Shown here piece after piece: positions 1 through 64,000 of a DNA stretch of 64,000 nt. The first letter of the stretch is position 1; every line of letters begins with the position of its first letter. A model generated the notes under the pieces. The model worked only from the letters and a program-made list of their open reading frames with translations. It did not search any database and was not told the DNA's origin. This stretch comes from Halichondria panicea. Lineage: Eukaryota > Porifera > Demospongiae > Suberitida > Halichondriidae. A program made the translations under genes and the position numbers. Location: positions 3,114,001-3,178,000 of the forward strand of contig NC_087390.1 in the NCBI RefSeq assembly GCF_963675165.1. The letters are read 5' to 3'.

Positions 1-3000
1 GATGAACAAGGAGTTTCATCTGTAGAATTAGCTCTCATTGCTGGATCTACAGAAGTATCTAGTTTCTACAGAGAGAACAATTTTCAAGCGTCTGAGACTG
101 CCTCTAGGTTTACAGAACTTGCGTCACTACTAAGCAACACTGACACTAACGCTATCAAGGTACGCATGGCTGTTATTGAAGGAGATTTGGACAAGCTGAA
201 ACAGTTGTTGAGGAGTGATCCTAGAAAAACTGTCTCCAAAGGACTCCAAGGGGAAACCCTTTTGCATACTGCTGCTTTTGCTGGTAAATTAGCAATTGTC
301 AAGTACCTTGTCACGGACTTTAATATTGATCTTAATACTCAAGATAATGATGGACACACAGCAATGCACAACGCTGCTCATGAAGGTTTCACAGAGATTG
401 TAAGTTTTTTGGGTTCACAGCAAAATTGCTCTTCAAATGTTAAAGATCAAAATAGCCGAACTCCTCTCCATTATGCTGCTCAAAATGGTCATTTAAAGGT
501 TGTTAAGGTGTTGCTTGAAGATCTCGATAGTGATAGTGATTGCGAAGACAAAACTGGAGTTACACCTGTGCAATTATCTGCAGAAGCAGGGCATTTCGAA
601 ATATTCAAGTACCTTGTCAAAGAAGCTAACGTCGATTTAACCCATGTTGACAATAACGGTCGCAATTGGCTACATTCTGCAAGCCAGCAAGGCAATGTTA
701 GTATTGTTAAGTTCGGAATTTCAGAGTGCAATATGACCTGCTCTGTAGCAGATAAAGCATTTCATGCGACTCCCCTTCATCTAGCTGCTAGCAATGGACA
801 AGTTGAAGTCGTAAAGTATCTATGTTCACAGCCAAGCTGTGACACTGAAGCCATTGATCAGTCTGGAAGAATTCCACTTCACTTTGCATGCCAAGAAGGT
901 CACATTGAAGTGGTAAAGTTTTTAGTCACTGAGAAAAAGTCTAACCCAAATCTACGTGACGAAAATGGTATAACCCCCAGGCACTTAGCAACTCTCAAAG
1001 GTTTCACTAAAATTGTTGAGCTCTTAAGCTCTCACGTAGAAACCGATCACACCACTACAAATGACAGTGGAAAAACCACAGAAGGTGCTGGAGAGTCTTG
1101 GGTACATGCATCATTGTTAGAAAATCCTGACCGACTAGCTATTCGTATGGCAGCTGTTGCTGGAGACCTTGAAAAAGTGAAGAAAATTGTTGAAAAGAAT
1201 GGTGTAGACATTCTCTCCACTAGTGGCCCTCAAGGAGAGACTGTTCTGCACAATGCTTCATTTGCTGGTCAACTGAGTGTAATTAGCTATCTTGTTGAGG
1301 AATGTCATTGTGATGTAAATAAAATGGATGAAGAAGGACACACCCCAGTACATAATGCTGCTCATGAAGGACATGTTGAGGTCCTTCAGTACTTCGTCAA
1401 ACTGAATGATTGTAACTGCACTGTTAAAGACCACAATGGCCGTCTTCCAATCCACTATGCTGCTCAGAATGGCCACAAGATGGCTGTATGTGTACTTCTG
1501 AACGAAGGAAAATGTGGTTGCATGTGGAAAGATGATCATGGCTCCATTCCCATGCATCTTGCTGCTTACAATGGACATTTGGACATTGTAAAGCTGCTTG
1601 CCACTCAGAAAAATAGTGATCCCTCTTACCCAGATGAAAAAGGCCGAACCTCTCTGCACTGTGCTAGCCAGCAAGGACACACTGCAGTGGTTGATTTTCT
1701 TGTTCGTGATTGTCATGTTGACCCAATGCTCGCTGATACACAACAAGGTGTCACTGCTGTTCATCTCGCTGCTGATAATGGACACTTGAACATTATTAAG
1801 GTCTTTAGCAGTATTCCTGGTACATCTTTCAATGTAAAAGACAAGCATGGACGTTCTCCCTTGCATTATGCATGTCAAAATGGCCACACAGAAATTGTCA
1901 AGTATCTGGTCTTAGAACATAAGTGTGATCCTTCGTCAAAAGACTCAATAGGTGTATCACCTTTTGACTTGGCATTTGAAATTGACACAGTCGAGTTTCT
2001 CAGGAAACACACTCCTGGTGCCTCGAGCAGTAAACAAGAAGGTAAAAATAGGGCTGAGTTACTGTCTGCCCTAAAGAACAACAAGACAGATCTCTTTGCC
2101 CGTAAGCATGCAATAAGTGGAAACTTAGAAAAATTAAAGGAAACTCTTGCTCATGTCGAAAACAAGAAAGCGTTTATAGAGTCCAAGGGTCTCGATGGAG
2201 AAACACTTCTGCACAATGCTGCCTTTGCTGGAAATCTTGAAATAGTAGCTTATCTTGTGCTAGAGTGCAAGTGTGACATGAACATAACAGACTCTGATAA
2301 ATACACTGCTCTGCATACTGCTGCACACAATGGACATATGGAGGTTGTCTCTTTCCTTACCTCTCAGCCCAAGTGTAACATGTCTCCAATAGACAAGCAT
2401 CAACGCACTCCTCTTCACTATGCGGCGCAAAATGGCCACAAGAAAGTGACTGAGTGGCTAGTGGAGAAGCATCAGTGTGACTTAATGCAAGAAGACGAAT
2501 CAAAAGTGACACCCTTCCAACTCTCTTGTGACGCTGGACATCTTGATATAGTAAAGTTTCTTTCCACACAGAGCAGTTGTGACGTGCATCACAAAGACAA
2601 GAATGGACGAACTGGTTTACATGGAGCCAGTCAAAATGGGCATACCAATGTTGTAAAATACATTGTGGAGAAACTTGGAGGTGACCCCATGCTGAGTGAT
2701 TCAGCTCATGGAGTTAATTCTATTCATCTTGCTGCTTCAAGTGACAATCTGAACATTGTTAAATTTTTCCATTCGCTACCTAGTTGTGACCTAGCAATCC
2801 TCAGCTCTTCAAGTCAAAATGCTTTGCATATGAGCTGCCAAAATGGTAACTTGGCTATGGTACAGTTCATAGTAAACACAGCTCACATAGATGCTAGTGC
2901 GGGAGATAAAAATGAAGTTACTCCTCTACATTTTGCATCTTTTAATGGCCACACCAACTTGGTATCTTTCTTACTGGAGCAACCTGGAGTTGACCCGTCT

Positions 3001-4025
3001 TGTGCCGACATTAATGGAAGAACACCTCTCCATGTTGCTAGTCAACAAGGACACTTCGATATTGTCAAGCTTCTAGTTGATGAGTACTCTTGCAGCTGCA
3101 CTCAAAAGGACAAAGGGACAGGGATCACTCCTATCCATCTAGCTGCTGCGAATGGCCAAGTTAACGTCATTCGCTTCTTTGCAACAAAAGAACCGAAGAA
3201 ATTAGATATCAAGGCTGCCAATGGCCGAACTCCACTTCATTTTGCATGCCAAGAAGGACACCTTGATGTTGTCAAGGTGCTCTTTGTGCAGAATGGATGC
3301 AACCCAGACCTACCAAGTAAAGAGGGAATCACTCCGCGGAAGTTGGCTGAAGTCAACAACAAACGAAGGATTGTCAACCTCTTTAACGGGAATACCCAGG
3401 TACATATTTATTGTGTGCTTCTATTTTATTGTGGGTCCCATGTATTTCTCGATTTGTAACTAGATCTTATGTATCATCCAGAATCACAATTTTCCGTAAT
3501 GCAATCTTTCATAAACCCCATTATGAAAGTTGCAATGTCATGCAGTCAGTAGATACTATGCATGGCAGTGTATAATATTGCTGCTATAATTATTTGTTTT
3601 TTGTATAATTATTATATAGCTCATATTATTATTATATATATTTACTGCATGCTTTATCTATTAATATGCACCAGCTATGTACTGCATATTTATATACTGC
3701 TCTGGCTTAGTAAATAAAGTCACACATGCATGGATACTGTAGGAGAATGAAGAGAATGACGATCATGATGATGAGGAAAGTGAAGGAAACAATACTTTAC
3801 AAGAACTGATGCAACTGCAGTGAGTATACCGAATTATTGGCCTAAGTATATAATTATATGCATGTATATCCCACTTATACTTGTTACTAATCGTGTTCTT
3901 CCACTTTATTTCCTGCACATATATACTTTTACAGACAGGCCCTCATGGGTGAACACGGCTCTCTAAGGGAACAGCTTGCTGGGATGGGTGCGGGGAAGCC
4001 GGGTGCTAACTGTCCTATGCAATAA
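1..4025 (+). CDS. Giant ankyrin-repeat protein, 3' part (5' end outside window)
   Basis: The frame is open from base 1, so the gene starts upstream and the ATG at 166 is internal. Proposed exons are 1-3399, 3743-3819 and 3935-4025, with GT-AG borders and phases that fit; the stop is TAA at 4023. The product is almost entirely ~33-residue ankyrin repeats with the usual TPLHxAAxxGHxxIVxxL core. Repeats form super-repeats of about 320-327 residues: each restarts with a GDLxKxKxx / GETxLHxAxFAG block (near 166, 1147 and 2107) and ends in a non-ankyrin linker. The last two small exons encode an acidic stretch (ENEENDDHDDEE) and a short tail ending in CPMQ. Ankyrin arrays bind other proteins; no catalytic domain is visible here. 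Partner and location are unknown. Reading past 3399 without splicing gives a stop at 3459, a possible retained-intron isoform. Confidence 0.88.
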
Positions 4026-5236
4026 ACAAGTACTGCATGTAGTTTTACGCTTTTACTTTAGGTTTTATATCGTAGATATGCAGGCGCACTTATGAATTGT
4101 TTTCTCTTATAATTATAATTATAGTCTGACTTTACTATATGTATTGTCACTTTTGTAGATTAGCTATAGCTAAGTATATTAGTGAGTGTTTATCTGTATA
4201 TGTAAATCTATTATGCTATATGCATGGTTGTTGATTTTTGTGGCTGTATAATTTAAAAATTCTGACAAAATTTAATGCTCCAATTCCAAGCTTCAGATTC
4301 CTATATATAATCAAGAACTATAATGATAGCTATATTTTGGAGTTGTCAACGTTGCAGCAGTGCATGGTTCACCTGTACGGGAGTATGACTGCACTATAGT
4401 ACTTGTATAATGTGTCACATGACATGCAGCATGTGCTAAATAATAAGTACGTAGCACAGATTACAAAATAGCTCAGCATTAGCCGGCTAGCAATTTAAGT
4501 TGTTCAGCAGTTATCTCAGAAGCATTTGTATTTCCCCCGACTTCTTTCCTTTCTTGCTCTTCCCATTATTTTCAACCAGCTCAGTATCTTAATCAGCTAT
4601 GAATCTATCGCCACATATTCCTCTGCAAGGCCACGTCTATTAGTGCCACAAGAGATGGGCCACTTTCACAAATTCTTCTTCATCTTGTTAATGGTGGGAA
4701 TAATAGGTATTTAGATAGTACTGTAACAGTTGCAATTGCCTTGTGGTCTATATATATATAATTATGTTATTTTGAGAATGCAGCAAGTACAGAACTGTAT
4801 ACGTGTACACACGTTTTGATTAACTAGCTAGTAGCAGACACTTCCCGAAGAATGGTGGTGTTGTGTTGCAATCATTATACCATAAACCATGAAATGTTAG
4901 TATATACTTAATGGGGTCTGATAAATTTCTCGCTATTAGCTATTAAAATGTTGGTCAAATTAATGACGTTGTGTCTTCCGTACGTTATAAGCTAAACATT
5001 AATTTTTGTGGACCTAATTTGGATTGCTATAATTACCTACAAAACAGTGAAAATTAAGCCCCTCAAAAACTTCACACTATACACAATGTACATTACATGA
5101 GGTTGTTGCACCTGTAATTATAAAAATAAAAACACACATCATTAAATATTGACTGTAATTATAAAAACACATCATTAAATTAAATAATACCTAGTACGTA
5201 CAAGCACACAAATAAGTTAAGAACATGCAGCTAAAA
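4026..5236. other. Intergenic, AT-rich; one weak signal-peptide-like exon
   Basis: This stretch holds the 3' UTR of the ankyrin gene and the region beyond the 3' end of BH0. A short + frame from the ATG at 4655 encodes a signal-peptide-like start (MGHFHKFFFILLMVGIIG) and runs into a possible splice donor (ATAG/GTATTT, near 4709). That could be a first exon, but I find no following exon, so it is only noted. Nothing else is recognised. Confidence 0.4.
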
Positions 5237-8200
5237 TCAACTAGTGCACCTGTCCGTTGTTGGTATGACTGCAACAAAATTGTCATCTTCCAACAGCGAT
5301 TCTCTCAAGTCAGTAGTCACAATGGTATACGTTGGTGGTTCTTTCCAAGTTGTACTACTGTTCAGTTCTTGCTCGATAATATTCTCTTTTCTCTCTCCTT
5401 TCTTTAGTTTATGCCATACACGGTTTGTGAAGGCTTCTAACTTTGGAAAACGGATCTTAAGGTGATAGAAAAATATCCCCAAAATTAGGCAAAAAGCTAT
5501 CACTGTCAACACTTTGTTGTAGATGGTTGTTCTATATTCATCAACAAAACCATTATCCCTAACTGCAGAGGCCACAAAAAATAGTGACCCAGTGAACATA
5601 ATGACGAGTAAGCAGAGAAATACAGAGTCTATAATATTGATCCAATTATTCTTGAAAGGTTTTAACGTCAGTTGCACAAATAGAAGCAACAAAATCATGA
5701 TGTCTGTCACAAATATGTTGATTGGAGGTGGAGCAATGAAGGTTAGAAGAAATGGAATCCACCGAAAAATTAGTCGAAATCCAAGCCAAAATCGAAATTT
5801 TGGTTCAAAAGGATGCCAAAACGCATCATATAACGGTTTCAGCTTTTTCAAAAACCTGCTCTTGAAAATTAGATTTGGGAAAAGTAGGAGTAGTGGAAAT
5901 GGTATGAGGTAGCCTATACTTATTATCACCGATATCAGCATAAGTGGTGCATGGCCACTACTGAAGTACACCACAGAAGGTTCCAGAATCCAGCGAGTAG
6001 ATGATGATCCATCAATTGCTTGTACCGTGATAAATCCAAACAGCTGTGCGGATACTTGAAGGACACTCACATAACAGAGAATGAGCAGAGTTGTAAAGGC
6101 CCTGGCTGGGCTTAAACGGTCATTGTATTTTACACCTCTCAAGTATTTCGTTCTTGCCAAGCAAACGATGAAAATCATAAGGACAAGCAAGTATAGCGGA
6201 AAGCTGAGTTGCCACCAAATTCTATCTAACCCACGCATTCCATTGTATAAGCATGACTCAATACCAAAATTCAAGCTGAGGAAAGAAACGATAAAAATGA
6301 AATTTGCTCCACCCAAACTTCCCGGGAACAAGAACTCTCCGTAAATCGTTACTAAATTGGAGAAAAATATGGCACCATTCAGTAAGCCGAGAGCAATGCT
6401 CATGTCCAAATAGTAGATGACAAGGGTCAATATGAAGCCGAGAATTAGAAACATGGGGAAAAGAAATACACTAATGTTACTACACTCCATACACCTCGAG
6501 GTACCCAAAACAAAACTCCTCCCTTCTTGACAGTCCCCACACACAACACCGCGTCTGAATAATCGGCTGTCACATTGGACGTCAAAATCAGCTCCTTGTG
6601 ATATTGGTATCACATTGAACTCACAATACAGCAGAGGACATTCAGCGACTCCAAGTATACCATCTACTGGCCCAACCCACAAGTTCCTCGGAGATGTTAA
6701 TATTTGATTGTCAGTTTCACAAGATATTCCAAGTGTTTCGAGTTCCTCAATACACACACAGGTCAAACTTTCAGTGTTAAATGCAAAACCTTGCCCACAT
6801 TGTCCTAAATTAACGGTGATCTCTGTTCGAGCACGGCCAATCAAATCAGTGGAAAAAATAACTACCGATACATTTCGACCTTCCATTCCTGAAACGGATA
6901 AAGAGAGTTCTGTTGGAACATTGTCTCTTAGAAGACCAAGGTTGTTTGTGCCAATATTAGGGGTTACATTTCTGAATAACTCTAATCTGTTCGTTTCGAC
7001 AAATGAAGAAATTACATTTGACACTATTTGCTGGAAATTGTCTTCAGCAACCAAAGTAATATTGAATACTTGACCGGGACTGACATCGAAAACGGTTGCA
7101 TCAACAGGATCGACAATGCTGAGTGTCTCTAAAGTATTCTGGTCCTGACGTTGGAGTATCAAATGAAAAAACAGTTGGAAATTGTTCAGCTATTAGACCC
7201 ACAACAGACGTATTGAGAGGTTTGTTGAGCGAAAGGAGTAAATCAATAGCCCAGGGGCAACTTTGAAATGCACTGCCGAACACTTGACCTCCAGCTGGTG
7301 CCGAATTTCCTTCAAACTTAATAAAACTACCAGTACCCTCCAGATCAGAACAGTTGCCACAAAGTCCAATATCATGGTAATTGAATGCCAGGAAACAGTT
7401 TGAACTTCCTCCGATAATGTACGAGTTCAGCCCGAGAAAATTGGAATAAATAGCTCCACCCGAATCTCTAGCTATATTGTTTAGTAGATACAGACTTGCA
7501 TTAGATAGTACAATGAGGTAGGTATAGGTTGTCAAGAACATAGCTCCTCCACGAATTCCAATGTTGGAATTAAATGTTACGTTTCCAACAATTCCAACTA
7601 GACTTGATTCGGCTCTCAATGCTGTTCCGAAGTTTTCCTTGATTACACAGTTTCCATGCATTGTCATGTTCATGTATCTTATGTCAACTACACCAGTGCT
7701 CTGTAGTATTGATTGTGCTCCATTAGCATCTGTTGTAACAATGGCATTTTGTGTGATGGTTGTATCAATGAGTTGAAATTGGGTGCCCGGATATGCACCA
7801 TGAAATTTAAGCTCCCAAACTTGCATAGCAGAGCCAAGATAGGCCGAATTCCTGTCGAATTGACAGTCCTTAATATAGAAGTACACCACATCAGTGAGGT
7901 TACTAACTGCCGATTTAAGAAGAGAGTAGTAATATATTCCGGCACCAAAAGGAACAACGTTTCTCAAGAATCGAGAACTCTGAACTCGTATCGAAGTGTT
8001 GAGATTGTGGAAGACATGAGGGGGCGTGATTTGCTCATTCAATGGTCGAACAATACCAGTAGTTATTCCTAGTCCAGCTCCGCCCACTGTTTGAAATGTA
8101 TCCAGTTCAGCTTGCGTGATTCCGTTGGCTACAAATTCACAGTTATAAAACTCAATCAAAGTGTTTCTGGTTCCAGAAAAAAGGGCAATATGTACAGCGC

Positions 8201-9137
8201 TACCGACGGTAGCTCTGTTTTCCTCAAAGTACGAATCTCTTGTAACAATTTGCATCCCATAGTTGAGTTGTGATACCAATAGAGTAAGCCCACCCCCTCC
8301 TCCGATCATGTAACGAACAAACACAGGGTCCTGAAATAGGAAGAAATTGAGGTAACCGTAACTGCATCCCGTATTTTGCTTAAAAGTTGCTTCTTCGATA
8401 GTAATTTCATAAAATCGATCGTCATATAGCTCTCGATATCTGGGGAGATAATCTTGGTAGATAAAAACAACACCGCCACCGTATCGTTCAGGGTCAACGA
8501 GGCGGTCAGTTGTGCTTATTGAAGGGTCCAGCTCACAACCGGATGGCTGTGTGTTGTTGGTGACATTTAGACGAGTTATGATGGACACTCCGATAACATT
8601 TACGCCGACAAGACCAAAGCCAACATTACTGGTGATTTCAACTCCATCCATCCTTAGGTTTTCGCAATGGCCTATCAGTAGAGCCACTCGCATTTCTGAA
8701 TATACAACAAAAAAAAGATCAATAAATTGGCGAATTTCAGACAAAGCATGATCGAGATTCGGACCTGATAAACCACATCCTTCAATACGGACACCATCGA
8801 TTACAAAGTCAGTTATATTGAGAAATGCCAGACCAACATTCTCACTGCAAGTTATGATGACATCACCTCGGCCCGATATACAGATATTATTGAGGTTAGA
8901 CACAAGGGTATACTGTTCAAGCTTGTAGGTACCAGACATCAAGATCAAGCTGCCGTCAGAATTCAAGTTTCTTAGTGCTTCAAAAATACTCAATCCATTA
9001 GGGTACAACATAGTACTGTTCGAGTCACCACTGGAAACGGAACGAGCATCTCTCTCAGGCGTAAGATATCCAAAACTGTTACTACGGGATATGATCCCGA
9101 GGAGGGCAGCAGCGACCAACCAGATTGGAGTCTTCAT
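5237..9137 (-). CDS. BH0: secreted beta-helix/multipass membrane protein, with an apparent frameshift
   Basis: The minus-strand gene starts at 9137 with a signal peptide (MKTPIWLVAAALLGIISRSNS). About 650 residues follow with recurring GGG/GGA turns, N-glycosylation sites and short hydrophobic strands, typical of a right-handed parallel beta-helix. The frame stops at 7101, while a second frame overlapping it (open from about 7162) runs to 5237. That frame carries a Cys-rich segment (CGQGF, CVC, VVCGDCQEG, CMEC) and about eight hydrophobic segments, ending in a cytosolic tail. Organisation and motifs match BH1 (for example KPLYDAF, LKPFKNNW, NIIDSVFL). The overlap is too short for an intron, so a 1-base indel or sequence error between about 7125 and 7162 is the simplest reading. 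Otherwise the gene appears intronless within the coding part. It is probably a surface receptor or adhesion-like protein; the ligand is unknown. Confidence 0.75.
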
Positions 9138-9139
9138 TC

Positions 9140-9421
9140 CTACAACATGAGAAATAATAATCTATGTGTCATATAGATTTCTTGCAATAGTTATGGTGTG
9201 GTATCTATATCTACACATGTACTGTAATATAGCTAGCTAGCTTGTACCGTAACAAAATAGGAAAATGCTATAGAGTCAACAGTTAACCAGTGAGCGTATA
9301 CCTTTGTTAGTCGGGAATCTCTTGGCCGGCGCTGGGCATGGGTAGGTAGATTTTGGGGAAGGGCTGCTAGATCTAGCTTGCTTGCAGCTCCAATGATGTT
9401 GCTTCGGAGTATGGCCGCCAC
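9140..9421 (-). promoter_or_regulatory. Possible 5' leader exon of BH0 with an upstream ORF and intron
   Basis: On the minus strand an ATG at 9421 opens a 40-codon frame (MAAILRSNIIGAASKLDLAA...) that meets a donor-like CAAAG/GTATAC at 9302/9301. An acceptor (TTGTAG/GA) sits at 9140, just before the BH0 start. Splicing would add one codon and then a TGA that overlaps the BH0 ATG (ATGA). If real, this is an upstream ORF ending on the main start, which could set re-initiation. The peptide also resembles a mitochondrial presequence, so it may instead be the first exon of a lost or unrelated gene. The region is GC-richer than its surroundings. Confidence 0.35.
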
Positions 9422-9493
9422 TCAGTCAGCCAGGGTCAAGGAGAGAGGCGACCTAGCGTTCAATTGGAGACGGATCGGCCTGGGGTCGAGGGA

Positions 9494-9538
9494 TAGCCTC
9501 AATACCAGGCCGATTAATGCGGCCTGAAATCGAGGCTA
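9494..9538. repeat. Imperfect hairpin repeat
   Basis: The arms TAGCCTC...CAGGCCG and CGGCCTG...CGAGGCTA pair around a short loop, inside a GC-richer block (about 9310-9580). A further partial inverted match (GGATAGCCTC / GAGAGGGATAGTC type) lies next to it. It looks like a small foldback element. Confidence 0.5.
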
Positions 9539-9599
9539 GCCAGGGAGGAATCTAGACTATCCCTCTCCGGCCTCATCACTCTGGATACCATTAAGAAAT

Positions 9600-10768
9600 G
9601 GTATAAGTTATGTTGGAAATTTTTGCCATGCATGGAATTTCAGATTGTCGTATAATGAATGTATACAGTATAATGAGTTCACTACATGAATTTTTTGATT
9701 CTTATAGGGAAAACTACCGAGTCGTACTGTTGTCAATGCAGAATCAGCAACTCCGTATTCTTCACAACTGCAGGAAAAGAACTGCTGGAAAAACAACACA
9801 TTATCGTCCATAGCAGTTCACCAAATATAAGTTCAGCCTCAATTCATCATCATCATCTCTATAATTATACCAACCAACGTGAGTTCAAAGGATTACACCA
9901 CTCCCCCCCCTAGCTGTCCATGCTGTGTTTAATGTATGCAACAGTGCGGTGCAAAGCTTTTTTACTACACTTCGTTAGCACTATAGTTAGATGGTGTATC
10001 AGAGGAGGTGGGACATGCGCAGCAGTCACACGCAATGTGTGGCATATAATGTTTATGTTAGGCTCTTGACCTTTAACTTTTCCTTCAATGTCAGTGTAGC
10101 TATGGCAGGGCCATAGATAGCTTAGGTTTGCAGGGGTGGCAAAATAACAGCTGAAAATGTTTACATTGTGTACTAAAAATAAAAGGTCACAACTGTATCC
10201 TCTGAGTATAGCTGGTTCATGGCAACTTGTAACTTGCTCTGGCACTAACTTAGCTATTCATGAAGCAGCTAAAGAAAGGTAGCTTGAGCTAAGAAGATAC
10301 TCCTGCTTCCCAGAGGTGTAGTAGAGCTCTAATTTTACCTAAAAAAAGGTCATCACTTTTTCTCAGCAGTCAGTATGCGCATCAGATTCCCTGCCCACAT
10401 TTCAATTTCATTATTGCACAGCATGTGCAGATCAATGTTTCACAGTAATTTTTTCAGATCTAGAATGCCAGGGGAGCAACTGCTCCCCTGCTGTCTATGG
10501 CCCTGTATGGTGCCTGTGGTATAGATCTACTGTTGTACTCTCTAGTAAGCGCACATCGCTTTCTCAACTAACCTGATTTAACCACCCTAGACTGCTCTCC
10601 ATGTAGTAGCCTATACTCGTAGAATATTGTTAGCGCATGAGGCCAATAGCTGCTAGAGCTCTATACGCTTACATTCGAGAATCTGCCTATACCACCCAGA
10701 AACCGAATGTCTCTGTGATAAGGGATGCGAGCTATAGGCAAGCAAGCAATCCTAACTATAGATCTATA
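9600..10768. other. Intergenic, no gene recognised
   Basis: Only short frames without domain features or splice context occur here. A homopolymer C run is at about 9901-9911. No RNA gene was recognised. Confidence 0.5.
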
Positions 10769-10982
10769 CCGTATAGCGGGTGTATTTCGAGGGTATAAAC
10801 TTTGGCAGATTGACCGTTAGAAAGGTTTTTGCGGATTTAATTTCGCGGAATAGCAGCCTTTCTGCAGCATGAATGCAATTATTAAATTCGTGGGTATAAA
10901 TTCGTAAAAATGTTCGCGTACCATGCGCTTGATCAGCGAAAACCGTGAATAGTTATATCCTGGAAATGTACACGCTATACGG
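10769..10982. mobile_element. MITE, CCGTATAGCGGG family, interior type 1
   Basis: A 214-bp element begins CCGTATAGCGGGTGTATTTCG and ends in the inverted form ...CACGCTATACGG. It is flanked by TA on both sides, consistent with a TA target duplication. Its interior (GTATAAACTTTGGCAGATTGACCG, then a GCGGATTTAATTTCG segment) is shared with the elements near 27.5 and 47.5 kb. It has no coding capacity. Confidence 0.8.
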
Positions 10983-11885
10983 TATTCTACAGTTTATTGT
11001 ACAACGTTTAAATTCATAAAAACATTCATTGACTGCAGGACTCAGGAGCTGGAACAAAAAGGGTCCAAGTCCACCTCATCAAGCCTCACATTCTCTCAGC
11101 ATGATCAGACAAGGTAACACAACTATAAAGAGTCCTTATCACAAGCTATACAGACTTTACAGCTCATAGATAAACATCAACTCACTAAATATCCTTCGCA
11201 AATTGGAAAAGCGCTTCAATCCGAGTACAAAAACCTGCAGTTGAGCATGCACTTAAAATAATGATAAGCTTATAATCGACAAGCGCTAATCATCCAGTTT
11301 CTACGGTATGTACATTGAAAACCACTGTAGGTTTGATGGTAAATTTCAAACTATTGAGCCGGGATTCCACTGGGATTGCTTATCCATAAGTTATTACCAT
11401 GCTGATACTTCTAAATTTTAGACAAAATGACCATGGGGTCGGGTCGCTGCTGTACATAATATTGGTTCCTTGAAAATCATCACTTTCCAGGTTTGTTGTT
11501 CAGTTAAATGTGGATTTTTGATTGCTGAGGGCCAGTTAGCTTATATTCAAACCTCATCATGTATAGTATTTTGGAGCTATATAAAAATTATATTGTAGAT
11601 ATGCCTGCACTTTGTCAATTATAATCGCTAAAGAATATTAAGGGAACTCACAAGTCAGAGAAGGACAGTCAGTAGTGAGTGTTGCATGCAGGGCTATGCA
11701 GGAAATGCAGGAAATATAGTGTCCGTGGTTTATCTACGCACCTCAGGTTAATAAATTAGTAGTCTGTCTGAGTTTGCTCACCTGCATTGTTCAACTAAAG
11801 GCTATACATATACAATTTATTGTTACTATTATAGACAGGTAGTAATTTTAGCGTTTTCAGATTTTTCTCTGTTTTTAGGGTACTA
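10983..11885. other. Intergenic, no gene recognised
   Basis: AT-rich sequence between two MITEs. I see no open frame with protein features and no RNA gene. Confidence 0.5.
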
Positions 11886-12091
11886 CCGTATAGCGGGTAA
11901 TTTTCGTGGGGCAAAATATTCATGATTTTCGTGGTTGGAGATCTGACCACGAATATTTTACCCACGAATGAAGCGACCTTACCTACCTTTACCTGCAGTG
12001 CAAGCAGCTACCACGAAAGTATTACCCACGAAATGTCTCAATATTGCTGAACCATGAATATTTTGTCCCCCGAAAATTACCCGCTATACGG
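11886..12091. mobile_element. MITE, CCGTATAGCGGG family, interior type 2
   Basis: A 206-bp near-palindrome runs from CCGTATAGCGGGTAATTTTCG to its inverted copy and is flanked by TA. The subterminal parts (GGGGCAAAATATTCATG and CATGAATATTTTGTCCCC) also pair, so the arms extend at least 35 bp. The interior differs from the 10769 element although the tips are the same. Confidence 0.8.
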
Positions 12092-12349
12092 TAATTTTGG
12101 CGGATTTGTAACAAATTCATTAACAAAAGATGTACAAGTATGAGTTTTAAGGTTAAATGGAAAAAGTTTGGAGTCAGATACATAAGAAAAAAGGGCTAAC
12201 TTGCTTAGCATACTCTCATGAAGAAAAAAGTTTTTTTAATGAGATTCATCATTTTTAAACGCTAATCAGATACTTAATTTAGCGTTAATTACAAATTCGC
12301 TAAAATTCACTAAAATGAATACCCGTTTATAATAGTAACAATAAGGTAG

Positions 12350-12409
12350 TGTATACATGCTTCATGTTATTATGCCTCGGTGCGCATAATAACATGAAGC
12401 ATGTATACA
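12350..12409. repeat. Perfect 26-bp-arm palindrome with 8-nt loop
   Basis: The arm TGTATACATGCTTCATGTTATTATGC at 12350-12375 is repeated exactly in inverted form at 12384-12409, around the loop CTCGGTGC. It sits at the left end of the long inverted-repeat element and interrupts that element's terminus (TATGCCTCGGTGCGCA...), which resumes after 12410. Confidence 0.9.
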
Positions 12410-14121
12410 TGCGGTGCGCATGCGCAAGCGAGGTATAGTACGGTAGTGTGTTTGTGTGTCTGTGTCTGTCTGTGTAGACTGCTACAGCTGCTCAAGGATC
12501 ATTGAAATGCAAGTAAGAGTTTCTATAGGCTTCTAGTCATGTTTTCTTGGATTTTAATTTGTGGATTTGTAAAATTAATAATGCTTTGTTCTCGAGTTAT
12601 GCCTACTTGGAATGCCATTACAGCCTTTTCGGAAGAGCACGTAGCCAACTTGTTTACCAAGTGTTGCTACTTTACTTAACTCTACACTAGAACGCTAGCT
12701 ATTGGTAGCTGCAAGAGAGCTACAAGGCTCTGCTGATGGCAGCCATTAATTTAGACTTGAACTTTGGCATCGATCGTTTTTAACAACAATCATGGTCGAT
12801 CATTACCCACTCTTTGAGTTTGCATGCAGCATGCAAATTAAGTATAAAATTAAGCTATTAGTAGCTTTATGTTATGTAGCTTTGGCATCTCCACCGAGGC
12901 ATCAGCACCTGCGGTGTTTTTTGTATAGTTTTGCACAGTACATGCATTTTGGGGTATAAATTGTGGGACGTACATAATTACATTGGACGTGCAATTTGTT
13001 CATATATACAGCAATGAATATTGCGTTTTTTCATCATGTGACAATAATTCCCCAGATTTAAAAGTCCACATGCATGCACTTATACATTTATACATCCATC
13101 CAATGATATATAACCATAATTATGCTCATGCAGATTTATACATCCATTCCACCCGTGATAACCGTATAGTGCTAAATTTTCGAGGGGCTTAATTTTTGAG
13201 GATTTCGTGGGTTAGCAATCCTACACAAAAATTGTTCTTTATCTGCTATAACGTGCAAAGATTAAAGGCCTGGCTTCCGGTAAGCAGTCATTCCACCAAT
13301 ATTGTGCAACGAAAATTAATGCTTTTAGAGGCCATTCCACCAAATATAAGTGCCTCGAAAATTTTGCGGTATACGGTACTACCCCGTGTAAACGCGCAGT
13401 GCGGCTAAAATTCGAAGCACTAAAATTATGTTGAAGTAGCTCGAATATAGACGCCCATATGGGCCTCTAATTGAATAGGCACTTTTATTGGAAAATTTGT
13501 TGTTTTGCTCATGGCGCGGCTAATTGAATTGTCAACTTCAATTAAAAAGCCACAAGGGTAACAGCTGAGATAAATGAAAGCACTTGCGGGTGCTGATGCC
13601 TCGGTGGAGGTGTCAAAGTTACAAAACATAAAGCTACTATATATAGCTATTAAATTTATCCTTAGCTTTCTCATGATGAACATAATTTTGCTGCGCAGGC
13701 AGAATCACAGGGAAACTCAAAGAGTGGGTAATGACCGACCATAATTGTTGTTAAAATGATCGATGCCAAAAGTTCAAGTCTAAAATTAATGGCCGCATCA
13801 GCAGAGCTTTGTAGCTCTCTTCTCACTCTTGCAGCTACCGATATCTAGCGTTCTAGTGCAGAGCTAACTACTAAGTAGTGTAGCAACACTCGGTGAACAA
13901 GTTTTGCTACGCACTCTTCTAAAAAAACTGCAATGGCATTCCAAGTAGGCATAACTCGAGAACGAAGCATTATTTTGCAAATTCACGAATTAAAATCCAA
14001 GAAAACATGACTAGTAGCCTGTAGAAACTCTTACTTGCACTTCATTGATCCTTGGGCGGTCTACACAGACACACAAAAACACTACCGTATACCTCACTTG
14101 CGCATGCGCACCGAGGCATAA
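12371..14121. mobile_element. Long inverted-repeat element, arms ~540 bp
   Basis: About 12371-12917 is repeated in inverted orientation at about 13581-14121. Outer tips read TTATGCCTCGGTGCGCATGCGC and the inverse. Shared interior landmarks include CTTCTAGTCATGTTTTCTTGG, CTCGAGTTATGCCTACTTGG and TTGGCATCTCCACCGAGGC. Each arm also has ATGCCTCGGTG at both of its own ends, so the structure is either one foldback element or two inverted copies of a ~540-bp MITE flanking ~660 bp. A diverged relative lies at 24128-24980. No transposase frame is visible inside. Confidence 0.75.
13162..13376. mobile_element. MITE, CCGTATAG family, nested between the long arms
   Basis: A 215-bp element has the tips CCGTATAGTGCTAAATTTTCGAGG and, inverted, CCGTATACCGCAAAATTTTCGAGG, with TA to the right. 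It lies in the spacer of the long inverted-repeat element, so it inserted there or was trapped there. Confidence 0.7.
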
Positions 14122-14238
14122 TTAGTGAGATAAATATATAGCTGCATAGAGTCATGGAGTCAGTCAAAACCATTGTCACCATCATTGTCTTCAGACAACT
14201 GTAAGTCCAGCTTTGGTTCTTTGACATTAGACACAATT

Positions 14239-14436
14239 TCAACGCTTCAACCTGAGTTGCCTAATTTTGATGATGTAGTGGACTATCTTTGGGACAAATT
14301 TTAAGTCCTTCGGTAAACGTTGGGAAACCGTGGTTTTTCTCAGCAAACTGATCTTGTGCCTTTCCATGAATCGATAGAGCCACCCCTGACTAGCAACAAA
14401 GCTGCTGTTCCCGGCCTGGCGTTTTATTTTTGACAC
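14239..14436 (-). pseudogene. pogo/Tigger-like transposase remnant (CENP-B/Tc5-type HTH)
   Basis: The minus-strand frame encodes SSFVASQGWLYRFMERHKIS followed by KTTVSQRLPKDL. This is the characteristic second helix-turn-helix of pogo/Tigger/jerky-type transposases (F-x-A-S-x-G-W-L-x-x-F-x-x-R-H, then a TTVxQxLP stretch). Only about 60 residues survive, with no DDE catalytic domain, and adjacent frames are broken by stops. It lies beside the long inverted-repeat element. Elements with CAGTAGACTCTCG-type ends and TA duplications elsewhere in the window are the kind such a transposase would mobilise. Confidence 0.7.
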
Positions 14437-14592
14437 AACACTTTCTTAGTAACACGAAGCCTGATTTCTCGCTTGCTACGAATATTTGAGGGAGCGCATC
14501 TATTAGAAAAACAGGTGATATTAACCTCAAATAGACGCGCATCGCGCGAAGAAATGAGATACTCGTTTACACTATGGTATACCTTTGTGTTG

Positions 14593-14609
14593 TATAAACT
14601 TTGAAACCA
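14593..14609 (+). promoter_or_regulatory. Shared TATA-like upstream motif of POT-A
   Basis: TATAAACTTTGAAACCA lies about 180 bp before the POT-A start. The identical 17-mer occurs about 100-110 bp before POT-C and POT-C'. It is a candidate core promoter or a relic of common ancestry; no transcription data are available. Confidence 0.35.
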
Positions 14610-14791
14610 CATAGTAAATATACTGAAAATGGTATACATACTGTCTATATAAGGACTCCATATATTTGTGTCATAAAACAACGAGGCATAGTAGACCTTG
14701 CTATACTGATAGTTGTTCATCCACACTTAGCTTTCACAAAACTCAGTTGTGTACCATAGTCCTCGCAGTCTCTTAGCTTTCTACAAGTCTC

Positions 14792-16324
14792 ATGATGAGA
14801 GCAGAAAGAATGAGGTGTAAATGCAGGTACAGAGTGAGATGGTTTTATTCCAAGGGAGCCTTTCTTGTTCTGGTATGGGTTAGGCTGCTTACTGTAGCAA
14901 GCATCTCCGTGCTAAATACAATTAAAATGTATGGAGACCAAATACGGAAAGACAACTTCAACTTCATCTTACCAAAGTGGCTACCTGCTATCCCACTTGT
15001 GTTTGGTTTGTTGGGAGCTGTTTTCTCAGGATGGCTAGCCGACGCTAAGCTGGGCAACTACAAGGTGATGAAATACTGCTGTGTACTGCTGTTTTTTATA
15101 AGTTTGTGTTTTAGTACCTACACCATAGTTCCTGGTATTATGCATTATACATACGTGGTGAGTGTGTTGTACTGCGTATGTGGGAGTGTTTCTGCAATGG
15201 CTGTAGTAGCGTGCTTGGTTACTTCACTGCAACTAGGTTTGGATCAGATGCCTGATGCTTCATCTTCTAGTATCACAAGTTTTATTGCTTGGTTTGTATT
15301 CAGTATCTACACTGGTATTTGGATCAGCAAGTTTCCACTTTTGGCAATAAAGTTCTGTTCAATTAAACCGTTTTGGTTTATTCAACTTTACAGCTTGGTT
15401 CCACCTCTTTGTACAACTGCTGTTTTAGTTTTAGACTTCATCGTTGCAAAACAGTGGTTGCTCATTGAACCAAAATCTCCTCAGTCTCTCAAAACTATCT
15501 ACCGAGTTCTCAAATTTGCAGCTAAGCACAAAGCTCCCCTCAATCGGAGTGCTCTCACATACTGGGAAGAAAACATACCGTCAAGAATGGACCTGGGAAA
15601 GTCGAGGTACGGTGGACCATTCACTACAGAGCAAGTTGAAGATGTGAAGACTATCTTACGTTTATTTCCCCTCTGCTTAACGCTATGGCTACTAGGGGGC
15701 TCACTTGCAATCTTCCATCCCCCAAGTTTTGTGACAGTCGCTCCAACAGGCTGGACCACATGTACTTCCAGACTTCTGTCCATGTTCACATACAACTCTT
15801 GGTGGTGTGGTATGGTTTGGACTGTCTTATACGAGTTTGTGATTTACCCAGTGATACAAAACAGTCTTCCCAGCATTATTAGGAGAATCGGAATCATTTC
15901 TCTCGTCATAACAACTCTCAGTATTGTGTTCCTAATTCTGGAAGTAGTCCTCTACTATCACAGTGATTTAGTGGCGGTCGATTCTGTCATTGACATATTA
16001 CATTCAATTTCTAAAGGTTTTCTCACAATGTTGCTTGCTAGTACTATGGTGGAATTAGTTTGTGCTCAAGCTCCATATAACATGAGAGGATTGTTTGGAG
16101 GGTGTATGGTGTTGGTGTTGATTTCATCTGTTTTTATTGGCCGTTATTTCCCATCAAACATAAAATTAACAATGTATGGGGTTAGAGTAGCCATCAGCCT
16201 GTTTGGATTCATTCTATACTGTGCCTTGGCTCGCTGGTACAAGAAAAGAGTTAGAGATGAGGACTACTGTACACAAACTGTTGTGGAAGAGGTGTATGAT
16301 CGATACTTGTCAGCTCAGCGTTAG
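14792..16324 (+). CDS. POT-A: POT/PTR2 (SLC15-like) transporter
   Basis: An intronless 510-residue membrane protein with about 12 hydrophobic segments. PTR2-family landmarks: GWLADAKLGNYKVM (residues 80-93) matches the loop after the second segment of POT carriers; QLGLDQMPDASSSSITSFIAWFVFSI (147-172) matches FGADQF...FFNWFYFSINxG; RYGGPFTTEQVEDVKTILRLFPL (272-294) matches the TVxQVEExKxxLR element before segment 7; and ELVCAQAPYNMRG (421-433) matches the SQAPxxMRS motif. POT carriers are proton-coupled symporters of peptides, nitrate or other solutes. The N-terminal RYRVRWFYSKG (12-22) occupies the position of ExxERFxYYG but lacks both glutamates. The C-terminal tail RVRDEDY..QTVVEEVYDRY is a hallmark of this local family. 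Start chosen at the MM shared with POT-C and POT-F. A polyadenylation-like AATAAA lies at 16528. Confidence 0.9.
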   Translation: MMRAERMRCKCRYRVRWFYSKGAFLVLVWVRLLTVASISVLNTIKMYGDQIRKDNFNFILPKWLPAIPLVFGLLGAVFSGWLADAKLGNYKVMKYCCVLLFFISLCFSTYTIVPGIMHYTYVVSVLYCVCGSVSAMAVVACLVTSLQLGLDQMPDASSSSITSFIAWFVFSIYTGIWISKFPLLAIKFCSIKPFWFIQLYSLVPPLCTTAVLVLDFIVAKQWLLIEPKSPQSLKTIYRVLKFAAKHKAPLNRSALTYWEENIPSRMDLGKSRYGGPFTTEQVEDVKTILRLFPLCLTLWLLGGSLAIFHPPSFVTVAPTGWTTCTSRLLSMFTYNSWWCGMVWTVLYEFVIYPVIQNSLPSIIRRIGIISLVITTLSIVFLILEVVLYYHSDLVAVDSVIDILHSISKGFLTMLLASTMVELVCAQAPYNMRGLFGGCMVLVLISSVFIGRYFPSNIKLTMYGVRVAISLFGFILYCALARWYKKRVRDEDYCTQTVVEEVYDRYLSAQR

Positions 16325-17139
16325 GTTTCTGTTTCTGGAACATGCAAAATAGAGTGCATGTGTGTTGTACATATGTACATGTGCATGTATAGTATACCTT
16401 TCACATTCAAACAAACTACTATAGATTTATTTTAGAAATAGAGCTGGATGTGAGGTGTTCTGTAACATGTTCTACAACTAGTATCTAAATTATAGTGTTG
16501 TAAAAATTTCAGTATCAGGAGCCCATGAATAAAAGAAGGAGTGGCTGACTATGGGAATCACGTTTCATAAGGGCTATGACCACATTTCCATATCATTTAT
16601 GCAGAGTCACCAAAATAATGATTGAATCCCTACACGTGCATGTTATACACAATACAGGGCTGCGGTTTGCAAGCACTTAGAGTCGCTTCCATACAAGAAA
16701 GTGCGGTTTCATCGGCAATTACGAAACGTGATCCCCGAGTATACGTTGAAGTTAGCCGCTCCTTCTCTTATTTATGGGCTCCTGTTATAAATATGTCAAT
16801 GGATATTGCAACAAAGCAATGAATACTGTGAAAAGTTTGCATAATAAAGGGTGTTGCAATCAAGGCTATAAGGCTCTAGGGCAAATGGACAGACACTGAA
16901 GGGAAATTCAAAAGATGTGAATGTCGTTTGTTCTGTGTATATTTTTGTATGGATCTGAGGTTTCTACACAAGCTATTAAAGTATAAGAAGAGGTAGAATA
17001 CATTATTATGACTGAACTAATTGGTATGCCAAATTTCTCCCTTTTAATACCTCGCTTCGCTCTCTTTTAACGAAGATTCGTTGTTCTGTACACCTGTTGC
17101 TATAATTATAGGCATGTTATTGTTTATATGCTGTAATTA
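16325..17139. other. 3' flank of POT-A, no gene recognised
   Basis: It contains the probable POT-A 3' UTR with AATAAA at 16528. No frame with protein features was found. Confidence 0.5.
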
Positions 17140-17236
17140 GTGCTGACCACGTGATCTCTAGCCAATCATAAAAGTAGTCATGTGACTAACTTAATTCTAA
17201 TTGTGCCTGAAGTTGTTGATGCACACTTTAAGTGTG

Positions 17237-17268
<32 letters not shown>

Positions 17269-17507
17269 AATGGTTTATTGAGAATAAAATTTTTGGGCAG
17301 GATCTCTTGTAATACACGAGAGAGCCTGGGAAGCCATTTTTGTATAATTATCATTTAGAGGAAGTATGTGCTTAAGTAAGGAAAAATAACAATACAAACA
17401 AATTGAGACGGTGAATGAAATGGATTCGCCAGGTACAAAACTGGTTTAACAGGTCAATGTATGGCAGGCTGTATACGTACACGAGGCTAGAGATCACGTG
17501 ACAGCAC
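17140..17507. mobile_element. Inverted-repeat element carrying 18S rRNA sequence
   Basis: The ends AGTGCTGACCACGTGATCTCTAGCC (from about 17139) and GGCTAGAGATCACGTGACAGCACT (about 17484-17507) are inverted copies, giving a ~370-bp element. No clear target duplication was identified. It has no coding capacity. The interior contains the 18S rRNA-derived segment listed separately. Confidence 0.6.
17237..17366 (+). pseudogene. 18S rRNA 3'-domain fragment (degenerate)
   Basis: The 41 bases at 17237-17277 (TTGTACACACCGCCCGTCGC... to GAATGGTTTA) match the universal eukaryotic 18S sequence that precedes helix 44. About 70 bases later ATCATTTAGAGGAAGTA (17350-17366) matches the 18S sequence just after helix 44. 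Between them a hairpin-forming stretch (TCTCTTGT..ACACGAGAGA) sits where helix 44 should be but is shortened and changed. Flanks show no further clear 18S similarity, so this is a captured fragment and not an rRNA gene. Confidence 0.8.
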
Positions 17508-17632
17508 TAAATACTTTAGAGCACACCTAGCCAAAATCACGTGTTTTATTTGTGGTGCGGTCAACACAGCTTTGTGCGATGAATTGACTAGACCCTATTT
17601 TTGAGTATGGCTTTGCACGACTAGTTTATATA

Positions 17633-17854
17633 CCATGTAGCAGGAAATTTTCGTGGGGTGCAAAATTTCGCGATTTTCGAGGGCAGAACAGTATAACTCG
17701 AAAATTAAAACCGGGATAAACTACCACGCACCGGTATTTTCACATGCAAAGTATTGGTGGGTGGTTTCCTGGCATTGAAATGCGAATATTAGAACCCACG
17801 AAAATTTCTGCTGAGGGCTCTCGAGCCAAATCGCGAAAATTTCCTGCTATACAG
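17633..17854. mobile_element. MITE related to the CCGTATAGCGGG family
   Basis: A 222-bp element with the tips CCATGTAGCAGGAAATTTTCG and, inverted, CTGTATAGCAGGAAATTTTCG, flanked by TA. Inner parts GGGGTGCAAAATTTCGCGATTTTCG resemble interior type 2. The tips have drifted from CGGG to CAGG. Confidence 0.7.
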
Positions 17855-17915
17855 TATTTCAATAACTGATTAATAATTATTTAAAGGTGAGTCTTGTGCA
17901 GTATTGATCTATCTA

Positions 17916-17986
17916 GTAATCCGTGCCAAATGAAATGGCCGGTATATTGATTCAGAGAGCCAGATTAGCGAGAGTCTACTCCATAC
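17916..17986. mobile_element. Pogo-like MITE end fragment
   Basis: GAGAGCCAGATTAGCGAGAGTCTACT matches the right end of the CAGTAGACTCTCG-type elements found at 37832 and 39107. No left end is present nearby, so this is a truncated copy. Confidence 0.5.
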
Positions 17987-18525
17987 TTCTGGAACACAAA
18001 ACTTATCAAAAGACTCCGGCCGATGGATTGTTTCTGAAATGGACCAGGTATCCAACTTTCACTATACAGATGCACCAGGTACTATAATTATATAGACAGT
18101 GTGTCATACTATTAATGTTATTGTACCCTATACCATACCCATACAGTCATCCGGCCATGCATTTAATCACAACTTTAACTATTTCTGCTTCACACTGTAT
18201 TACCCAATTTCTGTATTCAACAGCAAAGATTTTGGTAATGCTCTCCTCTTGTGTGGGGAGGATGCGCTGAAGATCTACTGCATGGTGGTGGCTCTGATGA
18301 GGTTGTGATCAGCCCGAGCTATTTGGTTGAGTGAGTTAAGCTTATAAAATATTGGTTTTCAAATGAATAATTACGTTTATCTGCTTGTTGCTTATATACA
18401 AACTACAACATGATTATGTGAGACGTTAGTTGTTTACTCTGCATCAAAAGTAAAATACAGTGTAGGTTAGCTTTCACTGTGCAATAGCCTGCCTGCATGC
18501 TTATTTAATTATAGTACCCATGGAT

Positions 18526-19085
18526 ATCATAGACCTCTTGCACCTCGATCTCAGTGTGCATTGTACATCTCTATAACTCTCCTCTTGTACATGTACTAGC
18601 AAGGTAGAGGATGAATCCAAGCAGACTCATAGCAGCCTTGATTCCGAACACAATATTTAGAATTCTGAGGGAATTGCACCATGCACTGTCAAAACAACAG
18701 CATAAAATTATGTATAGAGGTAACATAACTTAAACCAAGGGTGTATATAAATTAAGGATAAGAGGGCATGCAACTGACTATTAGCGAGCAAAAACTAAAG
18801 CCACAGACTGGATATACTATATGTATACTGTACACAAAATCTAAATAGGCATGTAGTTTTCCACCGCCCACTTTAGCTAGCTGTTGCATGCCCTTTCTCT
18901 TTTATAGGCCTTTGCTTAAACTCATAATAATATTCGTATGTTGTAAGGGGCCTGAGCACAAACTAACTCCGTAAGTGCACAAAAAAATGTTTTGACAGCA
19001 AACCGTTCAACACAAAAAATAAAACACTTTTTATTGCCTCATTTCTGTGAAGACCTTTAATGATTGTATACTATACTCCACAAAC
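18526..19085 (-). pseudogene. Decayed POT transporter gene, 3' part (POT-D-like)
   Basis: The sequence aligns base by base with the 3' part of POT-D. Shared blocks include the ATGAATCCAAGCAGACTCATAGC stretch (around 18610), GGGGCCTGAGCACAAACTAACTCC (the CAQAP motif on the minus strand, around 18949), and GTGCATTGTACATC near the C-terminal tail. Many indels and substitutions break every frame, and a 132-bp inverted-repeat insertion interrupts it. It shows that a POT-D relative once lay left of the present array. Confidence 0.75.
18763..18894. mobile_element. Small inverted-repeat insertion in the POT pseudogene
   Basis: The arms AGGGCATGCAAC (18763-18774) and GTTGCATGCCCT (18883-18894) are perfect inverted repeats. 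The sequence between them is absent from the homologous POT-D region, which supports an insertion. Confidence 0.65.
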
Positions 19086-19367
19086 CAAGCTGCAGTATGT
19101 TCATGAAACTTATAATCGTGACTTCAAGTCCACCAATAATAAGTATAGAGAATGTGACTTTATCGATTTTAATTATTTATGATGAAAAGTGTTAGTGTTT
19201 GTCACAACAAAGTAATGAGTATAATGGTGTGATCAATCAAGAGGTGTATATATACTACGTAATTGCAAGCTATAATGCACACACTAGATACACAATGTAT
19301 AAGGTAAACTGATTTACGTACCAATAATATTATAGAGAATAGATATACCATACAGTATGCTCCTGAT

Positions 19368-22300
19368 TCATTTCCCAAATGCATGATAGTCACTATTTTC
19401 GTCCGAATTTGAGTCGGAATCTCGATCTCTGTTTGACAATTCCATGTCATCCCAGTCCTGGACTTGAACTAAATCAAGTCGTTTTGTCTTCTTTAGAGCA
19501 TCTCTCACTTTGCACACAAGTCTCACAAGAATATAAGCTATCATGTACACAATAGGACAGTTCATGATGAGAACCAGCAAAGTAGTTGAATATGGAAGAA
19601 GTTGGGAGTCGTCACCATTAGGAAATTTACTGTTGTCATAATTGAATCGTGTCACTTGGTTGATGATTATCAGACACAAAAGGAGCAGTGAATCCAAAAT
19701 ATTGTGCCATCGCTTGAGATAAGGCTGTGCAATGCTGTGGATGAGTAGGAACGAAACAAGTAAGACGTCCAGTGTTAAGTATTGATGGCTCAATGTTGGA
19801 AAAAGGGTTGTACAGATAATTAGCACTCGATACACGAAATACAAACCAGCGAAAACTCGATAGTTGTCTTTAAAGCAGCTCTGAAAGGAATCCAAGAATG
19901 GTTTCAGTTTTGAGTACGGTGCATGAACAAACATTTTAGCTATTGAATTTGTATCAACACATTTACAAATGGACAACAGTTTGAAACAAAATGGATATAT
20001 TAGTAGAAGCAGCATTGGAATAAACATGATAAGCATGCACAGAACTGCAAAAATAGCATACTTCAGATGATCCCCTGAAAATGGCGTCAAGTTACCTTGA
20101 AGAAATACAACAGTTTGATAGAAGATGTTACCCTGGCCGTATACATGGGTGATGTTAAGGATTTGACTGCAAACTTTGAAGCATCGGGAAAACACGATCA
20201 CGAGCACTGCTGATAAACCGTGTATAATGGACGACTTGATAGTAGAGTAACGAAAACAACTGCATTTCTGCAGAATATTGCAGTAGTTTATCAGGCCAAC
20301 AGTTATGATTACCAAAAGAAGTACATAAACAACAGTTGTAAACTTGAACATAAGCATATCCATTGTTGTGGCTCCTCTCCATAGGCAAAATGAAAGCTTA
20401 TCATGAAGGAAGAAATCTAAATTGAACACATTGTAGATCATTCTGGTTATGGTGTATGTATGATACACTGGATTTGGAAATATGATGAATGAATTTCCAG
20501 TGACAGGTATAGAATCAATCACTTGTGAAAAGAAAATAAATCCATTGACTGCGCCAGATGTGAAACTAATGTTTAGTACAGTTGTCAAGACAAATAAAAC
20601 AGTTAGTGGGAAAAGCTCAGATATAATGTAAAGAAGCCATCCGTAATCACACGATTCATTTTTTTGACAGTTGTGATTCATCCCATGATAATGAACGGAA
20701 TAATTCTCTCGACATTCACCACAGAGCCTTCCAGTTCGATAAATGCCACAGACCTCCTTGTCAAGCATCTCTTTAGTTTTAGGTAAGACTGAGTTTTGAT
20801 CAAAGTGATTACAATAGCCACCAGGACAGTATCCATATTCAAAATTACGTGTGTTATTATTGAACCCAAACCAGTATCCTTTTTGCAAATGTGCTTGAAA
20901 AAGTTTATAATCACACTGGTGTATGGGTCGAAATGCCGTTTCCAAAGTTGAAGCACTGCAAACGCAGTTTTCGGTAGATTCATCCAAAAAATACCCTGGT
21001 GGGCATTCCAAGAGAGATATATTGATGTTAAGCCTCAATTCGCGATATCCTAATTTTTGTAGTCTTAGCACACTATCACTTCCAGGTTGCCCATTTAGTT
21101 GCACCTTTCTATTGGATATATACGTGTACGGTTGACCGAGTTTGACACTTGATGTATTTTTACTTAGTGTTGCGTAGTATACTGCATCTATTGTTTGGTA
21201 GTAATCATTTATTACTGATATTGGCAAATTAGTTTTACGTCCAGGGTATACTTGAAAGTACTGGTTGTCACCAAGAAACATCGTTTTGTTTATTTGAAAT
21301 TGTCCTCCTGAAGTTGATAGATGACATTTGATATCGGCACCATGGAAAATGAATGTACCGACACAGGTGAATGTATGTGCATAGTGATGAGTTGTACGTT
21401 CGAATCCCTCAGTTGGATGATTGCATGCAGTAATACACGTTTGTAATGAAGGAGAGAAAATGTCATGGCCAGCAGCGTAACATTCAGTTTGATTGCCCTC
21501 GGCAATCTCAGCGTAATTGTCTTTAAATTCAAATGTTACATTCGAATTTTTTGAGTCAACAGATCCATGATATTGAATAAAACAACTTCTCGATGATACA
21601 AAGTTGTGTTTGTCAATGTTGTACTCATAGATAGCTCCACCCCTTCTCAAAGCAGTGTTTTTATTGAAAGTAAATGAGTTTTTTTCCATCACAAACAAAG
21701 CTGATAATCCAACAAATGCAATTGCACCACCTTCAAATCCGTAATTTCCGACAAAGTCGCATATGGTGTCAGGTCTTGTTGTAATGATACTGGATGAAAG
21801 GTAGAGTGCAGAGCCTGAGTTACCTTCAAATATTATCAAACCACTAAATATTGCATTGAAATCTGTAAGCATCATTGAACCCCTTCCATTTTCATAACCT
21901 GTATAGTTCTGAGAATCCAAACTCACTGTATTTGATCTGAATTCACAGTTATGAAACACTGGTACTGGTAAGAATCCTTTAGATAAAATCTCCCATACAT
22001 GTGGAGCAATATCAATTGCTGATCCGTATTTAGCTTCATTTTGTGTCCAATTACAATGATAAAACTCCAAGACATTTAGCAAATCAGATTTTTCTCTTCG
22101 AATTGAGTAGACTCGAATCCCTCCCCCATAAACTGCCCAGTTTCTTTCAAATGTACAGTGATCAAAATGCACTGTATTGTTGGATATTAAAGCAGTATTG
22201 TAGCCTATGTCCACACCACCACCTCCAAAATGTTTACACGTATTATCTTGAATCGTAAGATTTAATAGCTTAATGATGTTGTGACTGCTAGAGTCTTGTA

Positions 22301-23210
22301 TGACTATGTAGAGACCACCTCCCCAATTTGCTTCGTTAGCTCTGAATGTACAGTCACGAATTGTAAATGTATTGAAGTTAGATTTCCCACTTAGCTGTAT
22401 TGACAGTCCACCACCTCTGCCCAGCCCTTGGTGATTTAGTCGTGAGTTATTCTTGTATTGCATGTATTTTGAGCCCCAGAACTGAGCTTTGTTATTGGAA
22501 AATGTGCAGTTAGCCAGCAAATAACGATTCCCCCTTGCTCTCATATTTTCAGGCTTGCTGTTAAAATCTGTGCAGTAAACACCAGCTGCGCAGACAGTGA
22601 ATTCAATGTAAAGTCCACCGCCTCGGAAAATATCGTCAATTTTTGTGTTCTGCTGTGAATTGTGCTCGAAAACAGAATTTAATATCTCAACAACTCCACT
22701 GACGTCATACATAACAAGACCAACTCCAGAATTGTTGAAGACATAAAGTCCATTAACAGAAAGGTCAGTACAGTTAATAATGTACAATGCGCTGCTCAGT
22801 TGAACCATGCTATTCATATACTTGTCCTCGGTTGTACTGTCATGTACCAAGCCACAACCAACTATTTTTAAACTTCTGATAGTCAAGCCGGTAACGTGTA
22901 CAAACTTTAGGCCACCTTCGATCCCATTGCACCTTAATGTAGTGTTATTCTTGCCAACAAATGTGATATTGGTGAGATTGCTCAAAACAATTGGCTTGGA
23001 AATATCAATATCTCCTGAGCAGAAACGAATTATTGTGTCATTTCCAATCTTCTCCGTATCAAAAATAATATCACACTCTTTTTGATGACCGTTCGTCTCT
23101 ATAGAACAAATACAGTTTGAATGTTGTCCAAATACGATGTGGTGTAGGATGATGATAGCTATTGCTAAAAGCAGCATGAAGTGTCTTTGGTTACTCATCT
23201 TCACAGACAA
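19368..23210 (-). CDS. BH1: intact beta-helix/multipass membrane protein
   Basis: An uninterrupted 1280-residue minus-strand frame. Residues 1-29 form a signal peptide (hydrophobic HFMLLLAIAIIILHH). Residues ~30-620 are beta-helix-like, with GGGLYIEF, GRGGGLSIQL, WGGGLYIVI, FGGGGVDIG, YGGGIRVY and RRGGAIYEY turns, many NxS/T sites and paired Cys. A Cys-rich segment follows (CPPGYFLDESTENCVC, then CPGGYCN and GRLCGECRENYS). From about residue 855 there are eight or so hydrophobic segments with KPFLDSFQSCF and LKRWHNILDS, and an acidic cytosolic tail (NRDRDSDSNSDENSDYH). BH0 has the same plan. This architecture suggests a large surface receptor, adhesin or channel-like protein; function unknown. 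It is the only complete BH gene here, since the array breakpoint cuts the others at the position matching 19948. Confidence 0.88.
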   Translation of the reverse strand: MSVKMSNQRHFMLLLAIAIIILHHIVFGQHSNCICSIETNGHQKECDIIFDTEKIGNDTIIRFCSGDIDISKPIVLSNLTNITFVGKNNTTLRCNGIEGGLKFVHVTGLTIRSLKIVGCGLVHDSTTEDKYMNSMVQLSSALYIINCTDLSVNGLYVFNNSGVGLVMYDVSGVVEILNSVFEHNSQQNTKIDDIFRGGGLYIEFTVCAAGVYCTDFNSKPENMRARGNRYLLANCTFSNNKAQFWGSKYMQYKNNSRLNHQGLGRGGGLSIQLSGKSNFNTFTIRDCTFRANEANWGGGLYIVIQDSSSHNIIKLLNLTIQDNTCKHFGGGGVDIGYNTALISNNTVHFDHCTFERNWAVYGGGIRVYSIRREKSDLLNVLEFYHCNWTQNEAKYGSAIDIAPHVWEILSKGFLPVPVFHNCEFRSNTVSLDSQNYTGYENGRGSMMLTDFNAIFSGLIIFEGNSGSALYLSSSIITTRPDTICDFVGNYGFEGGAIAFVGLSALFVMEKNSFTFNKNTALRRGGAIYEYNIDKHNFVSSRSCFIQYHGSVDSKNSNVTFEFKDNYAEIAEGNQTECYAAGHDIFSPSLQTCITACNHPTEGFERTTHHYAHTFTCVGTFIFHGADIKCHLSTSGGQFQINKTMFLGDNQYFQVYPGRKTNLPISVINDYYQTIDAVYYATLSKNTSSVKLGQPYTYISNRKVQLNGQPGSDSVLRLQKLGYRELRLNINISLLECPPGYFLDESTENCVCSASTLETAFRPIHQCDYKLFQAHLQKGYWFGFNNNTRNFEYGYCPGGYCNHFDQNSVLPKTKEMLDKEVCGIYRTGRLCGECRENYSVHYHGMNHNCQKNESCDYGWLLYIISELFPLTVLFVLTTVLNISFTSGAVNGFIFFSQVIDSIPVTGNSFIIFPNPVYHTYTITRMIYNVFNLDFFLHDKLSFCLWRGATTMDMLMFKFTTVVYVLLLVIITVGLINYCNILQKCSCFRYSTIKSSIIHGLSAVLVIVFSRCFKVCSQILNITHVYGQGNIFYQTVVFLQGNLTPFSGDHLKYAIFAVLCMLIMFIPMLLLLIYPFCFKLLSICKCVDTNSIAKMFVHAPYSKLKPFLDSFQSCFKDNYRVFAGLYFVYRVLIICTTLFPTLSHQYLTLDVLLVSFLLIHSIAQPYLKRWHNILDSLLLLCLIIINQVTRFNYDNSKFPNGDDSQLLPYSTTLLVLIMNCPIVYMIAYILVRLVCKVRDALKKTKRLDLVQVQDWDDMELSNRDRDSDSNSDENSDYHAFGK

Positions 23211-24127
23211 ACTTAGTATGTCTAGAACTGCTCAACTATTATGATATTGAAACCCAATAATTATTGATATAGGAGTAGAAGTTTTGGGGTAAATTAATTG
23301 TTAGTAATCACGTTAAAATCATCATTATACTACTTAATCAATCATAAAGAGAGCCAAAGCAAACTGATAGACCTAGTAGTCGTATTCGAATAAGGGCTAT
23401 ATACATGTCATGCAGCAAAAAATAACTAGCTGAAATGTCACAATCATTGTTGTTAACTTGAGCTTCACCCTATATATATAATAACAAAAGAACTTATTTC
23501 TTAATGCCTTCTGAAGTTTTCTTTGTCAGCCTGTTGTTTGGGTGTGTATATTGTTGAAATCAAAAATAAAATTTGTTTTCTACTTCTGGCTGCAGAGAAC
23601 TAACAACTTAGATCTAGCAAGGGTATAACACCAGGTATAGTGCTATATGCATGTAATAATGCTGTCGAAGGACTCGAAGCCTTCCTGTCCTGAGCTGGTG
23701 TGGAATACGCCGTTGACAATAATTATAATAATAGCTCTTGCATGGTTGATTTTGATCTGTGTACTTATCGATCTAGCAATGACACTATATGCCCACACTG
23801 TTGATTATGCTCTTGCATGGTTGTTTTGCTCTGTGTACTTATCGATCTAGCAATGACACTATATGCCCACATTGTTGATTATGTTCTTGCATGGTTTTTT
23901 TTTATCTGTGTACTTATCGATCTAGCAATGACACTACGTATATATATGCCCACACTGTTGATTATGCTCTTGCATGGTTGTTTTGATCTGTGTACTTATC
24001 GATCTAGCAATGACACTATATGCCCACACTGTTGATTGCTCTTGCATGGTTGTTTTGATCTGTGTACTTATCGATCTAGCAATGACACTATATGCCCACA
24101 CTGTTGATTATGCTCTTGCATGGTTGT

Positions 24128-24187
24128 TATGCCTCGAGGCGTAGCCGCACGAGGGATACGGTAAAGCTGACTGTGTGTGTGTGTGTG

Positions 24188-24218
<31 letters not shown>

Positions 24219-24980
24219 GTGTGTGTGTGTGTATTCCAGCTATAACTGCTCAACGGTTGCAATGCGACGAAAACTAACAGCTTCTATAGGCTTCTAGCCA
24301 CGTTTTCTTGGATTTTGATTCGTGGATTAGCAAACTAAAGCTTCTTTCTCGAGTTATGGCTAGTTTGACTCACATTGAAGGCTGTTGCAGTCTCTTCAGA
24401 ATCTTTCATAGCATCATCTGTCCGCACAAACTTTCTATTCAACATATGAGTTAGCCTTGCACTAAAGCGCTAGCTTTTTGTTAGCTACAATACTCAGAAA
24501 ATATCTGTTAAAACAGCTAGCTAGCAGTAGCCATTTTGATCTCTTTGGACACACCCTTTAATTATTCCTGTGGATGTAATGCGCATGCGCGCTCATTCCC
24601 CATGTGTGATATCCAAGATCCAGATCCAGATTCTCCTGGCAGAATCATCTTTGTCTTGCGGGCCTGGCAAGCCACAAAACACTACCATATAACAATATAG
24701 ATAACAATATGCATGTACACAGGTCTTTTCTTCTTAGATATTATATACACTGAACTACAGATCCTGGAAGAATCAATTTTCTTCTTTCTTGAGGTCCTGG
24801 TAAGCCACATAATACAATAAATAACAACAATAGAACATGTAAATAAGTCTTTTCTTCTCAGTGACTTTATATAGATAAGCTAACTTTAATATAAAATTCA
24901 TTATAGATAACACTCTAATACTTTTGAGCGAAAGCAAAAACATGGCGAGAGGCATTAGCACAGCGCCAGCTTGAACACTA
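24128..24980. mobile_element. Insertion in the minisatellite, related to the long inverted-repeat element
   Basis: The repeat unit breaks after CATGGTTGT and resumes at TTTTGATCTG. The insert starts TTATGCCTCGAGGCG and shares CTTCTATAGGCTTCTAG, GTTTTCTTGGATTTT and TTCTCGAGTTATG with the arms at 12.4-14.1 kb. It contains a (TG)n(TCTG)n microsatellite at 24171-24232 and two diverged ~120-bp copies of a CCTGGCAAGCCACA-containing segment (about 24620-24880). It is absent from unit 2. Confidence 0.7.
24171..24232. repeat. (TG)n(TCTG)n microsatellite
   Basis: CTGTGTGTG runs into CTGTCTGTCTG and back to TGTGTG over 62 bases. Confidence 0.95.
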
Positions 24981-25321
24981 GTTTTGATCTGTGTACTTAT
25001 CGATCTAGCAATGACACTATATGTCCACACTGTTGATTGCTCTGGCATGGTTGTTTTGATCTGTGTAATTATCGATCTAGCAATGACACTATATGCCCAC
25101 ACTGTTTACTATGCTGTATGTGTATGTATAATTTATATCTACAAACATTGTTGTTGTTGTTTTATACTGAAGCCACAATGTAGTTGTAAATTGAAACTGA
25201 TTGCGTTTTGGACTAACATGGAAGACTTCTAGTTTGTCTACATTACGTTCATAATAATCCAATCATAAGTTATATAGTACCTTAATTTGCATCTTGAAGT
25301 TTTCTACAATCTAATCTCACG

Positions 25322-26774
25322 ATGAAAGCCACATTTTTATCAAGATGCAAGTGCAAGTACAGAGTGAGGTGGTTCTATTCAAAGGGAGCATTTCTTGTTT
25401 TGGTATGGATTATGCTGTTGATCATAACATGTTTCTCTGTGGGATATCCCAGCCATATTTGGTATGTTCGGAGCTGTTTTCTCGGGATGGCTAGCCGACG
25501 CTAAGCTTGGGAACTACAGAGTTATGAAATGCAGTTTTGTGCTTTTGTTTTTCACAAGTTTGTGTTGTAGTGCCTGCACCATAGTCCCTGGTATTATGCC
25601 TTACATATACGTTAAAAGTTTCTTGTTTTGTATCGGTGTAGGTACGTTTGTAGTATCTGCAGTGGCATGCTTGGTTACTTTACTACAACTCGGTTTGGAC
25701 CAGATGCCTGATGCTTCATCTTCTAGTTTCACCAGCTTTATTTCCTGGTTTATATTCAGTATATTTGCTGGTATTTGGATCAGTACTTTATCAATACACT
25801 TTTATTCAAACAAAACATTGTCAACTTGGATTTTCCAGCTATACAGTTTAGTTCCACCTTTTTGTATGACTTGTGTCTTAGTTTCAGACTTCATTTTTGC
25901 CAAAAAATTGTTGATAATTGAGCCAAAGTCACCTCAGTCCCTCAAAACCATCTACCATGTTCTCAAGTTTGCTGCCAAGCACAAAGCTCCCCTAAATCGC
26001 AGTGCTCTCACATACTGGGAGGAAGATGTACCTTCAAGAATGGACTTGGGAAAGTCGAGATACGGTGGACCATTCACTACAGAGCAAGTTGAAGATGTAA
26101 AGACCATCTTACGTTTGTTGCCCCTCTGCTTAACACTATGGTTACTAGGGTGCTCACTTGCATTCTTTCATCCATCAACTTCTGTTACGGTTTATCTTCC
26201 TAATTGGACCCTATATTCATCCATGTTTCTGGCCTTATTCACTTACAACTCTTGGTGGTGTGGTGTGGTTTGGACTGTCTTATATGAGTTCGTAATCTAC
26301 CCAGTAATACAAAATAGACTTCTCAGCATCCTTAGAAGACTTGGAATAATCTCTTTCTTCATAACGGCTCTCAGTATTGTGTTCCTAATTCTGGAAGTAG
26401 TACACTACTATCACAGTGATTTAATGGCAGTCTGTTTCATCATTGACATATTGCATTCAGTTTCTAAAGGTTTGTTCACAATACTGCTTTTTAGTACCAT
26501 GCTGGAGTTTGTTTGTGCTCAAGCTCCATACAACATGAGAGGATTGTTTGGAGGGTGTACGATTCTTGTGTTGTTTTCATCATTTATTATCAGTTATAAT
26601 CTTCCGTTGAATCTCACACTTACAATGTATGGGATTAGAGTAGGGATCAGTCTGCTTGGATTCATCCTGTACTGCCTCCTGGCACGCTGGTACAAGAGGA
26701 GAGTTAGAGACGAGGACTATAATACACAAACGGTTGTGGAGGAAATCTATGATCGTTACTTGTCAGCTCAGTAG
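25322..26774 (+). pseudogene. POT-B: POT-family transporter broken by a 71-bp deletion
   Basis: The start (MKATFLSRCKCKYRVRWFYSKG) and the long frame from 25464 to 26774 both belong to a POT-family protein, but they are in different frames. Relative to POT-B', 71 bases between TTCTCTGTGGGA and TATCCCAGCC (near 25444) are missing. This removes the extracellular loop and start of the second membrane segment and shifts the frame, giving a 60-residue truncated product. Downstream is intact: LADAKLGNYRVMK, DQMPDASSSSFTSF, FTTEQVEDVKTILR, CAQAPYNMRG and the RVRDEDY tail. Translation from the internal Met at 25464 would lack segment 1. It is probably a recent pseudogene. Confidence 0.8.
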
Positions 26775-27454
26775 TGAGTGATATTTTCTGGAAGGGGATT
26801 GTTATTATAGAGTTATACATAATTATAGCAAATGCATTGACTGCAGCCTCCACCTCATGCAATAATTGCATATATAGCAGTACGTACCGGCACAGTTTAT
26901 ATGTGTGAGGTATCAACTATTACATTGTTTTATCAGTGAGATATGCTGCATAATTTTTATATGTATTACGTCAGTCTAGAATATTGCTTAAAGGTTTTTC
27001 ATTTACCACAAGTATAATACCATGGTTTATTAGTGTACTATAATCAGCTACGTAGCAGCACAATTAATCGTCTTCACCGACAACGAATGACTTAATTATG
27101 AGTAGGAGCTTGCATTTGGAAGTGATGTATACAATTATATATACATACTGTAAAACAGCACAGGAATTTTGTAAAGAGGAGTACAGATATATTATAAAAT
27201 GATGTATTTTGTAAACTATGGCATCGAGTGGTGTATATTACTTGCAAACGAATCGGTTTATTATTTATTGTTGGTGGGGCCGATTGAAAGTGGGACTAGA
27301 ATTACTCGTGTTCTTGTTGCTTGAAAAGTCAAATTAGAGTTGAAACACTGCTAAAGTGTATATAGATCTAAGGGTACTTCTTCACTCACTATCAATAGAG
27401 TGTATAGTTCCCTCACAAACAAGCTAGAGAGAGTCTAGTCTGTTACACTTGTTT

Positions 27455-27613
27455 CAAAGGTATAAACTTTCGCGGAATGACCGGTAGAAAGGTTTTCACG
27501 GATTTAATTTCGTTGAATAGCAGTTTGCATGCATGTATGCGATAGTAATTAAATGTTCGCGGTAGATGCTTGATCATGAACATTTATACCCTCGAAATAT
27601 ACCCACTAAACGG
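27455..27613. mobile_element. MITE, type 1 interior, left tip missing
   Basis: The right end (ACCCTCGAAATATACCCACTAAACGG, then TA) and interior (GGTATAAACTTTCGCGGAATGACCGGTAG) match the complete element at 47450, but the left tip TGTATAGCGGGTATATTTCG is deleted in this unit. Confidence 0.7.
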
Positions 27614-27743
27614 TAGTATTTGTACCAGTACAACTGATGCCTTTGATCTTTGGTGCAACCATAGTACAAAGCTATACACACGCCTACTGTTAGCGTCATT
27701 GTACAAACTGAAACCACAAGTATAGCTGTATATACTGTAATAT

Positions 27744-27760
27744 TATAAACTTTGAAACCA
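27744..27760 (+). promoter_or_regulatory. Shared TATA-like motif upstream of POT-C
   Basis: TATAAACTTTGAAACCA is identical to the motifs before POT-A and POT-C'. It lies about 110 bp before the chosen start. Confidence 0.35.
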
Positions 27761-27871
27761 TAATTTTGTACTGACATAAATACTGCGAAAACTGATCGTG
27801 TTTTTGAACAACGGGAGAGTACTTTGACAACTCAATATGCGATATATCATGACCACAGTCTCTTAAAGTTC

Positions 27872-29413
27872 ATGATGAGAGCCAACAGAATTACATCTGT
27901 ATCAAGATGCAAGTGCAAGTACAGAGTGAGGTGTTTCTATTCGAAGGGAGCATTCCTCGTTTTGGTATGGATTATGCTGTTTACCATAACATGTTCGTCT
28001 TTGGGACATGTACTTAGTACCTACAGAGCAACTCTACAAGATGATGACCCAATCATTCCAAAGTGGGTATTTGCTATCCCAGCCATATTTGGCTCGTTGG
28101 GAGCTGTTTTCTCGGGATGGTTGGCTGACGCAAAGCTGGGAAACTACAGAGTGATGAAATACAGCTTTGTGTTGCTATTCTTCACAAGTTTGTGCGGGAG
28201 TGCCTATACCCTAGTTCCTAGTATTGTACACTTCAATTTGTACATTGAAAGTGTTTTCTATTGCATAGGTGGGAGTCTCGTTATAGTAGCTGTAGTAGCA
28301 GGCTTGGTTACTTCACTACAGCTAGGCCTGGATCAGATGCCCGATGCTTCATCTTCTAGCATTACCAGTTTTATTGCCTGGTTTGTATTCAGTGTCTGCA
28401 CTGGTAATTGGATTAGCACTTTTCCATTTTGGGCAATAAAATATTGTTCAAATACAGCAACTTATGTTACCCAGCTATACAGTTTAGTTCCACCTTTTTG
28501 TATGACTGGTGTCCTGGTTTCAGACTTCGTCTTTGCCCAAAAATTGTTGATAATTGAGCCAAAGTCACCTCAGCTCATCAAAACCATATACCAAGTTCTT
28601 AAATTTGCAGCCAAGCACAAGGCTCCCCTAAATCGCAGTGCTCTCACATACTGGGAGGAAGATGTGCCCTCAAGAATGGACCTAGGAAAGTCGAGGTACG
28701 GTGGACCCTTCACTACAGAGCAAGTTGAAGATGTAAAAACTATCTTACGTTTATTTCCTCTCTGCTTAACGCTATGGCTACTAGGGAGCTCACTTGCAAT
28801 CTTCCATCCCCCAAGTTTTGTGAGAGTCGCTCCAACAGGCTGGACCACATGTACTTCCAGACTTCTGTCCTTGTTCACATACAACTCAATGTGGTGTGGT
28901 ATAATTTGGACTTTCTTTTACGAGTTTGTGGTTTACCCAGTGATACAAAACAGTCTTCCCAGCATTATTAGGAGAATCGGAATCATTTCTCTCGTCATAA
29001 CGACTCTCAGTATTGTGTTCCTAATTCTGGAACTAGTTTACTATTATCACAGCGATTTAGTGGCAGTCAGTTTCGTCATCGACATATTGCATTCAGTTTC
29101 TAGAGGTTTGCTCTCAATACTGCTTTGTAGTACCATACTGGAGTTGATTTGTGCTCAAGCTCCATACAACATGAGAGGATTTTTTGGTGGTTGTATGGTA
29201 TTTGTGTTGTTATCATCTGGTATTATTGCCTACTACTTTCCATCAAATCTCAACTTAACATTATATGGGGTTAGAGCAGGCTTCAGTATATTCGGATTCA
29301 TCCTGTACTGCCTCCTTGCTCGCTGGTACAAGAGAAGAGTTAGAGACGAGGACTACAATGCACAAACTGTTGTGGAGGAAGTATATGATCGATACTTGTC
29401 AACTCAGAATTAG
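27872..29413 (+). CDS. POT-C: POT/PTR2-like transporter
   Basis: An intact intronless frame. The MM at 27872 is preferred because POT-A, -C' and -F begin with MMxA; an in-frame ATG at 27824 would add 16 residues that are not conserved between the two copies. All local-family marks are present: KYRVRCFYSKG, SGWLADAKLGNYRVMK, QLGLDQMPDASSSSITSF, RYGGPFTTEQVEDVKTILR, CAQAPYNMRG and RVRDEDYNAQTVVEEVYDRY. It differs from POT-C' at roughly a score of residues (for example VFAIPA against VNAIPA, CGSAYT against CESAYT), more than any other intact pair in the array. The position of segment 1 carries KYRVRCFY in place of the acidic ExxER motif. Substrate unknown. Confidence 0.9.
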   Translation: MMRANRITSVSRCKCKYRVRCFYSKGAFLVLVWIMLFTITCSSLGHVLSTYRATLQDDDPIIPKWVFAIPAIFGSLGAVFSGWLADAKLGNYRVMKYSFVLLFFTSLCGSAYTLVPSIVHFNLYIESVFYCIGGSLVIVAVVAGLVTSLQLGLDQMPDASSSSITSFIAWFVFSVCTGNWISTFPFWAIKYCSNTATYVTQLYSLVPPFCMTGVLVSDFVFAQKLLIIEPKSPQLIKTIYQVLKFAAKHKAPLNRSALTYWEEDVPSRMDLGKSRYGGPFTTEQVEDVKTILRLFPLCLTLWLLGSSLAIFHPPSFVRVAPTGWTTCTSRLLSLFTYNSMWCGIIWTFFYEFVVYPVIQNSLPSIIRRIGIISLVITTLSIVFLILELVYYYHSDLVAVSFVIDILHSVSRGLLSILLCSTILELICAQAPYNMRGFFGGCMVFVLLSSGIIAYYFPSNLNLTLYGVRAGFSIFGFILYCLLARWYKRRVRDEDYNAQTVVEEVYDRYLSTQN

Positions 29414-30459
29414 CTACATCTTATACGTGTATATATATTGACTTGATACTCTCATGTAGTGAAAGAGAATATGAATGACCGTTCTACTGTACAAGCATGA
29501 ATCGGTGTGTCCTGATTTTACTATTAAGTGTTTGTTGAAAAGTTTCCATGCACATTACGGTACTGTAAAATCACACCTTGAGAGTCTGCCAAGTCTAGCA
29601 CTGAGAGTCCTGAGAGTATGCGTGTCTGTAAGTCTTGGTTGGCTTAAAAACTCGTTGTTTTGTGTTTTGGAATGCACTTTTTATTGTTAAACCTGTCAAT
29701 AGCATAGGTCTTGATTATTTTACAGTTATGAATAATTATGGCAAACATTTCGAGTCAGTAAACTCCAGTGGAGCAAAAATACTATAGAGCTCTATACGAA
29801 ATTAAATTTACAATAACACCATGAGAATACAGTGATACATGACTGTACGTAGTAACTTGCCTCTCTCTATATATATAGTGCAGCATTATGCTCTATATAG
29901 TATCTTATATATATATATATATAGTGGAACCTTTTATAACGGACTCTTTAAATAGCGGACCCTCCCAATAAAAGACACCTCCGAATATATAGCAGACAAA
30001 ACCTCTTGCACCAACTTGTCCGTTATTTGGAGGTTCCACTGTAGTTATAATTAGTACATTTGCTTCTCAGGTTGGTTAAGACTGTTTCACAAATAAGGGC
30101 CATTAAAATGAGAGAGAGAGTGCATTATTGCATAATTGTCATTGTGAAATGGTTTCATTGTGTACCTTTTTTATATACGTGAAAAGGATCAGGATGATAA
30201 CAACATTGCCATGGTTATTTCCATGTTGTTTATTTAATAACCAAAGAATGCTGCCAATACTAATCACTTTTATGTACAATCTTACTATCCGCAAAAGAAA
30301 GCTCTTACTATAGTGCATAGAAACTAGATGGATACTTATAGGACTGCATGCATGCTATCACGTATTTTGTTACAAATCATAAATGTCACGATATTTTACA
30401 AGAAATGGTAGTTGTTTATAGAACCTTCTTTATCTTTGCCTTCAGTCATCTTCTCACTC
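29414..30459. other. Intergenic between POT-C and POT-D (convergent 3' ends)
   Basis: POT-C and POT-D converge here. It contains a pogo-like MITE (29922-30041). Up to about 30240 it differs from unit 2 by many indels; beyond that the two units are almost identical. No gene is recognised. Confidence 0.55.
29922..30041. mobile_element. 120-bp pogo/Tigger-like MITE
   Basis: The left tip TAGTGGAACCTTTTATAACGG and the right tip, inverted, CAGTGGAACCTCC, are flanked by TA. CAGTGGAACCTC-type ends with a TA duplication are typical of pogo/Tigger elements. Confidence 0.75.
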
Positions 30460-31980
30460 CTAAGGTGGATTACGAGGTGTTAGATATCGATCATAGACCT
30501 CCTCCACCACTCTGTGTGCATTGTAGTCCTCATCTCTAACTCTCCTTTTGTACCAGCGAGCCAGGACACAGTACAGAATGAATCCAAGCAGACTCATAGC
30601 GGCCTTGATTCCAATCACAATCAGTGCCATTTCATTTTTTTCTGAGGCAATTGCACCACTTATAAAAATACCAGCATATGTAGAGGTAACATAAGTTACA
30701 CTCATAAAAACAGCAAATAATCTCCGCATGTTGTATGGGGCCTGAGCACAAACTAACTCCATAAGTGCACAGAGAAAAAAATTTGACAGCAAACCGCTCG
30801 ACACAAACGATAAAATACTTATTGCTTCGTTTTTGTGAAGAACCTCAAATAATTGTATCAAAATGAGTACTATACTCAACATTAAAGAAAGGAAGGAAAT
30901 ACTACCGATTCTTTTTAGAATACTTGGAAGTCTATCTCTTAGAAGTGGGTAAATAAGGAACTCATTAATCAGGGTACTGATCATAGACCACCACTGATCA
31001 CTGTACGTGAAATGGAAAAACATGTCAGATTCGCAGTTGGTGAAATTATTCAATTGAATTTTTATAGTTGTAGGATTAAAAGCAAGCGCAAAAGAGATTA
31101 ACCATATTGGTAGACTCATAGCCAACAATCGTAAAATTGATTTAACGTCTTCAACTTGTTCTGTAGTGAATGGTCCACCGTATCTCAACTTTCCCAGGTC
31201 CATTCTTGAAGGTATATCTTCCTCCCAGTATGTGAGAGCACTGCGATTGAGGGGAGCCTTGTGCTTGGCTGCAAACTTGACAATCTGACAAATAGTTTTA
31301 AAAGATTTTGGTGGGTTAGGCTCGATAATCAACCAGCTTTTAGCGAAAAGAAAGTCAAGAATAAGAATAAAACTTGCAAATATAGGAGGACACAGACTAT
31401 ATAGCTGGGTAATACTTACTGAATCTACAACTAACCCGAAACAGTTGTCCTTCAAGACAAAATCCAAAAACTCCCCAATCCATCTACCAGCACTTATACT
31501 GAACACAATCCAAGCGATAAAACTAGTGATACTAGAAGATGATGCATCAGGCATCTGATCCAGGCCCAGCTGTAGTATACACATGAAACATGTGAGGGCC
31601 ACCACACCCAAACACAATAACATACAGTATACGACTTCATTGATGAGCCTGTACTTTCCAAAACCAAAGCCGTATCCTAGTCTAGGACCGAGGACTAGGA
31701 CGTATATGCTGGAAACCATTGTTACAAGAAACAGGAGGATAAATCCGATTCTTGATATTGTGTAGTCCTGAAGCTTGGAATGGGCTAACAATCCAAGACA
31801 CGATGTTATCAGCAGAACTAACGAAATTGATATCGCACCTAGCCACACAGGATACATTACTTTAACTACATTGACTGTGAAAACGAAAGTCCTAGCTGCA
31901 ACACTCGCAAGCAGCATCCAAGCTAGAACGAGGTAGGCTCCCTTTGAGTAAAACTTTCTGACTCTGTATTTACAACTCAT
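30460..31980 (-). CDS. POT-D: divergent POT/PTR2-like transporter
   Basis: An intact 506-residue minus-strand frame starting MSCKYRVRKFYSKG, about 12 hydrophobic segments. Family marks kept: LGLDQMPDASSSSITSF, KHKAPLNRSALTYWEED, RYGGPFTTEQVEDVKSILR, CAQAPYNMRR and RVRDEDYNAHRVVEEVYDRY. It is the most divergent paralogue: the conserved GWLADAKLGNY loop reads GLLAHSKLQDY, so the aspartate typical of POT carriers is His and the glycine is Gln. Transport mechanism or activity may therefore differ. It is the only POT gene in the unit on the minus strand, tail to tail with POT-C and head to head with POT-E. The protein is identical in unit 2. Confidence 0.88.
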   Translation of the reverse strand: MSCKYRVRKFYSKGAYLVLAWMLLASVAARTFVFTVNVVKVMYPVWLGAISISLVLLITSCLGLLAHSKLQDYTISRIGFILLFLVTMVSSIYVLVLGPRLGYGFGFGKYRLINEVVYCMLLCLGVVALTCFMCILQLGLDQMPDASSSSITSFIAWIVFSISAGRWIGEFLDFVLKDNCFGLVVDSVSITQLYSLCPPIFASFILILDFLFAKSWLIIEPNPPKSFKTICQIVKFAAKHKAPLNRSALTYWEEDIPSRMDLGKLRYGGPFTTEQVEDVKSILRLLAMSLPIWLISFALAFNPTTIKIQLNNFTNCESDMFFHFTYSDQWWSMISTLINEFLIYPLLRDRLPSILKRIGSISFLSLMLSIVLILIQLFEVLHKNEAISILSFVSSGLLSNFFLCALMELVCAQAPYNMRRLFAVFMSVTYVTSTYAGIFISGAIASEKNEMALIVIGIKAAMSLLGFILYCVLARWYKRRVRDEDYNAHRVVEEVYDRYLTPRNPP

Positions 31981-33699
31981 TTCGACTTTTTGTCTAATAC
32001 AGTATGCAGTGATTTAGTCTCTAGCTACGATGGAGCTTTTGCATCTATGCAATGCTACATAAATGGAGATGCTCTGCATACAGGGTAGTCCCGTACCATA
32101 GATTAGAATAACATATTATGTGCACGTAATTAATCTAAATAATTAAACGGCACTCATATACCATTAACATTAACATTAAAGCAACAATTCATAGATGACA
32201 TTAATTATCTCAAGATAGACTATGATAATGCACTCAATAGCTAGGCACAAGCAATATACACAACACTGCATGGAGTTAGATCAAACTGCCATTTCAGTAA
32301 TCCGTTATTATTATAGCTATCTTAATACTGAACTCACTGGGCTATAATTGTATTGACAACAAGTCCCACAAAAACATATACAATGTGAAAAGTTGCTACG
32401 ATTGGCCGGGGGGAAACACCAAAAAGCGTGGAAACAAGAAATCCGACGAGAACAACGTCGTCATTCATGTATACATTTTCGAGAATGTTTTTGCTGGTAG
32501 TTTTTCCATTCTATTTTTCACATTGCTGGTATAGATAGCGCGATGTTCAATTCCCTATAATTACACATACAGTACATGAGACAATAATAATTTGTGGGAT
32601 AATGATTTGACAGTGCATTTTGTGCAAGCTATATATCAAGTGAATTGAGTTGTGTGCTCATTTTCTAATACAGTAGTGTAGTACAGGCAAACACACTAGA
32701 TGGAAGTATAGTCTGTAGATTTCCTAATTGTATACATTTCCTAGTTTTAATGTCAATTTTGATGTATTTTAGAGACAACTCGGCCTGCTGTAACGGATTG
32801 CTTTCGCCAGATTTCCAGGGTTTTTGGTGCTTCCTCCAGCCAATCCTATAGCAACTCTTTTAATGTTTTTGTGGGGCTTGTTCCCATGCTTTTTTTGGTC
32901 AGATCGTCGAATGGAGATGGTATAGTGGGTGTCTTCGTGTATTGCAATGTCTCCGTAAGTTTATAATTTTATAGTGTTGTCTTGTTTTCTCGAAGGAATT
33001 AAGAGAGAATATGTGCATGGCTACAGTTTTGTTAGACTCGCAAGCCACTCTTTTTTTCCCGAAAAGGTGGCTTGCGAGTCTACAGTTTTGTCTGTTTATA
33101 TAATGTAGTATATGCATGTAATTATAGATGCAACAGATGAGAATCTAGGAAGAATAACTTGGAAGACAGAATAGCTGAGGTAGTTCTGTTTGTAGTCACA
33201 ATTTGTTTTTCGAGTACTGGCCGCTGTCTTTTTGAGCGGATGATTAATTCGAGGCAAACCGATAAGCGATCGCAAATCTGAGGAAGTGCCGATGGCCAAG
33301 ACTCAATCTTGGAAACCTATTGCAGAATATCATGAGGATGCTTGTACAACCAGGGAAAGCTTATCAAAAAAAAACTTACTTATAGGCCTATCACTGTAAG
33401 GATGGTCATGAAATTAAAAGACATTGCGTGTTGTGTAAATGATAACACAGTTATCAGTATTGAAATAGGAGTTCAATGTTTGGCAAACATTCTCAGTCCA
33501 AAACAATATAGCTCAGTCGAGTCATTTTTATCATACGAAATTGAAACAAGAGTAGTTTTTGTTGACAATTAACACCATGAGAATGCCAGTTACACATGTA
33601 GTGAGTGTGTCAAATAAAGGTTTTCCACAAGCATGCAACATCACACAATTTGACAGTTTGATATTGTAAACTCCAGTCAACGAAAACTATAGCCTAAAG
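31981..33699. other. Divergent intergenic region between POT-D and POT-E
   Basis: It is a shared 5' region for two head-to-head genes, so promoters of both should lie here. It contains a hairpin at 33034-33081. A 76-codon frame at 33342-33572 is preserved in unit 2 but the whole region is near-identical, so that is no evidence of coding. No other gene is recognised. Confidence 0.55.
33034..33081. repeat. 15-bp-arm hairpin flanked by a 12-bp direct repeat
   Basis: AGACTCGCAAGCCAC is repeated in inverted form as GTGGCTTGCGAGTCT around an 18-base loop, and CTACAGTTTTGT occurs on both sides. It could be a foldback insertion with a target duplication or a slipped inverted duplication. Unit 2 has the same structure at 53068-53115. 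Confidence 0.8.
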
Positions 33700-35211
33700 A
33701 TGTCGGAGGAATGCAGCTCAGCACGACCATCAAAATGTAAGTGCAAGTACAGAGTGAGATGCTTCTATTCAAAGGGAACTTTTCTTGTCCTACTGTGGAC
33801 AATACTGAAGGGGTTAGCACTCTCCTCAGCAATTTCATCTTCACAATTATCTGATTCTGGATATCCAAGCTGGCTCGTAGTATTTCCTGTTGTGTTTGGG
33901 TTGTTTGGAGCTGTTTTATCCGGTTGGCTAGCTGATGCTAAATTTGGGAACTATAAGGTGATGAAATGTGGTTTTATTTTTCAGTTCTTCGCATTAGTAG
34001 GCTTCAGTACTTGTACCCTAGTTCCTATCTCTGTTCAAAACAAGTATGTCTTTGCAGTGCTGTACTGCATACTCAGTAGTTTGTTCCTAGTAGGAGTAGT
34101 GGCCAGCATCATTACTTCACTACAGTTAGGTCTGGATCAGATGCCTGATGCTTCCTCTTCTAATATCACCAGTTTTATTGCCTGGTTTGTATTTTCCTTA
34201 AGTTTTGGTAGCTGGTTAAATGATGCTTTATCTTCTACATGCTTATTACACGACAATATCCAGATACATACTTTGATACCGGCTGCATCCATTGGCTCTG
34301 CACTTCTAATTGATTTCATCTTTGCTAAGAAATGGCTAATATTTGAGCCGAAGACACCTCAATCTCTCAAAACCATCTATAAAGTTCTCAAGTTTGCTGC
34401 CAAGCACAAGGCTCCCCTAAATCGCAGTGCTCTCACATACTGGGAAGAAGACATACCTTCAAGAATGGACCTGGGAAAGTCGAAGTATGGTGGACCATTC
34501 ACTACAGAGCAAGTTGAAGATGTGAAGACTATTTTAAGGGTGTTAGTCACCAGCTTCTCCATATGGGTCATCAGTTTTTCTCTTGCTATGCATCCTCACA
34601 TTTCACTAACTATCAACCCTTTGAAATGGACATATTGTAATTCATATGTAGTGGGTCTCTTTACGTACAACTCATGGTGGTGTGTTGCAGTTGATACTCA
34701 CATACATGAGTTTGTTTTGTACCCCATGTTAAGAGATAAAGTTCCCAGCATTATAAAAAGAATCGGTTTTGTCTCTCTAACGAATACGATTTTCAGTATC
34801 GTTTTCCTGATTTTAGAGCTTGTTCATAATTTTTCAATCATCGATGATAACACAAACGACTCTGTTGTAACTCTTTTATACTCATTTTCAAGAGGTTGGC
34901 TGCTACGGCTTCTTCTTTGTGCAATGTTGGAGTTTGTTTGTGCCCAAGCTCCCTACAACATGAGAGGATTATTTGCTGGTTATATAGTTTTCATTTCTAT
35001 GCTATCAACCTTTATGGGTGAGTACTTCAGCCAGTTCCCTTCTACTATTAGACTGCACTTATTTGGAGTGAGGCTAGGTGTAAGTCTGTTTGGATTCATC
35101 TTGTACTGTGTCCTGGCTCGCTGGTATAAGAGAAGAGTTAGAGACGAGGACTACTGTACACAAACGGTCGTGGAGGAAGTCTACGATCGCTACATGTCTG
35201 CTCAGCATTAG
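33700..35211 (+). CDS. POT-E: POT/PTR2-like transporter
   Basis: An intact 503-residue intronless frame starting MSEECSSARPSKCKCKYRVRCFYSKG. Family marks: SGWLADAKFGNYKVMK, LGLDQMPDASSSNITSF, KYGGPFTTEQVEDVKTILR, CAQAPYNMRG and RVRDEDYCTQTVVEEVYDRY. The loop after segment 5 is shorter and differs (SWLNDALSSTCLLHDNIQIH) from POT-A, -C and -F, so it is a distinct subtype. It shares the divergent promoter region with POT-D. Compared with POT-E' only two residues differ (KCGF/KYGF, GFILYC/GLILYC). Substrate unknown. Confidence 0.9.
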   Translation: MSEECSSARPSKCKCKYRVRCFYSKGTFLVLLWTILKGLALSSAISSSQLSDSGYPSWLVVFPVVFGLFGAVLSGWLADAKFGNYKVMKCGFIFQFFALVGFSTCTLVPISVQNKYVFAVLYCILSSLFLVGVVASIITSLQLGLDQMPDASSSNITSFIAWFVFSLSFGSWLNDALSSTCLLHDNIQIHTLIPAASIGSALLIDFIFAKKWLIFEPKTPQSLKTIYKVLKFAAKHKAPLNRSALTYWEEDIPSRMDLGKSKYGGPFTTEQVEDVKTILRVLVTSFSIWVISFSLAMHPHISLTINPLKWTYCNSYVVGLFTYNSWWCVAVDTHIHEFVLYPMLRDKVPSIIKRIGFVSLTNTIFSIVFLILELVHNFSIIDDNTNDSVVTLLYSFSRGWLLRLLLCAMLEFVCAQAPYNMRGLFAGYIVFISMLSTFMGEYFSQFPSTIRLHLFGVRLGVSLFGFILYCVLARWYKRRVRDEDYCTQTVVEEVYDRYMSAQH

Positions 35212-35916
35212 TTTCACTATAATTATAATTATTATATACGGCAGATTAACTTTCTAGTGTGTGTGGATTGCAATTTACTACAATGATCTGCCACGGCCTA
35301 TAAGTACTATAAAGTAGTGCATGCATGCATGGGAGAACTATAACACAATTATGTGGAAAGGACAGTATATAACATTTGTACTAGATAACTACAACTGCAT
35401 GTATATATATTTTATGCATAGCTTAGAAAAGTATGATTTATTGTTAATAGTGAACTGTCACTATAATTATTCTGGTTATTATAGTTTATGACCTTAGTAA
35501 AAAACTTCTTTTGTGTTTTGGTTTTGTATAAATAGCATGTGTGTCTCTTTGTGAATATTGTTTGTTTATTGTTACCTGAACTGGCCTCTGTGACGACGCA
35601 TTTGATCCTGCCAACAAATAGTAACTCCCCCTAATAATTATTATAGGGCATTATAAAAATGGAGGTTTCAGTATTTATGGCATTATGATAATGTTGTTTC
35701 TGCATGTGTATATAATTATATGACACAGTATACATTGGTGTGTAATCCTGTTACTTGTTTCATTGTATAGTAAAACCACACTCTGTAGTTGTACAGACAA
35801 CGTTACTGAAACTGATAGCGTTTGTAATAATTATAGAGATAGAGAGAGTGTGACTACAATAAGAAAACGTTTGCTATTAGATCTAGTATTAATTGTTATA
35901 CTAGTATACAAATCTT
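35212..35916. other. Intergenic between POT-E and POT-F
   Basis: AT-rich with repeated TAATTATTATA tracts. It holds the 3' flank of POT-E and 5' flank of POT-F. No gene is recognised. Confidence 0.5.
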
Positions 35917-37446
35917 ATGATGGGAGCCAAATCAATAACAAGCAAGTGCAGAGGGAGGTGCTTCTATTCCAAGGGAGCCGCTCTTATTTTGGTCTGGATT
36001 ATGCTGGTGACCATAGTATACATCTCTGGAATAAATACAGTTAAAGCGTACGTAGAGCTAAAAAATGACTTTATCTTACCAAAGTGGCTACCTGCTATCC
36101 CACTTGTGTTTGGTTTGTTGGGAGCTGTTTTCTCGGGATGGCTAGCAGACGCTAAGCTGGGGAACTACAACGTGATGAAATCAAGTTTTGTACTATTGTT
36201 GTTCATAAGCTCGTGTTTTAGTGCATTCACCCTAGTCCCTGGTATCATGAATTACAAATATGTTGTGAGTGTCTTGTATTGTATAGGTGAGAGTATTTTT
36301 TTAGTAGCTGTAGTAGCATGCTTGGTTACTTCATTACAGCTTGGTTTGGATCAGATGCCTGATGCTTCATCTTCTAGTATCACAAGTTTTATTGCCTGGT
36401 TTGTATTCAGTATCTACACTGGTGTTTGGATCAGCTCTTTTCCAAATTTGTTGATAAAATTCTGTTCAAATACAGCTATTTGGTTTATCCAGCTATACAG
36501 CATAGTTCCACCTCTTTGTATGACTATTGTCCTAGTTTCAGACTTAATATTTGTAAAAAAGTGGTTACTAATTGAACCAAAATCTCCTCAGTCTCTCAAA
36601 ACCATCTACCGAGTTCTCAAATTTGCAGCCAAACACAAAGCTCCCATCAATCGCAGTGCTCTCACATACTGGGAGGAAAATATACCTTCAAGAATGGACT
36701 TGGGAAAGTCGAGGTATGGTGGACCATTCACTACAGAGCAAGTTGAAGATGTAAAAACTATCTTACATTTATTTCCTCTCTGCTTAACGCTATGGCTACT
36801 AGGGGGCTCACTTGCAATCTTCCATCCCCCAAGTTTTGTGACAGTCGCTCCAACAGGCTGGACCTCGTGTACTTCCAGACTTCTGTCCTTATTCACATAC
36901 AACTCTTGGTGGTGTGGTATGGTTTGGACAGTCTTATATGAGTTTGTGATTTACCCAGTGATACAAAACAGTCTTCCCAGCATTATTAGGAGAATCGGAA
37001 TCATTTCTCTCCTCATAACAACTCTCAGTATTGTGTTTCTAATTCTGGAACTAGTCCTCTACTATCACAGTGATTTAGTGGCAGTCGATTCTGTCATTGA
37101 TATTATACATTCAGTTTCTAAAGGTTTGCTCAAAATACTGCTTTTTAGTACCATGCTGGAGTTGGTTTGTGCTCAAGCTCCATACAACATGAGAGGATTG
37201 TTTTGTGGGTGTATGGTGTTGGTGTTGGTTTTATCCTTTATTGTTGGCTATTATTTCCCATCAAATATAAAAATGACAATATATGGGGTTAGAGCGGGCA
37301 TCAGTCTCCTTGGATTCATCCTGTACTGCCTCCTGGCACGCTGGTACAAGAGGAGAGTTAGAGACGAGGACTACAATGCACAAACTGTTGTGGAGGAAGT
37401 ATATGATCGATACTTGTCAGCTCAGCATTCTGGACATGCCGAATAA
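35917..37446 (+). CDS. POT-F: POT/PTR2-like transporter
   Basis: An intact 509-residue intronless frame starting MMGAKSITSKCRGRCFYSKG. It has the family loop SGWLADAKLGNYNVMK, LGLDQMPDASSSSITSF, RYGGPFTTEQVEDVKTILH, CAQAPYNMRG and the RVRDEDYNAQTVVEEVYDRY tail, extended by HSGHAE. It is closest to POT-A (shared FILPKWLPAIPLVFGLLGAV and the LVVD/ILHS-type segments), so POT-A, outside the array, and POT-F likely share an ancestor. The N-terminus has lost the CKYRVR block of the other paralogues. POT-F' differs by only three or four N-terminal residues. Confidence 0.9.
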   Translation: MMGAKSITSKCRGRCFYSKGAALILVWIMLVTIVYISGINTVKAYVELKNDFILPKWLPAIPLVFGLLGAVFSGWLADAKLGNYNVMKSSFVLLLFISSCFSAFTLVPGIMNYKYVVSVLYCIGESIFLVAVVACLVTSLQLGLDQMPDASSSSITSFIAWFVFSIYTGVWISSFPNLLIKFCSNTAIWFIQLYSIVPPLCMTIVLVSDLIFVKKWLLIEPKSPQSLKTIYRVLKFAAKHKAPINRSALTYWEENIPSRMDLGKSRYGGPFTTEQVEDVKTILHLFPLCLTLWLLGGSLAIFHPPSFVTVAPTGWTSCTSRLLSLFTYNSWWCGMVWTVLYEFVIYPVIQNSLPSIIRRIGIISLLITTLSIVFLILELVLYYHSDLVAVDSVIDIIHSVSKGLLKILLFSTMLELVCAQAPYNMRGLFCGCMVLVLVLSFIVGYYFPSNIKMTIYGVRAGISLLGFILYCLLARWYKRRVRDEDYNAQTVVEEVYDRYLSAQHSGHAE

Positions 37447-38723
37447 GATTGTGTAGTATATACGTATTGTAGTACGTATGTGTGTATACATGTACATTTT
37501 GAAGTTGGTTTGTGTATGTGTGTGCACTTAGTTTAATGTGTGATTGTTGTTTTGTATTGTTAGCTAGTGCTTAATAGTAAGAGATTACTTGTCCAGTAAC
37601 GAATAATAGTCAACACCATGCAGATACACGAGTATAAGAGTGCTAAATATAGACTCTAGCTAAATATACACAACACCATAATAATTATGTAATGTTCAAT
37701 ACAGTTACATCACAAATTTTAGTTATGGTTTACGAATGCATGTTAAGTGAAGCAGAGCCGATAAGGTCATACCTTCTTTTTGTTTGGTGCATGTTAGATT
37801 ACATTGTCTATAAATCGCTGTTAATGTTATACAGTAGACTCTCGCTATATTCCGGCTCTGAAGTACGGCCACCTCGATATACCGGCCATTTGGTTTGGCA
37901 CGGATTGCTAGCTAGATGTTTACTGCACAAAACTCGCCCTGAGCCACTCGATATTCCGTATACTGGCCATTACTGGCTGCCCCAAACTAGGTTTTCAATG
38001 TACGTTTATTACAGCCAGATATGACGTTTTGGGTGTGATTTGGCTGAATTATCCTCGAGACAGAACCGCAAAATTAGTCATTAGATTCGAGGTAAGGTCA
38101 TTTTTTTAGCCGCGGCTGTTTTCTGAAATGTGGCCACCTCGCTATTTCCAAGGGCCGGATTAACGAGAGTCTACTGTATATCCTTGAACTCATCAATCTT
38201 GCAAGTTGACTCCGCGCTTAGCTATAGACGTCTATAATTATAGTCAATGCTAAGACAGAACTCGGCTAATTATGAGGTGTTCTATAACATGTTTGAAGAA
38301 AAAGTTACCGTATAACGGGAAAATTTGGAAATTTAGCTATTAGACGCCGATTTAAAACTGCCAATATTATTATAGCTCTTATGAGTCAGTGTTCTCGCAC
38401 ATATAATAGTTCGATTAATAAATAATAACGTAAACAAACTCTCTAAAGCCATTCTCGTAATTCATTATTATTGTATATAAGGAGCATAATTATATAAACA
38501 CACTATAGAGTACCTATATAATGCATTACCGGCACATCTATACTCGGAAAAGATATCATTATATACCTGTGCCTCATGCTATTCCATCCATTGAATGAAC
38601 TGAAGTTGGTAAATATAACCAGTAAAGTCGCTGGATCATTGAACAATCGTACTTTAAAATACATAAATAATAATTATTGTTAGTCTTTATGCACATTGTA
38701 CACAAAGCACAGTTAAGCTATAG
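37447..38723. other. Intergenic between POT-F and the SLC38-like gene
   Basis: It contains a pogo-like MITE (37832-38176) and, at 38308-38319, a lone CCGTATAACGGG tip of the other MITE family. Short frames over the MITE are not genes. Confidence 0.55.
37832..38176. mobile_element. 345-bp pogo-like MITE
   Basis: The left tip CAGTAGACTCTCGCTATATTCC and the right tip, inverted, CAGTAGACTCTCGTTAATCC are flanked by TA. The interior repeats GCCACCTCG and CCGGCC motifs. The same element is in unit 2. Confidence 0.8.
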
Positions 38724-40851
38724 TCATGAAAGGTCAAAGTAAGTTTGGTTCCATTGTTCAACGGTCCTACACTCCAGCTGAAAACACAGTCCACCGCTAT
38801 CGTTGCCAGTCTCTATAACAGTATAGAGAGCTTGATAATTAGTCAGGAAGAGTAGTACAATACCAATCAGCAGGATACACCATGCTATGACTTCTTCTAC
38901 AGCTGCCTTGGTAGTGTACTGCGATCGAATGCTTATGTTGTTATCTTGACCACGTTTTTTGTATCGAGCATATCGTAGCTTGAGGTAAATTGCCGCAGGG
39001 TAGATGTAGAGGATAAGCACTCCTCCTATAGAGCTGACAAAGTTCCATACGATTCCAACCTGCATTCACAGTATAAAGGAATGTAAGCATGCATGTTTTG
39101 TATATACAGTGGACTCTCGCTAATCCGGCTCTCTGAAGTACAGTTACCTCGATATACTGATCGTTTCCTTCGACACGGATGCTAGCTAGATTTTTATTGC
39201 ACAAAACTCACCCTGAAATGCGGCCACTCCGAAATGGTTTTTACTGTTATTTAATTTTTTACGGCCGGATATGATGTTTTGGGTGTGGTTGGATGAAAAT
39301 TGGATTACACTAAACAGAGAGCATAATGATCCAAATATCTTCGAGACATATCCGCAAACTTATTCATTAGATTCGAGCCATGACCGCTATTTTAGACGCG
39401 GCTATTTTATGAAATGCAGCTATTCCGGCCAAACTGCACTGTCCCAAGGGTGACTGGATTAACAAGAATCTATACTGTAATTATTACCATGGAGGAGCAT
39501 TCATACACTCCTGATATTACACACAGGCCGTGATAAAAATGATATTTGCTTATAGATTTTCATTCATAACGCTACCTCTTTAGAAATACATTCAATGAAC
39601 AAATGCAGCTAGTGATGTTTGATTTTAATTACATGCATAGTGTGGTATAGCTCCTCAAATGTAATGTCTGTTGGTCTAAATAACTACTGTAAGACAAACT
39701 TACGTTCAAGATGAAGCTGGCTGGTATGAACGAGAGTGCAAAAAACATGTAGGTCTCACAGAACCAGATTACTGTCGGAACCTGTGATTGTGCATGATCG
39801 AGTATAATAATTATTATTATGCCAAATTGCACCATTAACAATTAAGATGAATTTTTCTAGCCACTATACACTTGACTTACACTAATTAGGCCATTTCTTC
39901 TCATTTCAGGCCAAAAGAGAGTTAATAGTTGATGGTGTCAGGCCTTTATAGATAATAAGCACAAACCTTATGATTGCCATGTTTAGATTCACCAGCTGAC
40001 TCTTGAATCTTCCTTGCCAGTGCTCCCACTGCATTCTGAAAGAGACTGTAATTCGTCCTTATCACTTACACTGTCAGGTTTGGGCGATTGCATATCAGTT
40101 TCGACGGTATTAACATTTTCAGATTCTCCATTTGCTCTCAAATTAGTATTTTGACCATTCTTCGTCGACTTCTTTTTCTTGCAGAATTTACTTGAAATAA
40201 GGTCGTGTACCAGTAGGAACACACTGAGAGAGTGTGTGGTGCATGTGCACGGATAGGCATATAAGTACACAGGGAGAAGGGGTGCATGGATGGTTCACTT
40301 ATAGGGTCTACCATGGCATGCGGTACTTAGCCACAGCAAATAACTGTAGTATTGCATGCATTCTCGAACTGTATTTAATTAGGATGGATTGAATTCTAAC
40401 TGTTCTCAAACATGAGCTACGTGCAGAGCAATCTAAATTCATATGCTGTATGAATCCAGGCCAAGAATATCACCTGTTTGTAGCGTCTCTGCCCGGGTGC
40501 AGTCCCACAGGGTAATTGGTGATTAGCATGAAAAGCAGGGCCACACGAGCAGCTATCAACAGGTAGTTACGCCTCGAGTAGTTTAATATTACATTTTCCT
40601 TCAAGTCTTCAAAAAACTGCATGCGTGTGGGGTGAATGAAGTAATACGTCCAATGACACAATACGATACTACAAATAAATATATTGGTCCTCAGGTACAA
40701 AATTGTCACTAACGCTTACCCTAAAATATCCTGCAAAAACCGCAATATTGAAGATTGTATACGCAATCACAGCGTAGCCAATGTTGATGGCATACAGCCT
40801 CAGTTTTGTAGGTCGACCTCTTAACTCCTTCTGAAGTCGTACAATGTTGAA
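38724..40851 (-). pseudogene. SLC38-like amino-acid transporter, 3' exons only (5' part lost at junction)
   Basis: Minus-strand exons inferred from splice sites and motifs: up to 40851-40720 (YKFNIVRLQKELRGRP...AGYFR), 40616-40474 (FFEDLKENVILNYS...VALLFMLITNYPVGLHPGRDATN), from 40223 (SVFLLVHDLISSKFCKKKK and a Ser/Glu-rich loop), one ending 39881 (TLFWPEMRRNGLIS), 39781-39704 (VPTVIWFCETYMFFALSFIP...) and 39059-38724 (VGIVWNFVSSIGGVLILYIYP...). The order and motifs fit the C-terminal half of SLC38/AVT-type transporters of the AA_trans family, which carry neutral amino acids across membranes. Everything upstream of 40851 is BH2 sequence, in another frame, so no functional protein is expected. 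The acceptor before TLFWPEM is unresolved. In the Ser/Glu loop, unit 1 has one extra base compared with unit 2. Confidence 0.7.
39107..39477. mobile_element. 371-bp pogo-like MITE in an SLC38-like intron
   Basis: The left tip CAGTGGACTCTCGCTAATCC and the right tip, inverted, CAGTATAGATTCTTGTTAATCC are flanked by TA. It lies between the last two exons of the SLC38-like gene. Confidence 0.75.
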
Positions 40852-43800
40852 CTTGTATCAACACATTTACAAATGGACAACAGTTTGAAACAAAATGGAT
40901 ATAAATTATTAGTAGAAGCAGCATTGGAATAAACATGATGAGCATGCACAGAACTGCAAAAATAGCATACTTCAGATGATCCCCTGAAAATGGCGTCAAG
41001 TTACCTTGAAGAAATACAACAGTTTGATAGAAGATATTACCCTGGCCGTATACATGGGTGATATTAAGGATTTGACTACAAACTTTGAAGCATCGGGAAA
41101 ACACAATCACGAGCACTGCTGATAAACCGTGTATAATGGACGACTTAATAGTAGAGTAACGAAAACAACTGCATTTCTGCAGAATATTACAGTAGTTTAT
41201 CAGGCCAACAGTTATGATTACCAAAAGAAGTACATAAACAACAGTTGTAAACTTGAACATAAGCATATCCATTGTTGTGGCTCCTCTCCATAGGCAAAAT
41301 GAAAGGTTATCATGAAGGAAGAAATCTAAATTGAACACATTGTAGATCATTCTGGTTATTGTGTATATATGATACACTGGATTTGGAAATATGATGAATG
41401 AATTTCCAGTGACAGGTATAGAATCAATCACTTGTGAAAAGAAAATAAATCCATTGACTGCGCCAGATGTGAAACTAATGTTTAGTACAGTTGTCAAGAC
41501 AAATAAAACAGTTAGTGGGAAAAGCTCAGATATAATGTAAAGAAGCCATCCGTAATCACACGATTCATTTTTTTGACAGTTGTGATTCATCCCATGATAA
41601 TGAACGGAATAATTCTCTCGACATTCACCACAGAGCCTTCCAGTTTGATAAATGCCACAGACCTCCTTGTCAAGCATCTCTTTAGTTTTAGGTAAGACTG
41701 AGTTTTGATCAAAGTGATTACAATAGCCACCAGGACAGTATCCGTATTCAAAATTACGTGTGTTGTTATTGAACCCAAACCAGTATCCTTTTTGCAAATG
41801 TGCTTGAAATAGTTTATAATCACACTGGTGTATGGGTCGAAATGCCGTTTCCAAAGTTGAAGCACTGCAAACGCAGCTTTCAGTAGATTCATCCAAAAAA
41901 TACCCTGGTGGGCATTCCAAGAGAGATATATTGATGTTAAGCCTCAATTCGCGATATCCTAATTTTTGTAGTCTTAGCACACTATCACTTCCAGGTTGCC
42001 CATTTAGTTGTACCTTTCTATTGGATATATACGTGTACGGTTGACCGAGTTTGACACTTGATGTATTTTGACTTAGTATTGCGTAGTATACTGCATCTAT
42101 TGTTTGGTAGTAATCATTTATTACTGATATTGGCAAATTAGTTTTACGTCCAGGGTATACTTTAAAGTACTGGTTGTCACCAAGAAACATTGTTTTGTTT
42201 ATTTGAAATTGTCCTCCTGAAGTTGATAGATGACATTTGATATCGGCACCATGGAAAATGAATGTACCGACACAGGTGAATGTATGTGCATAGTGATGAG
42301 TTGTACGTTCGAATCCCTCAGTTGGATGATTGCATGCAGTAATACACGTTTGTAATGAAGGAGAGAAGATGTCATGGCCAGCAGCGTAACATTCAGTTTG
42401 ATTGCCCTCGGCAATCTCAGCGTAATTGTCTTTAAATTCAAATGTTACATTCGAATTTTTTGAGTCAACAGATCCATGATATTGAATAAAACAACTTCTC
42501 GATGATACAAAGTTGTGTTTGTCAATGTTGTACTCATAGATAGCTCCACCCCTTCTCAAAGCAGTGTTTTTATTGAAAGTAAATGAGTTTTTTTCCATCA
42601 CAAACAAAGCTGATAATCCAACAAATGCAATTGCACCACCTTCAAATCCGTCATTTCCGACAAACTTGCATATGGTCTCAGGTCTTGTTGTAATGATACT
42701 GGATGAAAGGTAGAGTGCAGAGCCTGAGTTACCTTCAAATATTATCAAACCACTAAATATTGCATTGAAATCTGTAAGCATCATTGAACCCCTTCCATTT
42801 TCATAACCTGTATAGTTCTGAGAATCCAAACTCACTGTATTTGATCTGAATTCACAGTTATGAAACACTGGTACTGGTAAGAATCCTTTAGATAAAATCT
42901 CCCATACATGTGGAGCAATATCAATTGCTGATCCGTATTTAGCTTCATTTTGTGTCCAATTACAATGATAAAACTCCAAGACATTGAGCAAATCAGATTT
43001 TTCTCTTCGAATTGAGTAGACTCGAATCCCTCCCCCATAAACTGCCCAGTTTCTTTCAAATGTACAGTGATCAAAATGCACTGTATTGTTGGATATTAAA
43101 GCAGTATTGTAGCCTATGTCCACACCACCACCTCCAAAATGTTTACACGTATTATCTTGAATCGTAAGATTTAATAGCTTAATGATGTTGTGACTGCTAG
43201 AGTCTTGTATGACTATGTAGAGACCACCTCCCCAATTTGCTTCGTTAGCTCTGAATGTACAGTCACGAATTGTAAATGTATTGAAGTTAGATTTCCCACT
43301 TAGCTGTATTGACAGTCCACCACCTCTGCCCAGCCCTTGGTGATTTAGTCGTGAGTTATTCTTGTATTGCATGTATTTTGAGCCCCAGAACTGAGCTTTG
43401 TTGTTGGCAAATGTGCAGTTGGCCAGCAAATAACGATTCCCCCTTGCTCTCATATATTCAGGCTTGCTGTTAAAATCTGTGCAGTAAACACCAGTTGCGC
43501 AGACAGTGAATTCAATGTAAAGTCCACCGCCTCAGAAAATATCGTCAATTTTTGTGTTCTGCTGTGAATTGTGCTCGAAAACAGAATTTAATATCTCAAC
43601 AACTCCACTGACATCATACATAACAAGACCAACTCCAGAATTGTTGAAGACATAAAGTCCATTAACGAAAAGGTCAGTACAGTTAATAATGTACAATGCG
43701 CTGCTCAGTTGAATCGTGCTATTCATATACTTGTCCTCGGTTGTACTGTCATGTACCAAGCCACAACCAACTATTTTCAGACTTCTGATAGTCAAGCTGG

Positions 43801-44119
43801 TAACGTGTACAAACTTTAGGCCGCCTTCGATCCCATTGCATCTTAATTTAGTGTTATTCTTGCCAACAAATGTGATATTGGTGAGATTGCTCAAAATAAT
43901 TGGCTTGGAAATATCAATATCTACTGAGCAGAAACGAATTATTGTGTCATTTCCAATCTTCTCCGTATCAAAAGTAATATCACACTCTTTTTGATGACCG
44001 TTCGTCTCTATAGAACAAATACAGTTTGAATCTTGTCCAAATGCGATGTGGTGTAGGATGATGATAGCTGTTGCTAAAAGCAGCATGAAGTGTCTCTGGT
44101 TACTCATCTTCACAGACAA
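40847..44119 (-). pseudogene. BH2: truncated beta-helix/multipass gene copy
   Basis: The copy of BH1 starts at 44119 with the same signal peptide. It is disabled three times. A CGA to TGA change puts a stop at 43532-43534, after residue 195, where BH1 has Arg (DIFRGG). A 5-base insertion near 40910 (GGATATAAATTATTAG against GGATATATTAG) shifts the frame in the membrane domain. The copy then ends at the array junction near 40851, losing the last third of the membrane domain and the acidic tail. The rest aligns closely with BH1 and even more closely with BH3. A protein from an internal start at 43453 would lack a signal peptide. Confidence 0.85.
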
Positions 44120-45134
44120 ACTTAGTCTGTCTAGAACTGCTCAGCTATATGATATTGAAACCCAATAATTATTATTGTTATAGATATAGGAGTAGATCGA
44201 AGTTTTGGGGTAAATTAATTGTTAGTAATCAAGTTAAAATCATTATACTATCATAAAGAGAGCCAAAGCAAACTGATATTATAGTAGTTGTATTCGAATA
44301 AGGGCTGTATACAGCAAAAAATAACGAAATGTCACAACCATTGTTGTTAACTTGAGCTTCACTCTATATATATATAACAAGAGAACTTATTTCTTAATGC
44401 CTTTTAAAGTTTTCTTTGTCAGCCTGTTGTTTGGGTGTGTATATTGTTGAAATCAAAAATAAAATTTGTTTCCTACTTCTGGCTGCAGAGAACAAACAAC
44501 TTAGATCTAGCAAGGGTAACATAATAATTATTATAACACCAGGTATAGTGCTATATGCATGTAATAATGCTGTCGAAGCCTTCCTGTCCTGAGCTGGTGT
44601 GGAATACCCCGTTGACAATAATTATAATAATAGCTCTTGCATGGTTGATTTTGATCTGTGTACTTATCGATCTAGCAATGACACTATATGCCCACACTGT
44701 TGATTATGCTCTTGCATGGTTGTTTTGATCTGTGTACTTATCGATCTAGCAATGACACTATATGCCCACACTGTTGATTATGCTCTTGCATGGTTGTTTT
44801 GCTCTGTGTACTTATCGATCTAGCAATGACACTATATGCCCACACTGTTGATTTTATGCTCTTGCATGGTTGTTTCGATCTGTGTACTTATCGATCTAGC
44901 AATGACACTATATGCCCACACTGTTTATTATGCTGTATGTGTATGTATCTATACAAACATTATTGTTTGTTGTTTTATACTGAAGCCACAATGTAGTTGT
45001 AAATTGAAACTGATTGCGTTTTGGACTAACATGGAAGACTTCTAGTTTGTCTACATTATGTTCATAATAATCCAATCATAAGTTATACAGTACCTTAATT
45101 TGCATCTTGAAGTTTTCTACAATCTAATCTCACG
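44120..45134. other. Intergenic between BH2 and POT-B'
   Basis: It corresponds to 23211-25321 of unit 1 but is shorter: the minisatellite has four copies and the 853-bp insertion is absent. No gene is recognised. Confidence 0.6.
44633..44930. repeat. 74-bp minisatellite, four copies
   Basis: Units begin at 44633, 44708, 44782 and 44858 with the same consensus as in unit 1. The array is uninterrupted here. Confidence 0.9.
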
Positions 45135-46669
45135 ATGAAAGCCACATTTGTATCAAGATGCAAGTGCAAGTACAGAGTGGGGTGGTTCTATTCAAAGGGA
45201 GCATTTCTTGTTTTGGTATGGATTATGCTGTTGACCATAACATGTTTCTCTGTGGGACATGTACTCAATATTACGTACACCGCAATTCTACAAAATGATG
45301 GCTTGAACATTCCTAAGTGGGTAAATGCTATCCCAGCCATATTTGGTATGTTCGGAGCTGTTTTCTCGGGATGGCTAGCCGACGCTAAGCTTGGGAACTA
45401 CAGAGTTCTGAAATGCAGTTTTGTGCTTTTGTTTTTCACAAGTTTGTGTTGTAGTGCCTGCACCATAGTCCCTGGTAATATGCCGTACATATACGTTAAA
45501 AGTTTCTTATTTTGTATCGGTGTAGGTACGTACGTTTGTAGTATCTACAGTGGCATGCTTGGTTACTTTACTACAACTCGGTTTGGACCAGATGCCTGAT
45601 GCTTCATCTTCTAGTATCACCAGCTTTATTTCCTGGTTTATATTCAGTATATTTGCTGGTATTTGGATCAGTACTTTATCAATACACTTTTATTCAAACA
45701 AAACATTGTCAATTTTGATTTTCCAGCTATACAGTTTAGTTCCACCTTTTTGTATGACTGGTGTCTTAGTTTCAGACTTCATTTTTGCCAAAAAATGGTT
45801 GATAATTGAGCCAAAGTCACCTCAGTCCCTCAAAACCATCTACCAAGTTCTCAAGTTTGCAGCCAAGCACAAGGCTCCCCTAAATCGCAGTGCTCTCACA
45901 TACTGGGAGGAAGATGTACCTTCAAGAATGAACTTGGAAAATGGGAAAGTCTAAGTATGGTGGACCATTCACTACAGAGCAAGTTGAAGATGTAAAGACC
46001 ATCTTACGTTTGTTGCCCCTCTGCTTAACACTATGGTTACTAGGGTGCTCACTTGCATTCTTTCATCCATCAACTTCTGTTACGGTTTATCTTCCTAATT
46101 GGACCCTATATTCATCCATGTTTCTGGCCTTATTCACTTACAACTCTTGGTGGTGTGGTGTGGTTTGGACTGTCTTATATGAGTTTGTAATCTACCCAGT
46201 AATACAAAATAGACTTCTCAGCATCCTTAGAAGACTTGGAATAATCTCTTTCTTCATAACGGCTCTCAGTATTGTGTTCCTAATTCTGGAAGTAGTACAC
46301 TACTATCACAGTGATTTAATGGCAGTCTGTTTCATCATTGACATATTGCATTCAGTTTCTAAAGGTTTGTTCACAATGCTGCTTTTTAGTACCATGCTGG
46401 AGTTTGTTTGTGCTCAAGCTCCATACAACATGAGAGGATTGTTTGGTGGGTGTACGATTCTTGTGTTGTTTTCATCATTTATTATCAGTTATAATCTTCC
46501 GCTGAATCTCACACTTACAATTTATGGGATTAGAGTAGGCATCAGTCTGCTTGGATTCATCCTGTACTGCCTCCTGGCTCGCTGGTACAAGAGGAGAGTT
46601 AGAGACGAGGACTATAATACACAAACGGTTGTGGAGAAAATCTATGATCGTTACTTGTCAGCTCAGTAG
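45135..46669 (+). pseudogene. POT-B': POT-family transporter broken by two small insertions
   Basis: The N-terminal part is complete (MKATFVSRCKCKYRVGWFYSKG...VLNITYTAILQNDG...KWVNAIPAIFGMFGAV), including the segment deleted in POT-B. Near 45525 a TACG duplication (GTACGTACGTTTG against GTACGTTTG) shifts the frame, and near 45932 a 7-base insertion (TTGGAAAATGGGAAAG against TTGGGAAAG) shifts it again. The coding sequence is therefore spread over three frames. The tail and CAQAPYNMRG motif survive. POT-B and POT-B' carry unrelated lesions, so they were probably disabled independently after duplication. Confidence 0.85.
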
Positions 46670-46863
46670 TGAGTGATATTTTCTGGAAGGGGATTGTTAT
46701 TATAGAGTTATACATAATTATAGCAAATGCATTGACTGCAGCCTCCACCTCATGCAATAGTTATACTAAGCACATCAATGTTATACTTGCATATAATTAT
46801 AGCAGTACGTACCGGCACAGTTTATATGTGTGAGGTATCAACCATTACATTGTTTTATCAGTG

Positions 46864-46990
46864 AGATATGCTGCATAATTTTTATTATTGGTATTACGTC
46901 AGTCTAGAATATTGCTTAAAGGTTTAGATATGCTGTATAATTTTTATTATTGTATTGTATTACGTCAGTCTAGAATATTGCTTAAAAGTT
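46864..46990. repeat. ~62-bp tandem duplication present only in unit 2
   Basis: AGATATGCTGCATAATTTTT...GTCTAGAATATTGCTTAAA occurs twice in a row here and once at the matching place in unit 1 (about 26940-27000). Confidence 0.8.
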
Positions 46991-47449
46991 TTTCATTTAC
47001 TACAAGTATAATACCATGATTTATTAGTGTACTATAATCAGCTACGTAGCAGCACAATAAATGTCTTCACCGACACAATGAATGACTTAATTATGAGTAG
47101 GAGCTTGCATGAGGAAGTGATGTATACAATTATACATACTGTAAAACAGCACAGGAATTTTGTAAAGAGGAGTACAGATCTATTATAATAATAAAATGAT
47201 GTATTTGTAAATTATGGCATCCAGTGGTGTATTACTTGCAAGCAAATCAGTTTATTATTTACTGTTGGTGGGGCCGATTGAAGTGGGACTAGAATTACTC
47301 GTGCTCTTGTTGCTTGAAAAGTCAAATCAGAGTTGAAACACTTAAAGTGTATATAGATCTAAGGGTACTTCACTGACTATCAATGGAGGGTATAGTTCCC
47401 TCACAAACAAGCTAGAGAGAGTCTAATCTGTTACACTTGCAAGTACATA

Positions 47450-47619
47450 CTGTATAGCGGGTATATTTCGAAGGTATAAACTTTCACGGAATGACCGGTA
47501 GAAAGGTTTTCGCGGATTGAATAACTGTTTGCATGCATGTATGCGATAGTGTTCGCGGTAGATTCTTGATCAGCGAAAACCACGAACATTTATACCCTCG
47601 AAATATACCCGCTATACGG
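47450..47619. mobile_element. MITE, CCGTATAGCGGG family, type 1 interior, complete
   Basis: A 170-bp element with the tips CTGTATAGCGGGTATATTTCG and, inverted, CCGTATAGCGGGTATATTTCG, with TA on each side. Unit 1 has lost the left tip. Confidence 0.8.
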
Positions 47620-47751
47620 TAGTATTTCTACCAGTATAAAACTACAACTGATGCCTTTGATCTTTAATTGGTGCAACCATAGTACAAAGCTATACACACG
47701 CCTACTGTTTAGCGTCATTGTACACACTGAAACCTGTATTTGCTGTAATAT

Positions 47752-47768
47752 TATAAACTTTGAAACCA
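47752..47768 (+). promoter_or_regulatory. Shared TATA-like motif upstream of POT-C'
   Basis: This is the same 17-mer as before POT-A and POT-C, about 100 bp before the chosen start. Confidence 0.35.
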
Positions 47769-47867
47769 TAATTTTTTACTGACATAAATACTGTGGAAAC
47801 TGATTGTGTTTTTGAACAAGGGGAGAGTACTTTAACAACTCAATATGCGATATATCACCACAGTCTC

Positions 47868-49412
47868 ATGATGAGAGCCGAAAGAACTACATCTGTATCA
47901 AGATGCAAGTGCAAGTACAGAGTGAGGTGTTTCTATTCAAAGGGAGCATTCCTCATTTTGGTATGGATTATGCTGTTTACCATAACATGTTCGCCTGTGG
48001 GACATGTACTTAGTAGTACCTACACAGCCACTCTACAAGATGATGACCCAATCATTCCAAAGTGGGTAAATGCTATCCCAGCCATATTTGGCTCGTTGGG
48101 AGCTGTTTTCTCGGGATGGTTGGCTGACGCAAAGCTGGGAAACTACAGAGTGATGAAATACAGCTTTGTGTTGCTATTCTTCACAAGTTTGTGCGAGAGT
48201 GCCTATACCCTAGTTCCTAGTATTGTACACTTCAATTTGTACATTGAAAGTGTTTTCTATTGCATAGGTGGGAGTCTCGTTATGGTAGCTGAAGTAGCAG
48301 GCTTGGTTACTTCACTACAGCTAGGCCTGGATCAGATGCCCGATGCTTCATCTTCTAGCATTACCAGTTTTATTGCCTGGTTTGTATTCAGTGTCTGCAT
48401 TGGTAATTGGATTAGCACTTTTCCATTTTGGGCAATAAAATATTGTTCAAATACAGCAACTTATGTTACCCAGCTATACAGTTTAGTTCCACCTTTTTGT
48501 ATGACTGGTGTCCTGGTTTCAGACTTCGTCTTTGCCCAAAAATTGTTGATAATTGAGCCAAAGTCACCTCAGCTCGTCAAAACCATATACCAAGTTCTTA
48601 AATTTGCAGCCAAGCACAAGGCTCCCCTAAATCGCAGTGCTTTCACATACTGGGAGGAAGATGTGCCCTCAAGAATGGACCTGGGAAAGTCGAGGTACGG
48701 TGGACCATTCACTACAGAGCAAGTTGAAGATGTAAAAACTATCTTACGTTTATTTCCTCTCTGCTTAACGCTATGGCTACTAGGGGGCTCACTTGCAATC
48801 TTCCATCCCCCAAGTTTTGTGAGAGTTTCTACAACAGGCTGGACCACATGTACTTCCAGATTTCTGTCCTTGTTCACATACAACTCAATGTGGTGTGGTA
48901 TAATTTGGACTTTCTTTTACGAGTTTGTGGTTTACCCAGTGATACAAAACAGTCTTCCCAGCATTATTAGGAGAATCGGAATCATTTCTCTCGTCATAAC
49001 GACTCTCAGTATTATGTTCTTAATTCTGGAACTAGTTTACTATTATCACAGCGATTTAGTGGCAGTCAGTTTCGTCATCGACATATTGCATTCAGTTTCT
49101 AGAGGTTTGCTCACAATGCTGCTTTGTAGTACCATGCTGGAGTTGATTTGTGCTCAAGCTCCATACAACATGAGAGGATTTTTTGGTGGTTGTATGGTAT
49201 TTGTGGTGTTCTCATCTTCTATTATTGCCTACTACTTTCCATCAAACCTCAACTTAACATTATATGGGGTTAGAGCAGGCCTCAGTATATTCGGATTCAT
49301 CCTGTACTGCCTCCTTGCTCGCTGGTACAAGAGAAGAGTTAGAGATGAAGACTACAATGCACAAACGGTTGTGGAAGAGGTCTACGATCGATACTTGTCA
49401 ACTCAGAATTAG
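47868..49412 (+). CDS. POT-C': POT/PTR2-like transporter
   Basis: An intact frame. The start is placed at the MM of MMRAERTTSVSRCKCKYRVRC, as in POT-A and POT-C; an upstream in-frame ATG at 47793 would add 25 residues not shared with POT-C. It has all family marks and a complete C-terminal tail. With POT-B inactivated in both units, POT-C and POT-C' are the only intact members of the POT-B/C branch. The higher divergence from its partner than POT-D, -E or -F marks an older duplication, relaxed constraint or lack of homogenisation. Confidence 0.9.
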   Translation: MMRAERTTSVSRCKCKYRVRCFYSKGAFLILVWIMLFTITCSPVGHVLSSTYTATLQDDDPIIPKWVNAIPAIFGSLGAVFSGWLADAKLGNYRVMKYSFVLLFFTSLCESAYTLVPSIVHFNLYIESVFYCIGGSLVMVAEVAGLVTSLQLGLDQMPDASSSSITSFIAWFVFSVCIGNWISTFPFWAIKYCSNTATYVTQLYSLVPPFCMTGVLVSDFVFAQKLLIIEPKSPQLVKTIYQVLKFAAKHKAPLNRSAFTYWEEDVPSRMDLGKSRYGGPFTTEQVEDVKTILRLFPLCLTLWLLGGSLAIFHPPSFVRVSTTGWTTCTSRFLSLFTYNSMWCGIIWTFFYEFVVYPVIQNSLPSIIRRIGIISLVITTLSIMFLILELVYYYHSDLVAVSFVIDILHSVSRGLLTMLLCSTMLELICAQAPYNMRGFFGGCMVFVVFSSSIIAYYFPSNLNLTLYGVRAGLSIFGFILYCLLARWYKRRVRDEDYNAQTVVEEVYDRYLSTQN

Positions 49413-50473
49413 CTACATCTGATACGTGTATATATATTGACTTGATACTCTCATGTAGTGAAAGAGAATATGAATGACCGTTCTACAAGCATGAATCAGT
49501 GTGTCCTGATTTTACTATTAAGTGTTTGTTGAAAAGTTTCCATGCACATTACGGTACTGTAAAATCACACCTTGAGAGTCTGCCAAGTCTAGCACTGAGA
49601 GTCCTGAGAGTATGCGTGTCTGTAAGTCTTGGTTGGCTTAAAAACTCGTTGTTTTGTGTTTTGGAATGCACTTTTTATTGTTAAACCTGTCAATAGCATA
49701 GGTCTGGAAGGTAGTTGATTATTTTACAGTTATGAATAATTATGGCAAACATTTCGAGTCAGTAAACTCCAGTGGAGCAAAAATACTATAAGAGCTCTAT
49801 ACGAAATTGAATTTACAATAACACCATGAGAATAATTATACAGTGATACATGACTGTACGTAGTAACTTGCCTCTCTCTATATATATAGTGCAGCATTAT
49901 GCTCTATATAGTATCTTATATAATTATTATATATATAGTGGAACCTTTTATAACGGACTCTTTAAATAGCGGACCCTCCCAATAAAAGACACCTCCGAAT
50001 ATATAGCAGACAAAACCTCTTGCACCAACTTGTCCGTTATTCGGAGGTTCCACTGTAGTTATAATTAGTACATTTGCTTCTCAGGTTGGTTAAGACTGTT
50101 TCACAAATAAGGGCCATTAAAATGAGAGAGAGAGTGCATTATTGCATAATTGTCATTGTGAAATGGTTTCATTGTGTACCTTTTTTATATACGTGAAAAG
50201 GATCAGGATGATAACAACATTGCCATGGTTATTTCCATGTTGCTTATTTAATAACCAAAGAATGCTGCCAATACTAATCACTTTTATGTACAATCTTACT
50301 ATCCGCAAAAGAAAGCTCTTACTATAGTGCATAGAAACTAGATGGATACTTATAGGACTGCATGCATGCTATCACGTATTTTGTTACAAATCATAAATGT
50401 CACGATATTTTACAAGAAATGGTAGTTGTTTATAGAACCTTCTTTATCTTTGCCTTCAGTCATCTTCTCACTC
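49413..50473. other. Intergenic between POT-C' and POT-D'
   Basis: The equivalent of 29414-30459, containing the second copy of the 120-bp pogo-like MITE. Near-identity with unit 1 begins at about 50250. Confidence 0.55.
49936..50055. mobile_element. 120-bp pogo/Tigger-like MITE, unit 2 copy
   Basis: Same tips and interior as the 29922 element, with one base difference near the right tip (TTCGGAGG against TTTGGAGG). It inserted before the duplication. Confidence 0.75.
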
Positions 50474-51994
50474 CTAAGGTGGATTACGAGGTGTTAGATA
50501 TCGATCATAGACCTCCTCCACCACTCTGTGTGCATTGTAGTCCTCATCTCTAACTCTCCTTTTGTACCAGCGAGCCAGGACACAGTACAGAATGAATCCA
50601 AGCAGACTCATAGCGGCCTTGATTCCAATCACAATCAGTGCCATTTCATTTTTTTCTGAGGCAATTGCACCACTTATAAAAATACCAGCATATGTAGAGG
50701 TAACATAAGTTACACTCATAAAAACAGCAAATAATCTCCGCATGTTGTATGGGGCCTGAGCACAAACTAACTCCATAAGTGCACAGAGAAAAAAATTTGA
50801 CAGCAAACCGCTCGACACAAACGATAAAATACTTATTGCTTCGTTTTTGTGAAGAACCTCAAATAATTGTATCAAAATGAGTACTATACTCAACATTAAA
50901 GAAAGGAAGGAAATACTACCGATTCTTTTTAGAATACTTGGAAGTCTATCTCTTAGAAGTGGGTAAATAAGGAACTCATTAATCAGGGTACTGATCATAG
51001 ACCACCACTGATCACTGTACGTGAAATGGAAAAACATGTCAGATTCGCAGTTGGTGAAATTATTCAATTGAATTTTTATAGTTGTAGGATTAAAAGCAAG
51101 CGCAAAAGAGATTAACCATATTGGTAGACTCATAGCCAACAATCGTAAAATTGATTTAACGTCTTCAACTTGTTCTGTAGTGAATGGTCCACCGTATCTC
51201 AACTTTCCCAGGTCCATTCTTGAAGGTATATCTTCCTCCCAGTATGTGAGAGCACTGCGATTGAGGGGAGCCTTGTGCTTGGCTGCAAACTTGACAATCT
51301 GACAAATAGTTTTAAAAGATTTTGGTGGGTTAGGCTCGATAATCAACCAGCTTTTAGCGAAAAGAAAGTCAAGAATAAGAATAAAACTTGCAAATATAGG
51401 AGGACACAGACTATATAGCTGGGTAATACTTACTGAATCTACAACTAACCCGAAACAGTTGTCCTTCAAGACAAAATCCAAAAACTCCCCAATCCATCTA
51501 CCAGCACTTATACTGAACACAATCCAAGCGATAAAACTAGTGATACTAGAAGATGATGCATCAGGCATCTGATCCAGGCCCAGCTGTAGTATACACATGA
51601 AACATGTGAGGGCCACCACACCCAAACACAATAACATACAGTATACGACTTCATTGATGAGCCTGTACTTTCCAAAACCAAAGCCGTATCCTAGTCTAGG
51701 ACCGAGGACTAGGACGTATATGCTGGAAACCATTGTTACAAGAAACAGGAGGATAAATCCGATTCTTGATATTGTGTAGTCCTGAAGCTTGGAATGGGCT
51801 AACAATCCGAGACACGATGTTATCAGCAGAACTAACGAAATTGATATCGCACCTAGCCACACAGGATACATTACTTTAACTACATTGACTGTGAAAACGA
51901 AAGTCCTAGCTGCAACACTCGCAAGCAGCATCCAAGCTAGAACGAGGTAGGCTCCCTTTGAGTAAAACTTTCTGACTCTGTATTTACAACTCAT
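50474..51994 (-). CDS. POT-D': POT/PTR2-like transporter, same protein as POT-D
   Basis: All 506 residues equal POT-D; the coding DNA differs by a single silent change that I could find (CAATCCGAGACA against CAATCCAAGACA). It shares the HSKLQDY variant of the POT loop motif. The perfect match argues for a very recent copy or gene conversion. Confidence 0.9.
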   Translation of the reverse strand: MSCKYRVRKFYSKGAYLVLAWMLLASVAARTFVFTVNVVKVMYPVWLGAISISLVLLITSCLGLLAHSKLQDYTISRIGFILLFLVTMVSSIYVLVLGPRLGYGFGFGKYRLINEVVYCMLLCLGVVALTCFMCILQLGLDQMPDASSSSITSFIAWIVFSISAGRWIGEFLDFVLKDNCFGLVVDSVSITQLYSLCPPIFASFILILDFLFAKSWLIIEPNPPKSFKTICQIVKFAAKHKAPLNRSALTYWEEDIPSRMDLGKLRYGGPFTTEQVEDVKSILRLLAMSLPIWLISFALAFNPTTIKIQLNNFTNCESDMFFHFTYSDQWWSMISTLINEFLIYPLLRDRLPSILKRIGSISFLSLMLSIVLILIQLFEVLHKNEAISILSFVSSGLLSNFFLCALMELVCAQAPYNMRRLFAVFMSVTYVTSTYAGIFISGAIASEKNEMALIVIGIKAAMSLLGFILYCVLARWYKRRVRDEDYNAHRVVEEVYDRYLTPRNPP

Positions 51995-53733
51995 TTCGAC
52001 TTTTTGTCTAATACAGTATGCAGTGATTTAGTCTCTAGCTACGATGGAGCTTTTGCATCTATGCAATGCTACATAAATGGAGATGCTCTGCATACAGGGT
52101 AGTCCCGTACCATAGATTAGAATAACATATTATGTGCACGCAATTAATCTAAATAATTAAACGGCACTCATATACCATTAACATTAACATTAAAGCAACA
52201 ATTCATAGATGACATTAATTATCTCAAGATAGACTATGATAATGCACTCAATAGCTAGGCACAAGCAATATACACAACACTGCATGGAGTTAGATCAAAC
52301 TGCCATTTCAGTAATCTGTTATTATTATAGCTATCTTAATACTGAACTCACTGGGCTATAATTGTATTGACAACAAGTCCCACAAAAACATATACAATGT
52401 GAAAAGTTGCTACGATTGGCCGGGGGGAAACACCAAAAAGCGTGGAAACAAGAAATCCGACGAGAACAACGTCGTCATTCATGTATACATTTTCGAGAAT
52501 GTTTTTGCTGGTAGTTTTTCCATTCTATTTTTCACATTGCTGGTATAGATAGCGCGATGTTCAATTCCCTATAATTACACATACAGTACATGAGACAATA
52601 ATAATTTGTGGGATAATGATTTGACAGTGCATTTTGTGCAAGCTATATATCAAGTGAATTGAGTTGTGTGCTCATTTTCTAATACAGTAGTGTAGTACAG
52701 GCAAACACACTAGATGGAAGTATAGTCTGTAGATTTCCTAATTGTATACATTTCCTAGTTTTAATGTCAATTTTGATGTATTTTAGAGACAACTCGGCCT
52801 GCATGGGAGGAGGTCATGACATTGTAACGGATTGCTTTCGCCAGATTTCCAGGATTTTTGGTGCTTCCTCCAGCCAATCCTATAGCAACTCTTTTAATGT
52901 TTTTGTGGGGCTTGTTCCCATGCTTTTTTTGGTCAGATCGTCGAATGGAGATGGTATAGTGGGTGTCTTCGTGTATTGCAATGTCTCCGTAAGTTTATAA
53001 TTTTATAGTGTTGTCTTGTTTTCTCGAAGGAATTAAGAGAGAATATGTGCATGGCTACAGTTTTGTTAGACTCGCAAGCCACTCTTTTTTTCCCGAAAAG
53101 GTGGCTTGCGAGTCTACAGTTTTGTCTGTTTATATAATGTAGTATATGCATGTAATTATAGATGCAACAGATGAGAATCTAGGAAGAATAACTTGGAAGA
53201 CAGAATAGCTGAGGTAGTTCTGTTTGTAGTCACAATTTGTTTTTCGAGTACTGGCCGCTGTCTTTTTGAGCGGATGATTAATTCGAGGCAAACCGATAAG
53301 CGATCGCAAATCTGAGGAAGTGCCGATGGCCAAGACTCAATCTTGGAAACCTATTGCAGAATATCATGAGGATGCTTGTACAACCAGGGAAAGCTTATCA
53401 AAAAAAAACTTACTTATAGGCCTATCACTGTAAGGATGGTCATGAAATTAAAAGACATTGCGTGTTGTGTAAATGATAACACAGTTATCAGTATTGAAAT
53501 AGGAGTTCAATGTTTGGCAAACATTCTCAGTCCAAAACAATATAGCTCAGTCGAGTCATTTTTATCATACGAAATTGAAACAAGAGTAGTTTTTGTTGAC
53601 AATTAACACCATGAGAATGCCAGTTACACATGTAGTGAGTGTGTCAAATAAAGGTTTTCCACAAGCATGCAACATCACACAATTTGACAGTTTGATATTG
53701 TAAACTCCAGTCAACGAAAACTATAGCCTAAAG
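51995..53733. other. Divergent intergenic region between POT-D' and POT-E'
   Basis: Almost identical to 31981-33699, apart from single-base changes and a 20-bp insertion at about 52803-52822 (ATGGGAGGAGGTCATGACAT) that unit 1 lacks. It contains the 53068-53115 hairpin. No gene is recognised. Confidence 0.55.
53068..53115. repeat. 15-bp-arm hairpin, unit 2 copy
   Basis: Same arms, loop and flanking CTACAGTTTTGT direct repeat as at 33034-33081. Confidence 0.8.
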
Positions 53734-55245
53734 ATGTCGGAGGAATGCAGCTCAGCACGACCATCAAAATGTAAGTGCAAGTACAGAGTGAGATGCTTCT
53801 ATTCAAAGGGAACTTTTCTTGTCCTACTGTGGACAATACTGAAGGGGTTAGCACTCTCCTCAGCAATTTCATCTTCACAATTATCTGATTCTGGATATCC
53901 AAGCTGGCTCGTAGTATTTCCTGTTGTGTTTGGGTTGTTTGGAGCTGTTTTATCCGGTTGGCTAGCTGATGCTAAATTTGGGAACTATAAGGTGATGAAA
54001 TATGGTTTTATTTTTCAGTTCTTCGCATTAGTAGGCTTCAGTACTTGTACCCTAGTTCCTATCTCTGTTCAAAACAAGTATGTCTTTGCAGTGCTGTACT
54101 GCATACTCAGTAGTTTGTTCCTAGTAGGAGTAGTGGCCAGCATCATTACTTCACTACAGTTAGGTCTGGATCAGATGCCTGATGCTTCCTCTTCTAATAT
54201 CACCAGTTTTATTGCCTGGTTTGTATTTTCCTTAAGTTTTGGTAGCTGGTTAAATGATGCTTTATCTTCTACATGCTTATTACACGACAATATCCAGATA
54301 CATACTTTGATACCGGCTGCATCCATTGGCTCTGCACTTCTAATTGATTTCATCTTTGCTAAGAAATGGCTGATATTTGAGCCGAAGACACCTCAATCTC
54401 TCAAAACCATCTATAAAGTTCTCAAGTTTGCTGCCAAGCACAAGGCTCCCCTAAATCGCAGTGCTCTCACATACTGGGAAGAAGACATACCTTCAAGAAT
54501 GGACCTGGGAAAGTCGAAGTATGGTGGACCATTCACTACAGAGCAAGTTGAAGATGTGAAGACTATTTTAAGGGTGTTAGTCACCAGCTTCTCCATATGG
54601 GTCATCAGTTTTTCTCTTGCTATGCATCCTCACATTTCACTAACTATCAACCCTTTGAAATGGACATATTGTAATTCATATGTAGTGGGTCTCTTTACGT
54701 ACAACTCATGGTGGTGTGTTGCAGTTGATACTCACATACATGAGTTTGTTTTGTACCCCATGTTAAGAGATAAAGTTCCCAGCATTATAAAAAGAATCGG
54801 TTTTGTCTCTCTAACGAATACGATTTTCAGTATCGTTTTCCTGATTTTAGAGCTTGTTCATAATTTTTCAATCATTGATGATAACACAAACGACTCTGTT
54901 GTAACTCTTTTATACTCATTTTCAAGAGGTTGGCTGCTACGGCTTCTTCTTTGTGCAATGTTGGAGTTTGTTTGTGCCCAAGCTCCCTACAACATGAGAG
55001 GATTATTTGCTGGTTATATAGTTTTCATTTCTATGCTATCAACCTTTATGGGTGAGTACTTTAGCCAGTTCCCTTCTACTATTAGACTGCACTTATTTGG
55101 AGTGAGGCTAGGTGTAAGTCTGTTTGGACTCATCTTGTACTGTGTCCTGGCTCGCTGGTATAAGAGAAGAGTTAGAGACGAGGACTACTGTACACAAACG
55201 GTCGTGGAGGAAGTCTACGATCGCTACATGTCTGCTCAGCATTAG
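53734..55245 (+). CDS. POT-E': POT/PTR2-like transporter
   Basis: An intact 503-residue frame, differing from POT-E only at Cys/Tyr after KVMK and Phe/Leu in the last membrane segment (GLILYC). Both changes are in hydrophobic segments and conservative enough to keep function. Start and motifs are as in POT-E. Confidence 0.9.
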   Translation: MSEECSSARPSKCKCKYRVRCFYSKGTFLVLLWTILKGLALSSAISSSQLSDSGYPSWLVVFPVVFGLFGAVLSGWLADAKFGNYKVMKYGFIFQFFALVGFSTCTLVPISVQNKYVFAVLYCILSSLFLVGVVASIITSLQLGLDQMPDASSSNITSFIAWFVFSLSFGSWLNDALSSTCLLHDNIQIHTLIPAASIGSALLIDFIFAKKWLIFEPKTPQSLKTIYKVLKFAAKHKAPLNRSALTYWEEDIPSRMDLGKSKYGGPFTTEQVEDVKTILRVLVTSFSIWVISFSLAMHPHISLTINPLKWTYCNSYVVGLFTYNSWWCVAVDTHIHEFVLYPMLRDKVPSIIKRIGFVSLTNTIFSIVFLILELVHNFSIIDDNTNDSVVTLLYSFSRGWLLRLLLCAMLEFVCAQAPYNMRGLFAGYIVFISMLSTFMGEYFSQFPSTIRLHLFGVRLGVSLFGLILYCVLARWYKRRVRDEDYCTQTVVEEVYDRYMSAQH

Positions 55246-55950
55246 TTTCACTATAATTATAATTATTATATATGGCAGATTAACTTTCTAGTGTGTGTGG
55301 ATTGCAATTTACTACAATGATCTGCCACGGCCTATAAGTACTATAAAGTAGTGCATGCATGCATGGGAGAACTATAACACAATTATGTGGAAAGGACAGT
55401 ATATAACATTTGTACTAGATAACTACAACTGCATGTATATATATTTTATGCATAGCTTAGAAAAGTATGATTTATTGTTAATAGTGAACTGTCACTATAA
55501 TTATTCTGGTTATTATAGTTCATGACCTTAGTAAAAAACTTCTTTTGTGTTTTGGTTTTGTATAAATAGCATGTGTGTCTCTTTGTGAATATTGTTTGCT
55601 TATTGTTACCTGAACCGGCCTCTGTGACGACGCATTTGATCCTGCCAACAAGTAGTAACTCCCCCTAATAATTATTATAGGGCATTATAAAAATGGAGGT
55701 TTCAGTATTTATGGCATTATGATAATGTTGTTTCTGCATGTGTATATAATTATGTGACACAGTATACATTGGTGTGTAATCCTGTTACTTGTTTCATTGT
55801 ATAGTAAAACCACACTCTGTAGTTGTACAGACAACGTTAATGAAACTGATAGCGTTTGTAATAATTATAGAGATAGAGAGAGTGTGACTACAATAAGAAA
55901 ACGTTTGCTATTAGATCTAGTATTAATTGTTATACTAGTATACAAATCTT
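55246..55950. other. Intergenic between POT-E' and POT-F'
   Basis: Near-identical to 35212-35916, with scattered substitutions. No gene is recognised. Confidence 0.5.
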
Positions 55951-57480
55951 ATGATGAGAGCCAAATCAATAACAAGCAAGTGCAGAAGGAGGTGCTTCTA
56001 TTCCAAGGGAGCCGCTCTCATTTTGGTCTGGATTATGCTGGTGACCATAGCATACATCTCTGGAATAAATACAGTTAAAGCGTATGTAGAGCTAAAAAAT
56101 GACTTTATCTTACCAAAGTGGCTACCTGCTATCCCACTTGTGTTTGGTTTGTTGGGAGCTGTTTTCTCGGGATGGCTAGCAGACGCTAAGCTGGGGAACT
56201 ACAACGTGATGAAATCAAGTTTTGTACTATTGTTGTTCATAAGCTCGTGTTTTAGTGCATTCACCCTAGTCCCTGGTATCATGAATTACAAATATGTTGT
56301 GAGTGTCTTGTATTGTATAGGTGAGAGTATTTTTTTAGTAGCTGTAGTAGCATGCTTGGTTACTTCATTACAGCTTGGTTTGGATCAGATGCCTGATGCT
56401 TCATCTTCTAGTATCACAAGTTTTATTGCCTGGTTTGTATTCAGTATCTACACTGGTGTTTGGATCAGCTCTTTTCCAAATTTGTTGATAAAATTCTGTT
56501 CAAATACAGCTATTTGGTTTATCCAGCTATACAGCATAGTTCCACCTCTTTGTATGACTATTGTCCTAGTTTCAGACTTAATATTTGTAAAAAAGTGGTT
56601 ACTAATTGAACCAAAATCTCCTCAGTCTCTCAAAACCATCTACCGAGTTCTCAAATTTGCAGCCAAACACAAAGCTCCCATCAATCGCAGTGCTCTCACA
56701 TACTGGGAGGAAAATATACCTTCAAGAATGGACTTGGGAAAGTCGAGGTATGGTGGACCATTCACTACAGAGCAAGTTGAAGATGTAAAAACTATCTTAC
56801 ATTTATTTCCTCTCTGCTTAACGCTATGGCTACTAGGGGGCTCACTTGCAATCTTCCATCCCCCAAGTTTTGTGACAGTCGCTCCAACAGGCTGGACCTC
56901 GTGTACTTCCAGACTTCTGTCCTTATTCACATACAACTCTTGGTGGTGTGGTATGGTTTGGACAGTCTTATATGAGTTTGTGATTTACCCAGTGATACAA
57001 AACAGTCTTCCCAGCATTATTAGGAGAATCGGAATCATTTCTCTCCTCATAACAACTCTCAGTATTGTGTTTCTAATTCTGGAACTAGTCCTCTACTATC
57101 ACAGTGATTTAGTGGCAGTCGATTCTGTCATTGATATTATACATTCAGTTTCTAAAGGTTTGCTCAAAATACTGCTTTTTAGTACCATGCTGGAGTTGGT
57201 TTGTGCTCAAGCTCCATACAACATGAGAGGATTGTTTTGTGGGTGTATGGTGTTGGTGTTGGTTTTATCCTTTATTGTTGGCTATTATTTCCCATCAAAT
57301 ATAAAAATGACAATATATGGGGTTAGAGCGGGCATCAGTCTCCTTGGATTCATCCTGTACTGCCTCCTGGCACGCTGGTACAAGAGGAGAGTTAGAGACG
57401 AGGACTACAATGCACAAACTGTTGTGGAGGAAGTATATGATCGATACTTGTCAGCTCAGCATTCTGGACATGCCGAATAA
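55951..57480 (+). CDS. POT-F': POT/PTR2-like transporter
   Basis: An intact 509-residue frame, MMRAKSITSKCRRRCFYSKG at the start; POT-F has Gly at two of these Arg positions, and TIAYIS/TIVYIS also differs. The rest matches POT-F, including the HSGHAE extension. The Arg forms agree with MMRA in POT-A and POT-C, so POT-F' looks ancestral and POT-F derived at these sites. Confidence 0.9.
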   Translation: MMRAKSITSKCRRRCFYSKGAALILVWIMLVTIAYISGINTVKAYVELKNDFILPKWLPAIPLVFGLLGAVFSGWLADAKLGNYNVMKSSFVLLLFISSCFSAFTLVPGIMNYKYVVSVLYCIGESIFLVAVVACLVTSLQLGLDQMPDASSSSITSFIAWFVFSIYTGVWISSFPNLLIKFCSNTAIWFIQLYSIVPPLCMTIVLVSDLIFVKKWLLIEPKSPQSLKTIYRVLKFAAKHKAPINRSALTYWEENIPSRMDLGKSRYGGPFTTEQVEDVKTILHLFPLCLTLWLLGGSLAIFHPPSFVTVAPTGWTSCTSRLLSLFTYNSWWCGMVWTVLYEFVIYPVIQNSLPSIIRRIGIISLLITTLSIVFLILELVLYYHSDLVAVDSVIDIIHSVSKGLLKILLFSTMLELVCAQAPYNMRGLFCGCMVLVLVLSFIVGYYFPSNIKMTIYGVRAGISLLGFILYCLLARWYKRRVRDEDYNAQTVVEEVYDRYLSAQHSGHAE

Positions 57481-58755
57481 GATTGTGTAGTATATACGTA
57501 TTGTAGTACGTATGTGTGTATACATGTACATTTTGAAGTTGGTTTGTGTATGTGTGTGCACTTAGTTTAATGTGTGATTGTTGTTTTGTATTGTTAGCTA
57601 GTGCTTAATAGTAAGAGATTACTTGTCCAGTAACGAATAATAGTCAACACCATGCAGATACACGAGTATAAGAGTGCTAAATATAGACTCTAGCTAAATA
57701 TACACAACACCATAATAATTATGTAATGTTCAATACAGTTACATCACAAATTTTAGTTATGGTTTACGAATGCATGTTAAGTGAAGCAGAGCCGATAAGG
57801 TCATACCTTCTTTTTGTTTGGTGCATGTTAGATTACATTGTCTATAAATCGCTGTTAATGTTATACAGTAGACTCTCGCTATATTCCGGCTCTGAAGTAC
57901 GGCCACCTCGATATACCGGCCATTTGGTTTGGCACGGATTGCTAGCTAGATGTTTACTGCACAAAACTCGCCCTGAGCCACTCGATATTCCGTATACTGG
58001 CCATTACTGGCTGCCCCAAACTAGGTTTTCAATGTACGTTTATTACAGCCAGATATGACGTTTTGGGTGTGATTTGGCTGAATTATCCTCGAGACAGAAC
58101 CGCAAAATTAGTCATTAGATTCGAGGTAAGGTCATTTTTTTAGCCGCGGCTGTTTTCTGAAATGTGGCCACCTCGCTATTTCCAAGGGCCGGATTAACGA
58201 GAGTCTACTGTATATCCTTGAACTCATCAATCTTGCAAGTTGACTCCGCGCTTAGCTATAGACGTCTATAATTATAGTCAATGCTAAGACAGAACTCGGC
58301 TAATTATGAGGTGTTCTATAACATGTTTGAAGAAAAAGTTACCGTATAACGGGAAAATTTGGAAATTTAGCTATTAGACGCCGATTTAAAACTGCCAATA
58401 TTATTATAGCTCTTATGAGTCAGTGTTCTCGCACATATAATAGTTCGATTAATAAATAATAACGTAAACAAACTCTCTAAAGCCATTCTCGTAATTCATT
58501 ATTATTGTATATAAGGAGCATAATTATATAAACACACTATAGAGTACCTATAATGCATTACCGGCACATCTATACTCGGAAAAGATATCATTATATACCT
58601 GTGCCTCATGCTATTCCATCCATTGAATGAACTGAAGTTGGTAAATATAACCAGTAAAGTCGCTGGATCATTGAACAATCGTACTTTAAAATACATAAAT
58701 AATAATTATTGTTAGTCTTTATGCACATTGTACACAAAGCACAGTTAATCTATAG
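57481..58755. other. Intergenic between POT-F' and the second SLC38-like remnant
   Basis: It matches 37447-38723 and carries the same pogo-like MITE. No gene is recognised. Confidence 0.55.
57866..58210. mobile_element. 345-bp pogo-like MITE, unit 2 copy
   Basis: Same ends and TA flanks as at 37832-38176. Confidence 0.8.
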
Positions 58756-60882
58756 TCATGAAAGGTCAAAGTAAGTTTGGTTCCATTGTTCAACGGTCCT
58801 ACACTCCAGCTGAAAACACAGTCCACCGCTATCGTTGCCAGTCTCTATAACAGTATAGAGAGCTTGATAATTAGTCAGGAAGAGTAGTACAATACCAATC
58901 AGCAGGATACACCATGCTATGACTTCTTCTACAGCTGCCTTGGTAGTGTACTGCGATCGAATGCTTATGTTGTTATCTTGACCACGTTTTTTGTATCGAG
59001 CATATCGTAGCTTGAGGTAAATTGCCGCAGGGTAGATGTAGAGGATAAGCACTCCTCCTATAGAGCTGACAAAGTTCCATACGATTCCAACCTGCATTCA
59101 CAGTATAAAGGAATGTAAGCATGCATGTTTTGTATATACAGTGGACTCTCGCTAATCCGGCTCTCTGAAGTACAGTTATCTCGATATACTGGTCGTTTCC
59201 TTCGACACGGATGCTAGCTAGATTGTTATTGCACAAAACTCACCCTGAAATGCGGCCACTCCGAAATGGTTTTTACTGTTATTTTATTTTTTACGGCCGG
59301 ATATGATGTTTTGGGTGTGGTTGGATGAAAATTGGATTACACTAAACAGAGAGCATAATGATCCAAATATCTTCGAGACATATCCGCAAACTTATTCATT
59401 AGATTCGAGCCATGACCGCTATTTTAGACGCGGCTATTTTATGAAATGCAGCTATTCCGGCCAAACTGCACTGTCCCAAGGGTGACTGGATTAACGAGAA
59501 TCTATACTGTAATTATTACCATGGAGGAGCATTCATACACTCCTGATATTACACACAGGCCGTGATAAAAATGATATTTGCTTATAGATTTTCATTCATA
59601 ACGCTACCTCTTTAGAAATACATTCAATGAACAAATGCAGCTAGTGATGTTTGATTTTAATTACATGCATAGTGTGGTATAGCTCCTCAAATGTAATGTC
59701 TGTTGGTCTAAATAACTACTGTAAGACAAACTTACGTTCAAGATGAAGCTGGCTGGTATGAACGAGAGTGCAAAAAACATGTAGGTCTCACAGAACCAGA
59801 TTACTGTCGGAACCTGTGATTGTGCATGATCGAGTATAATAATTATTTTTATGCCAAATTGCACCATTAACAATTAAGATGAATTTTTCTAGCCACTATA
59901 CACTTGACTTACACTAATTAGGCCATTTCTTCTCATTTCAGGCCAAAAGAGAGTTAATAGTTGATGGTGTCAGGCCTTTATAGATAATAAGCACAAACCT
60001 TATGATTGCCATGTTTAGATTCACCAGCTGATCTTGAATCTTCCTTGCCAGTGCTCCCACTGCATTCTGAAAGAGACTGTAATTCGTCCTTATCACTTAC
60101 ACTGTCAGGTTTGGGCGATTGCATATCAGTTTCGACGGTATTAACATTTTCAGATTCTCCATTTGCTCTCAAATTAGTATTTTGGCCATTCTTCGTCGAC
60201 TTCTTTTTCTTGCAGAATTTACTTGAAATAAGGTCGTGTACCAGTAGGAACACACTGAGAGAGTGTGTGGTGCATGTGCACGGATAGGCATATAAGTACA
60301 CAGGGAGAAGGGGTGCATGGATGGTTCACTTATAGGGTCTACCATGGCATGCGGTACTTAGCCACAGCAAATAACTGTAGTATTGCATGCATTCTCGAAC
60401 TGTATTTAATTAGGATGGATTGAATTCTAACTGTTCTCAAACATGAGCTACGTGCAGAGCAATCTAAATTCATATGCTGTATGAATCCAGGCCAAGAATA
60501 TCACCTGTTTGTAGCGTCTCTGCCCGGGTGCAGTCCCACAGGGTAACTGGTGATTAGCATGAAAAGCAGGGCCACACGAGCAGCTATCAACAGGTAGTTA
60601 CGCCTCGAGTAGTTTAATATTACATTTTCCTTCAAGTTTTCAAAAAACTGCATGCGTGTGGGGTGAATGAAGTAATACGTCCAATGACACAATACGATAC
60701 TACAAATAAATATATTGGTCCTCAGGTACAAAATTGTCACTAACGCTTACCCTAAAATATCCTGCAAAAACCGCAATATTGAAGATTGTATACGCAATCA
60801 CAGCGTAGCCAATGTTGATGGCATACAGCCTCAGTTTTGTAGGTCGACCTCTTAACTCCTTCTGAAGTCGTACAATGTTGAA
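58756..60882 (-). pseudogene. SLC38-like 3' exons, unit 2 copy
   Basis: Same exon set as at 38724-40851: to 60751, 60647-60505, from about 60254, 59813-59736 and 59091-58756. In the Ser/Glu loop this copy keeps the frame (KEDSRSAGESKHGNHK, then GTTTGTG as a possible donor), where unit 1 has an extra base. The 5' part is again replaced by BH sequence at the same base, so this copy is also headless. Confidence 0.7.
59139..59509. mobile_element. 371-bp pogo-like MITE in the SLC38-like intron, unit 2 copy
   Basis: Same position and ends as 39107-39477; the right end here reads TTAACGAGAATCTATACTG. Confidence 0.75.
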
Positions 60883-63800
60883 CTTGTATCAACACATTTA
60901 CAAATGGACAACAGTTTGAAACAAAATGGATATAAATTATTAGTAGAAGCAGCATTGGAATAAACATGATGAGCATGCACAGAACTGCAAAAATAGCATA
61001 CTTCAGATGATCCCCTGAAAATGGCGTCAAGTTACCTTGAAGAAATACAACAGTTTGATAGAAGATATTACCCTGGCCGTATACATGGGTGATATTAAGG
61101 ATTTGACTACAAACTTTGAAGCATCGGGAAAACACAATCACGAGCACTGCTGATAAACCGTGTATAATGGACGACTTAATAGTAGAGTAACGAAAACAAC
61201 TGCATTTCTGCAGAATATTACAGTAGTTTATCAGGCCAACAGTTATGATTACCAAAAGAAGTACATAAACAACAGTTGTAAACTTGAACATAAGCATATC
61301 CATTGTTGTGGCTCCTCTCCATAGGCAAAATGAAAGGTTATCATGAAGGAAGAAATCTAAATTGAACACATTGTAGATCATTCTGGTTATTGCATGTGTA
61401 TATATGATACACTGGATTTGGAAATATGATGAATGAATTTCCAGTGACAGGTATAGAATCAATCACTTGTGAAAAGAAAATAAATCCATTGACTGCGCCA
61501 GATGTGAAACTAATGTTTAGTACAGTTGTCAAGACAAATAAAACAGTTAGTGGGAAAAGCTCAGATATAATGTAAAGAAGCCATCCGTAATCACACGATT
61601 CATTTTTTTGACAGTTGTGATTCATCCCATGATAATGAACGGAATAATTCTCTCGACATTCACCACAGAGCCTTCCAGTTCGATAAATGCCACAGACCTC
61701 CTTGTCAAGCATCTCTTTAGTTTTAGGTAAGACTGAGTTTTGATCAAAGTGATTACAATAGCCACCAGGACAGTATCCGTATTCAAAATTACGTGTGTTG
61801 TTATTGAACCCAAACCAGTATCCTTTTTGCAAATGTGCTTGAAATAGTTTATAATCACACTGATGTATGGGTCGAAATGCCGTTTCCAAAGTTGAAGCAC
61901 TGCAAATGCAGTTTTCGGTAGATTCATCCAAAAAATACCCTGGTGGGCATTCCAAGAGAGATATATTGATGTTAAGCCTCAATTCTCGATATCCTAATTT
62001 TTGTAGTCTTAGCACACTATCACTTCCAGGTTGCCCATTTAGTTGCACCTTTCTATTGGATATATACGTGTACGGTTGACCGAGTTTGACACTTGATGTA
62101 TTTTGACTTAGTGTTGCGTAGTATACTGCATCTATTGTTTGGTAGTAATCATTTATTACTGATATTGGCAAATTAGTTTTACGTCCAGGGTATACTTTAA
62201 AGTACTGGTTGTCACCAAGAAACATTGTTTTGTTTATTTGAAATTGTCCTCCTGAAGTTGATAGATGACATTTGATATCGGCAGCATGGAAAATGAATGT
62301 ACCAACACAGGTGAATGTATGTGCATAGTGATGAGTCGTACGTTTGAATCCCTCAGTTGGATGATTGCATGCAGTAATACACGTTTGTAATGAAGGAGAG
62401 ACGATGTCATGGCCAGCAGCGTAACATTCAGTTTGATTGCCCTCGGCAATCTCAGCGTAATTGTCTTTAAATTCAAATGTTACATTCGAATTTTTTGAGT
62501 CAACTGATCCATGATATTGAATAAAACAACTTCTCGATGATACAAAGTTGTGTTTGTCAATGTTGTACTCATAGATAGCTCCACCCCTTCTCAAAGCAGT
62601 GTTTTTATTGAAAGTAAATGAGTTTTTTCCATCACAAACAAAGCTGATAATCCAACAAATGCAATTGCACCACCTTCAAATCCGTCATTTCCGACAAACT
62701 TGCATATGGTCTCAGGTCTTGTTGTAATGATACTAGATGAAAGGTAGAGTGCAGAGCCTGAGTTACCTTCAAATATTATCAAACCACTAAATATTGCATT
62801 GAAATCTGTAAGCATCATTGAACCCCTTCCATTTCATAACCTGTATAGTTCTGAGAATCCAAACTCACTGTATTTGATCTGAATTCACAGTTATGAAACA
62901 CTGGTACTGGTAAGAATCCTTTAGATAAAATCTCCCATACATGTGGAGCAATATCAATTGCTGATCCGTATTTAGCTTCATTTTGTGTCCAATTACAATG
63001 ATAAAACTCCAAGACATTGAGCAAATCAGATTTTTCTCTTCGAATTGAGTAGACTCGAATCCCTCCCCCATAAACTGCCCAGTTTCTTTCAAATGTACAG
63101 TGATTAAAATGCACTGTATTGTTGGATATTAAAGCAGTATTGTAGCCTATGTCCACACCACCACCTCCAAAATGTTTACACGTATTATCTTGAATCGTAG
63201 CTTAATGATGTTGTGACTGCTAGAGTCTTGTATGACTATGTAGAGACCACCTCCCCAATTTGCTTCGTTAGCTCTGAATGTACAGTCACGAATTGTAAAT
63301 GTATTGAAGTTAGATTTCCCACTTAGCTGTATTGACAGTCCACCACCTCTGCCCAGCCCTTGGTGATTTAGCCGTGAGTTATTCTTGTATTGCATGTATT
63401 TTGAGCCCCGAAAATGTGCAGTTAGCCAGCAAATAACGATTCCCCCTTGCTCTCATATTTTCAGGCTTGCTGTTAAAATCTGTGCAGTAAACACCAGTTG
63501 CGCAGACAGTGAATTCAATGTAAAGTCCACCGCCTCGGAAACAATTTTTGTGTTCTGCTGTGAATTGTGCTCGAAAACAGAATTTAATATCTCAACAACT
63601 CCACTGACATCATACATAACAAGACCAACTCCAGAATTGTTGAAGACATAAAGTCCATTAACGAAAAGGTCAGTACAGTTAATAATGTACAATGCGCTGC
63701 TCAGTTGAATCGTGCTATTCATATACTTGTCCTCGGTTGTACTGTCATGTACCAAGCCACAACCAACTATTTTCAAACTTCTGATAGTCAAGCTGGTAAC

Positions 63801-64000
63801 GTGTACAAACTTTAGGCCGCCTTCGATCCCATTGCATCTTAATGTAGTGTTATTCTTGCCAACAAATGTGATATTGGTGAGATTGCTCAAAATAATTGGC
63901 TTGGAAATATCAATATCTCCTGAGCAGAAACGAATTATTGTGTCATTTCCAATCTTCTCCGTATCAAAAGTAATATCACACTCTTTTTGATGACCGTTCG
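60883..64000 (-). pseudogene. BH3: decayed beta-helix/multipass gene copy (5' end outside window)
   Basis: Closely matches BH2 but has indels BH2 lacks: +4 near 61392, -1 near 62627, -1 near 62834, -10 near 63200, -20 near 63408 and -7 near 63537, plus the shared 5-base insertion near 60940 and the junction truncation. The frame is broken repeatedly. It keeps the Arg codon (CGA) that became a stop in BH2, so that nonsense change arose after the BH2/BH3 split. The start codon should lie about 150 bases beyond the window edge. Confidence 0.85.
60883..64000. repeat. Tandem array unit 3 (start only)
   Basis: It begins at the same chimeric junction as unit 2 and continues past the window edge. 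Confidence 0.85.

What the first reader, a model, noticed from the sequence alone, without database searches (positions are those of the whole stretch)
19948..64000. Head-to-tail ~20-kb array of a transporter/receptor cluster with a chimeric BH/SLC38-like junction
Three units share gene order and orientation. Both junctions are the same base-level join of a BH membrane domain to the middle of an SLC38-like exon. One ancestral tandem duplication with breakpoints inside two genes explains why BH1 is complete on the left, why BH2 and BH3 are truncated, and why both SLC38-like copies are headless. It predicts a complete SLC38-like gene to the right of the array.
Basis: partly seen in the sequence, partly recalled or inferred. 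Interest (0 to 1): 0.85.

Follow-up and report, generated by a model that had tools for sequence, protein, structure and literature searches.

The report
Tandem triplication breaking two genes
A 20-kilobase stretch of a chromosome, probably an animal's, was copied head to tail and later grew to three copies; the cut points fell inside two genes, so each inner join holds two broken genes while the intact originals survive at the outer ends, an ordinary but unusually readable example of how gene clusters grow.

Summary
Units are 19943-40846 and 40847-60877, plus a third from 60878 that continues outside the window to window-frame 86891 (26 kb, longer largely because of repeat-like insertions). 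One duplication does not give three units: the middle unit resembles unit 3 on its left side and unit 1 on its right side, as expected if a two-copy array grew by unequal crossing over. The join is out of frame, so no BH-SLC38 fusion protein is encoded; BH2, BH3 and one of the two headless SLC tails carry further disabling changes. Between the fragments lie SLC15A4-like transporter genes, of a family with at least about 80 loci here. Whether the third copy is real or a haplotype-merging artefact cannot be settled without reads. Partial and chimeric tandem duplicates are common in animals, so this is a new example of a known kind.

The parts
19943..40846 (+). Unit 1 (20.9 kb); left end lies inside the intact BH1 gene, right end is join J1
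40847..60877 (+). Unit 2 (20.0 kb), mosaic: left side like unit 3, right side like unit 1
60878..64000 (+). Start of unit 3; continues outside the window to window-frame 86891 (26.0 kb)
40842..40850 (.). Join J1: SLC exon joined to BH coding sequence; 1-bp exact overlap within a 7-nt near-match (TTGAA[C/T]T on the + strand)
60873..60881 (.). Join J2, identical to J1 over 200 bp
19368..23198 (-). BH1: intact beta-helix plus membrane-domain gene (1287-aa open frame 19368-23231, 1276 aa from its first Met), left-hand parent of the join
40847..44110 (-). BH2: lacks about the last 190 codons of BH1; in-frame TGA at codon 193 (counted from window 23201 in BH1); 5-bp insertion about 55 bp before the join
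60878..64000 (-). BH3 (cut by window end): same truncation and same 5-bp insertion, plus private gaps of 7, 20, 10, 1 and 1 bp and a 4-bp insertion
38724..40846 (-). Headless Aa_trans (SLC38-like) tail 1: last part of exon 7 and exons 8-11 of the parent; 1-bp insertion in exon 9
58756..60877 (-). Headless Aa_trans tail 2; lengths of the exons kept are as in the parent
25428..26774 (+). POT-A (SLC15A4-like), unit 1 copy, N-terminal part lost
45111..46669 (+). POT-A, unit 2 copy, frame broken twice (three overlapping open frames)
27869..29413 (+). POT-B, unit 1, open frame intact
47862..49412 (+). POT-B, unit 2, open frame intact
30460..31980 (-). POT-C, unit 1, open frame intact; nearly identical in all three units
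50474..51994 (-). POT-C, unit 2, open frame intact
33700..35211 (+). POT-D, unit 1, open frame intact
53734..55245 (+). POT-D, unit 2, open frame intact
35917..37446 (+). POT-E, unit 1, open frame intact
55951..57480 (+). POT-E, unit 2, open frame intact

Best explanation
An ancestral locus carried one BH gene on the left, five SLC15A4-like transporter genes, and one Aa_trans gene on the right. A tandem duplication with breakpoints inside the BH coding sequence and inside exon 7 of the Aa_trans gene produced two units and one join (shown: the join and both parents; inferred: end joining or template switching, since the overlap is 1 bp exact within a 7-nt near-match). Later an unequal crossing-over between the two units, somewhere between about 26.4 and 33 kb in unit-1 coordinates, gave three units with two copies of the same join (inferred from the mosaic middle unit). 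The outer, intact BH and Aa_trans genes remain; the inner fragments decay. The practical product is extra copies of intact transporter genes B, C and D (three each) and E (two).
For: Intact parents at both predicted ends: the 200-bp join has two full and two half matches in the genome; 11-exon parent gene model, 590 aa, Aa_trans 1.5e-50; similarity between array and this gene ends at the join. Sites at which two units agree against the third: in 19943-26442, u2=u3 87, u1=u2 13, u1=u3 15; in 32943-40846, u1=u2 119, u2=u3 15, u1=u3 12 (a second alignment setting gives 97/15/14 and 128/15/12, same call). Divergence between parent side and copy side is similar left and right (1.9% and 1.7%), and so is divergence between the two copies (0.53% and 0.34%), as two events would give. 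Indels agree: a 5-bp difference separates BH2 and BH3 from BH1; 20-bp and 19-bp differences separate both SLC tails from the parent. The greater length of unit 3 is largely repeat-like sequence.
Against: The zone 26443-29942 does not fit a single clean crossover: u1=u2 78, u2=u3 48, u1=u3 49, all different 3 of 3405 columns, so conversion or other alleles must be added. The zone 29943-32942 is almost identical in all three units (9 of 2991 sites differ) although unit 3 differs from the others by 1.7-3.8% in the neighbouring zones, which needs later homogenisation. No outgroup with an unduplicated locus was available, so which state is ancestral at single indels is inferred. No reads were available, so copy number three rests on the assembly alone.
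Confidence: 0.85

Rival explanations
1. The duplication and its join are real, but the third copy is an assembly artefact: each haplotype carries two units and the assembler ran from one haplotype into the other, making a false middle unit.
For: Such a switch would also make a middle unit that looks like unit 3 on the left and unit 1 on the right. Divergence between the two join-side copies (0.34-0.53%) is a plausible allelic distance (inference), and a nearly identical zone of 3 kb (29943-32942) offers a place to switch.
Against: No N in the 104 kb read. In 26443-29942 all three pairs of units differ by 2.9-3.8%, more than the copy-copy distance elsewhere. Unit 3 has three blocks of repeat-like sequence that the other two lack. 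None of this is decisive.
Confidence: 0.12
2. The whole array is an assembly artefact: one unit per haplotype, wrongly strung together.
For: Only that reads are not available here.
Against: The joins fall inside an exon and inside a coding sequence and are identical at both places, and the join-side copies share differences from the outer parents (5 bp in BH2/BH3; 20 bp and 19 bp in both SLC tails). Stacking of haplotypes would not be expected to cut two genes at the same base twice.
Confidence: 0.03
3. The join created a new working gene (truncated BH protein with a new C-terminal tail) that was kept by selection for a time and may have favoured the expansion.
For: BH2 and BH3 share no disabling change other than the 5-bp insertion near the end (BH2 has a private stop, BH3 private gaps), and the frame with the 5-bp insertion stays open through the join, 61 codons in all. 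Of the changes private to BH2 or BH3, 11 of 23 are synonymous, against 21-29% expected for random changes under four transition weights.
Against: Both copies are disabled now. The counts are small, and patches in which BH2 or BH3 agrees with BH1 (row 20943) suggest conversion, which would also lower the share of amino acid changes. BH and SLC frames do not agree across the join. No transcript data.
Confidence: 0.08

Closest known systems
[quoted passage not shown] passages seen)
   Same: Head-to-tail copy whose join unites parts of two genes; the passages count 76 chimeric genes among 1116 duplications
   Different: The example in that paper's figure 2 legend joins a 5' end to a 3' end and is transcribed; here the join is BH 5' part to SLC 3' part on one strand, but out of frame and untested for transcription, and it was later copied again
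Partial and chimeric gene duplicates (review PMC3449122; passages and section 14 seen)
   Same: Fragments of two genes duplicated across their boundaries; the review gives 56-86% structurally heterogeneous duplicates in C. elegans and D. melanogaster
   Different: Here a 20-kb unit with five transporter genes lies between the two fragments
SLC15A4 (POT family)
   Same: A profile of 8 window proteins matches SLC15A4 chains of solved structures over profile positions 67-476 of 506 (best 5.3e-14)
   Different: Very divergent: no POT model among Pfam matches at E 1 for 5 proteins; the match starts after the first membrane segment
Aa_trans amino acid transporters (SLC32/36/38)
   Same: Intact right-hand parent matches PF01490 at 1.5e-50
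   Different: Subfamily not fixed; SLC36A1 is the only solved-structure match at E 0.01

Membership tests
Tandem segmental duplication | Adjacent copies in the same orientation | tested here: met
Tandem segmental duplication | Join formed from the right end of one unit and the left start of the next, with both undisrupted parents at the outer ends | tested here: met
Tandem segmental duplication | Join supported by single molecules, depth proportional to copy number | not testable with these tools
   no reads held
Array growth by unequal crossing over | Inner unit recombinant between the outer two, identical joins | tested here: met
   but the zone 26443-29942 is a mosaic, and a haplotype-merge artefact would look alike
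Chimeric gene duplicate (definition of PMC3449122) | Derived copy made of two or more duplicated donor sequences, at least one genic | tested here: met
Chimeric (fusion) protein-coding gene | Reading frame continues from one parent into the other | tested here: not met
   the BH frame ends ten codons past the join; after the 5-bp insertion a third frame is read; the SLC frame has stops just upstream of the join
SLC38 | Aa_trans domain | tested here: met
SLC38 | Closer to SLC38 than to SLC36/SLC32 | tested here: inconclusive
   only SLC36A1, E 0.0057; no tree made
SLC15 / POT | Sequence similarity to a POT transporter over the membrane core | tested here: met
SLC15 / POT | Match to the Pfam POT model (PF00854, number recalled) | tested here: not met
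   no POT model among matches at E up to 1 for 5 proteins
SLC15 / POT | ExxER motif of the first membrane segment (recalled) | tested here: inconclusive
   the alignment does not reach that segment
Beta-helix (Chlam_PMP-like) membrane protein | Right-handed beta-helix repeats | tested here: met
   at E 0.1, Chlam_PMP in 9 of 12 and Beta_helix in 3 of 12 members; BH1 itself Chlam_PMP 0.0004
Beta-helix membrane protein | Receptor function | not testable with these tools
   no assay; a profile search of solved structures gave 4 weak matches, all outside the membrane part

The most novel reading that the evidence does not exclude
The join copy of BH was a working truncated gene (beta-helix plus shortened membrane domain, with a new tail of about 60 residues, most of it read out of frame from an amino acid transporter exon) for much of its life, and was lost independently in both descendants after the array grew to three.
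Probability: 0.08. Interest if true: 0.45.

Novelty: new member of a known kind. Interest (0 to 1): 0.27.

Why it matters
It is a clean example in which both parents, the join and a later unequal exchange can be read from one assembly, with the two steps separable by divergence. It shows one way in which a large transporter family (85 matches listed, many clustered on contigs C14 and C6) gains members. Gene models called at such joins would be fragments, which matters for annotation. It does not reveal a new mechanism.

Tried and rejected
In-frame BH-SLC fusion: rejected, frames disagree. Only one event for three copies: rejected, since one duplication gives one join and the site patterns differ left and right. 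Unit 3 longer because of an extra gene of the cluster: not supported; the block at window-frame 68490-70640 matches other places at 78-100%, 64624-66047 at 97-99% over most of its length, and of the third block (73285-75908) the part searched, 74001-75908, matches elsewhere mainly in its first half; 73285-74000 was not searched. Species: not identified; a sponge was suspected from recall only. Of the 15 papers listed (14 on sponges, one on a sea fan) no abstract as shown gives a 131-Mb assembly. Paper searches that led nowhere: (0 papers; 2 unrelated papers; 8 listed of 73 and of 307; nothing on this BH or this transporter family seen in the listings; 10 listed of 26) was seen as a listing only; one search listed 15 of 47, of which I opened two. 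Errors that I replaced: the POT-A frame was wrong (20 stops) and its numbers are not used; one search uses the right frame. One search read a wrong frame; one search shows the unit-3 POT-D frame open (511 aa); the single 'stop' counted for POT-D in unit 3 comes, I think, from a 6-bp gap in the codon alignment. One search failed on a file name and was redone.
Full report
OBSERVATION. The window is G000:C14:3114001-3178000 of a 131-Mb genome in 39 contigs; that it is an animal's is my inference from its genes. Self-comparison shows three head-to-tail units in one orientation. Unit 1 is 19943-40846, unit 2 is 40847-60877, unit 3 starts at 60878 and leaves the window. With 40 kb of the right flank (no N in the 104 kb) unit 3 is seen to end at 86891-86898 in window-frame coordinates; no match longer than 300 bp to the array is listed beyond that point. 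Units are 20.9, 20.0 and 26.0 kb. The extra length of unit 3 comes mainly from blocks at window-frame 64624-66047, 68490-70640 and 73285-75908 that are absent from units 1 and 2. The first two blocks match many other places in the genome (97-99% over most of the length for the first, 78-100% for the second; 40 candidates scored in each); of the third, the part 74001-75908 was searched and matches elsewhere mainly in its first half.

JOINS. The 200 bp around each join are identical in J1 and J2. Searched against the whole genome, that 200-mer has 4 matches: both joins in full, its first 107 bases in the right-hand SLC gene (98%), its last 100 in BH1 (93%). On the + strand the three sequences read ...GTTGAACTGACAG (SLC parent)...GTTGAACTTGTATC (join) and ...ATTGAATTTGTATC (BH1): one base of exact overlap inside a 7-nt near-match. 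This suits end joining or template switching; that step is inference.

PARENTS. Left: BH1, a 1287-aa open frame at 19368-23231 (-), with Chlam_PMP-type repeats (0.0004) and a hydrophobic C-terminal part; outside the array its closest relative is 59% identical, at C14:3418663-3422550. Right: an 11-exon model at window-frame 90226-84745 (-), with GT after and AG before each exon at all internal edges, giving 590 aa without an internal stop; Pfam Aa_trans 1.5e-50. The first exon and the start codon are my choice and have no transcript support. A family search had already placed an N-terminal Aa_trans exon at C14:3203494-3203622, window-frame 89494-89622. The join lies inside exon 7 (87065-86765).

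FATE OF THE FRAGMENTS. BH2 keeps the DNA of about 1086 of 1277 codons (counted from window 23201) and has a TGA at codon 193; its protein similarity to BH1 ends at 1073. BH3 has gaps of 7, 20, 10, 1 and 1 bp and a 4-bp insertion. Both share a 5-bp insertion relative to BH1, about 55 bp before the join. Read in the BH1 frame across the join, the frame ends ten codons past it; after the 5-bp insertion a third frame is read and stays open for 61 codons; neither is the SLC frame, which has stops just upstream of the join. Tail 1 of the SLC gene has a 1-bp insertion in exon 9; in tail 2 the lengths of the exons kept are as in the parent, but both tails lack all exons before exon 7 and part of exon 7.

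HOW THREE COPIES AROSE. In a three-way alignment I counted sites at which two units agree against the third. For 19943-26442: u2=u3 87, u1=u2 13, u1=u3 15 of 5324 columns. For 32943-40846: u1=u2 119, u2=u3 15, u1=u3 12 of 7855 columns. Between them, 26443-29942 has u2=u3 48, u1=u2 78, u1=u3 49 and 3 sites at which all differ, of 3405 columns, and 29943-32942 only 4, 3 and 2 of 2991. Columns with a gap in any unit were left out. A second alignment setting leaves the left and right results unchanged in kind (97/15/14 and 128/15/12, same call). So the middle unit is of unit-3 type on the left and of unit-1 type on the right, which is what unequal crossing over within a two-copy array makes. Parent-to-copy divergence is 1.9% on the left and 1.7% on the right; copy-to-copy divergence is 0.53% and 0.34%. 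The second step is therefore clearly younger than the first. Against a perfectly simple story: the zone 26443-29942 is a mosaic, and the nearly identical zone around POT-C (no amino acid change among the three units) needs later homogenisation.

ARTEFACT. An assembler that runs from one haplotype into the other could imitate the second step, not the first. The join itself is hard to explain as an artefact: it falls at the same base inside two genes in both places, and the join-side copies share differences from the outer parents. I put 0.12 on a false third copy and 0.03 on a false array.

DID THE JOIN MAKE A GENE? BH2 and BH3 share no disabling change except the 5-bp insertion near the end. 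Of the changes private to one of them, 11 of 23 are synonymous, against 21-29% expected at random. That leaves room for a time in which the truncated gene worked, but patches of agreement with BH1 suggest conversion, the counts are small, and both copies are broken now. I give this 0.08.

WHAT IS AMPLIFIED. The ~510-aa single-frame genes between the two fragments match solved SLC15A4 chains (single protein 2.8e-10; profile of 8 window proteins 5.3e-14 over positions 67-476) but no POT model in Pfam (5 proteins, E up to 1). POT-B, POT-C and POT-D have intact frames in three of three units, POT-E in two of three (broken in unit 3), POT-A in none of three. A genome search with POT-E lists 85 matches, with 84 of 658 candidates scored, and the broken POT-A copies of units 2 and 3 are not among them, so the family is at least about 80 loci, many of them in clusters on C14 and C6. 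The effect of the array is thus most simply a gain of transporter gene copies; that the extra copies matter to the animal is not shown.

COMPARISON AND NOVELTY. Tandem duplications that cut genes and leave joins of two genes are well described: 76 chimeric genes among 1116 duplications in Drosophila yakuba (PMC5460883, passages) and 56-86% partial or chimeric duplicates in C. elegans and D. melanogaster (PMC3449122, section 14). The present case is a new example of this kind, with a further step of expansion. I make no claim that it is absent from print.

Noticed in passing
window 14777-16324, 27869-37446 and copies; C14, C6, C7 and others elsewhere: A large, tandemly clustered family of SLC15A4-like genes with no intron in the copies read here (85 matches listed, two of them pieces of one gene; 84 of 658 candidates scored) that gave no match to a Pfam POT model in 5 members tried.
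   Followed up: partly
window 34312-34536 (POT-D) against 15434-15658, 25887-26111, 28523-28747, 36541-36765: A ~225-bp core (protein around HKAPLNRSALTYWEEDIPSRMDLGKSRYGGPFTTEQVEDVK) is 85-91% identical between POT-D and its paralogues, while their other matching pieces are only 74-76% identical: strong constraint or conversion.
   Followed up: no
window 29943-32942 and the matching parts of units 2 and 3: All three units are almost identical here (9 of 2991 sites differ), including non-coding DNA, although unit 3 differs from unit 1 by 1.7% or more in the zones on either side: recent homogenisation around POT-C.
   Followed up: partly
window 39102-39479; related pieces at 37825-38130: Repeat in an intron of the SLC tail, ~375 bp, with 39 further rows at 69-80% identity across the genome (40 of 1161 candidates scored); its ends look like a pogo/Tigger-type element (recalled).
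   Followed up: no
L007:624-2047: 1.4-kb repeat with 40 other rows of 1.1-1.4 kb at 97-99% identity (40 of 1049 candidates scored), with parts of it also matching in inverted orientation; looks like a recently active mobile element.
   Followed up: no
window 23734-24128 and 44633-44934: 74-bp tandem repeat (5.2 and 4.0 copies) upstream of the BH genes, differing in copy number between units.
   Followed up: no
window 1-3459: Long ankyrin-repeat open frame (1152 aa, open at the window's left end).
   Followed up: no
window 5237-9161 (-): A second gene that looks to be of the BH kind (beta-helix-like and membrane parts in two overlapping frames, 686 and 650 aa; Chlam_PMP 0.0023, below its cut-off); not part of the array.
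   Followed up: no
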